A DNA stretch of 64,000 nt from Sphingosinicella sp. GTDB lineage: Bacteria > Pseudomonadota > Alphaproteobacteria > Sphingomonadales > Sphingomonadaceae. The notes beneath the pieces were generated by a model. That model was not told where the DNA came from. It was given only the letters and a program-made list of their open reading frames with translations, and searched no databases. Below are positions 1 to 64,000 of the stretch, piece by piece. A program made the position numbers and the translations under genes. Position 1 is the stretch's first letter; each line of letters opens with the position of its first letter. The stretch is taken from the NCBI RefSeq assembly GCF_013911755.1, contig NZ_JACESP010000013.1, forward strand, positions 42,022-106,021, read 5' to 3'.

Positions 1-136
1 TGATCTGCGGCTCCTCCTCGCGCGGGATCGAGAACAGCGCGATGAGGCCGACGGCGATCGCCGCCATCAGGAACAGCGGCGTCAGCGGCGAGGCGATCGT
101 CGCGCGCGTGAGGCGGCCGGAGATGCCGAGATTCAT
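1..136 (-). CDS. RND efflux permease, N-terminal fragment (runs off left edge)
   Basis: Only the first 45 or so residues are present. They read MNLGISGRLTRATIASPLTP, then a hydrophobic first transmembrane helix, then the sequence IPREEEPQI. The helix followed by a PREEEPQI-like stretch is typical of the start of heavy-metal or hydrophobe RND inner-membrane pumps. The ATG (136) overlaps the stop of the upstream adaptor gene by 4 bp (ATGA), so the two are translationally coupled. The protein would be the proton-driven inner-membrane part of a tripartite pump. Its outer-membrane partner may be the TolC-family gene at 3099-4355 in the divergent operon. The substrate cannot be told from this fragment. 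Confidence 0.85.
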   Translation of the reverse strand, partial: MNLGISGRLTRATIASPLTPLFLMAAIAVGLIALFSIPREEEPQI

Positions 137-1140
137 GAGGGCTTGCCCGGAACGAACAGCGTGTCGCCGGGGGCGACGCCGCTGAGGATTTCGACCGACC
201 CAGCTTCCGATGTCGGCGCGGTTTGCACCGGCACGGCGCTGAGGCGTTTGTCGGCGGTGACGACATCGACCTGATCGATGCCGTAGCGCGTCGAGACGAA
301 ACGGCGCGGCACCACCAAAGCCTGTCGCCGCCCGACCTCGATGGACGCCGTGACACGCTGGCCGACGAAGGCGGCGGAGAGGCCGGGCGCGGCGGCGTCG
401 ACGCGCACGCGCCCGCCGGAGACGCCCGGATAGACCTGCACGACGCGCGCCTCCCGGTCATCGCCGTCGATCAGAACCCGCGCGCCGATGCGAACGCTTC
501 CGGCGAGCGATTCGGGAAGCGACAGGCGGACGACGGGCGGACCGGCGGTAACGGTCGCGATCGACAGGCCGGGCACGACCGCCGAGCCTGCGGGAATGTC
601 GGCGCGCAGGACTCGCCCATCGGCGGGCGCGAGCACGGCGCCCTGCCCGGCTGCGGCGGCGCTTGCCCCCTGCTGCGACCGCGCGGCGGCAGCCTGCGCG
701 TCCGCCGCGCGCGAGGCGGCGACGGCCTGATCGAGGCGCGCCTTCGCATAGACCTTGTTGTCATAAAGATCCTGCACGCGGGCGAGCTCCGCGCGGGCGC
801 GGGCGGCTTCCGCCTCGGCTGCGGCGGCCTGCGCGCCGTAGGCCGCGGTTTCATGGCCGAGCCGCGAGTCGACGATCATGCCGATGCGCTGGCCCTTCCT
901 GACCGTGTCACCCGCGCGCACCGACAGGCTGACAAGCGTGCCGGGAATACGCGCCAATGCCTCCGCCTGATCGCGCGTCGCGATCTCCGCGCCTACGGCC
1001 TTCATGTCCGCGATTTCGCTGTAGGCGAGCGTCAATGTTTCGCCCGCGGGAAGTGCGGCAGTCTTTTCGGCGGGTTCGGGACTTTCGCCGCATGCGGACA
1101 GCGCGAGCGCGGCGGCAGCAAGCAGGGTGTAAATCTTCAT
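133..1140 (-). CDS. RND efflux periplasmic adaptor lipoprotein (HlyD/MFP family)
   Basis: This is a membrane fusion protein of 335 residues linking an inner-membrane RND pump to an outer-membrane channel. The N-terminus has a lipoprotein signal with lipobox LSAC (Cys17), then a lipoyl/barrel-sandwich segment (RIPGTLVSLSVRAGDTVRKG), an Ala-rich alpha-hairpin (about 90-150) and the closing half-lipoyl segment (VLAPADGRVLRADIPAGS). The ATG at 1140 is preferred to an in-frame TTG one codon upstream because AGGGAACC lies just before it. The gene follows the rhodanese gene by 24 bp and overlaps the pump gene downstream. Placement beside sulfide genes suggests export linked to reactive sulfur stress, but this is inference. 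Confidence 0.88.
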   Translation of the reverse strand: MKIYTLLAAAALALSACGESPEPAEKTAALPAGETLTLAYSEIADMKAVGAEIATRDQAEALARIPGTLVSLSVRAGDTVRKGQRIGMIVDSRLGHETAAYGAQAAAAEAEAARARAELARVQDLYDNKVYAKARLDQAVAASRAADAQAAAARSQQGASAAAAGQGAVLAPADGRVLRADIPAGSAVVPGLSIATVTAGPPVVRLSLPESLAGSVRIGARVLIDGDDREARVVQVYPGVSGGRVRVDAAAPGLSAAFVGQRVTASIEVGRRQALVVPRRFVSTRYGIDQVDVVTADKRLSAVPVQTAPTSEAGSVEILSGVAPGDTLFVPGKPS

Positions 1141-1164
1141 CAAAAGGTTCCCTGTTCCCGGCGT

Positions 1165-1497
1165 TCAGCGGACCACCGGATAGCCCGCCGCCGCCCACGC
1201 AGCGAGACCTCCAGCAAGATGTGTATCGATCGCAGCCTTCGCCGCCGCGCAGCGATCGAGCGCCATGCCCGACCGTTTGCCGCCCGCGCATTGCAGAACG
1301 ACGGCGCGCCCGCCGGCGTCTGGAAGGTCGGCGACGGCGAATCGGGAAAGCGGAAGATTGACGGCGCCCGCGATGTGCCCGGCCGCGAACTCGTTCGGCT
1401 CCCGAACGTCCACGACAAGCGCGGAGCCGCTCTCAAGCATCGCATGGAGCGCCGCCGGCGTGATTTCCTTGTGCGCCTTTCCGCCGAATCCAAACAT
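1165..1497 (-). CDS. Single-domain rhodanese-like sulfurtransferase
   Basis: A 110-residue single rhodanese domain. It shows the family landmarks DVREPNEFAAGHI (30-42) and an active-site loop C70-A-G-G-K-R-S, where Cys70 would carry the persulfide, and ends with HLAGGLAAWAAAGYPV. There is no signal peptide, so it is cytoplasmic. An AAGGTGGAAGG-type ribosome site precedes the ATG. It is the first gene of the left-going operon and diverges from an SQR-type oxidoreductase, which fits handling of sulfane sulfur produced by sulfide oxidation. The physiological acceptor (glutathione, sulfite or a protein) is unknown. Confidence 0.9.
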   Translation of the reverse strand: MFGFGGKAHKEITPAALHAMLESGSALVVDVREPNEFAAGHIAGAVNLPLSRFAVADLPDAGGRAVVLQCAGGKRSGMALDRCAAAKAAIDTHLAGGLAAWAAAGYPVVR

Positions 1498-1521
1498 CGC
1501 CTTCCACCTTTCAATTTGCGT

Positions 1522-1570
1522 ATTGCATATATCGTGTAATTCTTATATTCAGTCAAGCTAATGAATGACT
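1522..1570. promoter_or_regulatory. Divergent promoter with inverted repeats (candidate sulfide-responsive operator)
   Basis: The AT-rich gap between the rhodanese and SQR genes stands out from the GC-rich surroundings. It holds an imperfect inverted repeat ATTGCA-N7-TGTAAT (1522-1540). It also holds two interlaced perfect ones, ATTCA-N10-TGAAT (1547-1566) and AGTCA-N10-TGACT (1551-1570). One operator could control both operons. ArsR-type persulfide sensors (SqrR/BigR) act at such promoters in related bacteria, but no such regulator gene lies in this window, so the factor is unknown. Confidence 0.45.
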
Positions 1571-1595
1571 GGTTTCACACGGTGAGGAGGATGGC

Positions 1596-2882
1596 ATGAG
1601 CAGACCGCGAATCGTGGTCCTCGGCGCAGGGCTCGGCGGCACCATCGCCGCCTATGAGATACAGGCAGCCGTGAAAGGCCGCGCGGAGGTCATGACGATC
1701 TCCGATAGCGAGCACTATTCCTTCATTCCTTCAAACCCCTGGGTCGCCGTGCGGTGGCGCGAGCCTGAGGCTATCCGGGTGCATCTGCCGCCCATCTTCG
1801 CACGCAAGAAGATCGGGTTCACCGCCGTTGGCGCAAAGCGCGTCCACGCCGCCGAAAAGCGGGTCGAGCTCAACGACGGCGAGAGCATCACTTACGATTA
1901 TCTTGTAATTGCAACCGGCCCCGACCTTGCCTTCGACGAGATCGAGGGCTTCGGACCGCACGCCGGCCACACGGTTTCGATCTGCCAGACGGCGCACGCC
2001 TCCGCCGCTGCGGATGCCTTCGACCGCTTCGTCGAAAATCCAGGACCCATCGTCGTCGGCGCGGTGCAGGGCGCCTCCTGCTACGGCCCCGCCTATGAGT
2101 TCGCACTGATCCTCGACACCGAGCTGCGCCGCCGCAAGATCCGCGACCGCGTGCCGATGACCTTCGTGACCGCAGAGCCCTATATCGGCCACCTCGGCCT
2201 TGATGGCGTCGGCGACACCAAGTCGCTGCTGGAAAGCACGCTTCGCGAGCGTCACATCAAATGGATCACCAGCGCGCGCGTTGCCAAGGTCGAACCCGGC
2301 ATGATGCATGTTGAGGAGATCGCCGACGGGGGCGCCGTGCTGAAGACGCACGCCCTGCCCTTCGGCTATTCGATGATGCTGCCGGCCTTTCGCGGCGTTC
2401 CCGCCGTCAGCGGCATCGAGGGGCTGACGAACCCGCGCGGTTTCATCCTCGTCGACAAGCATCAGCGCAACCCCGCCTTCCCCGAGATTTTCGCACTCGG
2501 CGTCTGCGTCGCTATTCCGCCGACCGGGCCGACGCCGGTTCCGGTGGGCGTGCCCAAGACCGGGTTCATGATCGAATCGATGGTGACGGCGATCGCCGAA
2601 AACCTCGCCGCGATCCTGAGCGGAGAGGAACCGACCGCCGAGGCAACGTGGAATGCCGTGTGCCTTGCCGATTTCGGCGACGGCGGCGTGGCGTTCGTCG
2701 CGCAGCCGCAGATTCCCCCGCGCAACGTCAACTGGTCAGCGAGCGGCAAATGGGTGCATCTCGCGAAGATCGGCTTCGAGAAATACTTCCTGCGCAAGGT
2801 CAGGAAGGGTGAGAGCGAGCCGTTTTACGAAAAGCTCGCGCTGCATGTGATGGGCATCCGCAAACTGCGGCTGCCGCGCTGA
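1596..2882 (+). CDS. Sulfide:quinone oxidoreductase-family flavoprotein
   Basis: A 428-residue FAD/NAD(P)-fold disulfide reductase superfamily protein resembling sulfide:quinone oxidoreductases. Visible are the N-terminal dinucleotide motif VLGAGLGG (8-15), the second FAD motif DYLVIATGPD (101-110), and cysteines C130, C162 (GASCYGP) and C304 (ALGVCVAIPPTGPTPVP). C162 and C304 are placed like the redox pair of SQR, and the proline-rich GPTPVPVGVPKTGFMIE segment is typical of the family. It likely oxidises sulfide to sulfane sulfur and passes electrons to quinone at the inner membrane. A strong GAGGAGG site precedes the ATG. It heads an operon with a DUF2892 protein, a TolC channel and an AhpD-like protein. 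Confidence 0.85.
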   Translation: MSRPRIVVLGAGLGGTIAAYEIQAAVKGRAEVMTISDSEHYSFIPSNPWVAVRWREPEAIRVHLPPIFARKKIGFTAVGAKRVHAAEKRVELNDGESITYDYLVIATGPDLAFDEIEGFGPHAGHTVSICQTAHASAAADAFDRFVENPGPIVVGAVQGASCYGPAYEFALILDTELRRRKIRDRVPMTFVTAEPYIGHLGLDGVGDTKSLLESTLRERHIKWITSARVAKVEPGMMHVEEIADGGAVLKTHALPFGYSMMLPAFRGVPAVSGIEGLTNPRGFILVDKHQRNPAFPEIFALGVCVAIPPTGPTPVPVGVPKTGFMIESMVTAIAENLAAILSGEEPTAEATWNAVCLADFGDGGVAFVAQPQIPPRNVNWSASGKWVHLAKIGFEKYFLRKVRKGESEPFYEKLALHVMGIRKLRLPR

Positions 2883-2898
2883 TAGAAGGAGTGACGTG

Positions 2899-3102
2899 AT
2901 GACTCTCGATCGTGCCGTGCTCGTGTTCGCAGGCTTTGTCGTGTTGCTTGGGATCGCGCTGTCGCTGACCGTGCATCCGTGGTGGATCGGGCTCTCGGCG
3001 TTCGCCGGGCTCAACATGATCCAGGCGGCGTTCACCGGCTTCTGCCCGGCAGCGATGGTCTTCAAGGCGCTGGGCGTCCAGCCGGGCACCGCGTTCAAAT
3101 GA
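2899..3102 (+). CDS. DUF2892 (YgaP-like transmembrane) small membrane protein
   Basis: A 67-residue protein of two transmembrane helices matching the DUF2892 membrane domain found fused to rhodanese in YgaP. The core is an N-terminal helix (RAVLVFAGFVVLLGIALSL), then WWIGLSAFAGLNMIQAAFTGFCPA with one cysteine in the second helix. AGAAGGAG (2884-2891) is 7 bp before the ATG at 2899 and only 4 bp before an alternative GTG at 2896, so the ATG is chosen. Here the YgaP parts are split: the rhodanese is on the divergent strand and the membrane part sits after SQR. It may help export or anchor a sulfur-carrying complex, but its function is not established. Confidence 0.85.
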   Translation: MTLDRAVLVFAGFVVLLGIALSLTVHPWWIGLSAFAGLNMIQAAFTGFCPAAMVFKALGVQPGTAFK

Positions 3103-4355
3103 AGCCCGCGCAGGGTTTGCTGGCGCTTGCGCTGGCGGCCCTTCCCCTGCCCGCCGCGGCCGTGACGCTCGATGAGGCGATCACGGCCGCGCTTCGCCAC
3201 GCGCCCGACATTGCCGCCGCAGATGCCGAGGCCGGCGCGGCAAAGGCGCGGCTCGACCAGGCCGAGGCCGGACGCCTGCCCACGGCGGCGATCAGCGGCA
3301 CCTATGGTTTCGGCCGGCTCGATCCGAAGGACTTCTTCGGGCTCGGCGCCGAAAACGTGCGCCCCCGCGCCGCGCAGGCGACGATCGAGCAGCCGCTCTT
3401 TACCGGGGGGCGCGTCAGCGCCGGGATCGCGGGCGCGAAGGCGGGGCTTGCGGCAAGCGAAGCGGGACGCACCGACACGCGCAGCCGCATCGTCGCCAAC
3501 GTTGCGCGCGCCTATGGCGACGTGCTTGCCGCCGAGCGGCTGGCGGCGCTGCACGCCCGCCTCGTCGACGAGACGACCGAGATCGAGCGACAGGCGAAAC
3601 TGCGCTTCAAGGCAGGCGAGAGCCCGAGCACCGATGTTTCGCAGGCGACAGCGCGGCTCGCCGAAGCGCGCGCAGGACTTGCCCGCGCCGAAGGCATGAC
3701 GGTTTCGGCGGCGGCGCGCTTCCGCAATCTCACCGGGCTCGACGCCGCGGGGCTGGAGCCGCTGCCCGGCAATCCGCCGCTCCCCGCGACACTCGACGAG
3801 GCGATGGACGCCGCCAAGGCGCGCAGCCCGATGCTGGCACAGGCCGAGGCGGCGCTTCGTGCCGCCGAAGCGGGCGCCCGCGGCGCGCGCGCGCAGCGCC
3901 TGCCCACAGTTGGCGCGTTCGCCGAGGCGGGCACCGTGCGCGACCAGTTCTTCCCCAATTACCGCGCGGACAGCGCCACGGTCGGCGTCCGCGCCCGCTG
4001 GGAGCTGTTCAGCGGCGGGCGTGTCTCCGCGAAAATTTCCGAAGCGACGAGCGAAGTGCGCGCTGCCGAAGCGAGGAAGCGCGCCGCGGAAATGCAGATC
4101 GAGGAGGCCGTTATCGCCGCGTTTCAGGAGGTGCGCACCGCGCGCCGCGTGGAAAGCGCCGCCGAGGATCAGGCAGAGGCCGCCGAACGGGCGCTTTCGA
4201 GCGTTCGGCATGAAGTCCGCGTCGGCATGAAGCCGCAGCTCGACCTGCTCGACGCGGAGCGCGAGGCGCTGGGCGCGGGCGCGGCCGCAGTCGGCGCGCG
4301 CACGGACAGGATCGTCGCCGCGTACCGCCTGCTCGCGCTCATCGGCGGCAACTGA
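3099..4355 (+). CDS. TolC-family outer-membrane efflux channel
   Basis: A 418-residue outer-membrane efflux protein. It begins with a signal peptide (MKPAQGLLALALAALPLPAAA), then two similar OEP repeats rich in Ala/Glu/Arg coiled coil, each opening with a TLDEAI/TLDEAMDAA motif (about residues 24 and 230), and ends in a short C-terminal strand. The ATG overlaps the preceding stop (ATGA at 3099-3102). It has no lipobox, unlike the NodT-type channel at 12437-13864. It probably completes a tripartite pump with the adaptor and permease on the divergent operon, since no other pump gene accompanies it. Confidence 0.88.
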   Translation: MKPAQGLLALALAALPLPAAAVTLDEAITAALRHAPDIAAADAEAGAAKARLDQAEAGRLPTAAISGTYGFGRLDPKDFFGLGAENVRPRAAQATIEQPLFTGGRVSAGIAGAKAGLAASEAGRTDTRSRIVANVARAYGDVLAAERLAALHARLVDETTEIERQAKLRFKAGESPSTDVSQATARLAEARAGLARAEGMTVSAAARFRNLTGLDAAGLEPLPGNPPLPATLDEAMDAAKARSPMLAQAEAALRAAEAGARGARAQRLPTVGAFAEAGTVRDQFFPNYRADSATVGVRARWELFSGGRVSAKISEATSEVRAAEARKRAAEMQIEEAVIAAFQEVRTARRVESAAEDQAEAAERALSSVRHEVRVGMKPQLDLLDAEREALGAGAAAVGARTDRIVAAYRLLALIGGN

Positions 4356-4381
4356 AACTCGACAGCACAGGAGACACGAGG

Positions 4382-4735
4382 ATGCACAAGGACTGGCCGG
4401 AAATGGCGACCGAACTTTCGGGCGCGATCAAGGAAGTGCGGCTTGGCAGCCCGGAGGTGATGAAAGCGTTTTCGGCGATGGCGAAGGCTGCGACCGATGC
4501 GGGCGCACTCGATACCAAGACCAAGGAGCTTATCGCGCTCGCCATTGCGGTCGCGATCCGCTGCGACGGCTGCGTCGCCTTCCACGCGCAGGCCGCCGTC
4601 CGACAGGGCGCGACCCGCGACGAAGTGATGGAGACGATGGGCATGGCGCTCTACATGGGCGCGGGCCCCAGCCTGATGTATGCCGCGCAGGCCGTGGAAG
4701 CCTACGACCAGTTCGCGGCAAAAGCCGCCGAATAA
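4382..4735 (+). CDS. AhpD-like carboxymuconolactone decarboxylase-family protein
   Basis: A 117-residue all-helical CMD/AhpD-fold protein. The AhpD signature is clear: E49 in TKELIALAIAVAIRCDGCVAFH, with the redox pair C61-x2-C64 and His68. Such proteins are thiol peroxidases or disulfide reductases rather than decarboxylases. As the last gene of the SQR operon it could protect against oxidants or polysulfides. The ATG follows a short GGAG site 26 bp after the TolC gene, and a stable hairpin follows the stop. Confidence 0.88.
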   Translation: MHKDWPEMATELSGAIKEVRLGSPEVMKAFSAMAKAATDAGALDTKTKELIALAIAVAIRCDGCVAFHAQAAVRQGATRDEVMETMGMALYMGAGPSLMYAAQAVEAYDQFAAKAAE

Positions 4736-4747
4736 GGCGCATCCCCA

Positions 4748-4768
4748 AGGGCGGCCCCGCGCCGCCCT
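4748..4768 (+). terminator. GC-rich hairpin after the SQR operon
   Basis: AGGGCGGC, a 5-base loop and GCCGCCCT form a perfect 8-bp stem 12 bp after the AhpD-like stop codon. No T-run follows, so it may be a weak intrinsic terminator or an mRNA end stabiliser. Confidence 0.5.
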
Positions 4769-4852
4769 CCCCTGAATATGCCCTGAATACCGGACAACGC
4801 CGCTTTTCCCCTGCGCAAAGCGGCGTTGACTCGTGCCTTTTCGTTGAATACA

Positions 4853-4875
4853 AACTCAATGAGTTGAAATTCAAC
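4853..4875. promoter_or_regulatory. Two overlapping palindromes upstream of TonB receptor (predicted TetR operator)
   Basis: AACTCAATGAGTT (4853-4865) is a perfect palindrome around a central A, and it overlaps a second perfect one, GTTGAAATTCAAC (4863-4875). They lie 23 bp before the receptor start. The core TCAATGA recurs at the promoters of the neighbouring TetR gene (7758-7772) and serine hydrolase (7831-7839, inverted), which points to one shared regulator. Confidence 0.6.
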
Positions 4876-4897
4876 ATTTCATAAAAAGGGGATACAC

Positions 4898-7003
4898 ATG
4901 AAGGGATTTGCCCGTTTGTGGCTGGCGAGCAGCACGCTGGCGCTGGTGGCGCCGTATGCGGCGATGGCCGATGAGGTCGTGCCGGACGAGATCGTGGTGA
5001 CGGCGCAGAAGCGCGCGCAGCCGCTGCAGGACGTACCGCTCAGCATTTCGGCGCTCACCGCCGAGCAGATCGAGAAGCGCGGCTTCGACGGCTTCACCGA
5101 CTACGCGCGCAGCGTGCCCGGCCTGTCGTTCGTGGATCGCGGATCGGGGCGCAACAAGATCACGCTGCGCGGCGTTTCGACGGGCGTCGACCAGAACCAC
5201 CAGTCGCCGGTCGGCATCTATATCGACGAAACGCCGGTCAGCTTCCCGAACAACGAGCCTGACCTCCGCCTTTACGACATCGAGCGCATCGAGGTTCTGC
5301 GCGGGCCGCAGGGCACGCTCTACGGCGCGGGCTCGATGGGCGGCACCATCCGCATGATCACGGCGAAGCCGAAGCTCGACCGCATCGAGGCGTCGGTGAG
5401 CGGATCGCTCTCCGCCACGCGTCACGGCGACGAGAGCGTTGGGCTCAACGGCATGATCAACGTGCCGCTCGCCACCGACAAGGTCGCGATGCGCACGGTG
5501 TTCTACTATCGCAACGAAGGCGGCTTCGTGGACAACACGCAGCTCGGCAAGAGCAATGTGAACGATGCCGAGACCTGGGGCGCGCGCGTCTCACTGAAGA
5601 TGGCGCCGAGCGAGACGTTCGACGCGACCGCGAGCATCCTCCTCCAGCGCTCCGACTTCGGCGGCACACAGGAAATCGATCCGACGCTCGCCGGCCTCTC
5701 CCAGCGGCGCGCCGTCGCCGAACTGCGCAGCGACGACCTCACCGTTTACAGCCTCGCGCTTCACAAAGATTTCGGCTGGGCGGATCTCGTCTCGACGACC
5801 AGCTATCTCGACCGCAAGATCAACGACAACCGCGACGTCACCGCCTTCCTCGGCGTGCCGGTTCCGGTGTGGCTGAACAACGTCGTGCCGGACAAGAATT
5901 TCGTGCAGGAAATCCGCCTCGCCTCGCCGGGCGGCGGCACGGTCGAATGGATCGCGGGCCTCTATTATTCACGCCGCAAGAATTCGCTCTACCAGCTCGC
6001 GTGGCATGGCGGCCTGTTCGGCATCCCGACGACGACGCCGCTCCTCGACAGCGACATCAACAACGTGACGAAGCAGTACGCCGCGTTCGGCGAACTCAGC
6101 GTCAACGTGAGCGAGGCGCTGAAGATCACCGGCGGCCTGCGCGCCTTCAAGGTGAAGGAGCGCTTCAGCAAGGTTTCGGACGGCATCATCGCCGGCGGCT
6201 TCTCTTCGGATTCCGGCGGATCGAGCGAGAGCAAGATCAACCCGAAAATCAACATCTCGTACAAGGCGACACCCGACATACTCGTCTACGCGCAGGCCGC
6301 GCAGGGCTTCCGCGTCGGCGGCCCGAACACGACGATCCCCCCGCTCGGCGGCGTGTCGGCGCCCGCGACGTTCGATTCGGATTCGCTGTGGAACTACGAA
6401 GTGGGCGTGAAGTCCGACTTCCTTGGCGGCAAGGCGACGTTCAATGCCGCGCTATTCTACATCGACTGGACCGACATTCAGGTGACGGTGACGCGCCCGG
6501 ACGGATTCTCGTACGTGACGAACGGCGACAAGGCGAAGAGCAAGGGCGCGGAGGTGGAGCTTTCGCTCCGCCCCGTCGGCGGCCTCGAACTCGGGGCGAC
6601 GCTCGCTTACACCGACGCCTATCTCGCAGCGGACAGCGCGGGCGGCGCGGGCCTGAAGGGGGACCGCATTCCAGCGGTGCCGAAGTGGAGCTACGACATC
6701 TTCGGCCGCTACAGCGTCCCGCTGTCGGACGTGCTTTCGGGCTACATGCAGGCGAACATCCAGCATGTCGGCGGCAGCTACAACGGCTTCCCGAGCGACG
6801 TTCCCGCGCCCGACCTTCAGCACAGCTACGAACTTGCGAACGCGAAGATCGGCGTCGAGACCGGCGACCTCGACATCAGCCTGTTCGTGAACAACCTGTT
6901 CGACAAGCGCGCCGAGCTTTTTGTCGATACGACGCTCGGCGACCAGCGCATCAACGTCAATCGCCCGCGCACGTTCGGTATCAGCGCGGCTAAGCGCTTC
7001 TAA
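4898..7003 (+). CDS. TonB-dependent receptor
   Basis: A 701-residue outer-membrane active transporter. After a signal peptide (cleavage near AAMADE) comes a TonB box-like DEIVVTAQKR, a plug domain (PLSISALTAEQIEKRGFDGFTDYARSVPGLSF; LRGVSTGVDQ; IEVLRGPQGTLYGAGSMGGTIRMIT) and a beta-barrel ending in the aromatic terminal strand RPRTFGISAAKRF. It belongs to the large sphingomonad class near catabolic enzymes rather than the siderophore class. The ligand is unknown. It is convergent with the TetR gene (7-bp gap). Shared palindromes suggest the TetR protein and the secreted serine hydrolase belong to the same uptake system. Confidence 0.93.
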   Translation: MKGFARLWLASSTLALVAPYAAMADEVVPDEIVVTAQKRAQPLQDVPLSISALTAEQIEKRGFDGFTDYARSVPGLSFVDRGSGRNKITLRGVSTGVDQNHQSPVGIYIDETPVSFPNNEPDLRLYDIERIEVLRGPQGTLYGAGSMGGTIRMITAKPKLDRIEASVSGSLSATRHGDESVGLNGMINVPLATDKVAMRTVFYYRNEGGFVDNTQLGKSNVNDAETWGARVSLKMAPSETFDATASILLQRSDFGGTQEIDPTLAGLSQRRAVAELRSDDLTVYSLALHKDFGWADLVSTTSYLDRKINDNRDVTAFLGVPVPVWLNNVVPDKNFVQEIRLASPGGGTVEWIAGLYYSRRKNSLYQLAWHGGLFGIPTTTPLLDSDINNVTKQYAAFGELSVNVSEALKITGGLRAFKVKERFSKVSDGIIAGGFSSDSGGSSESKINPKINISYKATPDILVYAQAAQGFRVGGPNTTIPPLGGVSAPATFDSDSLWNYEVGVKSDFLGGKATFNAALFYIDWTDIQVTVTRPDGFSYVTNGDKAKSKGAEVELSLRPVGGLELGATLAYTDAYLAADSAGGAGLKGDRIPAVPKWSYDIFGRYSVPLSDVLSGYMQANIQHVGGSYNGFPSDVPAPDLQHSYELANAKIGVETGDLDISLFVNNLFDKRAELFVDTTLGDQRINVNRPRTFGISAAKRF

Positions 7004-7010
7004 CCTCTCC

Positions 7011-7712
7011 CTACTGACCTACGGGCGCGACGGCGATAGCAGTCGCCGCGCCCAATTTTTCGCGCGGCGGGTTGGCGAGGAAGACGGCGCGGTAGGTGAG
7101 CGTCGCCAGCGCCTCGGCGAGTTGATCGCGCGACTCCACGCAGTCCGCGAGATCGGGATTCCGCTGTACGTAATATTCGTGGACGACGCCGTCCGACATC
7201 GAGCCGAGACAATAGGCCATGAGCAGGCTCGTCTTGCGATCGAGTTTCTCGGGACCGAGCGCTTCGGACAGGCGGCGTGCGAAGCTGTGCGTCCACTGGC
7301 GGTTCGAGGCCTTCCAGATCTCGCCGAATTCGGGAATCTCTTCGGAGGCTTGCAACATGCAGCGCATCAGCCCCGGCTGCTCCTCGAAATGGCCGATCAG
7401 GATCTTGTATTGCTCGCGCAGCGTTTCGAAGAGATCGTCGCTCGGCGTCACCTTGCGCGCCTTCGCGGTCATCTCGGCCATGTAATCGGAGAGCACCTCG
7501 CTCGTCACGGCCTTCAGATCGGGGAAATAATGATAGAACAGCCCGACCGCGACGCCCGCTTCGCGCGTGACGTCCGCGATCCGCATCTGCCGGTAGCCGA
7601 TGCGGCCCAGGACGCGGATCGTCGCTTCCTTCAGGCGCGCGCGCGTTTCGACCGCCTGCTCCTTGCGGGTCAGCGCAGCCTTGCGCACTGGCGTTTTCCT
7701 GCGGCCTTCCAT
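7011..7712 (-). CDS. TetR/AcrR-family transcriptional regulator
   Basis: A 233-residue regulator. The N-terminal helix-turn-helix spans roughly 20-65 (ETRARLKEATIRVLGRIGYRQMRIADVTREAGVAVGLFYHYFPDLKAV), followed by an all-helical ligand domain. The ATG at 7712 is chosen over one seven codons upstream because GGGAG sits 6 bp before it. A perfect 15-bp palindrome lies upstream at 7758-7772. It probably represses its own gene, the adjacent TonB receptor and the divergent serine hydrolase until a ligand (possibly an ester or acyl-CoA product) binds. Confidence 0.9.
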   Translation of the reverse strand: MEGRRKTPVRKAALTRKEQAVETRARLKEATIRVLGRIGYRQMRIADVTREAGVAVGLFYHYFPDLKAVTSEVLSDYMAEMTAKARKVTPSDDLFETLREQYKILIGHFEEQPGLMRCMLQASEEIPEFGEIWKASNRQWTHSFARRLSEALGPEKLDRKTSLLMAYCLGSMSDGVVHEYYVQRNPDLADCVESRDQLAEALATLTYRAVFLANPPREKLGAATAIAVAPVGQ

Positions 7713-7757
7713 CGCGATCTCCCAGCTCTTCATCGGCAGTTAGACAGGTTTGAACAT

Positions 7758-7772
7758 GAATTCAATGAATTC
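7758..7772. promoter_or_regulatory. Perfect palindrome upstream of tetR (predicted autoregulatory operator)
   Basis: GAATTCAATGAATTC is a perfect 15-bp palindrome around a central A, 46 bp before the tetR start. Its core TTCAATGAA matches CTCAATGAG at 4855-4863 and the reverse of CTCATTGAA at 7831-7839. Confidence 0.62.
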
Positions 7773-7830
7773 TCCGCCACGTCGTCAGCGCCCGCGATTT
7801 CGATTGACAGTCGAACGGCATGAATATTTA

Positions 7831-7849
7831 CTCATTGAATATCAATTCA
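7831..7849. promoter_or_regulatory. Operator-like repeat before the serine hydrolase
   Basis: CTCATTGAA (reverse complement TTCAATGAG) merges into an inverted repeat TGAAT-N4-ATTCA (7836-7849), 30 bp before the hydrolase start. It lies inside an upstream reading-frame extension of that gene, which argues for the later start at 7880. Confidence 0.55.
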
Positions 7850-7879
7850 TCGAAACTTCGTGGTGAGGATCCAGTGCCG

Positions 7880-9838
7880 ATGCGCATTCTGAAATGGCTT
7901 GCCTGCCTTGCCGCGCTTTTGGCCGCACCCGCCATCGCAGCACCAGCCCAACCTGTTGAAGCCTGGGCCGACGCGCTGTTCGAGCCCGCGCTGAAGACGC
8001 ACCGCTTCACAGGCGCGGAGATCGTCGTCGTGGAAGACGGCGCGGTGTCGTTCGCCAAGGGATACGGCCTCGCCGATCCGGCGACCGGCCGCGCGATGGA
8101 CCCGGCGGCGACCGAGGTCCGCATCGGCTCCACCACCAAGGTGATCACCGCGACCGCGATTGCCCAGCTTCACGAAAAGGGCCTGATCCGCTCGCTCGAC
8201 GACCCCGCCAACCGTTACCTGAAGCGCGTGCAGCTTCCCGACTGGAAGGGCCGCCCGATCACCATCCGGCACCTGCTGACGCATCGCGGCGGTTTCGAGG
8301 ACAAGGCGTTCGGGCTGGGCACGGACCGTGCCATCGCCCATCCCGTGAGCGCCGACGTGATCGCGCGCGCGATGCCGAAGCTGGTACGCGAACCGGGCAC
8401 ATGGTCGGTCTATTCGAACTTCGGCACCGCCGTGCTCGGCCTCATCGTCGAGGACGTCTCCGGCCAGCCGATCGACCGCTATTTCAAGGCGCATATCTTC
8501 GCGCCGCTCGGCATGGAGCGCTCGTATCTCAACCTCGCGCTCTCGCCCTCGCCCGCACATGCACGCCCCTATGCGACGTTCCCGGACGGCGCGCGGCAGG
8601 CGATCGGCTTCGTGCCGATGAACCCGTTCATCGCGCCCGCAGGCGGCGTCAGCACCACGGGGCTCGACATGGCGCGCTTCATGATCGCGCAGATCGAGGG
8701 CGCGAACGGCAAACCCTCGATCCTGTCGGCGGAGGGCTTCCGGCGGATGCAGACGCGCCACGTCGCCAACCATCCGGCGACGACCGGCTTCGGCATGGTG
8801 TTCATCGAAGGCACGTGGAACGGCGCGCATGTCGTGGAGCATGGCGGCGGTTGGCCGGGTTTCCAGACCGTGATGGTGCTGGTGCCCGAGCGCGGCATCG
8901 GCGTGTTCGCCTCGATCGTGGGCGAAGCGCCGGTGATTGACCTCACCGAACAGCTTCGCGCGCTTGTCGGCAAGACGCGGCTTGCGGCGAACCCGGTCGA
9001 GCCGGTGCTGAATTCCGCCTTCGTCCGCGAGGCCGCGCTGACGCGCTTCCTCGGCGCCTACCGCCCGACAGAAGCGCCGGTAACGCGGCCCGCAAGCGAT
9101 TTCGCCGGCACCTATTGCCGGCAGCGCCGGTCTTACAGCACCGTCGAGGCTGCGTTCGACTTTCTGGGCGCGGGCTATGCGGTGATCACGGCGGCGGCAG
9201 GCGCGGACGGCACGCTCACCATTCGCGGCGTGCCGGGCTATCGGCAGGTGGCGCCCGGCGTGTTCTTCAACCCGGATGCCGCACCGCAGGCGCTCGGCGA
9301 TCCGAACACGTCAGCGCTGTTCGCGTTCACGGCACGCAACGGCAAGGCGACCGGCATGGCGCCGCTGCTGTCGGTGGACGCGTGGGAGCGGTGCAGCGAC
9401 AGCTGGAACCCGCGCACGCTCGGCATGATGCTGCCGGTGCTGCTGCTCACCCTCTTCACCGGCATCCTCTGCCTGTTCTGGCCGGGGAGCACGCGCGCCG
9501 AGCGCCTCGCCCGCTGGCTACCGCTGTTGCAGCTGGGCACGGTCATCGCCCTGCCGCTGGTGCTGCTCGGTTTCTACGCGGCGGACGACGGCATCATGTA
9601 CCACGTGCTCCAAGCACAGCCGGAGCGCTTTATCGGCCTTGCGATCGCGGGCAATGTCGGCGCGCTCGTCGCCGTGCTGACGATCGCCGCCGCAGTCGCA
9701 GCATGGCTGCGCGGCTGGTGGGGCGAAGGACGGCGCGCCCTTTTCCGGCGTGTGCATTTCAGCCTCATCGCCATCGCCGCGGCGGGCATTCTTGCCTTCC
9801 TCGCCTCGCTCAATCTTGTCGGCTGGAACCTGCCGTAA
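7880..9838 (+). CDS. Secreted/membrane-anchored serine hydrolase (class C beta-lactamase-like esterase)
   Basis: A 652-residue protein. It has a signal peptide (MRILKWLACLAALLAAPAIA), then a penicillin-binding/beta-lactamase-fold domain with SxxK at S84-T-T-K87, YSN (YSNFGTAVLG) as the second element and HGGG (HGGGWPGF) in place of KTG. This combination marks EstB-type esterases and D-aminopeptidases. After a spacer domain, the last 150 residues hold about four transmembrane helices. The catalytic domain should face the periplasm. The start at 7880 has GGTGAGGA 10 bp upstream and leaves the operator region outside the gene. An earlier ATG at 7820 would put the operator in the coding region and bury the signal peptide. 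The MaoC gene overlaps its stop. Confidence 0.88.
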   Translation: MRILKWLACLAALLAAPAIAAPAQPVEAWADALFEPALKTHRFTGAEIVVVEDGAVSFAKGYGLADPATGRAMDPAATEVRIGSTTKVITATAIAQLHEKGLIRSLDDPANRYLKRVQLPDWKGRPITIRHLLTHRGGFEDKAFGLGTDRAIAHPVSADVIARAMPKLVREPGTWSVYSNFGTAVLGLIVEDVSGQPIDRYFKAHIFAPLGMERSYLNLALSPSPAHARPYATFPDGARQAIGFVPMNPFIAPAGGVSTTGLDMARFMIAQIEGANGKPSILSAEGFRRMQTRHVANHPATTGFGMVFIEGTWNGAHVVEHGGGWPGFQTVMVLVPERGIGVFASIVGEAPVIDLTEQLRALVGKTRLAANPVEPVLNSAFVREAALTRFLGAYRPTEAPVTRPASDFAGTYCRQRRSYSTVEAAFDFLGAGYAVITAAAGADGTLTIRGVPGYRQVAPGVFFNPDAAPQALGDPNTSALFAFTARNGKATGMAPLLSVDAWERCSDSWNPRTLGMMLPVLLLTLFTGILCLFWPGSTRAERLARWLPLLQLGTVIALPLVLLGFYAADDGIMYHVLQAQPERFIGLAIAGNVGALVAVLTIAAAVAAWLRGWWGEGRRALFRRVHFSLIAIAAAGILAFLASLNLVGWNLP

Positions 9839-10305
9839 TGGGAATAGACATGAAATCAAAAATCGGACAACCGCTCGGCACCTCGCGCTGGTTCGACGTG
9901 GAGCAGGCGCTGATCACGCAGTTTTCCGCGTCCACGCTCGACGACGACCCGATGCATCTCGACCCCGCATGGGCGCGGGCGAACACGCCGTTCGGCGGCA
10001 CCGTGGCGGCGGGTTTCTGGACGACCTCGATGCTGATCACCATGTCGCACGACATCGGCTTCATCGATGCGTTCGGCGAGAGTGAAGGCGGCGCCTGGTA
10101 TGCGCTGAACTACGGCTTCAACCACATGCGGCTGATCACGCCCGTTCCGGTGGGAAAGCGCATCCGGGGACATATGCGCCTGCGCGACTTCCAGGATCGC
10201 GGCGAGGGCAAATTCCTGCTCACGATCGACGTGGAGGTCGAGATCGAGGGCGAGGCGAAACCCGCGCTCGTCGCCGAATGGCTCGCGATGGTCTTGCGGT
10301 CCTAG
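9838..10305 (+). CDS. MaoC-like dehydratase (hotdog fold)
   Basis: A 155-residue single hotdog domain of the MaoC/(R)-enoyl-CoA hydratase type. The signature is DDDPMHLDPAWARANTPFGGTVAAGF, holding the catalytic Asp and His of the hydratase 2 motif, although the usual A-H-G-F reads A-A-G-F. Its start codon shares one base with the hydrolase stop (TAATG), indicating coupling; an in-frame ATG at 9850 is an alternative. It probably hydrates or dehydrates an acyl-CoA released from the substrate of this small cluster. It runs convergent into a hypothetical gene with a 4-bp overlap. Confidence 0.87.
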   Translation: MGIDMKSKIGQPLGTSRWFDVEQALITQFSASTLDDDPMHLDPAWARANTPFGGTVAAGFWTTSMLITMSHDIGFIDAFGESEGGAWYALNYGFNHMRLITPVPVGKRIRGHMRLRDFQDRGEGKFLLTIDVEVEIEGEAKPALVAEWLAMVLRS

Positions 10306-10670
10306 CGCGAAGGCTTGCCGGGGGGCCTCGGGCGGCGCGGCTGACCGGGACGCGGCTGGCTTGGTCGCGGCGCACCGCGCGGACCGGACGGCGCGGCTGG
10401 CGGCGGACGGCGCGGCGGCGGCGCAAGATCCGGATTGAAGACGGTATAGCCTTCCTTCTGCAGCCGCGTGAACGCAACGCGCACACTCGCGAGGATCGAT
10501 GCCTGCAATGCCTGCGGGAGATCGTCGAATGTCGTGTTCGGGTGAATGGCGCTGAGATCGCGAAGCAGATTGTTGGGCACGCCGCCCGACGCCGTGCGCA
10601 GCGCGGAAACGCCGTCGATCACCGCCGCGACAATCGCCTCCCGCATCACTTCGGCCGCCGGTTTCACCAT
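10302..10670 (-). CDS. Conserved-looking hypothetical protein with Pro/Arg-rich tail
   Basis: A 122-residue cytoplasmic protein not recognised as a named family. The first 85 residues look helical and globular (VMREAIVAAVIDGVSALRTASGGVPNNLLRDLSAIHPNTTFDDLPQALQASI). The last 37 are almost wholly Pro, Arg, Gly, Ala and Ser and are probably disordered and strongly basic, which could allow nucleic-acid or polymer contact. It is convergent with the MaoC gene and follows no gene closely. The low-complexity tail could inflate coding scores, but the N-terminal half reads as a genuine protein. Confidence 0.62.
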   Translation of the reverse strand: MVKPAAEVMREAIVAAVIDGVSALRTASGGVPNNLLRDLSAIHPNTTFDDLPQALQASILASVRVAFTRLQKEGYTVFNPDLAPPPRRPPPAAPSGPRGAPRPSQPRPGQPRRPRPPGKPSR

Positions 10671-10743
10671 GACCTTAACTCCTGCCCGAACACCGCGAAG
10701 CGCTATACACAGCGCGGCGCAGGCACGGAACCGGAATTCGCGA

Positions 10744-11892
10744 TCAGTTCGCCGCCTGCCGGATCATCTGCTTTGCGATGATCGTCTGCTGGATCTGCGA
10801 GGTGCCCTCGTAGATGCGGAGCAGGCGGACATCGCGATAGAAGCGCTCGACCTTGTATTCGGCCATGTAGCCCGCGCCGCCGTGGATCTGCACGGCGCGG
10901 TCGGCGATGCGGCCGACGGCTTCGGAAGCGTGGAGCTTCAAGGCCGAGCATTCGAGGCTGACCGCTTCGCCCGCATCGAACTTGGCGGCGACCGATTGCA
11001 GCAGCGCCTCGGTCGTCAAGAGGTCCACCTTCATGTCCGCGAGCATCGCCTGCACGAGCTGGAAGTCGGCGATGCGTTCGCCGAACTGCTTGCGCTCGAT
11101 TGCGTAGGCGAGGCTCATCTCGATCAGCCGGTCGCACATGCCGAGTGCGACGGCGGCAATGTGGATGCGGCCGCGGTCCAGCACCTTCATCGCGGTCTTG
11201 AAGCCGCGCCCCGGCACGCCGCCGATGATGTTCGCGGCCGGAACAACGACATCGTCGAGGATCACGTCGGTCGTGACCGAGCCTTTCTGGCCCATCTTCT
11301 TGTCGGGCTTGCCGAGCGTGATGCCGGGTGTATCGGCGGGCAGAACGAAGGCGGAGATGCCCGCCGCGCCTTTCACGTCGGCTTCGGTGCGCGCCATCAG
11401 CGTGAAGACGTTCGCGCGCGTCGCATTGGTGATGAAGCGCTTGGTGCCGGTGATGCGGTAGGTGTCGCCATCGCGCACCGCGATGGTACGCAGCGAGGCG
11501 GCATCGGAGCCCGCTTCAGGCTCGGTGAGACAGAAGCTGGCGATGGCCGCGCCGCTTGCGAACTTCGGTAGCCATTCGCGCTTCTGCGCCTCGGTGCCGT
11601 CGATGACGATGCCCTGGCTGCCGATGCCGAGCGTGGTGCCGATCACCGAGCGGAACACAACGGACGCGCGTGTCAGCTCGCGGATGAGCGCGGCCTCTTC
11701 GGACATGGTGCAGCCGAGGCCGCCGTATTCCTCCGGCACGGAAATGCCGAACAAGCCCATCTCGCGCATCTCGTCCACGATCGCATCGGGAACGGCATCC
11801 GCCTCCTCGACCGCGTCTTCAGCCGGGATCAGGCGCTCGTCGACGAAACGGCGAATGGCCGCACGGAACAGGCCGAATGTTTCTGCGTCCAC
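10744..11892 (-). CDS. Acyl-CoA dehydrogenase
   Basis: A 382-residue flavoprotein of standard length that makes the alpha-beta double bond in an acyl-CoA and passes electrons to ETF. Landmarks are an N-terminal helical domain, FCLTEPEAGSDAAS (FAD/substrate loop), ITGTKRFITNA, and the C-terminal RDVRLLRIYEGTSQIQ, with the catalytic base expected at E362. The chain-length specificity cannot be read. It stands alone between two hypothetical genes, so its pathway is uncertain; it could serve the nearby MaoC hydratase. Confidence 0.92.
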   Translation of the reverse strand: MDAETFGLFRAAIRRFVDERLIPAEDAVEEADAVPDAIVDEMREMGLFGISVPEEYGGLGCTMSEEAALIRELTRASVVFRSVIGTTLGIGSQGIVIDGTEAQKREWLPKFASGAAIASFCLTEPEAGSDAASLRTIAVRDGDTYRITGTKRFITNATRANVFTLMARTEADVKGAAGISAFVLPADTPGITLGKPDKKMGQKGSVTTDVILDDVVVPAANIIGGVPGRGFKTAMKVLDRGRIHIAAVALGMCDRLIEMSLAYAIERKQFGERIADFQLVQAMLADMKVDLLTTEALLQSVAAKFDAGEAVSLECSALKLHASEAVGRIADRAVQIHGGAGYMAEYKVERFYRDVRLLRIYEGTSQIQQTIIAKQMIRQAAN

Positions 11893-11957
11893 GGCGACTC
11901 TCCTCTACATGCTCGCGCCGTATGACATGCCGCGAAGCGCCGTGCGAGCCTCGCGGT

Positions 11958-12374
11958 TTAGGGAACGTCGGCTGCCCTTGCCTTGGCGGCCTGCCGCTCC
12001 GCGAACCATTGGCGCAGCATTTCCATGGTGCAGCCGGTCTGCCCGCCGGAACCGACCGCCGAGCAGCTGTTCGGCATCATGGGACGGCTCGCCTCGTCGA
12101 GCGTGCGCACGCGCGCCGTCCACGACTGCGAGGGCGGGTCGTTCTTCTTCGTTTCGCGGAGGCGCTTGGGGATGCGGTATTGCTCGCCCTCGGGCTCACG
12201 CGCGCAAACGACGATCTCGTCGCCATCGCCCTTAGGGCAGGGTTCATCGCCGTAGACGGTGATGTTGGTGATGCGGTTCGGCGCCTCGGCGTGCGCCGGT
12301 GATACGCACACGAGGGCAAGGAGCGCCGCGCCCAGAACATCCTTTGCGCTCACGCCCATGCCGCCGTGCTTCAT
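11958..12374 (-). CDS. Hypothetical secreted protein
   Basis: A 138-residue protein from the ATG at 12374. The N-terminus is a good signal peptide ending in PAHA. The mature part has ITNITVYGDEPCPKGDGDEIVVCAR, a YRIPKRLRETKK stretch and four cysteines in total (CPKG, VCAR, SCSAV, GCTM), suggesting one or two disulfides in the periplasm. I recognise this layout as a recurrent small secreted protein of sphingomonads but know no function. An in-frame ATG 13 codons upstream (12413) would bury the signal peptide. Confidence 0.68.
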   Translation of the reverse strand: MKHGGMGVSAKDVLGAALLALVCVSPAHAEAPNRITNITVYGDEPCPKGDGDEIVVCAREPEGEQYRIPKRLRETKKNDPPSQSWTARVRTLDEASRPMMPNSCSAVGSGGQTGCTMEMLRQWFAERQAAKARAADVP

Positions 12375-12436
12375 GATCTCGTCCGCCATCGCTTGGGCAT
12401 CCTTTGCGCCCATTGATGAGCGGAGGCTGAACGCGT

Positions 12437-13864
12437 TTACCGCGAGGCAGCCGCGTACGCGGCGCCGCCCGCGCTCCAGCCGCCGCCGAGCGCCTTGAAC
12501 AGGTTGATCTGAGCGTCCGCGATGCCGGCGTCGATCGCGGCGAGCTGCGCCTCGGTTTCAGCGAACGTGCGCTCCGCATCGATGAGCGCGAGGCTATCCA
12601 CCTGCCCTTCCCGCTGCTGCGCGCGGACGATGCGGGCGGCCTGCCCTGCCGCGTCGCGCGCTGCCTTCAGCGCCGTGCGCCGATCAAGCGCGCTCGCATA
12701 GGCGGAGACCGCGGTTTCGGTTTCCTCGAGCGAACGCAGCACGGTGCCGTCGAAGCCCGCGAGCGCAGCGCGCGTATCGGCCTCCGCTCCGGCGACGCGC
12801 GCGCGGGCGCGTTCGTGATCAGTGAACGACCAGCTGATGAGCGGGCCGAGCAGCCAGCGCAGCGGTCCGCCACCGAACACGTCGCCGATGTTCGGCCCGG
12901 TCGAGCCGATCGAAGCGCCGAGGCTGATGCGCGGATAGAGGTCGGCGGTGGAGACGCCGATGCGCGCGGTTGCGGCGGCGAGACGGCGTTCGGCGGCGCG
13001 GATATCGGGCCGCCGCGCGAGAAGCTGCGCGCCGTCACCGACCGGGATCGGCGTATCGAGCCGGAGCGTGGAGACCCGCTGGGCCGCGATCGGCGGCAAG
13101 TCGGCTGGCGCGCGGCCGGTGAGCGTGGCGAGGCGGAACAGCGCCGCATTGCGCTCGGAGGTGAGCACGGGGATTTCGGCCTGCCGCTGATTGCGAAGCG
13201 TGGCAATGCGCGCGACGTCGAGGCTGGTGGTGAGCCCCGCCGCGCGGCGCCTGTCCGTGACGCGGAGCGAGCGATCGAGCAACTCCACGATGCGCTCTGC
13301 CACGGCGATCTGCTCGCCCGCAGAGGCAGCAGTTGCATAAGCGCGCGTCGTTTCCGCAACGACCGAGATGCGAACCGCTTCGAGATCGGCCTCGGCGGCG
13401 CCGAGATCGCCGCGCGCGGCCTCGACCCCGCGCGAGACACGGCCGAACAGATCGACCTCGTAGGCGACATCCAGCCCGGCATCGATGGACCAATCCTCTC
13501 GCGGCGCGCCGGAACCGCGCTGGCTTTCGGGCAGGCGGCCGTAGGTGGCGCGGGCGCCGGCGCCCACGTCCGGCAGCCGATCGGTGCGGACCTCGCGGAG
13601 CGCTGCGCGCGCTTTCTCCAGCCGCGCGACGGCAACGCGCACGTCCGTATTCGCGGTGATGGCATCGGCGACCAACTGGTCGAGCACGGGGTCATCGTAG
13701 AGCCGCCACCAATCGGCCTTCACCGGCGCGAGCGTATCGACCGCGGACGTCGCCGCGACGAACGCTCCGGCGGATGACGGCGTCTCGGGGGCCGCATAGT
13801 CGGGGCCGGTCGCGCAGGCGGCAAGCGCCAAAGCGGAAGCGGCGATCATCAGATTGCGGAACAT
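12437..13864 (-). CDS. RND efflux outer-membrane lipoprotein (NodT/OprM family)
   Basis: A 475-residue outer-membrane channel with a lipoprotein signal (lipobox LAAC, Cys18), then ATGPDYAAPE, the usual start of NodT-type channels. Two repeats follow with DWWRLYDDPVLDQLV, VAYEVDLFGRV, DRRRAAGLTTSLDVARI, ARRPDIRAAERRLAAATARIGVSTADLYPRISL and WSFTDHERARARV. It forms the trimeric exit duct of the efflux pump encoded upstream; its ATG is 15 bp after the pump stop. Together the three proteins resemble MexEF-OprN. Confidence 0.93.
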   Translation of the reverse strand: MFRNLMIAASALALAACATGPDYAAPETPSSAGAFVAATSAVDTLAPVKADWWRLYDDPVLDQLVADAITANTDVRVAVARLEKARAALREVRTDRLPDVGAGARATYGRLPESQRGSGAPREDWSIDAGLDVAYEVDLFGRVSRGVEAARGDLGAAEADLEAVRISVVAETTRAYATAASAGEQIAVAERIVELLDRSLRVTDRRRAAGLTTSLDVARIATLRNQRQAEIPVLTSERNAALFRLATLTGRAPADLPPIAAQRVSTLRLDTPIPVGDGAQLLARRPDIRAAERRLAAATARIGVSTADLYPRISLGASIGSTGPNIGDVFGGGPLRWLLGPLISWSFTDHERARARVAGAEADTRAALAGFDGTVLRSLEETETAVSAYASALDRRTALKAARDAAGQAARIVRAQQREGQVDSLALIDAERTFAETEAQLAAIDAGIADAQINLFKALGGGWSAGGAAYAAASR

Positions 13865-13879
13865 GAGCTTGCGCCTTTC

Positions 13880-16800
13880 TTATTCGGCGAGTTGCAATGC
13901 AGTGGACGGGCGGCGGCGCATCCGTTCGCCGAGGCTGCGGCTCGCCACATAGAACACGGGTGTGAAGACGAGGCCGAACGCGGTGACGCCGATCATGCCG
14001 TAGAACACGGCGGTGCCGAGCGCCTGACGCAGTTCCCAGCCCGGGCCAGATCCCATCATCAGGGGCAGCACGCCGAGGATGAAGGCGAAGCTCGTCATCA
14101 GGATCGGTCGCAGCCGGGCGCGTGCCGCCTCGACCGCCGCATCGCGGGGTGCGAGCCCCCGATCTTCGGCCTGCTTGGCGAATTCCACGATCAGGATCGC
14201 GTTCTTCGCGGCAAGCCCGATCAGCACGATAAGCCCGATCTGCGTCAGGATGTTGTTGTCGAGCCCGTGCAGGTTCACGCCCAGCATCGCCGCGAGCAAG
14301 GTCATCGGCACGATGAGAATGATCGCAAGCGGCAGCATCAGGCTTTCGAACTGCGCGGCGAGCACGAGGAACACGAACACCACCGACAGGCCGAAGATCA
14401 GCGCCGCGATATTGCCCGCCGCCTTCTGCTGGAAGGCAAGGTCGGTCCATTCCGCCGCGAAACCCTGCGGCAGATCCTCCGCGATCGTTTCCATCCGCGC
14501 AAGCGCCTGGCCGGTGGAGGCACCGGGCGCTGTGTCGCCGTCGATCTCGACCGCCGGGAACAGATTGTAGCGCGTGACGCGGTAGGGCCCGGTGCGGTCT
14601 TCGAAGGTGGCGACGGCGCCGATCGGCACCATGCCGCCGCCGTTCGAGCGCGTCTTCAATTGCGCGATGTCGGAGGCGTCGTCGCGGAAGCGTGCATCCG
14701 CCTGCGCGGTGACGCGGAACGTGCGGCCGAGCAGGTTGAAGTCGTTCACGTAGGCCGAGCCGAGATAGACCTGCATCGCCTCGAACACGCGCGTTGCGGG
14801 CACGCCGAGCATGTCGGCCTTGGCGCGGTCGATGTCCGCGTAGATGCGCGGCGTCGCGGTGTTGAACAATGTGCGCACATTGGCGAGTTCCTTCGCCTGA
14901 TGCGCCGCGCCGATCACGCCGCCCGCTGCCTGTTCGAGCGGCTGATAGCCCGCGCCGCGACGATCCTGAACCATCATGCGCCAGCCGCCGCCGTTGCCGA
15001 TGCCCTGAATGACGGGCGGCGGCACGACGAACACGAACGCCTCGTTGAGATCGGCAAGCGCGGCGCGCATGTCGTTCTCGATGGCGGCCTCGGTGCGGCC
15101 GGTCTTCGCGCGTTCGGCGAAGGGCTTGAAGGTGACGTAAGCGGCGGCGGCGTTCGACGCCTGCGTCTGCGAGGCGCCGTCGAAGCCGGAGAACATCACC
15201 GCCGCTTCGGTGCCGGGCACTTCAAGCAATTTCGCAACGGCTTTCTTGAGCACGCGGTCGGTCTGTTCGATCGAACTGCCTGGAGGGAGCTGGATCGCCG
15301 CGAGCGCATAACCCTGATCCTGCGCGGGAATGAACCCGGCCGGAGTCGCCCAGAACAGCGCACCTGCGGCAAGCACGAGCGCGCCATAGGCTGCGAAGAC
15401 ACGCTTCGGTGCTGCGGCGAGTCGGCGGGTGAGATTGCCGTAGCGCTCGCTCAGACGGTCGAAGTTGCGGTTGAACCACGCCCCTGCCAGCCACAGGCGG
15501 CGGCGCCAGCCGGTTGCAGGCGCCATCTCAGCCTTCGGCCGCAGCAGCAGTGTCGCGAGCGCAGGCGACAGGGTGAGCGACAGCACGAGAGAGATGATCG
15601 TCGCGCTGGCGATCGTGACCGCGAACTGGCGGTAGAATTCACCCGTGATGCCGGTGAGGAACGTCGTCGGCACGAACACGGCGCAGAGCACCAGAACGAT
15701 CGCGACCAGCGCGGCGGAAACCTCGTCCATGGAGCGGTGCGATGCCTCGCGCGGCGAGAGCCCGAGTTCGAGATTGCGTTCGACGTTTTCGACCACGACG
15801 ATCGCGTCGTCGACGACGATGCCGATCGCGAGCACGAGCCCGAACATCGACAGCGTGTTCAGCGAATAGCCGAGCCCTGCAAGCACCGCGAACGTGCCGA
15901 TCAATGAAACCGGAATCGCGATGATCGGAATGATCGCCGCGCGCCAGCTTTGCAGGAAGATGAGGATGACGACGACGACGAGCAGCGCCGCCTCGAACAA
16001 TGTCGCCTGCACCGCGCCCATCGATTCGCTGATGAATTCGGTGGGATTCCAGATGATCCGGTATTCGAGACCCTCAGGGAAACTCTTCGCGGCTTCGGCG
16101 AGTTCCGCCTTCACGCCTTCGGCAGCCGCGAGCGCGTTCGTGCCCGGGCGCTGGGTGATCCCCATGATGATCGAATCCTGGCCCGAGAGGTAGGCGTTGA
16201 CGCCGTAATCCTCCGCGCCGAGTTCGACGCGCGCGATGTCGCGCACGCGGGTGATCGCGCCGGAGGCATCCGTCCGCACGATGATGTCGGCGAATTCCTC
16301 GGCGGTCTTGAAGCGGCCCTGCGTTTCGACGCTGAGTTGCTGCGCCGCGCCCGTATCGAACGGCGGCTGGCCGATCGTTCCTGCCGCGACCTGGACGTTC
16401 TGCGAACGCAGCGCGGAAACGATTTCGCCTGCGGTGAGCCCGAGCGCAGCCGCGCGGCCGGGATCGATCCAGACGCGCATCGCATAATCGCGCGCGCCGA
16501 ACACCTGCACGTCGCCGATGCCGTCGACGCGTGTCAGCCGGTCCTTGATCTGCGTTAGCGCGTAATTGGAGACGTAGCTGCGATCGAGCGATCCATCGGG
16601 CGACAGCACGTTCACCGCCATCAACCACGACGGCGAGGTCTTGCGCACGACGACGCCCTGACGGCGCACCTCTTCAGGCAGGCTTGGCTCGGCGAGCGCG
16701 ACGCGGTTCTGCACGAGCACCTGCGCGGTATCGAGATCCGTGCCGAGCTTGAAGGTGACGGTGATCGTCAGCCGCCCGTCCCCGGTCGATTGCGACGATT

Positions 16801-17038
16801 GGTACAGCATGTTGTCGACGCCGTTGATCTGCTGCTCGATCGGCGCCGCGACCGTATCCGCGACCGTCTCTGCGGATGCGCCGGGGTAATTGGCGCTCAC
16901 CGTTACGGTCGGCGGAACGATGTCGGGGAATTGCGAAATCGGCAGGCCGAAATAGGCAAAGGCACCGACGATCGTGATGACGATCGCGATCACGCCAGCG
17001 AAGATCGGCCGGCGGATGAAGAAATGACTGAAGCGCAT
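13880..17038 (-). CDS. RND multidrug efflux inner-membrane pump (HAE-1, MexF-like)
   Basis: A 1052-residue proton-driven RND pump of full length with twelve transmembrane segments and two large periplasmic loops. It starts FFIRRPIFAGVIAIVITIVG, has the proton-relay aspartates in GIVVDDAIVVVENVER and the matching lysine in GLAAKNAILIVEFAK. The short GLPISQFPDIVPPTVTVSA is typical of hydrophobe/amphiphile pumps. It sits between its adaptor (70 bp upstream, with a hairpin in the gap) and its channel (15 bp downstream). Likely substrates are antibiotics or aromatic compounds, probably under the TetR regulator at 19099-19707. Confidence 0.95.
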   Translation of the reverse strand: MRFSHFFIRRPIFAGVIAIVITIVGAFAYFGLPISQFPDIVPPTVTVSANYPGASAETVADTVAAPIEQQINGVDNMLYQSSQSTGDGRLTITVTFKLGTDLDTAQVLVQNRVALAEPSLPEEVRRQGVVVRKTSPSWLMAVNVLSPDGSLDRSYVSNYALTQIKDRLTRVDGIGDVQVFGARDYAMRVWIDPGRAAALGLTAGEIVSALRSQNVQVAAGTIGQPPFDTGAAQQLSVETQGRFKTAEEFADIIVRTDASGAITRVRDIARVELGAEDYGVNAYLSGQDSIIMGITQRPGTNALAAAEGVKAELAEAAKSFPEGLEYRIIWNPTEFISESMGAVQATLFEAALLVVVVILIFLQSWRAAIIPIIAIPVSLIGTFAVLAGLGYSLNTLSMFGLVLAIGIVVDDAIVVVENVERNLELGLSPREASHRSMDEVSAALVAIVLVLCAVFVPTTFLTGITGEFYRQFAVTIASATIISLVLSLTLSPALATLLLRPKAEMAPATGWRRRLWLAGAWFNRNFDRLSERYGNLTRRLAAAPKRVFAAYGALVLAAGALFWATPAGFIPAQDQGYALAAIQLPPGSSIEQTDRVLKKAVAKLLEVPGTEAAVMFSGFDGASQTQASNAAAAYVTFKPFAERAKTGRTEAAIENDMRAALADLNEAFVFVVPPPVIQGIGNGGGWRMMVQDRRGAGYQPLEQAAGGVIGAAHQAKELANVRTLFNTATPRIYADIDRAKADMLGVPATRVFEAMQVYLGSAYVNDFNLLGRTFRVTAQADARFRDDASDIAQLKTRSNGGGMVPIGAVATFEDRTGPYRVTRYNLFPAVEIDGDTAPGASTGQALARMETIAEDLPQGFAAEWTDLAFQQKAAGNIAALIFGLSVVFVFLVLAAQFESLMLPLAIILIVPMTLLAAMLGVNLHGLDNNILTQIGLIVLIGLAAKNAILIVEFAKQAEDRGLAPRDAAVEAARARLRPILMTSFAFILGVLPLMMGSGPGWELRQALGTAVFYGMIGVTAFGLVFTPVFYVASRSLGERMRRRPSTALQLAE

Positions 17039-17058
17039 CGGACAATGCCTTTCCTGCC

Positions 17059-17081
17059 GCCTCCCGCGGTGCGCGGGAGGC
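17059..17081 (-). repeat. Stable hairpin between adaptor and pump genes
   Basis: GCCTCCCGC, a 5-base loop and GCGGGAGGC make a perfect 9-bp stem in the 70-bp gap between the adaptor stop and the pump start. There is no T-run, so it is more likely an mRNA processing or stability element that sets the adaptor-to-pump ratio than a full terminator. Confidence 0.5.
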
Positions 17082-17108
17082 GTGGGTATTCGTTCGCTGG
17101 TGCGGCGG

Positions 17109-18383
17109 TCAGAGCGCGGCGATTGTCGCCTGCGAGGCCGCCGGTTCGTTTACGGGGACCACTGCTGTCGGCACCGGTCCCGGCGGATCGATTTTGGCGA
17201 CGCGCTCGGTGACCTTCGCGCCGGGCTGCATCATCTGGAGGCCCTGGATCACGACCTTGTCGTCCGCCGACAGACCCGCGCGGATGCTGCGCAGGCTGCC
17301 GATCCGCGGACCGGGCGTGACCTCGCGTGCGGCGACGGTGCCATCCTTGGCGACGACGTACACCACCTTGCGTGCCTGATCGGTGCGGACGGCAGCATCG
17401 GGAACGAGCAGTGCCTGCGCAGGTGAACCGTCCGTCAGCCGCATGTTGCCGAACATGCCGGGGGTGAGGAAATAGTCCGGATTGGCGACGACGGCGCGGG
17501 CGCGGATCGTGCCGGACTGGGCGCTGATCCCGTTGTCGGTGAAATCGACATGCCCTTTCCAGGCGTAGCCGGTTTCGTCCTGCAGCCGGATCTGGACCTG
17601 CTGCGCCCCGCCCGCCTTCTGCCGCTCACGCTGCGCTTTCAGAAACAGCGCCTCCGAACTGTCGAAGGTGAAGTAGATCGGATCGAGCGCGTTGATCGTG
17701 GTGAGCAGCGTGCCGCCGCCGGTATCGGCGGTGGACACGATATTGCCCGCATCGACGCGGCGATCCGAAATGCGTCCCGTGACCGGCGCGCGAACCTTGG
17801 TGAACTGAACGTCGAGCGCACGGGCACCGACGCGGGCCTCGGCTGCCGCGAGCGAGGCGCGGGCGGCGCGGACACGGGCGGCGAGACGATCGAGATCGCT
17901 CTGGGATACCGCATCATCCGCACGCAAGCGGTTGGCACGTTCGAGATCGGCCTCTGCCAGCGCAACATCGCTGCGGGCCTGCGCGGCGCCCGCGCGGGCT
18001 TCGGCAAGCGCGGCGTTGAAGGGGCGCGGATCGATCGTGAAGAGAAGGTCTCCCTTCTTCACGATCGCGCCATCGGCGAAATGTACCGCGGTGACAGCAC
18101 CCGAGACGCGCGGCCGCACCTCGACGCTACTCGACGGTTCAAACCGGCCGACATGATCGTCCCACTCCGTCACATCGCGCACGAGCGGCGCGGCAACGGT
18201 GACGATGGGCGGCGCAGCAGCCGCGATCGCGGGGGATTCACGGTTGAGAATACCCACTGCCACCACCGCAATCACCGGCAGCGCCGCCGCGGAAAGGTGC
18301 TGCCAAAGCGGGCGATCGGTAAACCGCCGCCGCACGGGCGAAGCCGTCGCGGCGTCGGCTTCGATCTTGGTCATCATGTTCAT
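17109..18383 (-). CDS. RND efflux periplasmic adaptor (MexE-like, HlyD family)
   Basis: A 424-residue membrane fusion protein. A single N-terminal transmembrane anchor (LSAAALPVIAVVAVGIL, about 30-47) follows a cytoplasmic basic segment (VRRRFTDR). There is no lipobox, unlike the adaptor at 133-1140. Next come the first half-lipoyl part (VEVRPRVSGAVTAVHFADGAIVKKGDLLFTIDPRPF), a coiled-coil hairpin and the second half (QFTKVRAPVTGRISDRRVDAGNIV). Its start overlaps the small upstream gene by 4 bp (ATGA at 18380-18383). Confidence 0.93.
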   Translation of the reverse strand: MNMMTKIEADAATASPVRRRFTDRPLWQHLSAAALPVIAVVAVGILNRESPAIAAAAPPIVTVAAPLVRDVTEWDDHVGRFEPSSSVEVRPRVSGAVTAVHFADGAIVKKGDLLFTIDPRPFNAALAEARAGAAQARSDVALAEADLERANRLRADDAVSQSDLDRLAARVRAARASLAAAEARVGARALDVQFTKVRAPVTGRISDRRVDAGNIVSTADTGGGTLLTTINALDPIYFTFDSSEALFLKAQRERQKAGGAQQVQIRLQDETGYAWKGHVDFTDNGISAQSGTIRARAVVANPDYFLTPGMFGNMRLTDGSPAQALLVPDAAVRTDQARKVVYVVAKDGTVAAREVTPGPRIGSLRSIRAGLSADDKVVIQGLQMMQPGAKVTERVAKIDPPGPVPTAVVPVNEPAASQATIAAL

Positions 18384-18775
18384 CGGGAAATCCTTCGGTC
18401 GCGGCGCGCACGGGCGCTCGTGATGCTGCTCGCAAGCAGCGCATAGTGATCGTGGGTGAAACCGGCGCTGAGGAAGCCGCGGATCGCGGATTCAGCAATG
18501 TGATAGCCCTGATGCCACGTCAGCACGGCGATCCTGCGCAGGGCTTCGAGTTTGGAATCCGCGAGCTGCGGATTGGGCCGGCTTCCAAAGAGGGTGCCGA
18601 GCGCGACGGCGACGCGGCCGGGGGATTGCAGCGTCGAGAGGGAATCGCGCTCGGCGAGGGCCACCACAGACCATTCGAGAGCCGAAAAACGGGCGCTCGG
18701 ACGGTCGGCAGCGGGGGACGAGGATAAAGTGGGAATGGCGGCGCCCAGAACATCCGTGAAGGCGAGATAGGCCAT
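18380..18775 (-). CDS. Small hypothetical protein leading the efflux operon
   Basis: A 131-residue protein of no recognised family. The ATG at 18775 is preceded by AAGGAG at a good distance and gives MAYLAFTDVLGAAIPTLSS; longer readings upstream lack a start site. The sequence looks helical (FSALEWSVVALAERDSLSTL; KLEALRRIAVLTWHQGYHIAESAIRGFLSAGFTHDHYALL) with a basic C-terminus and no clear signal or membrane span. It is translationally coupled to the adaptor gene by an ATGA overlap, so it is part of the efflux operon. A regulatory or stress role is possible but unproven. Confidence 0.7.
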   Translation of the reverse strand: MAYLAFTDVLGAAIPTLSSSPAADRPSARFSALEWSVVALAERDSLSTLQSPGRVAVALGTLFGSRPNPQLADSKLEALRRIAVLTWHQGYHIAESAIRGFLSAGFTHDHYALLASSITSARARRDRRISR

Positions 18776-19011
18776 GGTGCAAGTCTCCTTGATCAAGGCG
18801 CAAGCGCCGTCGTTCGCCGGGCGTCTTGACCACAGCGCTGGGTTTGAATCGCGACCACACAGCAAAGCGACGCTCTGCCAGACGATCGTCAGCTAAGGAT
18901 TGCGGACTGAAATGGACGCCGGGGTCCGGAATCAGCCCTTGTGAATACCGCAGTGTCGCATCGGGTTGCCTTTCGATGCCGTGAGCCGCCGGGATGGCCG
19001 CTCAATTTCTG

Positions 19012-19048
19012 TACCTAGAGGTATATAAACCGCGCTGCGGTGCGTCAA
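19012..19048 (-). promoter_or_regulatory. Predicted efflux operon promoter with overlapping palindrome
   Basis: Reading leftwards, TTGACG (19043-19048) and TATACC (19020-19025) form a plausible -35/-10 pair with 17-bp spacing. The -10 overlaps a palindrome TACCT-AG-AGGTA (19012-19023) and the 9-mer GGTATATAA (19020-19028), which recurs before the TetR gene at 19715-19723. This suggests direct repression by that TetR protein. The rest of the 323-bp gap (18776-19098) shows no gene and no other strong signal; the leader from here to the first start is about 230 bp. Confidence 0.5.
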
Positions 19049-19098
19049 CAGCTTTTTGTACCGGTCGATAAAGATTTATTTCCGGTATGCGAAAGCTG

Positions 19099-19707
19099 CT
19101 ATTTCGAAGGCCACATCATCATGCTGGTTTCGATCATGCGTTCGAGATCGGCGCGCGTCGCGCCCGCCCCGGCCTGCACGGCCATGCCCTGTAGAAGCGC
19201 GTAGAGAAAACTGGTCAGCCCCTCCACATCCACGCTTTCGGGGAGATCGCCTTCCGTCTTCGCGCGCTCGAAGCGTTCGACGAGCGCGCGCCGCGCGACC
19301 TTGCCGCGTTCAACCACCTCGAGCCGGATGCACTCTGCCTCCGCCCCGCACGCAACCGCGCTGATCACGCCGAGGCAGCCGTGCGGCTCGCAGTTGCTTG
19401 TCTGATTCTCCATGCTGCCGTGCAGCAAATGTTCGGCGACCCCGCGGGCGGTCGGCTGCGCTAGCGACTTGCCGACATAGGCAAGCTTCTCGGTCTCGTA
19501 GAGGTCGAGCGCCTTGCGAAACAGCGCCTCCTTGTTGCCAAATGCCGCATAGAGGCTGGGGCGCGTGATCCCCATCGCCTCGGTGAGGTCGCTCAGCGAC
19601 GCGCCTTCGTAGCCCTTGCTCCAAAACACGCGAAGCGCGGCGGCAAGCGCCGTATCCACGCAAAACTCGCGCGGACGTCCTTTCACCGGAGCAGTGACCG
19701 TTTCCAT
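19099..19707 (-). CDS. TetR/AcrR-family regulator of the efflux operon (predicted)
   Basis: A 202-residue regulator. The N-terminal HTH reads ALAAALRVFWSKGYEGASLSDLTEAMGITRPSLYAAFGNKEALF (about 19-63), and the ligand domain contains GCLGVISAVACG, a motif common in the branch related to AcrR/NemR-like repressors, with several cysteines (C16, C105, C111, C117, C123). A thiol-reactive inducer is therefore possible. It lies upstream of, and in the same direction as, the efflux genes, and its promoter shares GGTATATAA with theirs. No strong ribosome site is seen at the ATG. Confidence 0.9.
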   Translation of the reverse strand: METVTAPVKGRPREFCVDTALAAALRVFWSKGYEGASLSDLTEAMGITRPSLYAAFGNKEALFRKALDLYETEKLAYVGKSLAQPTARGVAEHLLHGSMENQTSNCEPHGCLGVISAVACGAEAECIRLEVVERGKVARRALVERFERAKTEGDLPESVDVEGLTSFLYALLQGMAVQAGAGATRADLERMIETSMMMWPSK

Positions 19708-19713
19708 AACGAG

Positions 19714-19731
19714 CGGTATATAATCAAACCG
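19714..19731. promoter_or_regulatory. Inverted repeat before efflux tetR
   Basis: CGGT-N10-ACCG (19714-19731) lies 7 bp before the tetR start and contains GGTATATAA, the same 9-mer found at the efflux promoter. It is a candidate autoregulatory operator overlapping the -10 region. Confidence 0.45.
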
Positions 19732-19772
19732 TCACGGAATACAATCGTCTCGTGTCGGTGACGGAAGGAATC

Positions 19773-20237
19773 TCATTCCAGATTTTGCTGCAGACGGTTC
19801 AGAAGCCCGATCAGACGCCTGAAATCCGGAGCCGAGAAACCGCGAATCAGGCGCCGGTAGAGCGGTGCCGTCACGGCGCGCGCCGCCTTCAGCTTTTCGC
19901 GGCCCAAGGGCTTCATCGCCAGCGTCGTCACGCGGCCGTCCGTGGGGGACGGCCGCGTCTCGATAAGCCCGGCCTTCTCCATCCGCTCTGCGACGCGCAT
20001 CAGCGTGGAGACGTTGATGACGGCAAGCTTCGCGACCTGGCCGATCGACTGGGGTTCCGCCTCCCCCAGAATCATGAGGACGCGCCATGTCGGGATGTCG
20101 ATACCGATGGTGCGCAGTTCCGCTTCGATGATGACGTTGTAACGGCTGACCGTGCGATTCAGCAGGTAGAACGGATAGTTATCCACGCAGAAGTCATCCG
20201 ATCCCGGATCCCCCAGGGCACGCAAATCCTCGGCCAC
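19773..20237 (-). CDS. MarR-family regulator (left flank of catabolic cluster)
   Basis: A 154-residue winged-helix regulator. From the GTG at 20237 (AAGGAG 6 bp upstream) it has exactly the length of the second MarR gene at 30430-30894 and aligns with it: YPFYLLNRTVSRYNVIIEAELRTIGIDIPTWRVLMIL against WPFYWLTRFTGRYLHEMEIAL. An ATG 24 codons upstream would place a perfect palindrome (20268-20283) inside the coding region, so the GTG is preferred. The wing is ETRPSPTDGRVTTLAMKPLG. It diverges from the cyclase gene and probably represses it until an aromatic acid or its CoA ester binds. Confidence 0.9.
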   Translation of the reverse strand: MAEDLRALGDPGSDDFCVDNYPFYLLNRTVSRYNVIIEAELRTIGIDIPTWRVLMILGEAEPQSIGQVAKLAVINVSTLMRVAERMEKAGLIETRPSPTDGRVTTLAMKPLGREKLKAARAVTAPLYRRLIRGFSAPDFRRLIGLLNRLQQNLE

Positions 20238-20267
20238 TTCAAGCTCCTTCGACACGCCATCGAATTT

Positions 20268-20283
20268 ACTTGCATATGCAAGT
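20268..20283. promoter_or_regulatory. MarR-type operator in the marR/cyclase intergenic region
   Basis: ACTTGCATATGCAAGT is a perfect 16-bp palindrome midway between the divergent starts at 20237 and 20327. The same ACTTG-N6-CAAGT pattern recurs at 24732-24747 within the cluster. Confidence 0.65.
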
Positions 20284-20326
20284 TTATCGAAGCATAGTTC
20301 GGGCTTCATGATCTGGAGGAGGGATT

Positions 20327-21106
20327 ATGTCCAGCGCGCCGATTCTTACTGGGCTTGCACACGCGTTGTCGCGCGGAGACGTGCGGGTCGTCGATCTGAC
20401 CCAGACGCTGTCGGAAGATACGCCGCTGCTGGTTCTGCCGGAGCCGTTCGGACAGACGGCGGCGTTCTCGCGGCAGGAAATCTCGCGTTATGACGAGCGC
20501 GGCGTCGCATGGCACTGGAACAATTTCACCGTGGGCGAGCACACCGGCACGCATTTCGATGCGCCCGTCCACTGGGTGAGTGGCCGCGATCTGCCGGACA
20601 ATACGGTGGATGCCGTTCCGGCCGCGAATTTCGTAGCGCCCGTGGTGGTTCTGGATTTCTCCCGCGAATGTGCGGCCGACCCGGATTTCCTGCTGACCGC
20701 CGCGCACGTGAAGGACTGGGAAGCCGCGAACGGCCCGATCCCCGCGGGAAGCTGGGTTCTGTTCCGCACCGACTGGTCCAAGCGCGACGTCGATGCCTAC
20801 ACCAATCGCCGCGAAGACGGCGCGCACACGCCCGGCCCGGCGACGGACGCGATCGAATATCTGATCGCGCGCGACATCCTCGGCTTCGGCGTGGAGACGA
20901 TCGGCACCGATGCCGGGCAGGCCCATCTGCTGACGCCCGCCTACCCGGCGCACACGCTGCTGCACGGCGCCGGACGCTATGGCCTGCAGTGCCTGCAGAA
21001 TCTCGATCAGCTCCCCGCGACGGGCGCGGTGCTGATCTGCCCGCCGCTGAAGATTCGCGGCGGATCGGGAAGCCCGCTGCGCGTTCTCGCCCTCGTCGAG
21101 GCGTAA
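20327..21106 (+). CDS. Cyclase-family metal-dependent hydrolase (candidate isatin hydrolase)
   Basis: A 259-residue protein of the cyclase/kynurenine-formamidase-like fold. The metal-binding signature HxGTHxDxPxH is intact as H72-T-G-T-H76-F-D78-A-P-V-H82. VFRTDW-type (WVLFRTDWSKR) and GVETIGTDAGQAH segments, typical of bacterial members, follow. Family members open cyclic amides, including isatin to isatinate. As the first gene after the MarR operator, ahead of an oxoacid oxidoreductase pair, isatin hydrolysis fits the proposed pathway. The specific substrate is inference. GGAGGAGGG precedes the ATG. Confidence 0.85.
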   Translation: MSSAPILTGLAHALSRGDVRVVDLTQTLSEDTPLLVLPEPFGQTAAFSRQEISRYDERGVAWHWNNFTVGEHTGTHFDAPVHWVSGRDLPDNTVDAVPAANFVAPVVVLDFSRECAADPDFLLTAAHVKDWEAANGPIPAGSWVLFRTDWSKRDVDAYTNRREDGAHTPGPATDAIEYLIARDILGFGVETIGTDAGQAHLLTPAYPAHTLLHGAGRYGLQCLQNLDQLPATGAVLICPPLKIRGGSGSPLRVLALVEA

Positions 21107-21109
21107 CCG

Positions 21110-23239
21110 GTGGCCGAGCGTTCGTTCGTTGCCGAAGCCCGGAAGCTGACAGCCGGAGCCGGTGAGACATTCACCGGCGAAGGCATTCTCGCCGTGACGA
21201 AGGCGCTGCTGCAATCAGGCGTGGCTTACGTAGGCGGCTATCAGGGATCGCCGATCAGCCACCTGATGGACGTGTTCGCGGATGCGAGCGATCTCCTCGA
21301 AAGTCTCGACGTGCACTTCGAGGCGAGCGCCTCTGAAGCGAGCGCCGCCGCCATGCTCGCGGCCTCGGTCAATTATCCGCTGCGCGGTGCGGTCGTCTGG
21401 AAGTCGGTGGTCGGCACGAACGTCGCGTCGGACGCGCTTTCAAACGTCGCGTCGGGCGGCGTGACGGGCGGCGCACTCGTCATCGTCGGCGAAGACTATG
21501 GCGAGGGTTCCTCGATCATGCAGGAACGCACGCACGCCTTCGCGATGAAGTCGCAGATCTGGCTGCTCGATCCGCGTCCCAACCTGCCGAGCATCGTGGC
21601 GGCCGTGGAACAAGGCTTCGCGCTTTCCGAAGCTTCCAATACGCCGGTGATGCTGCAGCTGCGCGTGCGATCGTGCCACATGACGGGGTCATTCATAGCG
21701 AAGGACAACGTGCGGCCGACACTGACGGTCGCCCAGGCCGCCGCCGCGCCGCAGCGCGATACCACCCGCATCGTCCTGCCGCCTGCGAACTTCCTGCACG
21801 AGGTGGAGAAGATCGAGAAGCGCTGGCCGGCGGGCATCGCCTATGTGCGCGACCACAATCTGAACGAACGGTTCGGTCCGGACGAGGCACACGGCATCGG
21901 CATCATCGTGCAGGGTGGGCTCTACAACAATTTGAACCGCGCGATGGAACTCTCCGGCCTTTCGAATGAATTCGGCGACAGCGCGCTACCGATATATTGC
22001 CTGAACGTCACCTATCCGCTGATCCCCGACGAGGTGAGCGCGTTTTGTGCGAACAAGCGCGCGGTGCTGGTGGTGGAGGAAGGCCAGCCCGAATTCATCG
22101 AGCATGAACTGAACACGCTTGTGCGCCGCGCCGGTCTCGATTGCCGCATCATCGGCAAGGACATACTGCCGCGCGCCGGGGAATATAGCGCGCAGGTGAT
22201 CCGCAAGGGGCTTTCCGACTTCCTGCACGCATGGGCGCCCGAAATCGCGCCGGCGAAAGCGACGGAAGACCCCCTGCCCGCGCCGGTCGCGCGGCAGATC
22301 CCGCCGCGCCCGGCGGGCTTCTGCACGGGCTGCCCGGAACGGCCGGTGTTCACGGCGATGAAGCTGCTCGAACGCGAGCTTGGCCCGGCGCACGTTTCGG
22401 CCGACATCGGCTGCCACCTGTTTTCGATCCTGCCGCCCTTCAACATCGGCAACACGACGATGGGCTACGGCCTCGGCACGGCGGGCGCGTCCGCATTCAA
22501 GCCGAAGGGGAAACGCGCGATCGCGGTGATGGGCGACGGCGGCTTCTGGCACAACGGCCTCACCTCCGGCATCGGCAACGCGGTGTTCAACAAGGACGAC
22601 ACCGTCACCATCGTGATCGACAACGGCTATTCGGCGGCAACCGGCGGCCAGGATATTCCCTCCTCCCGCGCCGACAACAAACGGCGGGTGACGCGCAATC
22701 CGATCGAGCGTGCCATTCGCGGCGTCGGCGGCGCGTGGGTGCGCACGATCGAACGCACCTACGACATCAAGCAGGTGCGCGACACGCTGCGCGAGGCGCT
22801 GACCGCGCCCGACAAAGGCCCCAAGGTCATCATCGCGCAGTCGGAATGTATGCTGAACCGACAGCGGCGCGAGAAGCCGCTGATGCGCAAGGCGGAGAAG
22901 GACGGCAAGCGCGTCGTGCGCGAGCGCTTCGGCGTCGATAGTGATACGTGCACCGGCGACCATAGCTGCATCCGGCTTTCGGGTTGCCCTTCGCTTTCGA
23001 TCAAGCCCAATCCCGATCCGCTGCGGCGAGACCCGGTGGCGCACGTGGAAAACAGCTGCGTCGGCTGCGGCCTGTGCGGCGAGGTGAGCCACGCGGCGGT
23101 GCTGTGCCCGAGCTTCTACCGCGCCAGCATCGTTTCCAATCCGGGCCGCGTTGAGCGCGCGTGGATGAAGGTCCGCCAAGCCATTATCAGGCGCCTTCAG
23201 CAGCGCGACAACCGCGCACGCCTGGCCCGGGCGTTCTGA
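21110..23239 (+). CDS. iorA: Indolepyruvate ferredoxin oxidoreductase-type alpha subunit (2-oxoacid:acceptor, TPP and Fe-S)
   Basis: A 709-residue thiamine-diphosphate enzyme. The N-terminal pyrimidine-binding domain has GEGILAVTKALLQSGVAYVGGYQGSPIS. A central TPP pocket follows with FCTGCPERPVF and GDGGFWHNGLTSGIGNAVFNKDD...IDNGYSAATGG. The C-terminal Fe-S region is rich in cysteine (CTGDHSC, CPS, SCVGCGLCGE, LCPS). It starts with GTG 4 bp after the cyclase stop. IOR enzymes oxidatively decarboxylate aryl 2-oxoacids to aryl-CoA. Isatinate is an aryl glyoxylate, so conversion to anthraniloyl-CoA or anthranilate would fit the neighbours. True indolepyruvate specificity is the alternative. Confidence 0.88.
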   Translation: MAERSFVAEARKLTAGAGETFTGEGILAVTKALLQSGVAYVGGYQGSPISHLMDVFADASDLLESLDVHFEASASEASAAAMLAASVNYPLRGAVVWKSVVGTNVASDALSNVASGGVTGGALVIVGEDYGEGSSIMQERTHAFAMKSQIWLLDPRPNLPSIVAAVEQGFALSEASNTPVMLQLRVRSCHMTGSFIAKDNVRPTLTVAQAAAAPQRDTTRIVLPPANFLHEVEKIEKRWPAGIAYVRDHNLNERFGPDEAHGIGIIVQGGLYNNLNRAMELSGLSNEFGDSALPIYCLNVTYPLIPDEVSAFCANKRAVLVVEEGQPEFIEHELNTLVRRAGLDCRIIGKDILPRAGEYSAQVIRKGLSDFLHAWAPEIAPAKATEDPLPAPVARQIPPRPAGFCTGCPERPVFTAMKLLERELGPAHVSADIGCHLFSILPPFNIGNTTMGYGLGTAGASAFKPKGKRAIAVMGDGGFWHNGLTSGIGNAVFNKDDTVTIVIDNGYSAATGGQDIPSSRADNKRRVTRNPIERAIRGVGGAWVRTIERTYDIKQVRDTLREALTAPDKGPKVIIAQSECMLNRQRREKPLMRKAEKDGKRVVRERFGVDSDTCTGDHSCIRLSGCPSLSIKPNPDPLRRDPVAHVENSCVGCGLCGEVSHAAVLCPSFYRASIVSNPGRVERAWMKVRQAIIRRLQQRDNRARLARAF

Positions 23240-23241
23240 CC

Positions 23242-24696
23242 ATGCAGCAGAACCGTTTCAGCATCGCGATCCTCGCGCTCGGCGGACAGGGCGGCGGCGT
23301 GCTTGCCGACTGGATACAGCACATCGCGCGTGAAAGCGGCTGGCTGGCGCAGGGGACCTCGGTTCCGGGCGTCGCGCAGCGGACCGGATCGACGGTCTAT
23401 TACGTCGAACTTGCGAAGCCCGATGCGGGTGGGCGCACGCCGATCATGGCGCAAATGCCGATGCCGGGCGACGTGGACATCGTGATCGCATCCGAACTCA
23501 TGGAAACCGGCCGGGCGCTGCTGCGCGGCTTTTCCACGGCAGGCCGCACCACGCTGATCGGATCGACGCACCGTATCTACGCCATTTCAGAAAAGGCGGC
23601 GATGAGCGACGGGCGCGGCAACGGCGAGGCGATCATCGCAGCCGCCGGCCAGCGTTCGAAACGTTTCATCGGCTTCGATATGGAAGCCGCGGCCGACGGC
23701 ACGAACAGCGTGATCAGCGCCGTGATGTTCGGCGCCCTTGCGGCAAGCGGGGCGCTGCCTTTCGCGCGCGATCTGTTCGAGAAGGCCATTCGTGACAGCG
23801 GCATCGCCGTTGCGACCAATCTCGCCGGATTCGATGCTGGATGGCAAGCCGCTGAGGGCGTTGTCGCGATGCCTGCGGAGGAAAGCCACCCGGTTCCGCA
23901 GGCAACCACGCCTGCCGGCAGGGCGCTGGAAGCGCGCGCACGCGCGGGCCTGCCCGAAGCCGCAATTCCAAATGCACTGCACGGCATTCAGCGGCTGATG
24001 GATTATCAGGACGCCGCCTACGCCGGGCTTTTCCTCGATCGCCTGGAAAGCGTTGCCGTGCGCGACCAGAGCCCCTTCACGCTCACCGCCGAAACCGCGC
24101 GCCACCTCGCGCTCTGGATGAGCTACGAGGATTCGATCCGCGTGGCTGACCTGAAGACACGCGACACGCGAATCGCGCGCGTGCGGGGCGAGGTGAAGGC
24201 TTCGGACGCACAGCTTCTGACGATCACCGAATTCATGCACCCCCGGCTTCGCGAAATTTGCGAGATTCTGCCCGCCCGTCTCGGCCGCGCCATTCTTGAA
24301 AGTGAATTCCTTACCCGTCGCATCTCCGGCTTTTTCACGAGCGGCAGGCACGTGGAAACGACAAGCCTGCACTGGTTTTTCCTGCTGAGGACACTTGCCG
24401 GGCTGCGCAGATGGCGACCGAAATCGCTGCGCTTTGCCCACGAACAAGCCCGGATCGAAACATGGCTCGAGCGGGTGGGGACCGCGGCAGCAAGCGATGT
24501 CGCGCTTGCGATCGAACTCGTGCGCTGCCAGCGGCTGGTCAAAGGCTACGGCGACACGTTCGACCGCGGGCTCAACAATTTCGAGCGGATCATGGCGGCG
24601 CTGCCGCGTTCGGCCGAAGAGGTGAGTCGCTTGTGCGCGGCCGCGCTCGCAGATGAAGGCGGCAAAGCGCTCGACGAAGCACTGAAAGCCGCCTGA
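23242..24696 (+). CDS. iorB: Indolepyruvate ferredoxin oxidoreductase-type beta subunit (IorB-like)
   Basis: A 484-residue partner of the preceding subunit, starting 2 bp after its stop. The N-terminal gamma-type domain has ALGGQGGGVLADWIQHIARESGWLAQGTSVPGVAQRTGSTVYYVE, the GGQGG motif typical of CoA-site subunits. The second half, about 280 residues, is a helical C-terminal extension as found in the long aerobic IorB proteins. An in-frame ATG farther upstream would lie inside iorA and is rejected. Together the two genes form the oxoacid oxidoreductase of the cluster; a ferredoxin or other acceptor is not encoded here. Confidence 0.87.
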   Translation: MQQNRFSIAILALGGQGGGVLADWIQHIARESGWLAQGTSVPGVAQRTGSTVYYVELAKPDAGGRTPIMAQMPMPGDVDIVIASELMETGRALLRGFSTAGRTTLIGSTHRIYAISEKAAMSDGRGNGEAIIAAAGQRSKRFIGFDMEAAADGTNSVISAVMFGALAASGALPFARDLFEKAIRDSGIAVATNLAGFDAGWQAAEGVVAMPAEESHPVPQATTPAGRALEARARAGLPEAAIPNALHGIQRLMDYQDAAYAGLFLDRLESVAVRDQSPFTLTAETARHLALWMSYEDSIRVADLKTRDTRIARVRGEVKASDAQLLTITEFMHPRLREICEILPARLGRAILESEFLTRRISGFFTSGRHVETTSLHWFFLLRTLAGLRRWRPKSLRFAHEQARIETWLERVGTAAASDVALAIELVRCQRLVKGYGDTFDRGLNNFERIMAALPRSAEEVSRLCAAALADEGGKALDEALKAA

Positions 24697-24731
24697 AATC
24701 TCGGGCTGCACGTGCAGCGTCACGATATAAT

Positions 24732-24747
24732 ACTTGATTATTCAAGT
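24732..24747. promoter_or_regulatory. Second MarR-type operator (before CoA ligase)
   Basis: ACTTGATTATTCAAGT has perfect 6-bp arms (ACTTGA/TCAAGT) and the same ACTTG-N6-CAAGT layout as 20268-20283. It sits in the 93-bp iorB-ligase gap and marks an internal promoter for the second half of the cluster. Confidence 0.63.
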
Positions 24748-24789
24748 TTTCGGGGTAACCTTGTTGCACTTGGGAGAGGAGTTCATACC

Positions 24790-26409
24790 GTGGCGATCGA
24801 AGCGCGATCCTCGGTCTATCTGACCTTCGCGGCGGCGGCGCAGCGCTGGGCGGCGCGCCCCTTCCTTCACGCCCCCGCAGATGCCATCTGCGAACCCCTG
24901 CCCTTCGAGCAGAGCTTCGCGGAAGCCGCCGGAGCCGTTGAAACCCTCCGCGCTGCCTACGGCAAACAGGGATACGGCAATGGCCACCGCATCGGCCTCG
25001 CGCTCGACAACCACCCTGCCTTTTTCCTGCACTTTCTGTCGCTGAACGCGCTGGGCGCGAGCGTCGTGCCGCTCAACACCGCGATGCGCCCGGAAGAAAT
25101 GGCGCCGATCGTCGCGGCGGCCGATCTCGATGCCATCGTGGCCTGGCCGAAGCATCGCGCCATGCTGGAAAACACACAAACGCTGAGCGGCACAAATGTG
25201 CCCGTGGCGGAGCCATCGCTTGCCGACCTCCCCAGCGCAGTGCGTGACGCGCGCGAAGACGACACGCCGGACGCCGACCGCGAGGCAGCGATGCTGTTCA
25301 CCTCGGGTACGACCGGGAAACCCAAGGGGTGCATCCTCTCCAACGCCTATTTCACATGGGTGGGCCATTTTTACGCGACACTCGGCGGACATTGCGCTTT
25401 TCGCGAAGGCGAAGACCGCATTCTGACGCCGCTGCCGGTCAACCATATGAATGCGCTCGCGTGCAGCTTCATGGCCGCGATGATGACGGGAAGTTGCCTG
25501 ATCCAGCTCGACCGTTTCCACGCCTCGCGCTGGTGGGACACGGTGCGCGAGACGCGTGCAAGCGTGATTCACTATCTGGGCGTCATGCCCGCGATCCTGC
25601 TGCAGCGGGACGACGAAACGGCCGGCCTCGACGTCCGGTTCGGTTTCGGCGCGGGCGTCGATCCGCGTCACCATGCCCGCTTCGAGGAACGCTTCGGCTT
25701 CCCGCTGATCGAGGCATGGGCGATGACCGAAACCGGCGCCGCCGCGTGGATCACCGCCAATCGCGAACCGCGCCACATCGGCACGCGCTGTTTCGGTCGC
25801 GCGCCTGATCATCTCGACGTGCGCATTGTCGACGACGCGGGCGCTGATGTGCCGGACGGTGTGCCGGGCGAGCTTCTCGTCCGCGCGCGCGGCGACGATC
25901 CGCGCCGCCACTTCTTTTCCGGCTATTATCGCGATCCTGCGGCCACCGAGGTGGCGTGGGAAGGCGGCTGGTTCCACACCGGCGACATCGTGAAACGCGA
26001 TGCCGAGGGCAATTTCTTCTTCGTCGATCGCAGCAAGAACATCGTGCGCCGCAGCGGCGAAAATATCGCGGCGGTCGAGGTGGAGGGCGTGTTGATGCAG
26101 CACGCGTCCGTCGCCGCCTGCGCCGTGCTTCCGATTGAGGACGAACTGCGCGGCGAAGAGGTGATGGCACTGGTGCAGACGGATGAAAGCGCGGCAGGCG
26201 AAGCGCTGGCGATCGATCTCGTGAACCACTGCCTCGAACGCCTCGCTTATTTCAAGGCGCCCGGCTACATCGCATTCGTCGATCATTTGCCGACAACGGC
26301 ATCGCAGAAATTGCAACGCGGCGAAATCCGGTCGCTCGGCCGCGAACTCCACGCCAAGGGCAAGGCCTTCGACATGCGCGCGCGGAAGCGCGGGCCAAAG
26401 GCGGCATGA
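24790..26409 (+). CDS. Acyl-CoA synthetase / aryl-acetate CoA ligase (ANL superfamily)
   Basis: A 539-residue AMP-forming ligase. The P-loop-like motif LFTSGTTGKPKGC is at about 172-184, the A5 region AWAMTETGAA follows, then WFHTGDIVKRD, and the C-terminal lysine lies in LPTTASQKLQRGEIR. The GTG start at 24790 is preferred because GGAGAGGAG lies 9 bp upstream and the operator at 24732-24747 then stays non-coding. It would activate a carboxylate such as dioxindole-3-acetate to its CoA thioester for the following thiolase-like enzyme. It overlaps the next gene by 4 bp. Confidence 0.88.
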   Translation: MAIEARSSVYLTFAAAAQRWAARPFLHAPADAICEPLPFEQSFAEAAGAVETLRAAYGKQGYGNGHRIGLALDNHPAFFLHFLSLNALGASVVPLNTAMRPEEMAPIVAAADLDAIVAWPKHRAMLENTQTLSGTNVPVAEPSLADLPSAVRDAREDDTPDADREAAMLFTSGTTGKPKGCILSNAYFTWVGHFYATLGGHCAFREGEDRILTPLPVNHMNALACSFMAAMMTGSCLIQLDRFHASRWWDTVRETRASVIHYLGVMPAILLQRDDETAGLDVRFGFGAGVDPRHHARFEERFGFPLIEAWAMTETGAAAWITANREPRHIGTRCFGRAPDHLDVRIVDDAGADVPDGVPGELLVRARGDDPRRHFFSGYYRDPAATEVAWEGGWFHTGDIVKRDAEGNFFFVDRSKNIVRRSGENIAAVEVEGVLMQHASVAACAVLPIEDELRGEEVMALVQTDESAAGEALAIDLVNHCLERLAYFKAPGYIAFVDHLPTTASQKLQRGEIRSLGRELHAKGKAFDMRARKRGPKAA

Positions 26410-27578
26410 GCGGCGCGCGCGACTATCAGGGCGTTGCCGTCACCTCTCCGGTGACGGTCCCTTACGTTCGGCGCAGCGACAGGCCCGCGCATTGGTTCAT
26501 CGGTTCGGCGCTGCGCGCGCTTCTCGATGCGAGCGGGCTCGACAAGGACGCGATCGACGGGCTTGCAGTTTCCTCCTTTTCGCTGGGGAGCGACACGACG
26601 ATCGCGCTCACCGAGCATTTCGACATGTCGCCGCGCTGGATCGAATGGCTGCCCACGGGCGGTGCGAGCGGTGTGATGGCGCTGCGCCGCGCTGCGCGCG
26701 CCGTGCAGGACGGCGACGCGAATATCGTCGCCTGCATAGCGGGTGATACGGCGGGGAGCGCCAGTTTCTCAAACCTCGTGAGGGACTTCAGCCGCTTTTC
26801 GAGCACCGCCGTTTATCCTTATGGCACAGCCGGGCCCAACGGCGTGTTCGCGCTCATCACCGACAATTACATGCGCCGTTTCGGGGCGGAGCGTGCAGAT
26901 TTCGGACGGATTGCCGTCAGCCAGCGCGCCAATGCGCGCGGCAATCCCAATGCGCTGCTCGGCGCGAAGCCGCTCAGCCTCGACGACTATCTCGCCGCGC
27001 CGCCGATCGCCGAACCGCTCCATCTGTTCGACTGCGTTCTGCCCTGCGCAGGCGCCGAGGCGTTTCTGGTGATGAGCGACGCGCGCGCACGCACGCTTGG
27101 GCTGCGCCGTGCGCATATTCGCGGGGCGATCGAACGGCACAACGCTTTCTTTGAAGACCCCGTCGCCGAACGGGGCGGCTGGGCGATGGACCGCGATGCG
27201 CTGTACGCGCAGGCGGACCTCGGCGCCAACGCGGTGGATTGCCTGCAAACCTATGACGATTATCCCGTGATCGTCGCCATGCAGATCGAGGATCTGGGCT
27301 TTTGCGGCAAGGGCGAGGCGCCGGCGTTTCTGCGCGCGCGCGACCTGACCGTGGAAGGCGACTTTCCGCACAACAGCTGCGGCGGGCAACTGTCCTGCGG
27401 ACAGGCGGGTGCGGCGGGCGGCTTCCTGCCGGTCGTGGAGGCGCTGCGCCAGGTGACGCGGCAGCCGATCGGGCGGCAGGTGCCCGACGCGCGCATCGCG
27501 CTCGCGAGCGGCTACGGCATGGTCACCTACGACCGCTGCCTCGCGAGCGGCGCGGCGATCCTGGAGGGCGCGGCATGA
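26406..27578 (+). CDS. Thiolase-like protein lacking the thiolase nucleophile (candidate Ltp2-type retro-aldolase)
   Basis: A 390-residue SCP2-thiolase-fold protein. Where thiolases have the nucleophilic Cys (CASG), this one reads T-G-G-A-S-G (84-89). The GHP motif that supplies the catalytic His is GQA in NSCGGQLSCGQAGAAGG (323-339). Tyr283 and Tyr286 lie in QTYDDYPVIV. This pattern is that of Ltp2-like aldolases of steroid side-chain degradation, which need a DUF35/OB-fold partner and cleave beta-hydroxyacyl-CoA. The next gene is exactly such a partner. Cleavage of 3-hydroxy-2-oxindole-3-acetyl-CoA to isatin and acetyl-CoA would be the matching reaction (inference). Confidence 0.87.
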   Translation: MSGARDYQGVAVTSPVTVPYVRRSDRPAHWFIGSALRALLDASGLDKDAIDGLAVSSFSLGSDTTIALTEHFDMSPRWIEWLPTGGASGVMALRRAARAVQDGDANIVACIAGDTAGSASFSNLVRDFSRFSSTAVYPYGTAGPNGVFALITDNYMRRFGAERADFGRIAVSQRANARGNPNALLGAKPLSLDDYLAAPPIAEPLHLFDCVLPCAGAEAFLVMSDARARTLGLRRAHIRGAIERHNAFFEDPVAERGGWAMDRDALYAQADLGANAVDCLQTYDDYPVIVAMQIEDLGFCGKGEAPAFLRARDLTVEGDFPHNSCGGQLSCGQAGAAGGFLPVVEALRQVTRQPIGRQVPDARIALASGYGMVTYDRCLASGAAILEGAA

Positions 27579-27904
27579 GCATCCGCCTCCAGACCTGCGC
27601 GGCGTGCGGCACGCACCAATATCCCGAGCGCGATCTGTGCCGCGCATGCCTGCGCGATGAGCTCGTCCGCACCGAAAATGACGGTCAGGGACGTTTGATC
27701 GCCGCGACGACGCTGCATCGGTCGCTTGAGCCCGATACCGCGCTCCCGCTTCGTATTGGCGCGGTCGCGCTCGATGCCGGTGTGCGCGTGATCGCGTTCC
27801 TCGGACGCGGCGTTCAGCCGGGTGATCGCGTCGTACTCCATGCTGCCGCCGATGCGGAACAGCACCAGGTTTTCACCGCAGAGAAAGACCCAGCCGATGC
27901 CTGA
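27575..27904 (+). CDS. Zn-ribbon/OB-fold (DUF35) partner of the thiolase-like protein
   Basis: A 109-residue protein with an N-terminal zinc ribbon (C8-x2-C11, C22-x2-C25) followed by a short OB-fold-like beta segment (LIAATTLHRSLEPDTALPLRIGAVALDAGVRVIAFL). Proteins of this class bind the thiolase-like aldolase and are required for its activity, probably forming the acyl-CoA channel. The ATG overlaps the preceding stop by 4 bp and its end overlaps the SDR start by 8 bp, so the three are co-translated. Confidence 0.88.
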   Translation: MSIRLQTCAACGTHQYPERDLCRACLRDELVRTENDGQGRLIAATTLHRSLEPDTALPLRIGAVALDAGVRVIAFLGRGVQPGDRVVLHAAADAEQHQVFTAEKDPADA

Positions 27905-28625
27905 TCAGATGCACACGGTCCTGGTGACGGGCGGCAATGCCGGGATCGGCGCCGCGATCAGTCGAAGCCTTCTGGAAGAGGGCGTTCGGGTGATCAACGT
28001 ATCGCGCCGGATGCCGGATTTCACGCACGAACGATTTCAAACGCTCGTTGGCGACCTCACCGACTCCGCCGACCTTGCGCGCATCTGCGCGGAGGCCGCC
28101 GGGTTGGGCATCACCAGTTTCGTCCACAATGCCGGGGTGATCCGGCCCGCGCTGCTCGGCGCTGTAAAGGATGATGATCTCGATCATCTCGTGGATCTTC
28201 ATCTTCGCGCGGCGATCCACATCGGCCAGGCGCTGCTGCCCGGAATGAAAGCCGCCGGTACGGGCCGCATCGTCATGATTTCTTCGCGCGGCGCGCTTGG
28301 TCTTCAGGGCCGCACGGCGTACGCCGCGACCAAGGCCGGCATGATCGGCATGGCGCGCACGTGGGCGCTCGAACTCGCCGGTCACGGCATCACCGTGAAC
28401 GTCGTGTCGCCCGGCCCCATCGAAACCGACATGTTCCACGAACTGATCCCCGAAGGATCGGAGCGCAAGCGCAATGTCGCCGCTTCGATTCCCGTGGGGC
28501 GGGTGGGAACCCCGGAAGATGTCGCGGCCGCCGTCCGGTTCTTTCTGGGAGACGATACCGGTTTCATCACCGGCCAGAATCTCTTCGTCTGCGGCGGCAC
28601 GAGCATCGGTTCGATCACGCTTTGA
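27897..28625 (+). CDS. Short-chain dehydrogenase/reductase (candidate dihydrodiol dehydrogenase)
   Basis: A 242-residue classical SDR. It has TGGNAGIG (11-18) for NAD(P), NNAG-like HNAG (78-80), and a catalytic triad S130, Y142 and K146 (YAATK). The ending TGFITGQNLFVCGGTSIGS is typical. The ATG at 27897 (MPDQMHTVLV) fits the fold start; upstream in-frame starts add a non-family extension inside the previous gene. Beside a Rieske dioxygenase it most likely oxidises the cis-dihydrodiol it makes, for instance indoline-2,3-diol-3-acetate to 3-hydroxy-2-oxindole-3-acetate. Confidence 0.9.
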   Translation: MPDQMHTVLVTGGNAGIGAAISRSLLEEGVRVINVSRRMPDFTHERFQTLVGDLTDSADLARICAEAAGLGITSFVHNAGVIRPALLGAVKDDDLDHLVDLHLRAAIHIGQALLPGMKAAGTGRIVMISSRGALGLQGRTAYAATKAGMIGMARTWALELAGHGITVNVVSPGPIETDMFHELIPEGSERKRNVAASIPVGRVGTPEDVAAAVRFFLGDDTGFITGQNLFVCGGTSIGSITL

Positions 28626-28649
28626 TTTTTTTGATTGGGAGGACCATCC

Positions 28650-29942
28650 ATGTCCATCACAGCAGGCCTTGTCGAAGACGACCGCGTCCATCGCAGCGTC
28701 TATACTGATCCCGCGATCTTCGAGCTGGAGATGCAGAACATCTTCGGCGCGACCTGGATCTATGTCGGCCACGAAAGCCAGGTGCCGAACGACGGCGATT
28801 TCATAACCGCCTCGATCGCCCGTCAGCCGCTGCTGATGGTGCGCGACAAGGGCGAAGTGCACCTGCTTTACAACCGCTGCCCGCACAAGGGCGCGCAGGT
28901 CGTCCCCGAAGGGCAAGGCAATGCCCGCATGTTCCGCTGCGCCTACCACGGCTGGATCTTCCAGCGCGACGGCGCGGTGCGGACGATTCCGCTCGACGAC
29001 GGATACGAGGGCACGTGCATGAGCAAGAACAGCCCGGATGCGAGCATGACGCGCGTGGCGAACGTCGCCTCCTACCGCGGTTTCGTCTTCGCCTGTCTTG
29101 CCGACGAGGCCCCGCCGTTCCGCGAATGGCTGAGGGGTGTCGATTCCTCCATCGACAATATGGCGGACCGCTCGCCCGAGGGTGAACTGGAGGTAACGGG
29201 CGGCGTGCTGCGCTACATGCACCGCTGCAACTGGAAGATTTTCCTCGAGAACCTCAATGACCTGATGCACCCGATGGTGACGCACATGTCATCCTCCGGC
29301 ACCGCGCGCAGCGTCGCCAACCGGCACTTCGGCAAGGGTGAGAAGCTTCCACCCGCGATCGAGATTCTGGGGCCCTTCACGAGCAATTACGAATTCTTCG
29401 AGGACATGGGCATCCACGCTTTCCCGGGCGGCCACAGCTATTCGGGCGGCACGGTGAGCATCCATTCGCGTTATTCGGAAATCGATGCCTACAACGAAGC
29501 GATGAACGCCGCTTACGGCGAAGCGCGCGCGCGTGAAATCTTCTCGATGAACCGCCACAACACGATCGTCTATCCCAGCCTGACGCTGAAAGGCCCCATA
29601 CAGACGATCCGCGTGATCAAGCCGATCGCGGTCGACCGCACGCTTGTCGAATCCTGGACCTTCCGCATGAAGGGCGCGCCGGACGAACTCCTGGAACGCT
29701 CGATCCTCTACTGCAACCTGATCAACTCCTCGGCCAATCTGGTGGGACCCGACGATCACGAGGCGTACCAGCGAATACAGGCCGGCCTGATGACGGACAA
29801 AGTGGAATGGGTGAACATGCAGCGCCACATGGGCAAGGAACAGCCGAACGAGGATGGCGGCTGGTCAGCAATGGGCACGAGCGATCTCGTGTTTCGAAAC
29901 CAATACCGGACGTGGGCCGCTTATATGGAGAAGGCCGCATGA
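28650..29942 (+). CDS. Rieske non-heme iron aromatic ring-hydroxylating oxygenase, alpha subunit
   Basis: A 430-residue catalytic subunit. The Rieske [2Fe-2S] ligands are C77-x-H79 and C97-x2-H100 (CPH...CAYH). The mononuclear iron ligands are H207 and H212 with bridging D204 in NLNDLMHPMVTH. The ATG at 28650 has GGGAGGA 6 bp upstream. Its short beta-subunit partner overlaps by 4 bp. By context it would dihydroxylate the C2-C3 bond of an indole acid. No ferredoxin or reductase is encoded nearby, so electrons must come from components elsewhere in the genome. Confidence 0.93.
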   Translation: MSITAGLVEDDRVHRSVYTDPAIFELEMQNIFGATWIYVGHESQVPNDGDFITASIARQPLLMVRDKGEVHLLYNRCPHKGAQVVPEGQGNARMFRCAYHGWIFQRDGAVRTIPLDDGYEGTCMSKNSPDASMTRVANVASYRGFVFACLADEAPPFREWLRGVDSSIDNMADRSPEGELEVTGGVLRYMHRCNWKIFLENLNDLMHPMVTHMSSSGTARSVANRHFGKGEKLPPAIEILGPFTSNYEFFEDMGIHAFPGGHSYSGGTVSIHSRYSEIDAYNEAMNAAYGEARAREIFSMNRHNTIVYPSLTLKGPIQTIRVIKPIAVDRTLVESWTFRMKGAPDELLERSILYCNLINSSANLVGPDDHEAYQRIQAGLMTDKVEWVNMQRHMGKEQPNEDGGWSAMGTSDLVFRNQYRTWAAYMEKAA

Positions 29943-30418
29943 ACGCCGATCTGCAGAAGGTTGAGGATTTCCTCGTCCATGAGGCACGCCTGCTCGATGC
30001 GCGCGACTGGGCCGCATGGGATGCGCTGTTCACCCCCGACGGCATTTACTGGATGCCGGCGGCGCCCGGGCAGACCGATCCGCTGCAGCACGTCTCTCTC
30101 ATCTATGAGAATGCGCTGCTCCGCGAAATCCGTATCCGCCGCTTCGCCGACAGCAGCGCCTTTTCGCTGCAAGGCGGTCCACGCGGCTGGCGCATCGTCG
30201 CCAACGCCCGGATCGATGCGCACGATGCGGAGGCGAATACGATCACGGTCAGCTCCCGGCTGATGGCCGCCGAATATCAACGCGACCGTACCACACGCTT
30301 CGAAGCCTTCGTGACCCATCGTCTCGTGACGGAAGGCGATTCCTTTCGCATCGCGATGAAACGGGTGGAACTGCTTGACTGCGATGCCGCGCGCGGAGAT
30401 ATCAACCTGTACCTCTAG
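29939..30418 (+). CDS. Aromatic ring-hydroxylating oxygenase, beta subunit
   Basis: A 159-residue cystatin/NTF2-like fold beta subunit. Characteristic are the start VEDFLVHEARLLDARDWAAWDALFTPDGIYWMPA, the loop SLIYENALLREIRIRRFADSSAF and the C-terminal strands ending DINLYL. It stabilises the alpha3-beta3 hexamer. Its ATG overlaps the alpha stop (ATGA), which ensures balanced synthesis. Confidence 0.93.
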   Translation: MNADLQKVEDFLVHEARLLDARDWAAWDALFTPDGIYWMPAAPGQTDPLQHVSLIYENALLREIRIRRFADSSAFSLQGGPRGWRIVANARIDAHDAEANTITVSSRLMAAEYQRDRTTRFEAFVTHRLVTEGDSFRIAMKRVELLDCDAARGDINLYL

Positions 30419-30429
30419 CCGGCAGGTCG

Positions 30430-30894
30430 ATGACAGAACAGGTGCCCAGCGCGATCTCCGCCTCCGGCGAATTCGATATCGAGCAGTGGCCGTTCTACTG
30501 GCTGACACGGTTCACCGGCCGCTATCTCCACGAGATGGAAATCGCCCTGAAGACGCTCGGGCTCGACATCCCGCGCTGGCGCGTGCTGATGAGCCTGCGC
30601 GGCGACAAGGTGCTCAGCGTCAGTGAAATCGCCGACAATGCCATCGTCAAGCTGCCGACGATGACCCGGATCGTCCAGCGAATGCAGACCGACGGCCTCG
30701 TCCGCTGCCGGCAGAGCGCATCGGACCGGCGGGTCACCGAAGTCGAGCTTACGGACGCGGGAAAACGTGCCGGCCAGCAGGCGTGGGCCGTGGCGGACAG
30801 CCTCTACACCCGCACTTTCGGCAAGATGCCGGCCGACGACGTGATGCGCCTTAACCGAACGCTGCGCACACTCAACCGCAATCTCGACGATTGA
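30430..30894 (+). CDS. MarR-family regulator (right flank of catabolic cluster)
   Basis: A 154-residue winged-helix regulator and clear paralogue of the MarR protein at 19773-20237, of equal length. It has the dimer-forming N-terminal helix (QWPFYWLTRFTGRYLHEMEIALKTLGLDIPRWRVLMSL), a recognition helix in VKLPTMTRIVQRMQTDGLV and the wing CRQSASDRRVTEVELTDAG. It is the last gene of the oxygenase operon, 11 bp after the beta subunit. Two MarR proteins in one cluster suggest two ligands or a heterodimer; either could bind the ACTTG-N6-CAAGT sites. Confidence 0.92.
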   Translation: MTEQVPSAISASGEFDIEQWPFYWLTRFTGRYLHEMEIALKTLGLDIPRWRVLMSLRGDKVLSVSEIADNAIVKLPTMTRIVQRMQTDGLVRCRQSASDRRVTEVELTDAGKRAGQQAWAVADSLYTRTFGKMPADDVMRLNRTLRTLNRNLDD

Positions 30895-30936
30895 CGAGAG
30901 CCGCCGATTCGATCCCAAAAAAGCCCGAGGCCTTGC

Positions 30937-30964
30937 CTTACCCTAAATGTGATCGCTCTTACCC
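30937..30964 (+). promoter_or_regulatory. Paired TTACCC boxes upstream of FAD oxidase operon
   Basis: CTTACCC occurs at 30937-30943 and again at 30958-30964 (21 bp apart, same strand and helix face), about 135 bp before the oxidase start. The same paired boxes occur at 42416/42438, 52775/52795 (minus strand) and 52876/52897. The rest of the 203-bp gap 30895-31097 shows no gene. Confidence 0.55.
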
Positions 30965-31097
30965 CTTGGCGCACTAGAAAAAGCTGATGAAAAGCGCTCC
31001 AAAAGACGTGGGTCTTTTGCGAAACAGCACCTTGATCTCAGCGGAGACTGTAACGCAGGCGCCTTGGCAACGGCTTGTCCGGAGTGAGGGAGAAGAG

Positions 31098-32369
31098 ATG
31101 ACGACTCGCCGCCCGACGACATGCGGAACCGGTTTGGCGAACGCTCCGGTATCCCGTCGCAACATGCTCGGCGGAATGGCGTTGACAGGCGTTTTCGCCG
31201 GTGCGTTTTCGGACCGTGCCCTCGCCCAGGACTCCGACCGATGGAACGTCATCGTGATCGGCGCAGGTGTGTTTGGGGCATGGACAGCCTGGAATTTGCA
31301 GCGCAGGGGGCAGAAGGTCCTGCTCGTCGATGCCTGGGGCGCGGCGCATAGCCGGTCATCGTCCGGCGGTGAGACGCGCCTTATCCGCACGGAGTACGCA
31401 GGCAACGCGCTGTACACGCGCTGGGCGTGGGAATCGCTCGCAGAGTGGCATGGCCTGTCGCGTCGCCACGAAAGCCCGATCTTCCTCGAAACGGGCGCGC
31501 TTTACATGTACCCGCAGGATAGCGCGAAGATCGACGAGAGCATTGCGCTCCAGCGCGGGCTCGGCATACCGATCGAGAAAATGACAGCGCCCGAAATGGC
31601 GAAGCGCTGGCCGCAGATCAATTTCAGCGGCATCGCGGTGGGCGTAATGCAACCGACGATGGGCGCGCTGATGGCGCGCAGGAGTATTCAAAATCTCGTT
31701 TCCGAGTTCGTGAAAGCGGGCGGAACCTATCGGACGTTGGCCATCGATCCGCCACGTTCGACGGGATCGGCGCTCAATTCGATCTCGGGCAGCGTCGAGA
31801 CGCTGCGCGCAGACTCCTACGTCTTCGCCTGCGGCCCATGGCTTCCCACAATGTTTCCGGACGTGATCGGCAACCGTATCGTTCCGACCCGCCAGGAGGT
31901 GTTCTTTTTCGCGCCTGAGGCCGGCGACGCGCGCTTCGGACATGCGAACCTTCCGGCGTGGGTCGATGTCAGCAGCGCGGACCTTCATTACGGCTTTCCA
32001 GACATCGAAGCGCGCGGCTTCAAGATCGCGCTCGACAAGCATGGCCCGAAGACAGATCCGGACCGCAACGACCGCCGGGTGACCGATCAGGGCATTCACG
32101 ACGTTCGGAACTACCTTCGGCGGCGCTTTCCCGATCTTGCCGACCGTCCGCTCGCGGAAACACGGGTCTGCCAGTACGAAAACAGCGACAACGGCCATCT
32201 GCTGATCGACCGGCACCCGCTTTGGGCAAACACATGGATCGTGGGCGGCGGCAGCGGACACGGCTTCAAACATGGGCCTGCCGTCGGGCGCTATGTGGCT
32301 GAGCATGTGCTAGGGGAAGGCAAGACCGAACCGGACCTTGCCTTGAGCGCACACCGGCCGCATGGCTGA
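31098..32369 (+). CDS. FAD-dependent amine oxidase (sarcosine / N-methyl-tryptophan oxidase-like), Tat-exported
   Basis: A 423-residue DAO-family flavoprotein. The N-terminus has a twin-arginine signal (SRRNMLGGMALTGVFAGAFSDRALAQ), so a folded flavoprotein is exported to the periplasm. The FAD motif VIVIGAGVFGAWTAWNL follows, then SRSSSGGETRLIR and the C-terminal GGGSGHGFKHGPAVGRYVAE, matching monomeric sarcosine/N-methyl-amino-acid oxidases. Earlier in-frame starts lie beyond the ribosome site (GGGAGAAG before 31098). It heads a two-gene operon with a secreted esterase and lies behind paired TTACCC boxes. It probably oxidises a secondary amine; the substrate is unknown. Confidence 0.86.
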   Translation: MTTRRPTTCGTGLANAPVSRRNMLGGMALTGVFAGAFSDRALAQDSDRWNVIVIGAGVFGAWTAWNLQRRGQKVLLVDAWGAAHSRSSSGGETRLIRTEYAGNALYTRWAWESLAEWHGLSRRHESPIFLETGALYMYPQDSAKIDESIALQRGLGIPIEKMTAPEMAKRWPQINFSGIAVGVMQPTMGALMARRSIQNLVSEFVKAGGTYRTLAIDPPRSTGSALNSISGSVETLRADSYVFACGPWLPTMFPDVIGNRIVPTRQEVFFFAPEAGDARFGHANLPAWVDVSSADLHYGFPDIEARGFKIALDKHGPKTDPDRNDRRVTDQGIHDVRNYLRRRFPDLADRPLAETRVCQYENSDNGHLLIDRHPLWANTWIVGGGSGHGFKHGPAVGRYVAEHVLGEGKTEPDLALSAHRPHG

Positions 32370-32381
32370 AGGGGAATGCGA

Positions 32382-33254
32382 ATGATCAAACTTGTCCCTG
32401 TCGCAGCGCTGCTCTTGTTCCCTGCCATGGTCGCAAGCGCGGCCCCCGCGGCGACGCCATCTCCCCCAGGCTATACGATGCCGTCCACGCATATGTGGGA
32501 CATGAAAGCCGACACGGGCGAGATTTACCGGATATTCGTCTCCTTCCCGATTGAAGGCGAACCACCGGCGGACGGCTATCCCGTGCTTTATGTGCTGGAC
32601 GGCAACGCGAGCTTCGCCTCCTTTGCCGAAGCGCGGCGCCTGCAAGAGTTCTACCCTGTCGGGAAATCGATCGTGGTCGGCGTCGGCTACCCGACCGAAA
32701 AGACGTATGACGTAAGACGGCTCAGCGACCTGACGCCGCCACTCCTCGATCCGCCGCCGACGCAATGGCGATGGCTGGCGACGTACAAAAGCGGAGGCCG
32801 CAAGGAATTCCTGGATTTCCTGACCGGCAAGCTGCGCACCGAAATCGGGAAGCGCTACAAGATCGATCCCGAGCGGCAGTCGCTGTTCGGCCATTCGCTC
32901 GGCGGGCTGTTCGGCCTCTATTCGCTCTATTCCCGACCCGATGCCTTCCATTCGATCATCGCGGCGAGCCCTTCCATCGAATGGAACGATCAGGGCGTGC
33001 TGGCCGAGGAACGGGAATTCACTGCGCGGCTCACCAGCGGCAAGATCGGCAAGACGAGTCGCCTGATGATCGTCGTGGGCGACCGCGATGTCGATGATGA
33101 TCCCGAACCCGCCCGCGCGCTCGCCGACCGGCTTGACCGTCTTTCAGGTCACGGCCTGCGTGTTCGCTTCACGCGCTACGAGAAGGAAGGCCACATGAGC
33201 GTGCCCGCACGGTCCGTAACCGATGTGCTGAGATTCGCGTTCGAAATCCGCTGA
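32382..33254 (+). CDS. Secreted alpha/beta-hydrolase, IroE/esterase-D-like (paralogue 1)
   Basis: A 290-residue periplasmic hydrolase. It has a signal peptide ending VASA, a nucleophile elbow G-H-S172-L-G-G, and the catalytic His in the C-terminal EGHMSVP (about 275). The ATG at 32382 is 7 bp after AAGGGG, whereas the earlier ATG at 32376 is only 1 bp away. It belongs to the putative esterase family that includes trilactone esterases for catecholate siderophores. A close paralogue is at 47873-48733; both share ADGYPVLYVLDGNA and FAEARR stretches. It lies 12 bp after the amine oxidase. Confidence 0.87.
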   Translation: MIKLVPVAALLLFPAMVASAAPAATPSPPGYTMPSTHMWDMKADTGEIYRIFVSFPIEGEPPADGYPVLYVLDGNASFASFAEARRLQEFYPVGKSIVVGVGYPTEKTYDVRRLSDLTPPLLDPPPTQWRWLATYKSGGRKEFLDFLTGKLRTEIGKRYKIDPERQSLFGHSLGGLFGLYSLYSRPDAFHSIIAASPSIEWNDQGVLAEEREFTARLTSGKIGKTSRLMIVVGDRDVDDDPEPARALADRLDRLSGHGLRVRFTRYEKEGHMSVPARSVTDVLRFAFEIR

Positions 33255-33285
33255 GCGCGGTCAGGGTGTCGGCTGCGTGTTGTTT

Positions 33286-34584
33286 TCAGCGCGCGCGCGG
33301 CAGCAGGCATATCATCGCCGCCGCGATCAACCCGCCGACGCCCATCAGCAGCGAAACGATCAGCAGACTATTCCCACCGGCAAACAACGCACCCGCGACG
33401 ACCGGCCCCAGTGCAGAGCCGCCGCGCCCGACGCCGATCACGAACCCGGTTCCGCTGGCGCGCAGCGCCGCCGGATAGGTCTGGGCGAAGATCGGGTACA
33501 TGCCGACAACCCCGGCATTGACGAAGAATGCCGCCACGGCAGCCGTGATCGAAAGCCGCGTGAGATCAGCGCCGACGAGGCCGAAAGCCCCGATCGCGAG
33601 AAACCCGGCCAGCATCGCACCGGCAACGAGGGGGCGCAGGTTGAAACGCTGGCTCGCGAGACCGATGACCAGGGCACCCGCCAGATTTCCGACATTGGCC
33701 GCGACGAGCACGCGGCCCGCCTCCGCCGCATCGAAGCCGAGATCGACGACGATCTTCGGAATCCATTTCTGGATGTAATAGAAAAACAGGATCTGCGCGA
33801 AATAGGCCGTGGTGAGCAGGATCGTCACGCGCGCATAGTTCTGAGAAAAGAGCGAAGCGATGGACGGCTTCACGACCTGTTCCGGCGGCGCGGGCAGCGC
33901 ATCGACCGGCGCGTGGCCAAGTTTCCGGAGCATTTGATTGACGCTTTCAAGCGCACCTGCCGGTCGCCGCGCAATCAGCGATTCGATCGATTCCGGCAAA
34001 AAGAAAACCACCAGTGGAATTAACGCGGCCGTTGCCGCCGTACCGAGCATGAAGACGGATCGCCAGTCGCCCGTCGTCGCCAGCAATCCGGAAGCCACCA
34101 GTCCGCCCGAAATGGCGCCGACCGAATAGCCCGCGATGTTCAGCACCATGCTGAGACCGCGCCGGCGATCATTGGAGAACTCGGCGACCATTGCGCTCGT
34201 CGACGAGAGCATGCCACCGATGCCGATGCCCGTTAGAAATCGCACCGCAGAAAGCGTCATCACGTCGTTCGCGTAGAGCGCCGCGGCCATGCCGAGCGTC
34301 ATCACGATCAGGCAGGAAAGTATCGTCGGCCGCCGCCCGATCCTGTCGGCGATGTTGCCGATGAGCACGGAGCCTGCCGCCATGCCGAACAGTTCCATCG
34401 ACAGGACCACGCCCAGCGTCGCTCTATCCACACCCCACTCAGCCGCGATGCCGGGCGCCGCGAAACTGATCGCGAGCACGTCGAACCCGTCGAGCGCGTT
34501 GAGCGCGATGCACAGCGCCACGACAACAATCTGCGCCGGACGCATTGGCGAGGCTGCAAGCACCGCCCTTGGGTCATTGTTCAT
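33286..34584 (-). CDS. MFS transporter, aromatic acid:H+ symporter (AAHS) family
   Basis: A 432-residue twelve-helix major facilitator. The AAHS signature DGFD is in the first helix (NALDGFDVLAISFAAPGIA), and loop 2-3 carries GNIADRIGRRPTIL. Members import benzoate-type acids with protons. It lies 70 bp after the IclR gene in the same direction, as the last gene of an aldehyde dehydrogenase-SDR-IclR-transporter series, and ends convergent with the esterase 31 bp away. It is the likely importer for the carboxylate handled by those enzymes. Confidence 0.9.
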   Translation of the reverse strand: MNNDPRAVLAASPMRPAQIVVVALCIALNALDGFDVLAISFAAPGIAAEWGVDRATLGVVLSMELFGMAAGSVLIGNIADRIGRRPTILSCLIVMTLGMAAALYANDVMTLSAVRFLTGIGIGGMLSSTSAMVAEFSNDRRRGLSMVLNIAGYSVGAISGGLVASGLLATTGDWRSVFMLGTAATAALIPLVVFFLPESIESLIARRPAGALESVNQMLRKLGHAPVDALPAPPEQVVKPSIASLFSQNYARVTILLTTAYFAQILFFYYIQKWIPKIVVDLGFDAAEAGRVLVAANVGNLAGALVIGLASQRFNLRPLVAGAMLAGFLAIGAFGLVGADLTRLSITAAVAAFFVNAGVVGMYPIFAQTYPAALRASGTGFVIGVGRGGSALGPVVAGALFAGGNSLLIVSLLMGVGGLIAAAMICLLPRAR

Positions 34585-34654
34585 GCTGCCCCTCCCCCGC
34601 CGAACGCGCGCCGGATGGGCCGCCCGGACTCTTCATTGAATCTGGATACGCAGG

Positions 34655-35377
34655 CTACAGCGTCGCCAGATGCCTTGCGACGATCGCCGCCATTTCGGGA
34701 CGCCGCTCCAGGCAGCGCGACACCGGCCCGACCACCACCACGGACAAGCGCCGGTCGCTGCCCGGCAAAGGCAGGGCCACACCCGCAAGATCGGGCGTGT
34801 ATTCGGCGTTGCTCTGGTGCCAGCCGCGTTCGGCGGCGCGTGCCAGCTTCGCTTCCACCGCCTGCGGCGTGGTGGGCGTGGCGGGCGAATACGCGGTAAA
34901 ATCGATCTTGCGATACAGGCGCTCGCGTTCGTCCGGGCTCAGCTGCGCGAGAAGTGCACGCCCCGCCGAACTGGCATGGATCGGCACCCGGTCGCCGACG
35001 CTTGCGAAATAGCGCACCGGCTGACGCGACTCCGCGACATCCACGAAGGTTGCGAAGATGCCTGCTGGCGCCGAGATCGCCGCCGTCTCTCCGGTGGCTT
35101 CCATCAGATCGCGGGCCAGCCGCTGGAAGCGTTCGGGCAGCGGCTCTGCCCGCGTCACCGCTTCCGCGAGCACCAGCCAGCGGGGACTGGGATAATAGCT
35201 GCCGCGACCGCGCGGTTCGTAGAGATAGCCTTTGGCGGCGAGCGTACCCACCAGCTTGAACGTGCTCGAACGCGGCCAGCCGAGATCCACGGCCATCTCG
35301 GCGGGGGTCGCCGGCTTCAGCCGCTTCGCGAAATATTCGAGGATTTCCAGCACATTGGCTGCTTGCCGCACGATCAT
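34655..35377 (-). CDS. IclR-family transcriptional regulator
   Basis: A 240-residue regulator. The N-terminal winged helix is VLEILEYFAKRLKPATPAEMAVDLGWPRSSTFKLVGTLAAKGYLYEP (about 9-56), and the C-terminal effector domain follows with ASVGDRVPIHASSAGRALLAQLSP and RGWHQSNAEYTPDLAGVALPL. The ATG at 35377 is the natural fold start; longer in-frame readings overlap the SDR gene. It probably controls the divergent promoter at 37714-37792, where an IclR-like inverted repeat lies, in response to an aromatic or dicarboxylic acid. Confidence 0.9.
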   Translation of the reverse strand: MIVRQAANVLEILEYFAKRLKPATPAEMAVDLGWPRSSTFKLVGTLAAKGYLYEPRGRGSYYPSPRWLVLAEAVTRAEPLPERFQRLARDLMEATGETAAISAPAGIFATFVDVAESRQPVRYFASVGDRVPIHASSAGRALLAQLSPDERERLYRKIDFTAYSPATPTTPQAVEAKLARAAERGWHQSNAEYTPDLAGVALPLPGSDRRLSVVVVGPVSRCLERRPEMAAIVARHLATL

Positions 35378-35456
35378 GTTGGTTTTCGCCTGAAGGGTAT
35401 TGCAGCCTCCCGTATGGCCGAAGCGGCGCGCCCGGAAAAGCTGCAAGCACCTCGCG

Positions 35457-36221
35457 TCACCGTGCCGTGAAGCCGCCGTCGACCGGCAAGGCGACGCCGG
35501 TGACGAAGCTCGCCTCGTCGGAGACCATCCAGAGCACCGCGTCTGCCACCTCGCCCGGCTTAACGAGCCTGCCCATCGGCACCGCCGAGACGATCTTCGC
35601 CTCATTCGCCGCAGCTTCCGCCGGATCGCCGCTGCGGCCCGTGAAGCCGACCTTCATCGGCGTATCGGCAAGGCCGGGGCAAACGACGTTGACGCGGATA
35701 TTGTCGGGCGCGAAGGCGAGCGCGAGGCTTTTGCCGAGCCCGACGACGCCCCACTTCGCGGCGGAATAGATCGGGCTCATCATCGATCCGACGAGGCCGG
35801 AGATCGAGGATGTGAACACGATCGCACCGCCGCCGCGCGCGCGCATGTGCGGCGCCACTTGTCCGGCACCCAAGGCCGCTGCGGTGACGTTGAGCGCGAT
35901 CGCCTTGTCATAGGCGGCAAGATCGAGGTTTTCGACCGATGCCGGCCCGGGCATTCCGGCATGTGCCCACAGAATATCCGCGCCGCCCAGCGCCGCGACG
36001 GCGCGGTCGATGCTGTCGGTCGCACCTTCGGGCGTGGAGAGATCGGCGGCGACCGGTGTCACCCGGCTCTCCCCGAACTCGTGAACGAGCGCCGCAAGCG
36101 CATCCGGGTTGATATCGATGGCGGCAACGCGCGCGCCTTCGCGCACGAAACGCTCCACGCCGGCGCGGCCCATGCCCGATGCTGCGGCGGTGACGATGGC
36201 GAGCTTGCCCGAAAGGCGCAT
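35457..36221 (-). CDS. Short-chain dehydrogenase/reductase
   Basis: A 254-residue classical SDR with TAAASGMG (11-18) as cofactor motif, AHAG (87-90), and S139, Y152, K156 (YSAAK) as the catalytic set. The C-terminus SFVTGVALPVDGGFTAR is standard. The ATG at 36221 gives MRLSGKLAIV; a longer in-frame start overlaps the aldehyde dehydrogenase stop. It lies 10 bp after that gene, so an alcohol-to-aldehyde or ketone step followed by aldehyde oxidation is likely. Confidence 0.9.
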   Translation of the reverse strand: MRLSGKLAIVTAAASGMGRAGVERFVREGARVAAIDINPDALAALVHEFGESRVTPVAADLSTPEGATDSIDRAVAALGGADILWAHAGMPGPASVENLDLAAYDKAIALNVTAAALGAGQVAPHMRARGGGAIVFTSSISGLVGSMMSPIYSAAKWGVVGLGKSLALAFAPDNIRVNVVCPGLADTPMKVGFTGRSGDPAEAAANEAKIVSAVPMGRLVKPGEVADAVLWMVSDEASFVTGVALPVDGGFTAR

Positions 36222-36231
36222 GGTCTTGTCC

Positions 36232-37713
36232 TCAGTTTGCGAAGGGATCGGCGAAGGTGCCGGTGGTCGAAACGATCGTGGTCTTGGTTTCAAGGAACGG
36301 ATCGAGTCCCTCGATACCGTTCTCGCGGCCCCAGCCGCTCGCCTTGACGCCGCCGTAGGGCGTCGACCAGCGGATGTAGCGGTAGGTGTTCACCCACACC
36401 ATGCCCGCCTCGATCCGCGCGGCGACACGGTGCGCGCGGCCCGTGTCTCGTGTCCACAGCCCTGCGGCGAGCCCGTAGGGCGTCGAATTGGCGATGGAGA
36501 CTGCCTCCTCCTCACCGTCGAACGGGATGATCGCGGCCACCGGCCCGAAGATTTCCTCCTGCGCGATCCGCATGTCCGCCGAGACCCCCGCGAACACGCT
36601 CGGCTCGACGAAATAGCCGCCGGCGAGACCGTCGCGATCGATGCGCGCGCCGCCCGTTACCAGTTCGGCGCCCTCCGCGCGGCCGATCGCGACGTAGGAG
36701 AGCGTCTTTTCGAGCTGCTGCTGATGCGCCTGCGGGCCCATGTGCGTAGCGGGGTCGAGCGGCATTCCGACACGCACGCGCGCGGCGCGCTCGCGGAACG
36801 CCTCGACGACCCTGTCGTAGACAGGCCGCTCAACGAGGACGCGGCTGCCGAGTGCGCAGCTCTGGCCGCAGAGCGCCCATGCCGAGCCGGTCGCCGCGTT
36901 TAGCGCCTGATCGAGATCAGCGTCGGCAAAGAGGATATGGGGGGCCTTGCCGCCCAGTTCGAAGGTGCAGCGCGTCAGCGTGTCCGCGCCCGCTTTCAGG
37001 ATGGTCTTCGCCGTCGTCCCCTCGCCCGTGAAGCTGATCTTCGCGACATCGGGATGTTCCACCAGACGCGCACCAGCGACCGGGCCGTCACCCGGCACAA
37101 CGTTGACGACGCCGGGCGGAAACCCTGCCTCTTCGAACAGATGCGCCAGCGCCAGCGATGAGGCCGGAGTTTGCTCGGCGGGCTTCAGCACCACCGTGCA
37201 GCCCGCCGCGAGCGCTGGCCCGAGTTTCCACGCCGCCGCCATCAGCGGCACGTTCCACGGCGTGATCGCGCCGACCACGCCCACGGGATGGCGCGTGGTG
37301 AAGGCGTGAACGCTGTCGTCCATCGGAATGGTGCGCCCACCGAGCTTGTCGGCGAGCGAGGCGAACCAATGATAATATTGCGCGTGCAACCCGATATCGC
37401 CGCGCGATTCGCGCACGGCGCGTCCGTTGTCGCGCGTTTCGACCTCGGCGAGCGCACCGACGCGCGTTGCATAGAGGTCCGCGAATTTGCGCAAGAGCGC
37501 CGCGCGCTCCCACGGCGGCATCTTCCGCCACGGCCCCTCGAACGCCGCCTTCGCCGCCGCGACCGCCGCATCGATGTCGCGCGCGCCGCCGTAAGCCACG
37601 TCACCCCACGGCTGGCCCGTCGCCGGATCGATGCTCGGCCGCACGCCCCCATCGAGCGGGGCGACCCACGCGCCGCCAATGAAAAGACGATCGAAACGGA
37701 AACCGGTCGACAT
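36232..37713 (-). CDS. Aldehyde dehydrogenase (NAD(P)-dependent)
   Basis: A 493-residue ALDH of standard length. The active site is complete: N154 (TPWNVP), E252 (FELGGKAP) and catalytic C286 (GQSCALGSR). It also has EEIFGPVAAIIPF and the C-terminal YGGVKASGWGRENG. It oxidises an aldehyde to a carboxylic acid in the cytoplasm. First gene of the leftward operon, divergent from a CaiB-type CoA-transferase across a 79-bp promoter region. Confidence 0.94.
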   Translation of the reverse strand: MSTGFRFDRLFIGGAWVAPLDGGVRPSIDPATGQPWGDVAYGGARDIDAAVAAAKAAFEGPWRKMPPWERAALLRKFADLYATRVGALAEVETRDNGRAVRESRGDIGLHAQYYHWFASLADKLGGRTIPMDDSVHAFTTRHPVGVVGAITPWNVPLMAAAWKLGPALAAGCTVVLKPAEQTPASSLALAHLFEEAGFPPGVVNVVPGDGPVAGARLVEHPDVAKISFTGEGTTAKTILKAGADTLTRCTFELGGKAPHILFADADLDQALNAATGSAWALCGQSCALGSRVLVERPVYDRVVEAFRERAARVRVGMPLDPATHMGPQAHQQQLEKTLSYVAIGRAEGAELVTGGARIDRDGLAGGYFVEPSVFAGVSADMRIAQEEIFGPVAAIIPFDGEEEAVSIANSTPYGLAAGLWTRDTGRAHRVAARIEAGMVWVNTYRYIRWSTPYGGVKASGWGRENGIEGLDPFLETKTTIVSTTGTFADPFAN

Positions 37714-37723
37714 CGCGACTCCT

Positions 37724-37754
37724 CAAATAATTTCTATTTGTGGACATTTTTGTC
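37724..37754. promoter_or_regulatory. Inverted repeats in ALDH/CoA-transferase divergent promoter
   Basis: CAAATA-N5-TATTTG (37724-37740) is a perfect 17-bp inverted repeat followed directly by GACA-N4-TGTC (37743-37754). It lies in the only AT-rich stretch nearby and is a good candidate operator for the IclR protein encoded downstream. Confidence 0.5.
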
Positions 37755-37792
37755 TCTCTTTGGGAATAGAAGTCAAGACGGAGACGCGAACG

Positions 37793-38989
37793 ATGCTGGC
37801 ATTGCTGGAAGGAATACGGGTAATCGAGGTGGGCGCCGTGGTGCTCGGCCCCTATGCGGGTCAGTTGCTCGCGGACCTCGGCGCCGACGTCATCAAGGTC
37901 GAGCCCATGGAAGGCGATATCGCCCGCCATGCCCATCCGCGCGGCGAAGGCGGCGGCGCGCTTTTCGTGAACAACAACCGCAACAAGCGGATGCTAGCGA
38001 TCGACCTGAAGGCCGCCGAGGGCCGCGCGACCTTCGCGGAGCTGCTGAAAACCGCAGACGTTCTTTTCCACAACATGCGCATCGACGCCGCCGACCGTCT
38101 CGGCCTTGGCTTCGAGGCCGTGGCGGCGATCAATCCGCGCATCGTCCACTGCGCCGCCGTCGGCTTCGGCCAGCGCGGCCCGTATCGTGATCGCCCGGCC
38201 TTCGACGACATCATACAGGCGGTAAGCGGCATCGCGGGCCTCGGCACGGCAACGGGCGGCGACCCGCGCTTCGTCCCCACCATTCTCGCCGACAAAATCG
38301 CCGCGCTTCACGCGGTCTATGGGATCCTTGCCGCGCTCCTCGCCCGCGCGAACGGCCGCGAGGGGGCGATCAAGGTCGAGGTGCCAATGTTCGAGGCGCT
38401 GGCCGCGTTTCTTCTCAACGAGCATCTGGCAGCTGCAACGTTTGAGTCGGGGGGCGCCGTGGGCTATCCCCGCGTGCTCTCACCCAATCGCCGTCCGTTC
38501 CGCAGCGCCGACGGCTGGATCGCAGTGCTGCCCTACACGGACCGCCAGTGGCGCGCGTTCCTGTCGGAGATCGGCCGCGGAGATGTAGCGGAAGAAGGCT
38601 GGTTCCGCGATCCCCAGCAGCGCCCCGCGCATATCGACGAGCTCTACGCGCTCGTCGCCGAAAGCATGGCCGCGCGCACGACCGCCCAATGGATTGCCGC
38701 GCTTTCGGAGTGCGACGTGCCGTGCTCGGAAGTGAACAGCCTCGAAGACCTGCTCACCGACCCGCACCTCACCCAGGTCGGCTTTTTCGATGTTCCTGAT
38801 GGTTATCCCGAAGGCATTGTCCGTAGCCTGCCACAAGCCGTGCTGTTCCACGGCTTCGAACCCCAGCCCGACAGGGCGCCGCACGGTCTTGGAGAAGATA
38901 GCCGGGCTATCCTACGCGAAACCGGAATGCGGGAAAGCGACATCGATGCGCTGATCGCGATGGGCGTCGTCAATAGCGTCCCGGATTGA
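37793..38989 (+). CDS. CaiB/BaiF family III CoA-transferase
   Basis: A 398-residue class III CoA-transferase. It has ALLEGIRVIEVGAVVLGPYAGQLLADLGADVIKVE at the start, NNNRNKRMLAIDLKAAEGRATF, and the segment RPAFDDIIQAVSGIAG with the aspartate that carries the acyl anhydride in this family. Starting at the ATG 37793 gives the canonical N-terminus; longer in-frame readings enter the divergent ALDH gene. It would move CoA from a donor acyl-CoA to the carboxylate produced by the ALDH. Its end overlaps the convergent PaiB-like gene by 20 bp. Confidence 0.92.
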   Translation: MLALLEGIRVIEVGAVVLGPYAGQLLADLGADVIKVEPMEGDIARHAHPRGEGGGALFVNNNRNKRMLAIDLKAAEGRATFAELLKTADVLFHNMRIDAADRLGLGFEAVAAINPRIVHCAAVGFGQRGPYRDRPAFDDIIQAVSGIAGLGTATGGDPRFVPTILADKIAALHAVYGILAALLARANGREGAIKVEVPMFEALAAFLLNEHLAAATFESGGAVGYPRVLSPNRRPFRSADGWIAVLPYTDRQWRAFLSEIGRGDVAEEGWFRDPQQRPAHIDELYALVAESMAARTTAQWIAALSECDVPCSEVNSLEDLLTDPHLTQVGFFDVPDGYPEGIVRSLPQAVLFHGFEPQPDRAPHGLGEDSRAILRETGMRESDIDALIAMGVVNSVPD

Positions 38990-39581
38990 AGCGGCGCATC
39001 CACGCCGTCGTCGCTGCATCGGGAAGCGCCCCCAGAATGGATTGCAACGTTTCCGGCGCCTCGTCCTGCCCGAGCTTGAACCGTCCCGACAGCGACGTCA
39101 CGCGCGCCCGGAAGCCGATGATCTGGGCCAGCATGGTCTCGTAGCGCGTCCCCAGTGCATCGACATTCCACGGCTGCGGCCGACCCGTTTCCACCGCTTC
39201 GAGCAGAATCTGCAGCGAGGCTGCCGTGAAGGTCGGGTCGAACGTGATCTCAGCGCCGATTTTCAGCTGTGCATAATTCCACGTCGGCCCCCAGTTGCGG
39301 CGGCCAGCGTGTTCAGGGCTCACATAAGCGTCCGGTCCCTTGAACAAAATCGTCGCGCGGGGATCAGCGGCCAATGCGGCATGAAGGGGATTGGCCCGTC
39401 CCATGTGACCAATCAATTCAACGAGGCTTCCATCCTCGCCGAAAACACCGACAAGCGGCAACAAACTTGCCTCCATATCGGCCCCGCCGCTGCAGACCCA
39501 CGCGAGCGGATAGGCCTCGATCAGCGCACGCACATCGTCGCAAGCAAATTGTTCGAATATCGACACTGAATATTGCTCCAT
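38970..39581 (-). CDS. FMN-binding PaiB-like protein
   Basis: A 203-residue split-barrel flavin-binding protein of the PaiB negative regulator family. Family signs are AYPLAWVCSG, LIGHMGRANPLHAAL, FKGPDAYVSPEHAGRRNWGPTWNYA, and a C-terminal RFKLGQDEAPETLQSILGAL. It may act as a flavin-dependent reductase or regulator. The ATG at 39581 is chosen over an upstream TTG. It follows the LAL regulator gene by 44 bp in the same direction and is probably co-transcribed with it, suggesting a role in the same regulon. Confidence 0.8.
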   Translation of the reverse strand: MEQYSVSIFEQFACDDVRALIEAYPLAWVCSGGADMEASLLPLVGVFGEDGSLVELIGHMGRANPLHAALAADPRATILFKGPDAYVSPEHAGRRNWGPTWNYAQLKIGAEITFDPTFTAASLQILLEAVETGRPQPWNVDALGTRYETMLAQIIGFRARVTSLSGRFKLGQDEAPETLQSILGALPDAATTAWMRRFNPGRY

Positions 39582-39625
39582 CGTTTCCGCTCGCGAGGAG
39601 CCAATAATCTCTGCAGTGCAGGGCT

Positions 39626-42304
39626 TCAATTGGGGGGCGCAGGCTGCCCTGAAACGAGGCCGCGCTCGGCGGCGATGCGAACGGCATCACGGCGCTTGGC
39701 AACGCCGATTTTGCGAAACACCGATTTCAGCCGGTATTTTACGGTATCGGGCGACATGCCGATCAGCCGCGCGATCTCCTTGTTCGAATGGCCCTGGCTC
39801 AGATACAGCAGCACCTCGGCCTCCGCCTCGGTGAACGGCCCCTGCCCCGTCACGGTGTTACGGCAGGATGCGAGAGATTTTGCCAGCGTTTTCAGGAACT
39901 GGGCGCGGAAGCGATCCACCTGTGTGTCGGCGCGCATCGCATCTTCAAGGCAAGGCCCAACAAACTGCCGCGCGTCCACGAACGGCCGGACGATATCCTG
40001 AAACATCGCAATACTGACCGCCTCGTCGAAACAGTTGCGCGCATCATCGATCGCGCCCTGACCGCGCATCGCCGCCGCGGCCAGGATGTTGACATCGACC
40101 AGAAGCCGCCCCGCGCCGCGCTGATCCGCCCAAGCCCGCAAGCGCGTGAGTTCTTCCAGCGCAGCTTCGTGCGCACCGGTGAGCAGGCGAAGCCGCACCC
40201 TGCAGAGGGATGCCGCCACGGCAACGGGGCGGTACTGAGGAGACTCCTCCGTCATCATGTCGGCATAGCGATCGAGATCGATCGTCCCGGCCGCGGACAG
40301 GAACCCTTGAGAAACCTTCAGATCGATTTCGCAAATGTCCGCGAGCTGCTCGAGTTGCAGCAGGCGCCGACGCCCTGCCACGCGCCGCGCCCGCGCCACG
40401 ACATCGCATGCCTCGTCGAACGCGCCCTCGCCCGCCAGCGCGCCTGCTTCCGTGAAATAGGCCACCGCGTAGACATCGACCCAGCCATCCGACTGCTCCA
40501 TGTGCGGCAGCGCCCACGACAGCAGTTCGCGCGCCTCGGCAACGCGGTCCTGCTCGTAGAGCAGTTCCGCCTGAAACGCCGCGCAATTCGCGGCAAGGTC
40601 GGACCGGCTACCGAAATTCTCTACAATGGCCTGCCAAGCCGCCTGCAGGATCGTTCCCGCCTCCTTCGATCGTCCCTGCGCGCGCTTGATCCGCGCTTCG
40701 AGGAAGCGGGTGAAGAGATCGCTGTAGAGCGATCCGCAGGACTGATAATGTTCGCGCGCGGCGAGCGTCGGCTGCAACGCGCGTTCCAACCAGCCGCCCT
40801 CGAAATATTTGGCGCCCAGTGTTTCGGAGATGTTGGCGAGGACCAGATGATCGTTCGCCGGGAACTTGCGCAAAAGCGCCTCGCGCGCGAGTAGATCCTC
40901 GAACGCCATCGGCTGGTTCTCGTAGTCGGTGAGCGTATCGCCCACGACCTGCATTTCGATGCGGATAGCGGCGGAAAGCTCGGCCTTTTCGGCTTCGTCG
41001 GCGAGGCGGTCATACTCTGCGCGCGCCGCGCCCAGTTCACCCAGCTTGATCTGGAGATACACCTGCGCGAGCGCGAGGCCAGGACGCGCGCGGATGAGCG
41101 CGGCCGGCAATTTCGAAAGGCCGCGCTCGACGACGCCCTGCAAGCCCTGCGGTATCAACCGCCATCCCCCGGCCTCCTCGATAATCCCGGCCAACAGCAC
41201 ATCATCCGACGCGAGAATCGCGTGGTTCACGGCGTCGGCCACCATGCCGCGCTCAGCGAACCACTGCGCGATCCGCCGCTGAAGGGCGGAATAGCCGGCG
41301 CGATCGGATCGCTCGAAGCGGTCGCGCAGATATTCGGCGAACAGCTGGTGATAACGATACTCGCGTCGTTCCCACGTCACCGGCGCCAGAAAGACGCCCT
41401 GCTGCTCCAGCCGCTCCAGCACCAGCCAGCCGTCCTCGCGATCGCACAGCAGATCGACCATTCCGCCTGTCAGACGGTCGAGCAGCGCGGTGCGGATCAC
41501 GATCTCCCGCGTGTCCTGCGGCAGAGTCATCAGCACCTGCTCGGAAAGATAGCGCGCAAGATCGGTGCTGGACCCGCAATATTCATCGATCACCCGTCCT
41601 GCGTCCGCGCCGCGCTTCAGCGAAAGCGATGCCAGTTGCACGGCGATCGGCCAGCCTTCGGTCCGGTCCAGAATGGTTTCGATATCGGAAGATCTCAGTG
41701 GCTCGTCGGTGCGCGCCAGCAGACTTTCCGTCTCGGCGAGCGAGAATTTCAGCTGGTGCGCCGTGATTTCGAGCACCTGCTCTTCGGCCGCGAGCACAGA
41801 CTGGCCGAGCCGGGGATAGTCGCGCGATGCGAAAACGAAGTGACAGTTGGCGGGCGCAAGCCGGATCAGCGATTGCAGGAACGCCGCCACCGGTTCGCTG
41901 TCGGCGTGGTGAAGGTCGTCGAGGATCAGCACGAAGGGGTTCGAACGACCCGCGAGCCCGTTGATGATCGCCGAGAGCGCGGCACGTGGCGGCAAATCCG
42001 GCGAGGAGCTTTTCTGGCCTCCGTCCTGAGCGTCGCCGTGGATCGCGATCAAGAGGTAGCGCACCAGACGCTTCAAATCCCGGTCATCGCGTTCCAGCGT
42101 CAGCCAGGCCACCTGCGCCGCAGCTGGCGGCAGACTATCGCGCCACTGCGCAAGCAGGCTGGTCTTGCCATAACCGGCGGGCGCGTGGACGAGCGTGAGA
42201 CGATGGGACAGCGCATGGTTCAGCTGGCGCAGCAGAAGGCCGCGGTGAATCTGCTCGCCCATCCAAATCGGCGGATCGAATTTGGCGGCAATCACATCCA
42301 GCAT
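39626..42304 (-). CDS. MalT-type LuxR-family ATP-dependent regulator (LAL)
   Basis: An 892-residue STAND ATPase regulator. It has an N-terminal P-loop APAGYGKTSLL (Lys47), a Walker B-like FVLILDDLHHADSEP, then long TPR-like helical repeats, and a C-terminal LuxR HTH (EAEVLLYLSQGHSNKEIARLIGMSPDTVKYRLKSVFRKIGVAKRRDAV). Such proteins bind ATP and an inducer, oligomerise and activate promoters with repeated sites. The start is uncertain: the ATG at 42334, ten codons upstream, is also possible. It lies next to the divergent HyuA operon whose promoter carries paired TTACCC boxes, and it is the best candidate activator of the four promoters with these boxes. Confidence 0.9.
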   Translation of the reverse strand: MLDVIAAKFDPPIWMGEQIHRGLLLRQLNHALSHRLTLVHAPAGYGKTSLLAQWRDSLPPAAAQVAWLTLERDDRDLKRLVRYLLIAIHGDAQDGGQKSSSPDLPPRAALSAIINGLAGRSNPFVLILDDLHHADSEPVAAFLQSLIRLAPANCHFVFASRDYPRLGQSVLAAEEQVLEITAHQLKFSLAETESLLARTDEPLRSSDIETILDRTEGWPIAVQLASLSLKRGADAGRVIDEYCGSSTDLARYLSEQVLMTLPQDTREIVIRTALLDRLTGGMVDLLCDREDGWLVLERLEQQGVFLAPVTWERREYRYHQLFAEYLRDRFERSDRAGYSALQRRIAQWFAERGMVADAVNHAILASDDVLLAGIIEEAGGWRLIPQGLQGVVERGLSKLPAALIRARPGLALAQVYLQIKLGELGAARAEYDRLADEAEKAELSAAIRIEMQVVGDTLTDYENQPMAFEDLLAREALLRKFPANDHLVLANISETLGAKYFEGGWLERALQPTLAAREHYQSCGSLYSDLFTRFLEARIKRAQGRSKEAGTILQAAWQAIVENFGSRSDLAANCAAFQAELLYEQDRVAEARELLSWALPHMEQSDGWVDVYAVAYFTEAGALAGEGAFDEACDVVARARRVAGRRRLLQLEQLADICEIDLKVSQGFLSAAGTIDLDRYADMMTEESPQYRPVAVAASLCRVRLRLLTGAHEAALEELTRLRAWADQRGAGRLLVDVNILAAAAMRGQGAIDDARNCFDEAVSIAMFQDIVRPFVDARQFVGPCLEDAMRADTQVDRFRAQFLKTLAKSLASCRNTVTGQGPFTEAEAEVLLYLSQGHSNKEIARLIGMSPDTVKYRLKSVFRKIGVAKRRDAVRIAAERGLVSGQPAPPN

Positions 42305-42415
42305 GGGGCCCCGACCTCGCGCGCGTGATTTCATTCTACCGAATGAGCCGAAGTTACGGGTTGAGCGCGGGCCTGGCAACCGGGCGGGACGCTTGTGCAC
42401 GGTAGCCGCGGGGTT

Positions 42416-42464
42416 TTACCCGAATCGGGCAGGCGCATTACCCGTTCGCACCCGCTCACACCCG
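42416..42464 (+). promoter_or_regulatory. TTACCC-box array in LAL/HyuA intergenic region
   Basis: TTACCC occurs at 42416-42421 and 42438-42443 (22 bp apart). The second is followed by ACCCG at 42449-42454 and 42460-42464 in a roughly 10-bp rhythm (related units ending in ACCCG), forming a direct-repeat array. A mirrored CCCGTAA/TTACGGG pair sits at 42354-42360 and 42461-42467. The array is about 100 bp before the HyuA start. The 236-bp gap otherwise holds no gene. Confidence 0.55.
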
Positions 42465-42540
42465 TAATTCGCGTTGCGTACGAGGGGCCAGGCCCTTCAA
42501 ATCCCCCAGAGTTTGCGAGCGACGCTTCGAGGAGGATCAG

Positions 42541-44166
42541 GTGCGTATTGGTGTCGATGTCGGCGGAACGAACACCGACGCCGTTCTGATCGATGGCCTC
42601 CGGATCATCGCAACGAACAAGCAGCCGACGACCCCGGACGTCAGCAGCGGCGTTTCGGCCGCCATCCGTGCCGTGCTCGAGGACGGAAACGTTGCGCCGG
42701 GTGCGATCACGGCGGTGATGATCGGCACGACGCATTTCACCAATGCGCTCGTCGAGGCGAACCGGCTGGACCGGGTTGCGATCATGCGGCTGGCGAGCCC
42801 TTCGGGTGAGGCGCTGCCCCCGTTCACGGGCTGGCCCGCGCCCCTTGCGAAACAGATTTGCGGCCAAATCTTTCTGCTGCCCGGCGGCTATGAATTCGAC
42901 GGCCGCGAGATCTCGGCCTTCGACGAGGAGCGCGTACGCGAGGCAGCACGGCGTTGCCGGGAAAGCGGGATTGACAGCATTGCCGTCAGCAGCGCGTTCG
43001 CCCCGATCAATTCGGCCATGGAAGAGCGCGCCGCGCAGGCAATCCGTGCCGAACATCCCGGTGCCAGCATCAGCCTTTCGCATACCATCGGACGGCTGGG
43101 GCTGATCGAACGCGAGAACGGCGTGATCCTCAACGCAGCGCTCGCCAGCCTCGCCCGGCATGTCGTGGCTTCGCTCGAGCGCGCGCTCAGCGACCTGAAG
43201 CTCGCAGCGCCCCTGTTCATCTCGCAGAACGACGGGACGCTGATCTCGGCGGAGGATGCCGCGCGCTACCCGGTGATGACGATCGGCTCCGGCCCCACGA
43301 ACAGTATGCGCGGGGCCGCCTTCCTCACCGGGATCAACGACGCGATCGTCATGGACGTGGGCGGAACCACCTGTGACATCGGCGTACTTTCGAAGGGCTT
43401 CCCCCGCGAGTCCTCGATTTCGGTGGACATCGGCGGTGTCCGCACCAACTTCCGAATGCCGGACATTCTCGCCCTCGGCCTCGGTGGCGGGACGCGCATC
43501 CACCTCGATCCCGAGCTCTACATGGCGGACCTGCTTGCTGAAACCGATCTGCGGATCGGGCCGGATTCGGTCGGCTACCGCATCCTGCAGGATGCGTTCC
43601 TGTTTGGCGGCCGGACGCTGACGGCGAGCGATATCGCCGTGGCGGCCGGACGAACCCGCTTTGGCGACCCCGCCCGCATTCCGCCACTCAGCGCCACCGT
43701 GCAAACCGCCATCTGGCGCCGTATACAGGCCATGTTCGCCGATGGCATCGATCGGATGAAGACAGCGAAGGGCGAGGTTCCGATCATCGCGGTCGGCGGC
43801 GGGCATTTCCTGATCGACGATGACTTGCCGGGCGCAACACAGGTGCTGAGGCCGGCCCATGCCTCGGTCGCCAACGCCGTGGGGGCCGCCATCGCGCAGA
43901 TCGGGGCGCAACTCGAACAGATCGTGGACTACGATTCCGTGCCGCGCCACGCAGCCCTCGAGCGTATGCGGGAGGCCGTCTCCGCGCGCGTCGCCGCGAA
44001 CGGGGGCCTGAGGGAGAGTATCCAGATCGTCGATATGGAAGAGGTGTTTCTGAGCTATTTGCCGGGGCGCTCCGCACAGGTGCGCATGAAAGCCGTTGGC
44101 GATCTGGCGGAACCGTCTTCGCCGGCCGCCGGCACCGTAATCGCGGGCGCGCGCCATGCGCATTGA
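42541..44166 (+). CDS. Hydantoinase/oxoprolinase HyuA-like protein (short form)
   Basis: A 541-residue actin-like ATPase-fold protein of the HyuA/oxoprolinase class. It begins RIGVDVGGTNTDAVLIDG (phosphate loop), with ISQNDGTLI and IVMDVGGTTCDIGVLSKG (second phosphate motif) and GLGGGTRIHLDPEL. At 541 residues it is shorter than the classic HyuA of about 690. No HyuB partner is present; instead a DUF917 protein overlaps it. It would ATP-dependently open a cyclic amide such as a hydantoin. The GTG start has GAGGAGG upstream and follows the TTACCC array. Confidence 0.88.
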   Translation: MRIGVDVGGTNTDAVLIDGLRIIATNKQPTTPDVSSGVSAAIRAVLEDGNVAPGAITAVMIGTTHFTNALVEANRLDRVAIMRLASPSGEALPPFTGWPAPLAKQICGQIFLLPGGYEFDGREISAFDEERVREAARRCRESGIDSIAVSSAFAPINSAMEERAAQAIRAEHPGASISLSHTIGRLGLIERENGVILNAALASLARHVVASLERALSDLKLAAPLFISQNDGTLISAEDAARYPVMTIGSGPTNSMRGAAFLTGINDAIVMDVGGTTCDIGVLSKGFPRESSISVDIGGVRTNFRMPDILALGLGGGTRIHLDPELYMADLLAETDLRIGPDSVGYRILQDAFLFGGRTLTASDIAVAAGRTRFGDPARIPPLSATVQTAIWRRIQAMFADGIDRMKTAKGEVPIIAVGGGHFLIDDDLPGATQVLRPAHASVANAVGAAIAQIGAQLEQIVDYDSVPRHAALERMREAVSARVAANGGLRESIQIVDMEEVFLSYLPGRSAQVRMKAVGDLAEPSSPAAGTVIAGARHAH

Positions 44167-45259
44167 GCGCGAGACGCTCGCCGATCTTGCGCGCGGTGCG
44201 GCCTTTCTCGGTTCCGGGGGCGGCGGCGATCCCTATTACAGCCTGCTCCTCGCGGAAGCGGCGATCGAGCGGCGTGGTCCTGTCGAACTGATCACGCTCG
44301 CGTCACTCGGCGACGACGCGCTCGTGGTTCCTTGCGGCTGGATCGGCGCACCGACCGTTTCGGTGGAAAAGCTGCCGAACGGCAGCGAGGCGGTCGCCGG
44401 ACTGCGGCGGCTGGAGACGATCCTCGGCCGCCGCATCGATGCCGTACTGCCTATCGAGATCGGCGGCGGCAACGGGCTCGCGCCGATCATAGCCGCAGCC
44501 GACATGGGCGTGCCGGTCGTCGACTGCGACGGCATGGGGCGCGCCTTCCCGGAATCGCAAATGGCGATCTTCAACATCCGGGGCCTCAGCGCCTGCCCGT
44601 CGGTCGTCACCGCCTCCTGCGGCGCGCTGACCGTGATCGAGACCGACGACAATCTCGCGCACGAACGCATCGCGCGAAGCCTTTCCGTGGCGCTCGGCGG
44701 CATCGCGCACATGGTCGAATATCCTCTCACCGGGGCCGAGGCGCGCGCGCACGCGATTGCGGGCAGCGTCAGCGCGGCAATCGCCACGGGCGCCGCCATA
44801 CGCGAGGCGCGTGCCGCCCGGCAGGACCCGTTTGAGGCCCTTGCGGATGCCCTCCGCGCAACCGGCCTTTACCCGCATTGCAAAACGCTCTTCGATGGCA
44901 AGATCGTCGATCTGGAGCGCGAGACGCGCGGTGGCTTTTCGGTCGGAAACGTCATAATCGACGGTTTCGGGGGGCAAGGGCGCATGGAAATCGAATTTCA
45001 GAACGAGAACCTCATCGCCCGCCAGGACGGCAGGATTCGCGCGATGGTGCCCGATCTCATCACCATCATGGACCGGGAAACCGCCGACACGATCACCACC
45101 GAGCGTCTGAAATACGGCCAGCGCGTCAAGGTGATCGCAGCCGCTGCGCCCGCGATGCTTCGCGAAGAGTCGGCGCTGCGTTTCGTCGGGCCGCGCGCCT
45201 TCAGGCTCGGCACCGATTTCATCGCGCTCGAAAACCTCGACACCGCGGAGACGAAATGA
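44156..45259 (+). CDS. DUF917 protein (HyuA partner)
   Basis: A 367-residue protein matching the DUF917 family, often found beside short HyuA proteins, including thiohydantoin-desulfurase relatives. The start ETLADLARGAAFLGSGGGGDPYYSLLLAE with the glycine-rich loop and the segments PIEIGGGNGLAPIIAAADMGVPVVDCDGMGRAFPE are characteristic. It overlaps the HyuA gene by 11 bp and the permease by 4 bp. Likely it provides the second half of the cyclic amide hydrolase; the chemistry is not settled. Confidence 0.85.
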   Translation: MRIERETLADLARGAAFLGSGGGGDPYYSLLLAEAAIERRGPVELITLASLGDDALVVPCGWIGAPTVSVEKLPNGSEAVAGLRRLETILGRRIDAVLPIEIGGGNGLAPIIAAADMGVPVVDCDGMGRAFPESQMAIFNIRGLSACPSVVTASCGALTVIETDDNLAHERIARSLSVALGGIAHMVEYPLTGAEARAHAIAGSVSAAIATGAAIREARAARQDPFEALADALRATGLYPHCKTLFDGKIVDLERETRGGFSVGNVIIDGFGGQGRMEIEFQNENLIARQDGRIRAMVPDLITIMDRETADTITTERLKYGQRVKVIAAAAPAMLREESALRFVGPRAFRLGTDFIALENLDTAETK

Positions 45260-46509
45260 GCGGCGGGCACAGCGATGCCCATGCCAGCGGACCGCTGCCG
45301 GAACACCTGACCGTCGCGGGATGGCGCGTGGCGCTCATCATCACGAGCTTTACCTTCTCGCTGCCGGGCTTCCTGAACGGCGCACAGACCGGACTCGCGC
45401 TCGGGCTCGACAAGGCGGTTCTCGCCGCCCTTCTCTCCGGGCTCATCCTTTGCGCTGCCGCCTGCCTCACCGCGATCATCAGCGTTCGTACACGGCTGAC
45501 GACCTATCTGCTCGTCCAGCGCTCGTTCGGCATGAAGGGCGCGGCGCTGGTCAACATCGTGATCGCAATCGTCCATTTCTGCTGGTTCGGGGTCAATGTG
45601 TCGTTCTTCGGCGATGCAATGGTTGCCGCGTCGAAGCAGGGTTACGGGATACCCGGCGATTTCGGCACGTTCGTCATCCTGGGCAGCGTGCTGATTACGG
45701 CCTCGACGATCTACGGCTTTCGCACACTCGACCGGCTGGCGATGGTTGCCGTGCCGCTGGCGGGCATCATTCTGGTCGCCGTGTGCGTCACCGCCGTCGG
45801 CGCCCAGCCGGTCGCTCTCGCGCCCGTCGCGAACCCGCCGACGCCGATGAGCTTCGGCATCGCTCTTTCCGCGCTCGTCGGCGGCAACATGCTTACCGTC
45901 GCCGCGATGCCGGACCTGTCGCGCTTCATCCGCACCGAGCGCGGCGCGATCTGGGGGATGCTTCTTTCTTTTCCGCTCGCTGCGCCCGTGCTCATGCTGA
46001 TTTCGGCATTGATCGCGCTGGCGACTGGGCAAACGGACATCATGCAGATCGTCGTCGCCATGGGTTTCGGCATTCCGGCACTCGCCATGCTGCTGCTCTC
46101 CGTGTGGACGATCAACGCGCTCAATCTCTATTCCGCCGGGCTCTCGATGGCCGCAACCTTTCCCGGTGTCCGCCAATGGGTCATCATCGTCGTCGGCGGG
46201 ACGATCGGCTGCATCTTCGCGCTGCTCGGCATCATCAATTCCTTCATTCCGTTTCTGGTGACGCTTGGCCTAATCATTCCGCCGATCGCGGCCATCTACG
46301 TGATCGACGGCTTCTCGCGTTTTCGGGGAGCGGACGGCGAGGCTCCGCCCGCAATCCGCTGGGACGCGATCGGCGTGTGGCTGGGTTCGCTCGCCATCAC
46401 CCTGCCCGCGATGCGCATGGGTCTGTCGCTCACGACCGTTCCCGCGCTCGATGCCACGCTGCTCGCCGCAGGCAGCTACGGGCTTTTGCTGTGGTGGCGG
46501 CAGCGATGA
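45256..46509 (+). CDS. NCS1-type permease (nucleobase/hydantoin transporter)
   Basis: A 417-residue membrane protein with about twelve transmembrane segments, related to cytosine/allantoin/hydantoin permeases. The soluble N-terminus is followed by ITSFTFSLPGFLNGAQTGLALGLDKAVLAALLSGLILC, then RTRLTTYLLVQRSFGMKGAALVNIVIAIVHFCWFGVN, a hallmark of the family. It would import the cyclic amide across the inner membrane for the overlapping HyuA/DUF917 pair. It is bounded by ATGA overlaps on both sides. Confidence 0.9.
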   Translation: MSGGHSDAHASGPLPEHLTVAGWRVALIITSFTFSLPGFLNGAQTGLALGLDKAVLAALLSGLILCAAACLTAIISVRTRLTTYLLVQRSFGMKGAALVNIVIAIVHFCWFGVNVSFFGDAMVAASKQGYGIPGDFGTFVILGSVLITASTIYGFRTLDRLAMVAVPLAGIILVAVCVTAVGAQPVALAPVANPPTPMSFGIALSALVGGNMLTVAAMPDLSRFIRTERGAIWGMLLSFPLAAPVLMLISALIALATGQTDIMQIVVAMGFGIPALAMLLLSVWTINALNLYSAGLSMAATFPGVRQWVIIVVGGTIGCIFALLGIINSFIPFLVTLGLIIPPIAAIYVIDGFSRFRGADGEAPPAIRWDAIGVWLGSLAITLPAMRMGLSLTTVPALDATLLAAGSYGLLLWWRQR

Positions 46510-47873
46510 TCGCCACGCTCGACGCCCATGCGCAGGCCGCGCTCGTCCGCAGCGGCGAGGTTGCGCCGACCATGCTCGTCGAGGCCGCGATAGAGCGGAT
46601 CGAAAAGCTCGATCCCGTCGTCAACGCCGTCAGCCACCGCGCCTTCGACCATGCGCTTGAAGCAGCACGCTCGGTGGACAGAGCCGCGCCGATGGCGGGA
46701 GTTCCGTATCTGCTCAAGGCCTCGCTCGAATATCCCGGTTTCCCGATGCTGTCGGGCTCGCGGACGCGGACGGGCGCGACGGGCAAGGTCCGTTACCCCT
46801 TCACCGCTCGGTTGGATGCAGCGGGGCTCATTCCCGCCGGGATGTCGACCATGCCGGAGTTCGGCCTGATCGGCACGGGCGAGGCACTGCTGTACGGCCC
46901 CACTCGCAACCCGTGGGATCTGACACGCAGCAGCGGCGGTTCGAGCAGCGGTGCGGCGGTGGCAGTCGCGGCGGGCATGGTGCCTTTCGCCACGGGCAGC
47001 GACGGCGGCGGTTCGATCCGCATTCCAGCCTCGCATTGCGGCGTCATCGGTTTCAAGCCGAGCCGGGGATGGAACCTCCGCGCGCGCGGGGCGAGCCTCG
47101 CAGACGATCTGCTGACCTCCGACGGGCTTTACGGTCGCACGATGCGCGACACGATCTGGGCCGCGCGGTTTCTTCGGCCGCAGTCGGGTGAGACGAAGTC
47201 GACCGATACGCTGCGGGTGGCAGTGAGTTTGAAAGGACTGGACGGGTTGCAGCCTGATCCGGCCGTTGCCGAAGTGATCGGGAAGGCAGCGGCTCTGTGC
47301 GAGACACTTGGGTGGCGTGTGGAACCCTGCGAGCCGCCGATCGATCGCGGTGCGCTGAGCCGTGCGTTCGATGTTCTGTGGAGCTATGGCGGCGGGGATG
47401 TCGTTGATCTTTGCCGGGCGCGGCTGGCGGCGCAGGCGGATGCCCTGCTCGAACCGTGGACGCTGGGGCTTGCGCGGCGGCGCGACGGCATGACGGCCGA
47501 CGATCTTGCCGCCGCGCTCGGCGCGATTGCGGAGATCGACGGAAGCCTCGATGCGTTCTGGCAGCAGTACGATGTCGTGCTGAGCCCAGTCACCAGCAGC
47601 ACACCGCCACCGCTCGGCGTGCTGGCACCCGACCGGGAGTTCGAAGCGCTGTGGCGCGATCACTTCCGGCATGTGAACTATACGCAGGTTCAGAACATGG
47701 CGGGGTATCCCGGCCTGTCGCTGCCGCTGTTCATGGCGTCCGACGGCCTTCCAGCGGGCGCCATGTTCTGGACGCGGCATGGCGGCGACGACCTGCTGCT
47801 CGCGCTCGGCGCCGCGCTGGAAGAGGCTCAGCCCTGGGCCGACCGTCGCCCGCCGACAGGAGACCTGATGTGA
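46506..47873 (+). CDS. Amidase signature-family amidohydrolase
   Basis: A 455-residue amidase. The Ser-cisSer-Lys triad is visible as K71 (LLKASLEY), the cis-Ser in RSSGGSSSG (142-149) and the nucleophile S170 in GSDGGGSIRIPA. There is no signal peptide, so it is cytoplasmic. The ATG overlaps the permease stop (ATGA), and an ORF opening far upstream is an artefact of the other frame. It probably splits the carbamoyl or amide product of the ring opening. Confidence 0.93.
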   Translation: MIATLDAHAQAALVRSGEVAPTMLVEAAIERIEKLDPVVNAVSHRAFDHALEAARSVDRAAPMAGVPYLLKASLEYPGFPMLSGSRTRTGATGKVRYPFTARLDAAGLIPAGMSTMPEFGLIGTGEALLYGPTRNPWDLTRSSGGSSSGAAVAVAAGMVPFATGSDGGGSIRIPASHCGVIGFKPSRGWNLRARGASLADDLLTSDGLYGRTMRDTIWAARFLRPQSGETKSTDTLRVAVSLKGLDGLQPDPAVAEVIGKAAALCETLGWRVEPCEPPIDRGALSRAFDVLWSYGGGDVVDLCRARLAAQADALLEPWTLGLARRRDGMTADDLAAALGAIAEIDGSLDAFWQQYDVVLSPVTSSTPPPLGVLAPDREFEALWRDHFRHVNYTQVQNMAGYPGLSLPLFMASDGLPAGAMFWTRHGGDDLLLALGAALEEAQPWADRRPPTGDLM

Positions 47874-48733
47874 TGCGACCCATTTGCCTTGCCGTCGCCC
47901 TTGCACTCGCCGTTCCGGCGGCGGCGGCGGAACCCGTATCCGTTCCCTACGCGATGCCCGAAACCGAGACGTGGGACATGACCTCGGCCGATGGGCAGGT
48001 GTTTCGCATCTTCGTTTCGCGTCCCTCGGCGCCGGCTCCGGCGGACGGCTATCCGGTCCTCTACGTGCTCGACGGAAATGCAATGTTCGCGGGCTTCGCC
48101 GAAGCGCGCCGCATCCAAGGCTTCGGTAGTAGCGGCATCGACAAGATGATCGTCGTGGGCGTCGGCCATCCGGGCGAACAGATTTACGATCCACGGCGCA
48201 TGTTCGATTTCACCGCGCCCATCGCAACCCCGGCGCTGAAACAGGCCTTCGCGCAATATCAAAGCGGCGGGCGCGACCGGTTCGCGAAGTTCCTGCTCGA
48301 CGAGCTGCGCCCGGCAATCGAGAAGCGCTATTCCTTGAACACCACCCGGCAATCGCTTTACGGGCATTCGCTCGGCGGCCTGTTCGCGCTCCATATGCTT
48401 TATTCCCGCCCCGGCGCGTTCCGCACGATCATCGCGACCAGCCCTTCGATCTGGTGGGACAACCAATCCATCCTGGCGGAAGAGGCTGCGTTCAGGGCAC
48501 AGGTCCTGAAGACCCCCGATACCGGCAAGGCGACCAGTTTGCTGCTGATGGCGGGTGAACGCGAAGAGGAAGGCAATATTCCGGGCGATACGAAGGCGCT
48601 CGCGCAGCGCATGGCGACGCTTTCCGCGCAGGGTCTGCGCAGCGACTTCATCATGCTGGATGAAGAAACCCATATCTCTGTACCGAGCCGGTCGGTCACC
48701 GCGAGCCTGCGCGCGGCGGCGCGCGCGCGTTAA
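47873..48733 (+). CDS. Secreted alpha/beta-hydrolase, IroE/esterase-D-like (paralogue 2)
   Basis: A 286-residue protein with signal peptide (MRPICLAVALALAVPAAAA), nucleophile elbow GHSLGG and a C-terminal EETHISVPSRSV His region. It is a close paralogue of 32382-33254, sharing DGYPVLYVLDGNA, FAEARR, SGGRxxFxxFL and YSRPxAFxxIIAxSPSI. The start shares one base with the amidase stop (TGATG). Both copies end separate TTACCC-box operons. It likely hydrolyses an ester in the periplasm, releasing a piece for import. It converges with the amidohydrolase by 4 bp. Confidence 0.88.
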   Translation: MRPICLAVALALAVPAAAAEPVSVPYAMPETETWDMTSADGQVFRIFVSRPSAPAPADGYPVLYVLDGNAMFAGFAEARRIQGFGSSGIDKMIVVGVGHPGEQIYDPRRMFDFTAPIATPALKQAFAQYQSGGRDRFAKFLLDELRPAIEKRYSLNTTRQSLYGHSLGGLFALHMLYSRPGAFRTIIATSPSIWWDNQSILAEEAAFRAQVLKTPDTGKATSLLLMAGEREEEGNIPGDTKALAQRMATLSAQGLRSDFIMLDEETHISVPSRSVTASLRAAARAR

Positions 48734-50487
48734 GGCGCCTTCGCCGCGCCCAACGACGACCAGTTTCCAAACACCGGCCTGCCTTCGAACAGCGTGACCA
48801 TCACCTTCGCCTTGCCGATTTCGAGCGGGGCGAGCGTGAAGATGTTCCGGTCGAGAACGACAAGATCCGCACTCTTGCCGGGCGCTATCGATCCCGTCAG
48901 CGTTTCCATGCCGTTCGCATAGGCGACATTCAGCGTATGCGCGCGGATCGCCTGCTCCAGCGTAATCGCTTCCTTGGGAAGCAGCGGCGGTGTTGCAGGC
49001 TCTTCATAATTCACGCGCGTAACTGCAACCTGAAGGCCGAACAGCGGGTTCGCGGTCGCCACGGGCCAATCGGCACCATAAGCGATCATGCCGCCCGGCG
49101 CGAGAATGCCATGCGAAGGATAGATGTAGCCGGATCGCACCGGACCGATCGCCTGTTTGGTGAGGTCCATATACGGATAGTTGCTCGACCACGTCGGCTG
49201 GAACTGCGCGATGACGCCGAGCTCGCCGAAGCGCGGCTGATCGGCCGGATCGACGACGTTGAGGTGCGAGATCATCGGCCGGTTCGCGGTGCCGTTGCTA
49301 TTCTTTGCGGCAGCGAATGCATCGAGCGCGACGCGCACGGCACGGTCCCCGATCGCATGGACGTGCGGCTGAAAACCATCCTTGCCAAGCGTGGTGATCG
49401 CCTGCGCCAGCGTTTCGGGCTTGATCTGCAAAGGCCCGCGATGGTCGCCCGCGTGCTCGTAGGGCGCGATCATGGCCGCCGTCTGCTGCGGAATGACACC
49501 GTCCGCATAGAATTTGACCGATTTTGCGCTGATTCCCCACGCGGCGGCACGTTCGGAAGCGACCCGGATCGCCGGGATCTGTTCCAGGCCCCGCTCATTC
49601 TCCCATTTGAAGGCGAGCGAAACATGCGCGCTCAGCTCTCCGCGGTCCTTGACGGCGTGATAGGCTGCAAGCGTTTCACTGGTTCCGTCGGCGGCGAGAT
49701 CGATGCCGGCGTCGTGCCAGTTCGTGATGCCGAGGCTGTTGAAGTGGTGCGCGACATAAACGATCGACTTCTGCACCTCTTCCGCCGTGGGCTTTGGAAT
49801 GAGATCGCCGACCAGCGTCATGGCGGCTTCCTGCAAGCCGCCCACCGGCTCGCCTGTCGCGGGATCACGGTCGATGTGACCGTTGGCCGGATCGGGTGTG
49901 CCCTTGGTGATCCCAGCGATCTGGAGCGCTTTCGAATTCACCCAGTAGCTGTGGCCACCGACGGATTCGAAGATCAGCGCGCGCTTCGTCGTGACGGCAT
50001 CAAGCAGTTCCTTGCGCGGCACGCCCTTGGGCGGAAACAGCGCGTCCTGCCAGCCGACGCCGTAGATCGGCCCGTCACCAGGCGATGCAGCCACGCAGCG
50101 GGCAACGATCTTCTGGTAATCCTCCACGGTCTTGCCGTCGTGGAGCGAGCAGCGCGTATAGGCCATGCCACCGAACACGGGATGCACGTGCGCGTCGCCG
50201 AACGCAGGCATGAGCAGGCGCCCGCCGAGATCGACGGTACGGGTATCGGTTCCCCGATATCTCAGCATGTCCTTCGCAGAACCCACGGCGACGATCTTGC
50301 CGTTGTCGATCGCAACGGCTTCCGCCCACGGCTGCGCGGTTTCCACCGTGTAGACGCGCGCGTTGGTGAGGATGAGATCGGCCGTTTCCGCAGGCGACTG
50401 CACGGCCTGCCCCGCACAGGACGCGAGAAGCATTGCGCCGAGGGCGACAGCGGCTTTCGGCAGAAAATTGCGGGAAGGCAGGATCAT
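48730..50487 (-). CDS. YtcJ-like amidohydrolase lipoprotein
   Basis: A 585-residue metal-dependent amidohydrolase. The N-terminal lipobox LLASC (Cys24) marks it as a lipoprotein, followed by ADLILTNARVYTVE, the metal pair HVH (FGDAHVHP), SHLNVVDPADQPRFGELGV, AYGADWPVA and the C-terminal SADLVVLDRNIF typical of the YtcJ/imidazolonepropionase-like group. It lies 62 bp after the TonB receptor in the same direction. A surface-bound hydrolase partnered with a receptor suggests cleavage at the outer membrane before or after uptake. A second member without a lipid anchor is at 60432-62102. Confidence 0.9.
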   Translation of the reverse strand: MILPSRNFLPKAAVALGAMLLASCAGQAVQSPAETADLILTNARVYTVETAQPWAEAVAIDNGKIVAVGSAKDMLRYRGTDTRTVDLGGRLLMPAFGDAHVHPVFGGMAYTRCSLHDGKTVEDYQKIVARCVAASPGDGPIYGVGWQDALFPPKGVPRKELLDAVTTKRALIFESVGGHSYWVNSKALQIAGITKGTPDPANGHIDRDPATGEPVGGLQEAAMTLVGDLIPKPTAEEVQKSIVYVAHHFNSLGITNWHDAGIDLAADGTSETLAAYHAVKDRGELSAHVSLAFKWENERGLEQIPAIRVASERAAAWGISAKSVKFYADGVIPQQTAAMIAPYEHAGDHRGPLQIKPETLAQAITTLGKDGFQPHVHAIGDRAVRVALDAFAAAKNSNGTANRPMISHLNVVDPADQPRFGELGVIAQFQPTWSSNYPYMDLTKQAIGPVRSGYIYPSHGILAPGGMIAYGADWPVATANPLFGLQVAVTRVNYEEPATPPLLPKEAITLEQAIRAHTLNVAYANGMETLTGSIAPGKSADLVVLDRNIFTLAPLEIGKAKVMVTLFEGRPVFGNWSSLGAAKAP

Positions 50488-50549
50488 TGGACTCTCACGC
50501 GAAAAACCTGAAGAGGAGCACGCCTGGGCGTGCTCCTCCTGGAGGACAA

Positions 50550-52661
50550 TCAGAACTTGCGCGTCAGCGACGCAAGCAGCGTGCGGTCCTTCGCCGCCGT
50601 ACACAGGCCATGTGTCGTCGCGAGCAGCGAACAGAGGTCGTAGTATTTCTTGTTGAACAGGTTGCTCGCGTTGACGGACGCGACCCACTGCCCCCGGGTT
50701 GCCGACACCATCGCATCGACCAGCGTCACCGACGGCGTCAGGAATGACTGGCCCGCATCGATCTTGTTACCGATATGACGCACGCCGGCACCGGCACGGA
50801 CCTGCCAGTCGTCTCCCACCATGAACGTCTTCGATCCCCAGATCGAAGCGAGTTGCCGCGGCTGCGCCGAGAGACGGTCGCCGGCCGTAAGCGTCGAGCT
50901 TGACGTCAGCACCTTCGCGTCGATGTAGCTATAGGACGCGGTGAACTCGAAGTTTTCAGGCATCCGTATGATCGCTTCGAGCTCAACGCCCGTCGAGCCC
51001 ACGGAACCACCCTGAATGAAATTCTGGATGTTGCCGGGATCCTGCGAAATATAGTTCGATTCCTTGATGTCGAAATACGCCACGCTGAGCAGGGCGCCGC
51101 GCATCGGCTCCCACTTCACGCCGCCCTCGTACTGGCGGGCGGTGCGGGGCGCATACGGATTTCCGAAGAAGTCGCCGCCCGGCACGGGCAGGAAGGATTC
51201 GGCGTAGTTGAAATAGGGCGAAACGCCTTTCACCACCTCGGCGATGATACCGCCGCGGAACGACCATGCCGTCTGCGAAAGCTCAGACACGCCGTTGCGC
51301 TTCGAAGTCGCCTTGTCGCGGCGCAGGCCGAGCACGACATGCACGCGGTCGGCGTAGCTCATCTGGTTCTGAACATAGAAACCGAGCTGCGTGCTCTTGT
51401 AATCGAGGAAGTTGAAAGCGCCGTAGTCGAAATCCGCACCATATTCCGGATTATAGATGTTGATGGGCGGTGGCGCCGGGAATGGGAAGAAGTTGAGGTA
51501 CGAGAAGCCCTCGTCCTTGCTCTGCTTGAACCACGTATAATCGACGCCGAGCAGAACCTTGTGCTCGATCGGGCCGGTCGCGAAATCGATCGAGAGATTG
51601 TTGTCGCTGTTGAAGACCTTGCTCTTCTCGTAATTCACGTAGAACTCGCGGCGAAGCATCGTCTCCGCCTCGTCTTCCCAAGGTTCGCTCGTGTAGTTTG
51701 TGTAGACTTCCTTGTAGTCCGTATCCATGTGGCTGTAGCGCGAGGCGCTGCGGAAGGTGATCGCATCGCTGAAGCTGTGCGAGACGATCAGCGCGGCGGA
51801 CGCATATTCGGTGTCCATCCCGTTGAAACCGGGTTCGCCCTGATAGAAGTTGAACTTCACCCGCTCCGCCTTGCTCGGCGCGAGAAGCGACTTGAAGAGC
51901 GGCGCGTAGCCAAGCGAGCCCTGCTTGTCCTTCTGATAGAGGCCGATCAACGTGATGTCGGTGTTCGGGCCGGGCTGGAAACGCAGCGACGGGTTGATGA
52001 GCAGGCGGTCATCGGGCGTACCCCACTGCGTCTTGCCGTCGCGCAGCACGCCGACGAAGCGCGCAGCAACGCCCTCGGTGAGCGGACCTGTCACATCGAT
52101 CTGGCCCTGGATGCGGTCGTCAGTACCGCCGATGATGCCGACCTCGCCGCCGAATTCGAACTGCGGCAGCTTGCTGACCGCATTGAGAACGCCGCCGGGG
52201 CCGCCCGCGCCGTAAAGCACCGAAGACGGACCGCGCAGCACTTCGGCGCGTTCGAGCGTGAACGGCTCGAGCCGAGCGCCGTAGATGAAATCGGGCATAC
52301 GCTTCAGCCCGTCGAGATACTGCGCCGCATCGAAGCCGCGCGTCAGCACGAAGTCGCCGCGCGAGTCCACGCTGTTGTTGGAGGCGACACCGGCGCTGTA
52401 GCGGTAGACGTCCTGGAAGTCGACGACTGTGCGGTCCTGGAATTCCTGAGCGGTGACGACGCTGATCGACTGCGGCACTTCGGTGAGCGGCGTATCGGTT
52501 TTGGTCGCGGCGACTGCGCGCTCCGCCGTTACGATGATGCTTTCATCGTCACTGACGGCCTGCGCTGAGGCGGCCGTGGGCAGAAGTGCCACGCAGCTTG
52601 TCGAAAGTAGCGTCAGCCAGAGCTTCGACGTCGGACCGGAATTTTGGATTGCAAGCTTCAT
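50550..52661 (-). CDS. TonB-dependent receptor, siderophore-receptor-like
   Basis: A 703-residue receptor. Signal peptide cleavage is expected near AASAQA, then a TonB box-like DESIIVTA, a plug with LTEVPQSISVVTAQEFQDRTVVDFQDVYRYSAGV (the PQSI motif of ferrisiderophore receptors), AEVLRGPSSVLYGAGGPGGVLNAVSK, and a barrel ending TLLASLTRKF. The ATG at 52661 is used because AAGGGGG lies 5 bp upstream; an earlier ATG has no such site. Paired TTACCC boxes precede it on its strand. The PepSY gene is divergent, an arrangement common for siderophore uptake, though no clear Fur box is visible. Confidence 0.93.
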   Translation of the reverse strand: MKLAIQNSGPTSKLWLTLLSTSCVALLPTAASAQAVSDDESIIVTAERAVAATKTDTPLTEVPQSISVVTAQEFQDRTVVDFQDVYRYSAGVASNNSVDSRGDFVLTRGFDAAQYLDGLKRMPDFIYGARLEPFTLERAEVLRGPSSVLYGAGGPGGVLNAVSKLPQFEFGGEVGIIGGTDDRIQGQIDVTGPLTEGVAARFVGVLRDGKTQWGTPDDRLLINPSLRFQPGPNTDITLIGLYQKDKQGSLGYAPLFKSLLAPSKAERVKFNFYQGEPGFNGMDTEYASAALIVSHSFSDAITFRSASRYSHMDTDYKEVYTNYTSEPWEDEAETMLRREFYVNYEKSKVFNSDNNLSIDFATGPIEHKVLLGVDYTWFKQSKDEGFSYLNFFPFPAPPPINIYNPEYGADFDYGAFNFLDYKSTQLGFYVQNQMSYADRVHVVLGLRRDKATSKRNGVSELSQTAWSFRGGIIAEVVKGVSPYFNYAESFLPVPGGDFFGNPYAPRTARQYEGGVKWEPMRGALLSVAYFDIKESNYISQDPGNIQNFIQGGSVGSTGVELEAIIRMPENFEFTASYSYIDAKVLTSSSTLTAGDRLSAQPRQLASIWGSKTFMVGDDWQVRAGAGVRHIGNKIDAGQSFLTPSVTLVDAMVSATRGQWVASVNASNLFNKKYYDLCSLLATTHGLCTAAKDRTLLASLTRKF

Positions 52662-52774
52662 TCTTACCCCCTTTTTCATGCGGCTGCGTATTGCCGGGTG
52701 CGGCTGTCTGTTATCCCCGGCCTCCTACATCACGCATTCAACAACAGTCTCGGCAGACGGCGAACGGCTTTTGA

Positions 52775-52800
52775 GGGTAATGAGACGCAAAGACGGGTAA
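52775..52800 (-). promoter_or_regulatory. Paired TTACCC boxes for the TonB receptor
   Basis: On the minus strand TTACCC lies at 52800-52795 and again at 52780-52775 (20 bp apart), about 115 bp before the receptor start. They are oriented toward that gene, mirroring the plus-strand pair at 52876/52897. Confidence 0.55.
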
Positions 52801-52875
52801 GCCAAAAGCACATCTGCCGGGTAGCGGTTCTTGCCCATGCAAGTGACGCAGTTCTCACGTTTTCGGCTTTGATTG

Positions 52876-52903
52876 CTTACCCGGTTGCACATCAGGCTTA
52901 CCC
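52876..52903 (+). promoter_or_regulatory. Paired CTTACCC boxes for the PepSY gene
   Basis: CTTACCC at 52876-52882 and 52897-52903, exactly 21 bp apart as at 30937/30958, and 48 bp before the PepSY start. With the opposite pair at 52775/52795 it makes a two-way promoter. The rest of the 289-bp gap 52662-52950 shows no gene. Confidence 0.55.
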
Positions 52904-52950
52904 TTTCGCCGCGTTGCAGACAGCGATTCGGAACGGCACCATGCAACGTT

Positions 52951-54045
52951 ATGACATCAAACCCGCAGCCCCCCCGCCGATCCGTTCGCAACCGGATCGT
53001 GAAGCTTCACCGCTGGCTCGGCCTCGGCGCCGCGCTGTTCTGGCTGGTTCAGGCCATCACCGGAACGCTGCTCAGCTTTCACTTCGAGCTGGAGGACATG
53101 GCGCTCAGCGGGGGGCACCGCCCGACCGATCCAGCCGCGATCGAACGACGGATCGACAGTTTCGCTTCAGATGGCGCAGAGGCCGGGATCACCTGGATAT
53201 GGACGACCGCGGGCCTACCGGATCGCTATATCATCCTGTTTGCCGGCGCGGATGGAACGCAGCGCAAAGCCTATATCGACGGTGCGGGTGACATCCTGCG
53301 CGAACGAGCGGCCGACGACTACAGCTTCCTCGCCCTCGTGCGCGAGATCCATCTGACGCTTGCGGCCGGGACGCTCGGCCACTGGCTTCTTGCCGTTTCA
53401 GGCCTGCTGCTTTTCACCAACCTGATCTTCGGGATCGTCGCGGCCTGGCCACGGCGGGGGCAGTGGCGCAGCGTTCTGAAGCCGGTCGGCTCGACCGGGA
53501 AGACGGCGGGCCTCTATTCCTGGCATCGCGCCGTGGGGCTGTGGGCGGCGGTTCCCGCCATCGTGATCGCGGGGACGGGGACGCTCATTCTGTTCGAACA
53601 TCCACTGCGCGATCTCGCCCGCGTTCCCGACATCACCCTGCCCGCCAACCCTCCCGCAGGCCCCACCGTCGGCTTCGCCGCCGCCCGGCAGGCCGCCGTG
53701 GAGGCAATCCCCGGAAGCCGGTTCGTGGGAACGACCTTTCCGTCAGCGCAAGACGCCAGCTATTATGCGTGGGTGCGTGCACCCGGCGAGCTTTATCGCG
53801 GCGGATACGGCGGCAGTCTCGTGATCGTCGATGCCAACACAGGCGACGTTCGCGGCGCTTGGCCCGCGACGCAGGCCGGTCCCGCCCGCGCGATTATCGC
53901 TTCTTTCTACCCGCTGCACACGGGGGAAAGCCTCGGCACGTTTGGCCGCATCCTGACCATGTCGCTGGGCGTTTGGCTCACCGTTACGATCATCCTAGGG
54001 ACGTGGTTGTGGTTCCGGCGACGATCACGGGGCAGCGCGGCGTAA
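52951..54045 (+). CDS. PepSY-associated transmembrane protein (ferric reductase-like)
   Basis: A 364-residue inner-membrane protein with the PepSY-TM layout. The first helix with its His motif is VKLHRWLGLGAALFWLVQAITGTLLSFHFELED, a periplasmic loop follows, then LTLAAGTLGHWLLAVSGLLLFTNLIFGIVAAWP, WHRAVGLWAAVPAIVIAGTGTLILFEHP, and the last helix LTVTIILGTWLWFRRR. These proteins usually sit next to ferrisiderophore receptors and are thought to reduce or help release iron. The ATG at 52951 fits the first basic segment. It ends 21 bp inside the convergent HMG-CoA reductase gene. Confidence 0.87.
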   Translation: MTSNPQPPRRSVRNRIVKLHRWLGLGAALFWLVQAITGTLLSFHFELEDMALSGGHRPTDPAAIERRIDSFASDGAEAGITWIWTTAGLPDRYIILFAGADGTQRKAYIDGAGDILRERAADDYSFLALVREIHLTLAAGTLGHWLLAVSGLLLFTNLIFGIVAAWPRRGQWRSVLKPVGSTGKTAGLYSWHRAVGLWAAVPAIVIAGTGTLILFEHPLRDLARVPDITLPANPPAGPTVGFAAARQAAVEAIPGSRFVGTTFPSAQDASYYAWVRAPGELYRGGYGGSLVIVDANTGDVRGAWPATQAGPARAIIASFYPLHTGESLGTFGRILTMSLGVWLTVTIILGTWLWFRRRSRGSAA

Positions 54046-55314
54046 TTCGGCGAGCGCCGCTGCTGCTGCCGCCTCGTTGATGGTGCTGCGCGCAACGATG
54101 CACCTTGCGACTTCGGCGACCTCATCACCGACAGCACCGACGGCAAATGCGACATTCTGGGCGTGAAGCGACATGTGCCCGCGCTGAATGCCCTCGGTCG
54201 CAAGCGCCTTCATCGCACCGAAATTCTGTGCGAGCCCCACGGCCGCGATGATCCGCGCCAGATCGCTCGCCGTCTTCACCTGCAGAATGGCGAGAAGCGC
54301 GCGCGCCGTGGGATGAATTTTGACCGCGCCGCCGACCAGACCGACAGCGAGCGGCAGTTCGATCGTACCCGCAAGATCGCCCGCGGCGGTGATCTCCCAA
54401 CTCGTCAGGCTCCGGTAGCGACCGGTGCGGGCCGCGAACGCATGGGCGCCCGATTCCACCGCGCGCGTGTCGTTGCCCGTCGCGAGGACGACCGCGGACA
54501 CGCCATTCATGATACCTTTGTTGTGCGTCGCGGCGCGGTACGGATCGTTGTCCGCAAATTGATATGCCGCGATCATCGCGTCGCGAACCTCCGCTCCGCC
54601 GATAGCCGCAGAAGGCCACGTGGCCCGCGCGCGCACGACACGGCGATCTGCGAGGTTGGAGAGGATTCGCAAAAGCGCCCGCCCGCCTGTCCACGCGGCG
54701 AGATCAGGCGCGAGCCGCTCCGCCATGGAGTTGACCGCGTTCGCACCCATCGCATCGCGCGTATCGACAATGATGTGCGTGATGAGCATTTCGCCTGACG
54801 GCGTTTCGACGCGGCGGACCTCGATATCCCGAAAGCCGCCGCCAAGGCTGACCAGCGTCGGATCGCAGGCGTTGCAGATGCGCTCGATTTCCAGCCGGCG
54901 TTCCAGGATGATGAGACGCGCGCGGGCGGGATCGGGAAGCCCGAGCAACTGGATCTGCGCGATCATTTCCGTGCCCGACATCGAGGTCGTGAAACCGCCC
55001 GCTTCGTAACACTGCCGGGCCGCATTGCCGACGGCGGCAACGACCGACGATTCTTCCGTCGCCATGGGCACCAGAACATCGCGCCCGTCGACGCGCATGT
55101 TGGTCGCGATGCCAACCGGAATGGCGATCGTGGTGACCATGTTCTCGATCATGTGGTCGGCAAGCACTGTATCGATATTCGACGGCAGCGCGAGTTGACG
55201 GCGATGCTCATCGGCAAGGTTCGCGAACGCGGCGACATGGTCGATACGCTGCGCAACCGGCAGCTTGTGAAAGCCCGGTATTCGGGATGTGTGTGAAATC
55301 GCTTGATCTGTCAC
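54025..55314 (-). CDS. mvaA: Degradative class II HMG-CoA reductase
   Basis: A 429-residue class II hydroxymethylglutaryl-CoA reductase, the length of the Pseudomonas mevalonii enzyme. Catalytic residues are all visible: Glu in VPMATEESSVVAA (about 87-88), Lys in THNKGIMNG, Asp in GNDTRAVE, and His in GHMSLHAQN. The GTG at 55314, with GGAGAAAG upstream, starts the protein at the place expected from the family (TSRIPGFHKLP); the ATG at 55344 adds ten residues. In this clade it normally oxidises mevalonate to HMG-CoA. No mevalonate kinase or HMG-CoA lyase is nearby. It diverges from a MocR regulator. Confidence 0.92.
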   Translation of the reverse strand: MTDQAISHTSRIPGFHKLPVAQRIDHVAAFANLADEHRRQLALPSNIDTVLADHMIENMVTTIAIPVGIATNMRVDGRDVLVPMATEESSVVAAVGNAARQCYEAGGFTTSMSGTEMIAQIQLLGLPDPARARLIILERRLEIERICNACDPTLVSLGGGFRDIEVRRVETPSGEMLITHIIVDTRDAMGANAVNSMAERLAPDLAAWTGGRALLRILSNLADRRVVRARATWPSAAIGGAEVRDAMIAAYQFADNDPYRAATHNKGIMNGVSAVVLATGNDTRAVESGAHAFAARTGRYRSLTSWEITAAGDLAGTIELPLAVGLVGGAVKIHPTARALLAILQVKTASDLARIIAAVGLAQNFGAMKALATEGIQRGHMSLHAQNVAFAVGAVGDEVAEVARCIVARSTINEAAAAAALAELRRAAP

Positions 55315-55372
55315 CGCGGTTCTTTCTCCGAACGCCTGACGCATCGATAACGAGTCCGCCCCACTTGAGGCA

Positions 55373-55410
55373 GGTACAATTCAGGGCGATATGATAGGAA
55401 CGTGGTGCAA
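55373..55410. promoter_or_regulatory. Direct repeats in the HMG-CoA reductase/MocR promoter
   Basis: GGTACAA (55373-55379) and GGTGCAA (55404-55410) are 31 bp apart, about three helical turns, as seen for sites of MocR regulators. They lie in the divergent gap and could serve both genes. Confidence 0.35.
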
Positions 55411-55427
55411 CCGGAGAGCCGACCAGC

Positions 55428-56795
55428 ATGCCGTCGCCGCCAATGAAGATCGATTTCGTCATCAACAGCATCCTGATGCAGCTGGACGCGGGAACGCTGC
55501 GCCCGGGGCAGCGGTTGCCGTCGATCCGCGACGAGGCCCAGCGGCTCGGTATCGGCAAGAATACCGTGGTAGAGGCGTATCTTCGCCTTGTTGGACAGGG
55601 CGTTTTGCAGGCGAAGCCGGGATCGGGCTATTATGTTGTGCGCACCCCGCAAGCAGCCGCAAAAGCTGAGCGCCCCCCCGCGTTGGCGACCGATCGGCTG
55701 TCCCTCCTCACCGAGCAACTGGACCGGCGGCTGCCGATCCGTCCCGGTGACGGTCGCCCGCCGAGCGAGTGGCTAGAGACATCGGAACTCCGCCGCTATC
55801 TGTCGTATCAGCGCTTTCAGGAAGCGGATTCGTATAATTCAAGCTGGGGATACGGCCCGCTGCGCGAACGGCTTTGCGGCGCGTTCGCCGAACGGGGAAT
55901 CGCGTGCCGCGAGGGGCAACTATTGATGACGCACGGCGCCAACCATGCGATGGATCTTGTGATCCGCCGCTACATCAGGCCCGGCGACAATGTGCTTGTC
56001 GATGACCCCGGTTACTATCCGCTGCTCGCCAAGCTGGCCCTCGCCGGTGCGAACGCCATCGGCGTGTCGCGGCGGCATGACGGCCCCGACGTTGCCGACC
56101 TCGAGGACAAGGCGAGGAGAAGCGGCGCGAAGTTTTTCTTCACCCAGTCGCTTGCCCACAATCCGACCGGGGGATCCATTACCATCGGCACCGCCTATGC
56201 GGTCCTGCGCACCGCCACCGATCTCGATATTCGCATAGTCGAAGACGATCCTTTCGCGGATATTCTGCCGTATACCGCGCCGCGCCTTGCGGCGCTCGAC
56301 CAGCTTGAGCGCGTTATCTACATTGGGACGTTTTCCAAGACTCTCGCGGGCAGCTTCCGTACCGGTTACATGGCTGCTGCCCCAAGGCTGGCGAACGAAC
56401 TCAACGATCTCAAGATCGCGACCGCCGTTTCGACGTCGGCACATGACGAACGCCTGATTTTCCAGCTTGTGGAGCATGGCCACTATCTGAAACACCTCCG
56501 GCGTCTGCGCGCGCGCGCTAGCGCGGCGACAACGGCAAGCGTGGATGCGCTGGAAGCCCTGGGCCTCACCATCCGCCGCCCGATCGGCGGCGGCTTCTAC
56601 CTGTGGGTCGAGCTTCTCGAACACATGAACGGCGAGCATCTCGTTCACGACGCAGCAAAGGCGGGCATCTTCATCGCCCTTTCAGCCAATTTTTCGATTG
56701 GCGAAAATCCGGCGCCCGCTATGCGGGTCAACGTCGCCTACGGTGCCGATCCGACCTTCATCGCCTGGCTTCGCGAGAAGCTGGAAAACCGCTAA
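55428..56795 (+). CDS. MocR/PdxR-type PLP-dependent transcriptional regulator
   Basis: A 455-residue GntR-aminotransferase fusion. The N-terminal GntR winged helix is VINSILMQLDAGTLRPGQRLPSIRDEAQRLGIGKNTVVEAYLRLVGQGVLQAKPGSGYYV (about 11-70). The aminotransferase-fold part (about 100-450) follows, with DDPGYYPLLAKLAL, SLAHNPTGGSI, VEDDPFADI and the PLP lysine in YIGTFSKTLAGSFRTGYM. The ATG at 55428 has GGAGAG 9 bp upstream. It likely controls the divergent HMG-CoA reductase. Convergent with the enoyl-CoA hydratase by 4 bp. Confidence 0.9.
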   Translation: MPSPPMKIDFVINSILMQLDAGTLRPGQRLPSIRDEAQRLGIGKNTVVEAYLRLVGQGVLQAKPGSGYYVVRTPQAAAKAERPPALATDRLSLLTEQLDRRLPIRPGDGRPPSEWLETSELRRYLSYQRFQEADSYNSSWGYGPLRERLCGAFAERGIACREGQLLMTHGANHAMDLVIRRYIRPGDNVLVDDPGYYPLLAKLALAGANAIGVSRRHDGPDVADLEDKARRSGAKFFFTQSLAHNPTGGSITIGTAYAVLRTATDLDIRIVEDDPFADILPYTAPRLAALDQLERVIYIGTFSKTLAGSFRTGYMAAAPRLANELNDLKIATAVSTSAHDERLIFQLVEHGHYLKHLRRLRARASAATTASVDALEALGLTIRRPIGGGFYLWVELLEHMNGEHLVHDAAKAGIFIALSANFSIGENPAPAMRVNVAYGADPTFIAWLREKLENR

Positions 56796-57559
56796 TCAGC
56801 GACCTTTTTCTCACTGGGCGCGGCAAAGCGCTTCAGCGTCTGCTTGGCGTGATCGCTGGTGAACGTACGCTGGCCGAGCGCGGCTTCGCGCGCGAACGCT
56901 TCGGCGGTCGAGAGATCGTAGAGTGTCAGCGCGGCCTCCTTGATCGTCTGGACGGCAAGTGGGCTTTTCTGCGCGATTTCAGCGGCAAGTGCGGCGGCTG
57001 TTGTTTCCACGCGATCATCGGGGACAACCTGATTGAGAACCCCGCGCGAAAGCAGTTCAGCCGCCGTGAAGCGCCGGCCCGTCAGCATAATCTCCATAGC
57101 GTGCGCATAGGCGATCTGGCGCGTCAGTCGAACGAGTGTGCCGCCCGCCGGGACGAATCCGTGGTTCACTTCGGGGAATTGAAACACCGCGTCTTCGGAT
57201 GCTATTCGTATATCCGTCGCGAGCATGATTTCGAAGCCGCCGCCCATGCACAGACCGCGAACTGCCGACACGATGGGCTTGTAGAAACCGCCGGTCTTCA
57301 GGTGGGCGGGATCCCAAGCACTGATATCGAACCGGCCCGACGCGAGCGCCGGAATGGATTCGGATAGATCGGCACCGACGCAGAAGGCGCGGTCTCCGGC
57401 CCCGGCGAGCACAACGGAGTGAATGCGATCGTCGCGGTCGATCTCCGCGAAGGCCCGCCCGAGATCGTCGTACATGGCCAGCGTCAACGCGTTCAGCTTT
57501 TCCGGTCGTGCGAAACGCACGGTCGCGACGGCGCCATCGCGGGTCACTTCGATCGCCAC
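56792..57559 (-). CDS. Enoyl-CoA hydratase/isomerase (crotonase)
   Basis: A 255-residue crotonase. The oxyanion-hole and catalytic regions are VVLAGAGDRAFCVGADLSE and VRGLCMGGGFEIMLATDIRIASEDAVFQFPEVNHGFVPAGG. It lacks a clear Glu in the second catalytic position (PAGGTLVRL), so substrate type (hydratase or 3-methylglutaconyl-CoA-like) is open. The GTG start shares a base with the CoA-transferase stop. It is the last gene of the leftward operon. Confidence 0.88.
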   Translation of the reverse strand: MAIEVTRDGAVATVRFARPEKLNALTLAMYDDLGRAFAEIDRDDRIHSVVLAGAGDRAFCVGADLSESIPALASGRFDISAWDPAHLKTGGFYKPIVSAVRGLCMGGGFEIMLATDIRIASEDAVFQFPEVNHGFVPAGGTLVRLTRQIAYAHAMEIMLTGRRFTAAELLSRGVLNQVVPDDRVETTAAALAAEIAQKSPLAVQTIKEAALTLYDLSTAEAFAREAALGQRTFTSDHAKQTLKRFAAPSEKKVAD

Positions 57560-58812
57560 TAGATCACACCTTTTCCGCGGAGCGTCGCGAGCGCGGCATC
57601 ATCGAGACCGAGCATGTGTTTCAAGATCAGTTCATTGTGCTGGCCAAGCGCGGGCGCCGGGTCGTGCGCGCCGACCGTCGCACCGGAGAGTTTGATCGGA
57701 AGGCCAAGCATCTCGATATCGCGGCCCGCAACGGGCACATCGACGATCATCCCCCGCGCCCGGATATGCGGGTCGGCGATCACCTCGTCGATCGATTTGA
57801 TCGCGCTGAGCGGCACGTCGTCCCCCGCTATCGCCTCCAGTTCCGCCTTGGTGTAGCGGCTGAACCAGCGGTTGAGCAGAGGCGTGACGACGGTTTCATC
57901 GGTTTCCGGATCGAACCGCTTCTCCATCGTGTCAATACGCGGGTCCGTCGCCCACTCCGGCTCCCCGAATAGCGCGCACGTGATCGCCCAGAACTTGTCC
58001 GTATATCCACCGAAGAAGACGTAGCCGTCCGCACAGGGATATTGACCGTAGGGGCGCACGAAGGGATGGTCATTGCCGAGCGGCGTAGCGATTTCCTTGT
58101 CCACGGTGTAGCGAACCACCGCGTTCTCGGTGAGCGAGAAAACGGCGTCCTGCTGCGAGACATCGACGATCTGGCCGACGCCCTTGCGCTCCGCTTCGCG
58201 CAGCGCCGCCAGAATGCCGACCGCCGCATAGAGCGATGCCGAGAGATCGCCGATGATCGTGCCTACGCGCACCGGCGGCTGACCGGGATAGCCGTTCATG
58301 GACCAGAGCCCCCCAGTCGCCTGCCCGCTATTGTCATAGCCGGGTCGCCGGGAATTCGGGCCGCAGCGGCCGAAACCGCTGATCGCGGCATAGACGAGAC
58401 GCGGATTTTCGAGCTTGAGTGCGTCGTAGCCGAGGCCGAGCTTGTCCATTACGCCGGGGCGGAAATTTTCGACAAGAATATCCGCTTTTCGCACCAGCCT
58501 TCGGAACAGCGCCTTTCCCTCCTCGCTTCTGAGATCGAGCGAGACGCCAAGCTTGTTGCGATTGTACTGCGCGTAGAAGGCGCTCTCCTGCGTATCGCCA
58601 TTGCCCACCATCGGCGGAAAGGTGCGCGTGTAATCCGGATCCTGCGGATGTTCGATCTTGATGACGGTCGCGCCCATATCCGCAAGCATCATCGCACAAA
58701 ACGGCCCGGCAACAACGCGCGTGACATCGAGAACGACGACGCCGGCGAGCGGTCCGTCGCGCCGGGGCGTTATCGCTTCGTGACGATCCGCATCAACCTG
58801 CATATCGTTCAT
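57559..58812 (-). CDS. CaiB/BaiF family III CoA-transferase
   Basis: A 417-residue class III CoA-transferase with GPLAGVVVLDVTRVVAGPFCAMMLADMGATVIKIEHP, YNRNKLGVSLDLRSEEGKALFRRLV and GYDNSGQATGGLWSMNG around the expected acyl-carrying Asp (YDNSG). It activates a carboxylic acid imported by the adjacent MHS transporter, with which it overlaps by 20 bp. With the crotonase next to it, it can hand over an acyl-CoA for hydration. Confidence 0.92.
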   Translation of the reverse strand: MNDMQVDADRHEAITPRRDGPLAGVVVLDVTRVVAGPFCAMMLADMGATVIKIEHPQDPDYTRTFPPMVGNGDTQESAFYAQYNRNKLGVSLDLRSEEGKALFRRLVRKADILVENFRPGVMDKLGLGYDALKLENPRLVYAAISGFGRCGPNSRRPGYDNSGQATGGLWSMNGYPGQPPVRVGTIIGDLSASLYAAVGILAALREAERKGVGQIVDVSQQDAVFSLTENAVVRYTVDKEIATPLGNDHPFVRPYGQYPCADGYVFFGGYTDKFWAITCALFGEPEWATDPRIDTMEKRFDPETDETVVTPLLNRWFSRYTKAELEAIAGDDVPLSAIKSIDEVIADPHIRARGMIVDVPVAGRDIEMLGLPIKLSGATVGAHDPAPALGQHNELILKHMLGLDDAALATLRGKGVI

Positions 58813-60397
58813 CCTTCACGAGATCACGCTCCCGCAGCAGCAGCATCGTGACGATCAACGCCATGGCGACGACGCACCAACTGTACCACAAACCCGCATA
58901 AGGATCGCCGGTACGCGCCACGATATACTGCTCCATGAAAGGAAGAACCCCGCCGAAATAGCCCGTGCCGAAGTGATACGGAATCGACATCGAGCTGTAG
59001 CGGATGCGCGGTGGAAACAATTCGGTGAGGAGCGCGGCGACCGGACCGTAAGTTGCCCCTGACAGCGCCGTGAGCGCCATCACAACGAGGAAGATGATCC
59101 CCATGCTCGGTGCCGAGGGAACCACCGTTCCGAGCGGATAGCCTGCCGCTTTCAGCGCAATATCAAGCTCCGCATCGCTGCGGCCGCTCACGACATTACC
59201 GCCGACCGTGATGGCAACGGAGGACGCCGCATCGAGATCATAGGCAAGCCCGCGCTTGGAGAGATAATCGAGCAGGCGGCCGCACGCTTCATCCTGCGTT
59301 TTGACGAAGGGATTGAAGCCACAATCGGGCCCGGAGACCACAATGGGCGCCTCTTCCGACGCGCGCGTCAACGCGGGATTCGCGGCAGAACCCATGACCC
59401 AGTAGAGCGGGAATATCAGCAGCAGCGTGAGTGCATAGCCCGTCACGATCAGGCGTTTTCGCCCCACACGATCCGAAAGCCAGCCGAACAGCACGAACCA
59501 GCCGAGCCCCATCACCGCCGCAGCCCCGACAATGATCTGGGCGACACTCTCTTCGACGTGCATCGCGTTCTGTAGAAAGCCCAGCGTCGTGAACATCGCC
59601 GTGAACCAGATCACCGTGAGGCCCGCAGCAATACCGAAAAGCGCCAGGACGAGACGGCGGCCGTTTCCCGGATAGGTGAAGCTTTCGCGAAGCGGATTCT
59701 TAGCGGTTTTTCCGGCCGCCTTCATCGCCTGGAAGACAGGGCTTTCGGAAAGCTTGACGCGCATCCAGAGCGAAATCGCCAGAAGCACGAGCGACAACAG
59801 GAACGGAACGCGCCAACCCCACGCATCCCAGGTTTCGGCCGGCATACTCCATTTGCAAACGAGCACCACGACGAGGCTGAGAAAGAAGCCCGCGCCGACG
59901 CTCGCCTGAATGAAACTGGTGAAGAAGCCGCGCTTCCCCGGCGGCGAATGTTCCGCAACATAGATCGCCGCGCCGCCGTATTCGCCGCCGAGCGCAAGGC
60001 CCTGAACGATGCGCAGCAGAATGATGAGCGCCGGGGCCCCGAAGCCGATCGTCGCATGGGACGGCACCAGGCCCACGCCCGCCGTCGCTACGCCCATCAG
60101 GAGTATCGTGACGATGAACGTATGCTTGCGCCCGAAGCGATCGCCGAGATAGCCGAAGACGACCGCACCCAAAGGCCGGAAGCAGAAGCCGACAGCAAAT
60201 CCAGCCCAGGCGAGAAGCGTCTGCAACTGTCCGTTACCGGCGGGGAAAAACACCTGCCCGATGATGCCGGATGCGGCGAGCGTGCCGTAGATGAAAAAAT
60301 CGTACCATTCGAAAAGTGTACCGAGCGACGACGCCGTGATGACCCGGCGCACGTCCCGGGGCGCAGGTTCATCCTGTGCGGAGTTTTCAGATGACAC
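58793..60397 (-). CDS. MFS transporter, metabolite:H+ symporter (MHS) family
   Basis: A 534-residue twelve-helix transporter. The MHS start VITASSLGTLFEWYDFFIYGTLA, loop motif GYLGDRFGRKHTF, and LRIVQGLALGGEYGGAAIYVAEHSP are all present. A hydrophilic insert of roughly 80 residues lies after helix 8 and holds two cysteines (PDCGFN, EACGRL), probably periplasmic. Members import organic acids with protons. Starts ATG 60397, 35 bp after the amidohydrolase stop. Confidence 0.92.
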   Translation of the reverse strand: MSSENSAQDEPAPRDVRRVITASSLGTLFEWYDFFIYGTLAASGIIGQVFFPAGNGQLQTLLAWAGFAVGFCFRPLGAVVFGYLGDRFGRKHTFIVTILLMGVATAGVGLVPSHATIGFGAPALIILLRIVQGLALGGEYGGAAIYVAEHSPPGKRGFFTSFIQASVGAGFFLSLVVVLVCKWSMPAETWDAWGWRVPFLLSLVLLAISLWMRVKLSESPVFQAMKAAGKTAKNPLRESFTYPGNGRRLVLALFGIAAGLTVIWFTAMFTTLGFLQNAMHVEESVAQIIVGAAAVMGLGWFVLFGWLSDRVGRKRLIVTGYALTLLLIFPLYWVMGSAANPALTRASEEAPIVVSGPDCGFNPFVKTQDEACGRLLDYLSKRGLAYDLDAASSVAITVGGNVVSGRSDAELDIALKAAGYPLGTVVPSAPSMGIIFLVVMALTALSGATYGPVAALLTELFPPRIRYSSMSIPYHFGTGYFGGVLPFMEQYIVARTGDPYAGLWYSWCVVAMALIVTMLLLRERDLVKDERYAG

Positions 60398-60431
60398 GAT
60401 TTTCCCCTGTTTCGTATTTCAGTCTCGGGCT

Positions 60432-62102
60432 TCAGGCCGATGACGCCGTGAAACGCTCCTGCCCATCAACGAAGGTCCGCAGCACGCCGGTCTTCAGATA
60501 TTGATCGGGTGAGACACTGAGGAGATTGCGGTCCAGAACCGTCATATCCGCGAGATAGCCGGGCGCGATCCGGCCGAGGCGGTTCTCCTGGAAACCCGCA
60601 TAGGCAGCGGTTCGCGTGTAGGCCGTCAGCGTTTCCGCGATCGTCACGCGTTGCTCAGGGTGCCAGCCATTGGGGTTGGCACCGTCGATGGTCTGCCGCC
60701 GGACGGCTGCATCCGCGCCCGTCATCGGATCGAGCGGGGCGACGGGCCAATCCGACCCGAAACAGGTCTGCACGCCCGCAGCGAGGAGCGAGCGGAACGC
60801 GTACGTCCGCTTCAAGCGCTCCTCGCCGATCCGGTTTACCGCCCAGCGCCCGTCATCGGCCGCATGATAGGGCTGAACCGATGCAATGACGTTCTGCCGG
60901 GCCATTTTTTCCCAGGCACCGGGGCTGAGGTGCTGCGCATGTTCGATGCGGAAGCGCCGGTCCCGCTTGCCGTTGCGCCGCTCGACATCGGCGAAGATGT
61001 CGAGCACGAAGTCGTTGGCTTCGTCCCCGATCGCATGGGTGGTGATCGCAAGGCCCGCGGCATCCGCCGCCGGTATCCATTCGCGCATGTCGTCGAGCCC
61101 GGTCGTCCACACGCCGCGCTGCCCCGGCGCATCGAGATAGGGTTCGTGGAAGCGTGCCGTGCGGGCGCCGAGCGAACCGTCCGACACGCATTTGAGCCCT
61201 CCCCAACGCACCCAATCGTCACCACGCCCTTCGGCTTTGACGAGCGCCGCCATGCGTTCCCAATCCGCCAGCGGAACGAAGGAATTGAAGCGGATGCCGG
61301 TCGCCCCGCTGGCACGCAGGCGGCGCGCGGCGTCCTGAACGCTCCAGTCCACCTCGGTATTGTGCACCTGCGCGACACCTTTGCTCAGCGCATATTCGAT
61401 GCCTTGCCGAACGATCTGATCCGTGAACGCCTCGCTCATCGGCGGGATGACGTCTTGCGCGCGGCGGGTCGCATTGTCTTTCAGGACGCCCGTGGGCTCG
61501 CCGCGTTCATCGCGCTCGATCACGCCGCCGGGCACATCGGGCGTATTCCGATCGATGCCGGCGAGGCGAAGCGCCGCCGAATTCAGGAACAGCGAATGAA
61601 GATCGGTTCGCGGAATGGCGATGGGCGTGTCGCCCGACACGGCATCGATCCATTCCTTTCGGGGCAGCTCGCCACCCCAGCGCTGTTCGTCCCACGGGCC
61701 GCCCAGCAGCCATTGGCCGGGCGGAAGCGCGCGCACGGCCGCGCCGATCCGATCAATGAATTCCGCCTTCGAACGCACATCGATAAACACTGGGCGCGCG
61801 ATGTTGATCGACCCCAGCAGGAAATGCGTGTGGCAATCGATGAAAGCGGGCATCACGAATGCGCCGCCGCAATCGACAACGCGCGTTTTCTTGCCGGTCG
61901 CCGCGCGGACCGCGCGGGCACCGAGCGCCGCGATCCGGTTTCCCGCGATGCCCACCGCATCCGACATGGCACCGTCGCCGGTCCAGACCACGGCGTTCAC
62001 AAGCGCCGTATCGACGGCGCCTTCCGCCGCGAATGCAGGGCCGCAGAGCGCGACGGCGGCGCCGGAAGCGATCAGCTGGCGTCGCGTGATTTGATGATTC
62101 AT
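60432..62102 (-). CDS. Tat-exported YtcJ-like amidohydrolase
   Basis: A 556-residue amidohydrolase. Its twin-arginine signal TRRQLIASGAAVALCGPAFA sends it folded to the periplasm. Then DTALVNAVVWTGDG, the metal pair in FIDCHTHF, IEHAQHLSPGAWEKM and CFGSDWPVAPLDPM with the C-terminal LADMTVLDRNL follow the same layout as the lipoprotein at 48730-50487. It lies upstream of the MHS transporter and may release the acid that is then imported. Confidence 0.9.
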   Translation of the reverse strand: MNHQITRRQLIASGAAVALCGPAFAAEGAVDTALVNAVVWTGDGAMSDAVGIAGNRIAALGARAVRAATGKKTRVVDCGGAFVMPAFIDCHTHFLLGSINIARPVFIDVRSKAEFIDRIGAAVRALPPGQWLLGGPWDEQRWGGELPRKEWIDAVSGDTPIAIPRTDLHSLFLNSAALRLAGIDRNTPDVPGGVIERDERGEPTGVLKDNATRRAQDVIPPMSEAFTDQIVRQGIEYALSKGVAQVHNTEVDWSVQDAARRLRASGATGIRFNSFVPLADWERMAALVKAEGRGDDWVRWGGLKCVSDGSLGARTARFHEPYLDAPGQRGVWTTGLDDMREWIPAADAAGLAITTHAIGDEANDFVLDIFADVERRNGKRDRRFRIEHAQHLSPGAWEKMARQNVIASVQPYHAADDGRWAVNRIGEERLKRTYAFRSLLAAGVQTCFGSDWPVAPLDPMTGADAAVRRQTIDGANPNGWHPEQRVTIAETLTAYTRTAAYAGFQENRLGRIAPGYLADMTVLDRNLLSVSPDQYLKTGVLRTFVDGQERFTASSA

Positions 62103-62123
62103 TTCACTAGTTCCCCATTCTTT

Positions 62124-62636
62124 TCACTTTCGCGCATCGGCATCAGTTTGCCCAATCTGCCGCGACGGATTCGCGGCACGCCATTTATCGAGCCGTGCCA
62201 GCCACTGCGCTGCTGAAACCGGACCCGTGGTCCGGGTGTCGCTATGCGACGCGATCAGCTCGCGTATATGTATGAAATAGGCGGGTCCAGTGGGCAGGCC
62301 AAGTTCCCTGCTTCGCTTCGCCATGGCCGCCTCCTGCTCGGCGGTCGGCTTGCGGGCCGTTACGGGCTTGAACAGGATGACGTCGAATTCTGCGCCGTTT
62401 TCGTGAAAAAACAGCTGAACCGGCGGCTGGCCGCCCGCCGCCAGAACCTCGTCGCCCTGCGCGATGAAGCGAATGAACGCTTCCTGCTTGCCCGGTGCGA
62501 GCTTGAAAATCTCGAACCATGTTTCCGGCCAGGGTGCTTCCGCCTCGGCGGCAGCCTTAGGTGCATCTTCTTGCGCAGCGGCAGGAGCGACGTGGAACGC
62601 GGCAATGGCAATCGCCAATGCAGAAAGATGCCTCAT
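62124..62636 (-). CDS. Small secreted hypothetical protein (possible ferredoxin-like fold)
   Basis: A 170-residue protein with a signal peptide (MRHLSALAIAIAAFHVAPAAA). The mature part has WFEIFKLAPGKQEAFIRFIAQGDEVLAAGGQPPVQLFFHENGAEFDVILFKP, a beta-alpha-beta pattern like dimeric alpha-beta barrel proteins, followed by a helical C-terminal part (FIHIRELIASHSD). No catalytic motif is recognised. It lies 21 bp before the amidohydrolase in the same operon. Confidence 0.75.
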   Translation of the reverse strand: MRHLSALAIAIAAFHVAPAAAQEDAPKAAAEAEAPWPETWFEIFKLAPGKQEAFIRFIAQGDEVLAAGGQPPVQLFFHENGAEFDVILFKPVTARKPTAEQEAAMAKRSRELGLPTGPAYFIHIRELIASHSDTRTTGPVSAAQWLARLDKWRAANPSRQIGQTDADARK

Positions 62637-62649
62637 GATATTTCCTCCA

Positions 62650-64000
62650 TCACTTTCCCCGATTGTACCCGGCGCCGGCCGATACGCAGTCCGCGCGATC
62701 CGGCAGGCCCCGCGCGTATGCGCGCAGTGAGCTTGTATCGAGCCGCGCGAGTTCCGGATATCTCGCTAGTGTGGCCTCGAATGCTTCCGCGCGCGCGCCG
62801 CGAACATGCTTGTCCAGAAAGGACAGCGTCGTATCGTTGACCAGGGCAAGCGCTCGCTCGCCATCGAGACTGGTGAAATGCTCCGACTTGAATGGCCCCC
62901 GCGCGCTCAGCACGAAATCGGTGAGGCCCATATGCAGGATGCCGCGCGCGCGAAGCCGGACGATGTTCTCCCGATCGCCGATACAGTCCCACCGTTCCCA
63001 CGCATAGTCGGTGGGGTTGAAGGCCCTGTCCGCGCGCTGATGGGCGCTGAACGGCTGATCGGTCAGCATCAGGAGCAGCGGCGCACGGACCGGCCGGTCG
63101 AACTGGTCGCCGTCGAAATTCTCCCCGTCGAGATCGACGGCGGCCACGCAGTCCGGATCCCTATCGCAGGCGCTGACGGCGGTGGACCCGCCGAAGGACA
63201 TGCCGGCATGGACGATCCTCGAGAAATCGGCCGCAGCCATTATCCCGCCAACGTTTGCCGGATTGTCGCGCAGCGCCTTGCTTACGAAGAGAACATCATC
63301 GCGCCATGCTGCAAGGCTCTGCCCAAGCCGATGAGCAGCAACCGCCGCCTTGTATTCCGGCAGGGCGGCGATGCGGCGTTCGTGGCTTTCCCCGCCCATG
63401 AACGCGGCCGTCGCTTCATCCCATCTTTCATCAGGACCGATGTGCGGCGCGAACGGGATCAGCGTCCCGTCCTGCAAACGCACATCGGCGCTGTCGCGCG
63501 GGTGCGCCACACTGACGACGATGTAGCCGTGGCTCGCGAGCCGCTCCATCAGCGCCGTGTTCTGCGCGCGAATGGACCAGTAGCCGTGACTGAAAATCAC
63601 GAGAGGGAACCCCTGCCCCTCGGCCACGGGCGCATCCTCGATCGCGTGCGTTCCCACCGAATGCAGGGAGAGAAACCGGTAGGCGGGAAAGCCCCAAAGC
63701 TTCGCCAGGGACACCGCCTCGTCCAGCGTTTCGCGCCGTGTCAGATAGGGCCGCACATCCCCCGCCGCGTCGGCGGACGCGGGATACCAGATGGTGATCG
63801 GAATATCCCGCGGCGCATCGGGCTTCGTAAACAGCACGCCGCGTCGGGAATCATCGCGGAGATCGGCGGTCCGGACGCCGACGTGAAACGGTCCGTCAGG
63901 TTGCGGCAGCGCGAAAACCGGGAAGAAACCGTAGGGCACGGCGGAAAGGAGCGTGAACGCGGATGTCACAGCCGCTACCCACCCCGTCCGCAGCACATCC
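62650..64000 (-). CDS. Alpha/beta hydrolase, platelet-activating-factor-acetylhydrolase-like (5' end beyond window)
   Basis: At least 449 residues. The oxyanion-hole segment is LVIFSHGYWSIRAQN, the nucleophile elbow is VHAGMSFGGSTAV, and the acidic residue is expected in DCVAAVDLDGENF. An N-terminal hydrophobic segment (GWVAAVTSAFTLLSAVPYGFFPVF) suggests export or anchoring. The reading frame stays open to the right edge: an in-frame GTG at 63996 is possible, but a start beyond 64000 cannot be excluded. It is 14 bp before the small secreted protein, in the same operon, and would hydrolyse an ester or lactone. Confidence 0.82.
   Translation of the reverse strand, partial: DVLRTGWVAAVTSAFTLLSAVPYGFFPVFALPQPDGPFHVGVRTADLRDDSRRGVLFTKPDAPRDIPITIWYPASADAAGDVRPYLTRRETLDEAVSLAKLWGFPAYRFLSLHSVGTHAIEDAPVAEGQGFPLVIFSHGYWSIRAQNTALMERLASHGYIVVSVAHPRDSADVRLQDGTLIPFAPHIGPDERWDEATAAFMGGESHERRIAALPEYKAAVAAHRLGQSLAAWRDDVLFVSKALRDNPANVGGIMAAADFSRIVHAGMSFGGSTAVSACDRDPDCVAAVDLDGENFDGDQFDRPVRAPLLLMLTDQPFSAHQRADRAFNPTDYAWERWDCIGDRENIVRLRARGILHMGLTDFVLSARGPFKSEHFTSLDGERALALVNDTTLSFLDKHVRGARAEAFEATLARYPELARLDTSSLRAYARGLPDRADCVSAGAGYNRGK

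Follow-up and report, generated by a model that had tools for sequence, protein, structure and literature searches.

The window, as we call the whole 64-kb stretch of Sphingosinicella sp. DNA analysed here, contains the gene of a LAL regulator (39626–42304, minus strand) and, divergently from it, an operon that begins with a HyuA-like hydantoinase/oxoprolinase (42541–44166, plus strand; PF05378, PF01968). The operon continues on the same strand with a DUF917/S-methyl-thiohydantoin desulfurase-like protein (44156–45259; PF06032, PF20906), a CodB-like NCS1 permease (45256–46509; PF02133), an amidase (46506–47873; PF01425) and, as its last gene, esterase 2 (47873–48733; PF00756). An 850-a.a. permease-amidase fusion (45321–47873) was rejected as an out-of-frame extension, the two being separate genes. 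On the minus strand lie a lipoprotein-like amidohydrolase (48730–50487; PF07969; start corrected by eye) and a TonB-dependent receptor, which profile matches place in the siderophore subfamily as FhuA/FoxA-like (50550–52679), and on the plus strand a PepSY transmembrane protein (52951–54045; PF03929). At the other end of the locus, an FAD-dependent amine oxidase (31098–32369, plus strand; DAO, PF01266) precedes esterase 1 (32376–33254, plus strand; PF00756). Gene starts are mechanical unless given as corrected; those of the amine oxidase and PepSY were too early, and homologues together with N-terminal signals moved them to near 31098 and near 52951, respectively. The closest NCBIfam entry to the amine oxidase is N-methyl-L-tryptophan oxidase, with a score under the cut-off, and its N terminus, judged by eye, is twin-arginine-like.

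The LAL protein, 892 residues long, matches an N-terminal ATPase (AAA_16, 44.6 bits; cut-off 32.6), a MalT-like TPR region (PF17874, 64.8 bits; cut-off 45) and a C-terminal LuxR-type HTH (PF00196, E = 9.9e-13), with no match to a receiver domain in the Pfam scan. The solved MalT structure 8bob matches residues 5–417 (E = 1.3e-45). The HTH belongs to the LuxR/NarL class, with sequence matches to the structures of ComA, VraR and NarL (PDB 1je8). The initial annotation had called this the only LAL gene; no second one is listed inside the window, but distant LALs of 27–30% identity are encoded elsewhere in the source genome (G000).

Paired TTACCC boxes in the window and the source genome

The four same-strand TTACCC pairs reported in the initial annotation are present, two of its positions (30937 and 52876) including one prefix base. 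The window thus holds four TTACCC-N14..16-TTACCC pairs, against 0.01 expected by chance and with at least four in 0/100 dinucleotide shuffles; single TTACCC words number 15, against 5.6 expected. As had also been proposed, all four pairs are directed at the gene that they precede. A predicted two-box operator, TTACCC-N15-TTACCC (30938–30964, plus strand), precedes the amine oxidase and esterase 1. The pattern search also found TTACCC-N16-TTACCC (42416–42443, plus strand), boxes 1 and 2 of a predicted three-box operator of the HyuA operon, whose third box, ACACCC (42458–42463, plus strand), lies 20 bp after box 2; among the four window sites, only this one has a third box. The predicted two-box operators of the TonB receptor-amidohydrolase operon (TTACCC-N14-TTACCC, 52775–52800, minus strand; pattern search) and of PepSY (TTACCC-N15-TTACCC, 52877–52903, plus strand) stand back to back, a layout also seen in genome G002. 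The distance from the end of the proximal box to the corrected start is ~134 bp at the amine oxidase and ~48 bp at PepSY.

Besides the four window pairs, the source genome (3.63 Mb) contains two more exact pairs, on contigs C15 and C33, making six in all, with 0 for the reversed control. These two additional pairs each precede a near-identical copy of a secreted-protein gene, the second copy being cut by the contig end. Relaxing the word to YTACCC added no site, and the reversed YTACCC control gave one. The initial annotation had noted neither the third HyuA box nor the two pairs outside the window, and it did not include the CTACCC variants described below.

Linkage of the boxes to the LAL gene across genomes

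Within the genus, pairs occur in 4/6 genomes, exactly those with a LAL orthologue (at least 78% identity); the other two, both LAL-orthologue-negative and one only 83% complete, have no exact pair. A LAL orthologue (E at most 1e-150) is found in 6/249 Sphingomonadaceae genomes, and all six carry at least two pairs near the LAL gene, 21 pairs in total, 17 of them within 50 kb of a LAL. The LAL-negative genomes have 49 pairs over 36/243, with a single pair in 28 of the 36, so that the pattern is not equally common elsewhere; these totals were counted from listings, and the reversed-control matches, listed for many genomes, were not summed. A pair in G016 (contig C35), antisense inside an ABC-transporter frame, was taken as chance. 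When the HyuA loci of the family were compared, one per genome (n = 20), an exact pair lay within ±1.5 kb in 5/6 genomes with the LAL orthologue and in 0/14 without it.

A scan of a species-genome collection covered 79 loci, taken from the best 80 of 473 LAL relatives and divided by a natural identity gap into 41 orthologue loci (46–94% identity) and 38 distant LAL loci (at most 36%). Exact pairs were found in 33/41 orthologue loci (64 pairs) versus 1/38 distant loci (one pair), and the reversed word in neither group, confirming, among these best 80 of 473, that the pair is conserved beside LAL orthologues; the loci were gathered by LAL similarity and are mutually related, so the counts are not independent. 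Three of the loci are titled Sphingomonas kyeonggiensis. The eight orthologue loci without an exact pair are six of the Steroidobacter clade, L118 and L140. The single distant exception, L138, is probably a true site, because its pair immediately precedes a TonB receptor and an amidohydrolase beside its LAL gene. On the LAL tree (74 rows; FastTree, long branches flagged), the box state, scored as a box anywhere in the locus, changes five times. Each of two loci added afterwards likewise carries YTACCC pairs at HyuA; one of the two has sequence in common with a locus of the earlier set.

The spacing is narrowly distributed. Measured start to start in the best 80 of 473, it is 19 bp in 7 pairs, 20 in 16, 21 in 35 and 22 in 13; eight more pairs have other distances, up to 80 bp. 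In the 35 orthologue loci outside the Steroidobacter clade, 64 pairs fall at 20–22 bp versus 0.25 per 3 bp at 25–60 bp. The seven 19-bp pairs occupy seven places in six orthologue loci, mostly close to the cupin gene in loci of the Sphingopyxis type. TTACCC ranks first of 1133 hexamers repeated at 20–22 bp in the best 80 of 473, with 33 orthologue loci versus 30 for GC-rich words, and its lead becomes large only after subtraction of the distant loci (32 versus 24 for the next word, ACCCGT).

The promoters with an exact TTACCC pair, to which the following counts refer, fall into two classes. A third box, YACCC, follows the second by 20–21 bp in 28/29 HyuA promoters and in none of 23 receptor promoters. 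In 19/23 receptor promoters, a −10-like TTSAAT lies 38–40 bp downstream of the first base of the second, proximal box; in HyuA promoters, a conserved TTG lies ~16 bp downstream of the first base of the third. If TTSAAT is the −10 and TTG the −35 element, the proximal box would have much the same position in both classes, immediately upstream of −35. A promoter scan found no consensus sigma-70 promoter at the HyuA site. The spacer bases beside the boxes carry little information, and the third-box and −10-like elements hold their offsets.

Predicted targets and box variants

After sites with identical surroundings were dropped, the selected exact pairs amount to 73 distinct sites. Twenty-nine precede HyuA (26, and 3 with a misjoined HyuA frame), 23 a TonB receptor, 7 an amidohydrolase, 4 a secreted protein, 2 PepSY, 2 a PD40-amidohydrolase and one each a cupin, an amine oxidase and an esterase; the remaining three have no called downstream gene and resemble secreted-protein promoters. 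Counted by gene in chosen stretches, YTACCC pairs lie in sense upstream of 32/39 HyuA genes (reversed-word control, 2/39) and 27/32 TonB receptors; the HyuA genes of L123 and L133, scored as misses, have pairs once their starts are placed by homology. Further pairs lie upstream of the amidohydrolase (7/40, the G002 gene being entered twice since L098 and L082 overlap), the esterase (6/25), the secreted protein (4/6), PepSY (2/8), the PD40-amidohydrolase (2/2), the cupin (1/6) and the amine oxidase (1/2), counting only genes with their upstream region inside the stretch. In the same stretches, none were found before DUF917 (0/38), the permease (0/32) or the amidase (0/6), nor before aldehyde dehydrogenase (Aldedh, 0/17), CoA-transferase (0/18), MFS (0/16), FMN_bind_2 (0/12), SDR (0/10) or an unknown family (0/9).

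The initial proposal that the window genes behind the four pairs form one regulon holds unevenly. The HyuA-DUF917-permease-amidase-esterase operon and the TonB receptor-amidohydrolase operon are strongly supported as members, and PepSY and the amine oxidase only thinly, on few genomes. The amine oxidase homologue of G004 has TTACCC-N14-TTACTC, with one mismatch, 111 bp upstream. A second receptor of G004, 1.5 Mb from its LALs, also has a pair, supporting action in trans.

Box variants occur beside some more diverged LALs. Those of the Steroidobacter clade (46–48% identity) have an altered recognition helix, and their boxes are C/TTACCC and CTGCCC at unchanged pitch. Several HyuA-linked LALs of 30–36% identity are accompanied by CTACCC arrays that keep the pitch as well, for instance in L137 with three consecutive boxes. 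Where a LAL lies within 800 bp, 39/58 HyuA upstreams have YTACCC pairs and 19/58 have none, versus pairs in 3 of the 19 remaining HyuA upstreams, among related rows and with upstreams shorter than 150 bases or identical in their last 120 bases excluded. The three positives in this second class are all in loci with a LAL further off, and the class itself is not free of nearby LALs, at least L191 and L207 having a distant LAL ~2.3 kb away. Across whole genomes, the relaxed YTACCC pair fails in several cases to exceed its reversed control (4 versus 10 in G016; 2 versus 7 in G223), so it is informative only beside a LAL or its targets.

Comparison with known regulators and proposed mechanism

LAL resembles MalT of Escherichia coli in its ATPase, MalT-like TPR and C-terminal LuxR HTH, and the boxes resemble MalT boxes in being repeated near the −35 region. 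MalT sites are direct repeats, and the spacing spectrum here likewise consists of same-strand repeats. The differences are the YTACCC word, the regular two-turn pitch, the number of boxes (two or three) and the HyuA/receptor regulon. The MalT box of E. coli, GGGGA(T/G)GAGG (PMC7567727), has no exact match in the window; it has 14 one-mismatch matches versus 8.1 expected (at least 14 in 2/100 shuffles), none of them at the four paired-box promoters. Pairs of its core GGA(T/G)GA at 20–22 bp occur in 1/41 orthologue loci (best 80 of 473). The same paper describes the MalT of Actinoplanes sp. SE50/110 as controlling a large region outside maltose metabolism; its motif, however, is a palindrome (TCATCC-5nt-GGATGA) over −35, whereas the boxes here stand head to tail. 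We class the YTACCC-pair system as a variant of the MalT-type direct-repeat regulon.

The NarL/FixJ response regulators share the HTH (PDB 1je8) and, in a published site, a TACCC core, but LAL has no receiver domain by Pfam, and the same-strand, head-to-tail sites ~21 bp apart differ from the 7-2-7 inverted heptamers of the NarL type. The base-contacting lysines of NarL presumably have counterparts in the LAL HTH. A published NarL test site contains TACCCCT (PMC4549865), so a TACCC core is readable by such a helix.

Taken together, we propose, with a probability of about 85%, that a LAL activator of MalT architecture acts on head-to-tail YTACCC boxes and governs one dispersed regulon, as the initial annotation had suggested from the window and as the linkage of boxes to LAL now supports. 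A ligand would activate LAL, a signal-transduction ATPase, which would then line up as an oligomer on the boxes. These recur every two helical turns and number three at HyuA but two at each of the other promoters (receptor, amine oxidase and PepSY). The promoter-proximal subunit would sit just upstream of −35 and recruit RNA polymerase. This would switch on the outer-membrane receptor and the lipoprotein amidohydrolase, the HyuA-DUF917-permease-amidase-esterase operon, the amine oxidase with its esterase, PepSY and the secreted protein from another contig.

The boxes might instead belong to another regulator, for example of the AraC type or a response regulator, that is linked to the same genes with LAL as a bystander. 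AraC-type activators, too, commonly use direct repeats at ~21 bp, and the linkage to LAL is partly built into the locus collection. We consider this unlikely, since the family HyuA loci without the orthologous LAL have no exact pair and, of the 243 LAL-negative family genomes, 36 carry pairs, 28 of these a single one. In addition, the FMN-binding neighbour occurs in only 16 examined stretches versus 48 for LAL, and the HTH class of LAL reads a TACCC-containing site in NarL (PMC4549865).

LAL could also bind the boxes and repress, or merely modulate, the operons: the boxes at HyuA occupy the region between the two divergent genes, are antisense to LAL in 32/45, and could also act on the LAL promoter itself. 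The boxes nevertheless lie upstream of, not over, the putative −35/−10 elements in both promoter classes, and MalT is described as an activator (PMC7567727); repression or modulation appears very unlikely. Chance, or shared ancestry of non-functional DNA, would draw on the close relationship of many loci, including the three titled Sphingomonas kyeonggiensis, yet we give it almost no weight: shuffles and the reversed exact control yield next to no pairs, the spacers next to the boxes carry little information while the third-box and −10-like offsets are conserved, and the pair is common to different promoters within one genome.

As to the physiological role of the LAL regulon, the receptor could point to iron-siderophore uptake, since it is FhuA/FoxA-like and reaches the siderophore-subfamily cut-off (TIGR01783). 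Its scores fall below the equivalog cut-offs, however, and nothing in the enzyme set suggests iron. The predicted target genes plausibly form one catabolic pathway, perhaps an uptake-and-degradation system for a cyclic amide, and the inducer may, very tentatively, be such an amide or a hydantoin-like compound imported through the receptor. DUF917 proteins have been proposed as hydantoinases (PMC11055893).

We found no prior description of a YTACCC-pair operator or of a LAL-HyuA link in the open-licence literature. LAL/MalT-type regulators are numerous, and to our knowledge few outside MalT and antibiotic clusters have a defined operator, the papers found on them being mostly about Streptomyces; here the box, its pitch, the promoter position and the regulon can be predicted for one of them. 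The box is also a handle on the receptor-HyuA-DUF917 system, which stands beside LAL in records from Sphingomonadaceae, Caulobacter, Phenylobacterium, Luteimonas, Pseudoxanthomonas and Steroidobacter. The HyuA-linked LAL clade of Alpha- and Gammaproteobacteria may, at what we judge to be even odds, share one operator grammar, in which YTACCC boxes stand head to tail at a fixed two-turn pitch, promoter type sets their number at two or three, and the proximal box keeps a constant distance from −35. If this is true, these ATPases would generally work by DNA-templated side-by-side assembly, and the regulons of HyuA-linked LALs would be readable from sequence.

Genes neighbouring the boxed promoters

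In the window, which apparently comes from a relative of Sphingosinicella, the PepSY gene (52951-54045, plus strand) adjoins an HMG-CoA reductase gene (54025-55344; PF00368, E = 6.8e-106), and the gene for a ring-hydroxylating dioxygenase beta subunit (29807-30418), which lies a short way upstream of the amine oxidase operon, carries no box pair of its own. Between esterase 1 and the LAL regulator, the conserved block at 33286-39629 encodes an MFS transporter, an unknown protein, an SDR, an aldehyde dehydrogenase, a CoA-transferase III and an FMN_bind_2 protein. A good share of the loci have this block together with the LAL, and the gene-by-gene count of YTACCC pairs found zero boxes upstream of every block gene scored. 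A boxed promoter and the secreted-protein gene behind it are present in two near-identical copies (1501-2955 in stretch L005 and 1501-2039 in L006). No Pfam match was found for the secreted protein; a 2OG-Fe(II) oxygenase-like gene follows the L005 copy.

Pairs with other spacing and words beside other LALs

A pitch of 19 bp (N13), which falls beyond the spacing of the initial annotation, was found for TTACCC pairs near 17.5-20.1 kb in stretches L099, L102, L103, L107 and L139 and at 16400 in L104, in most cases with a cupin gene close by. These pairs possibly represent a further target class. In L118 (9700-10010), a TTACCC-N15-CTACCC pair lies upstream of a Sphingomonas tagetis LAL; HyuA was not found at this locus, where the LAL neighbour resembles, by eye, an ssb end. 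Inverted CTAC...GTAG-like words, likewise judged by eye, occur upstream near HyuA beside other LALs (L185, L186 and L188), a hint that some other subclade of LALs may use an operator of a different kind.

A second LAL-HyuA neighbourhood in the same genome

Directly ahead of the window lies a further LAL-HyuA neighbourhood (G000:C5:25563-31995, stretch L207), whose LAL and HyuA are 27% and 47% identical to their window counterparts. Since no YTACCC pair was found upstream of its HyuA, paralogous LAL-HyuA systems may use other operators.
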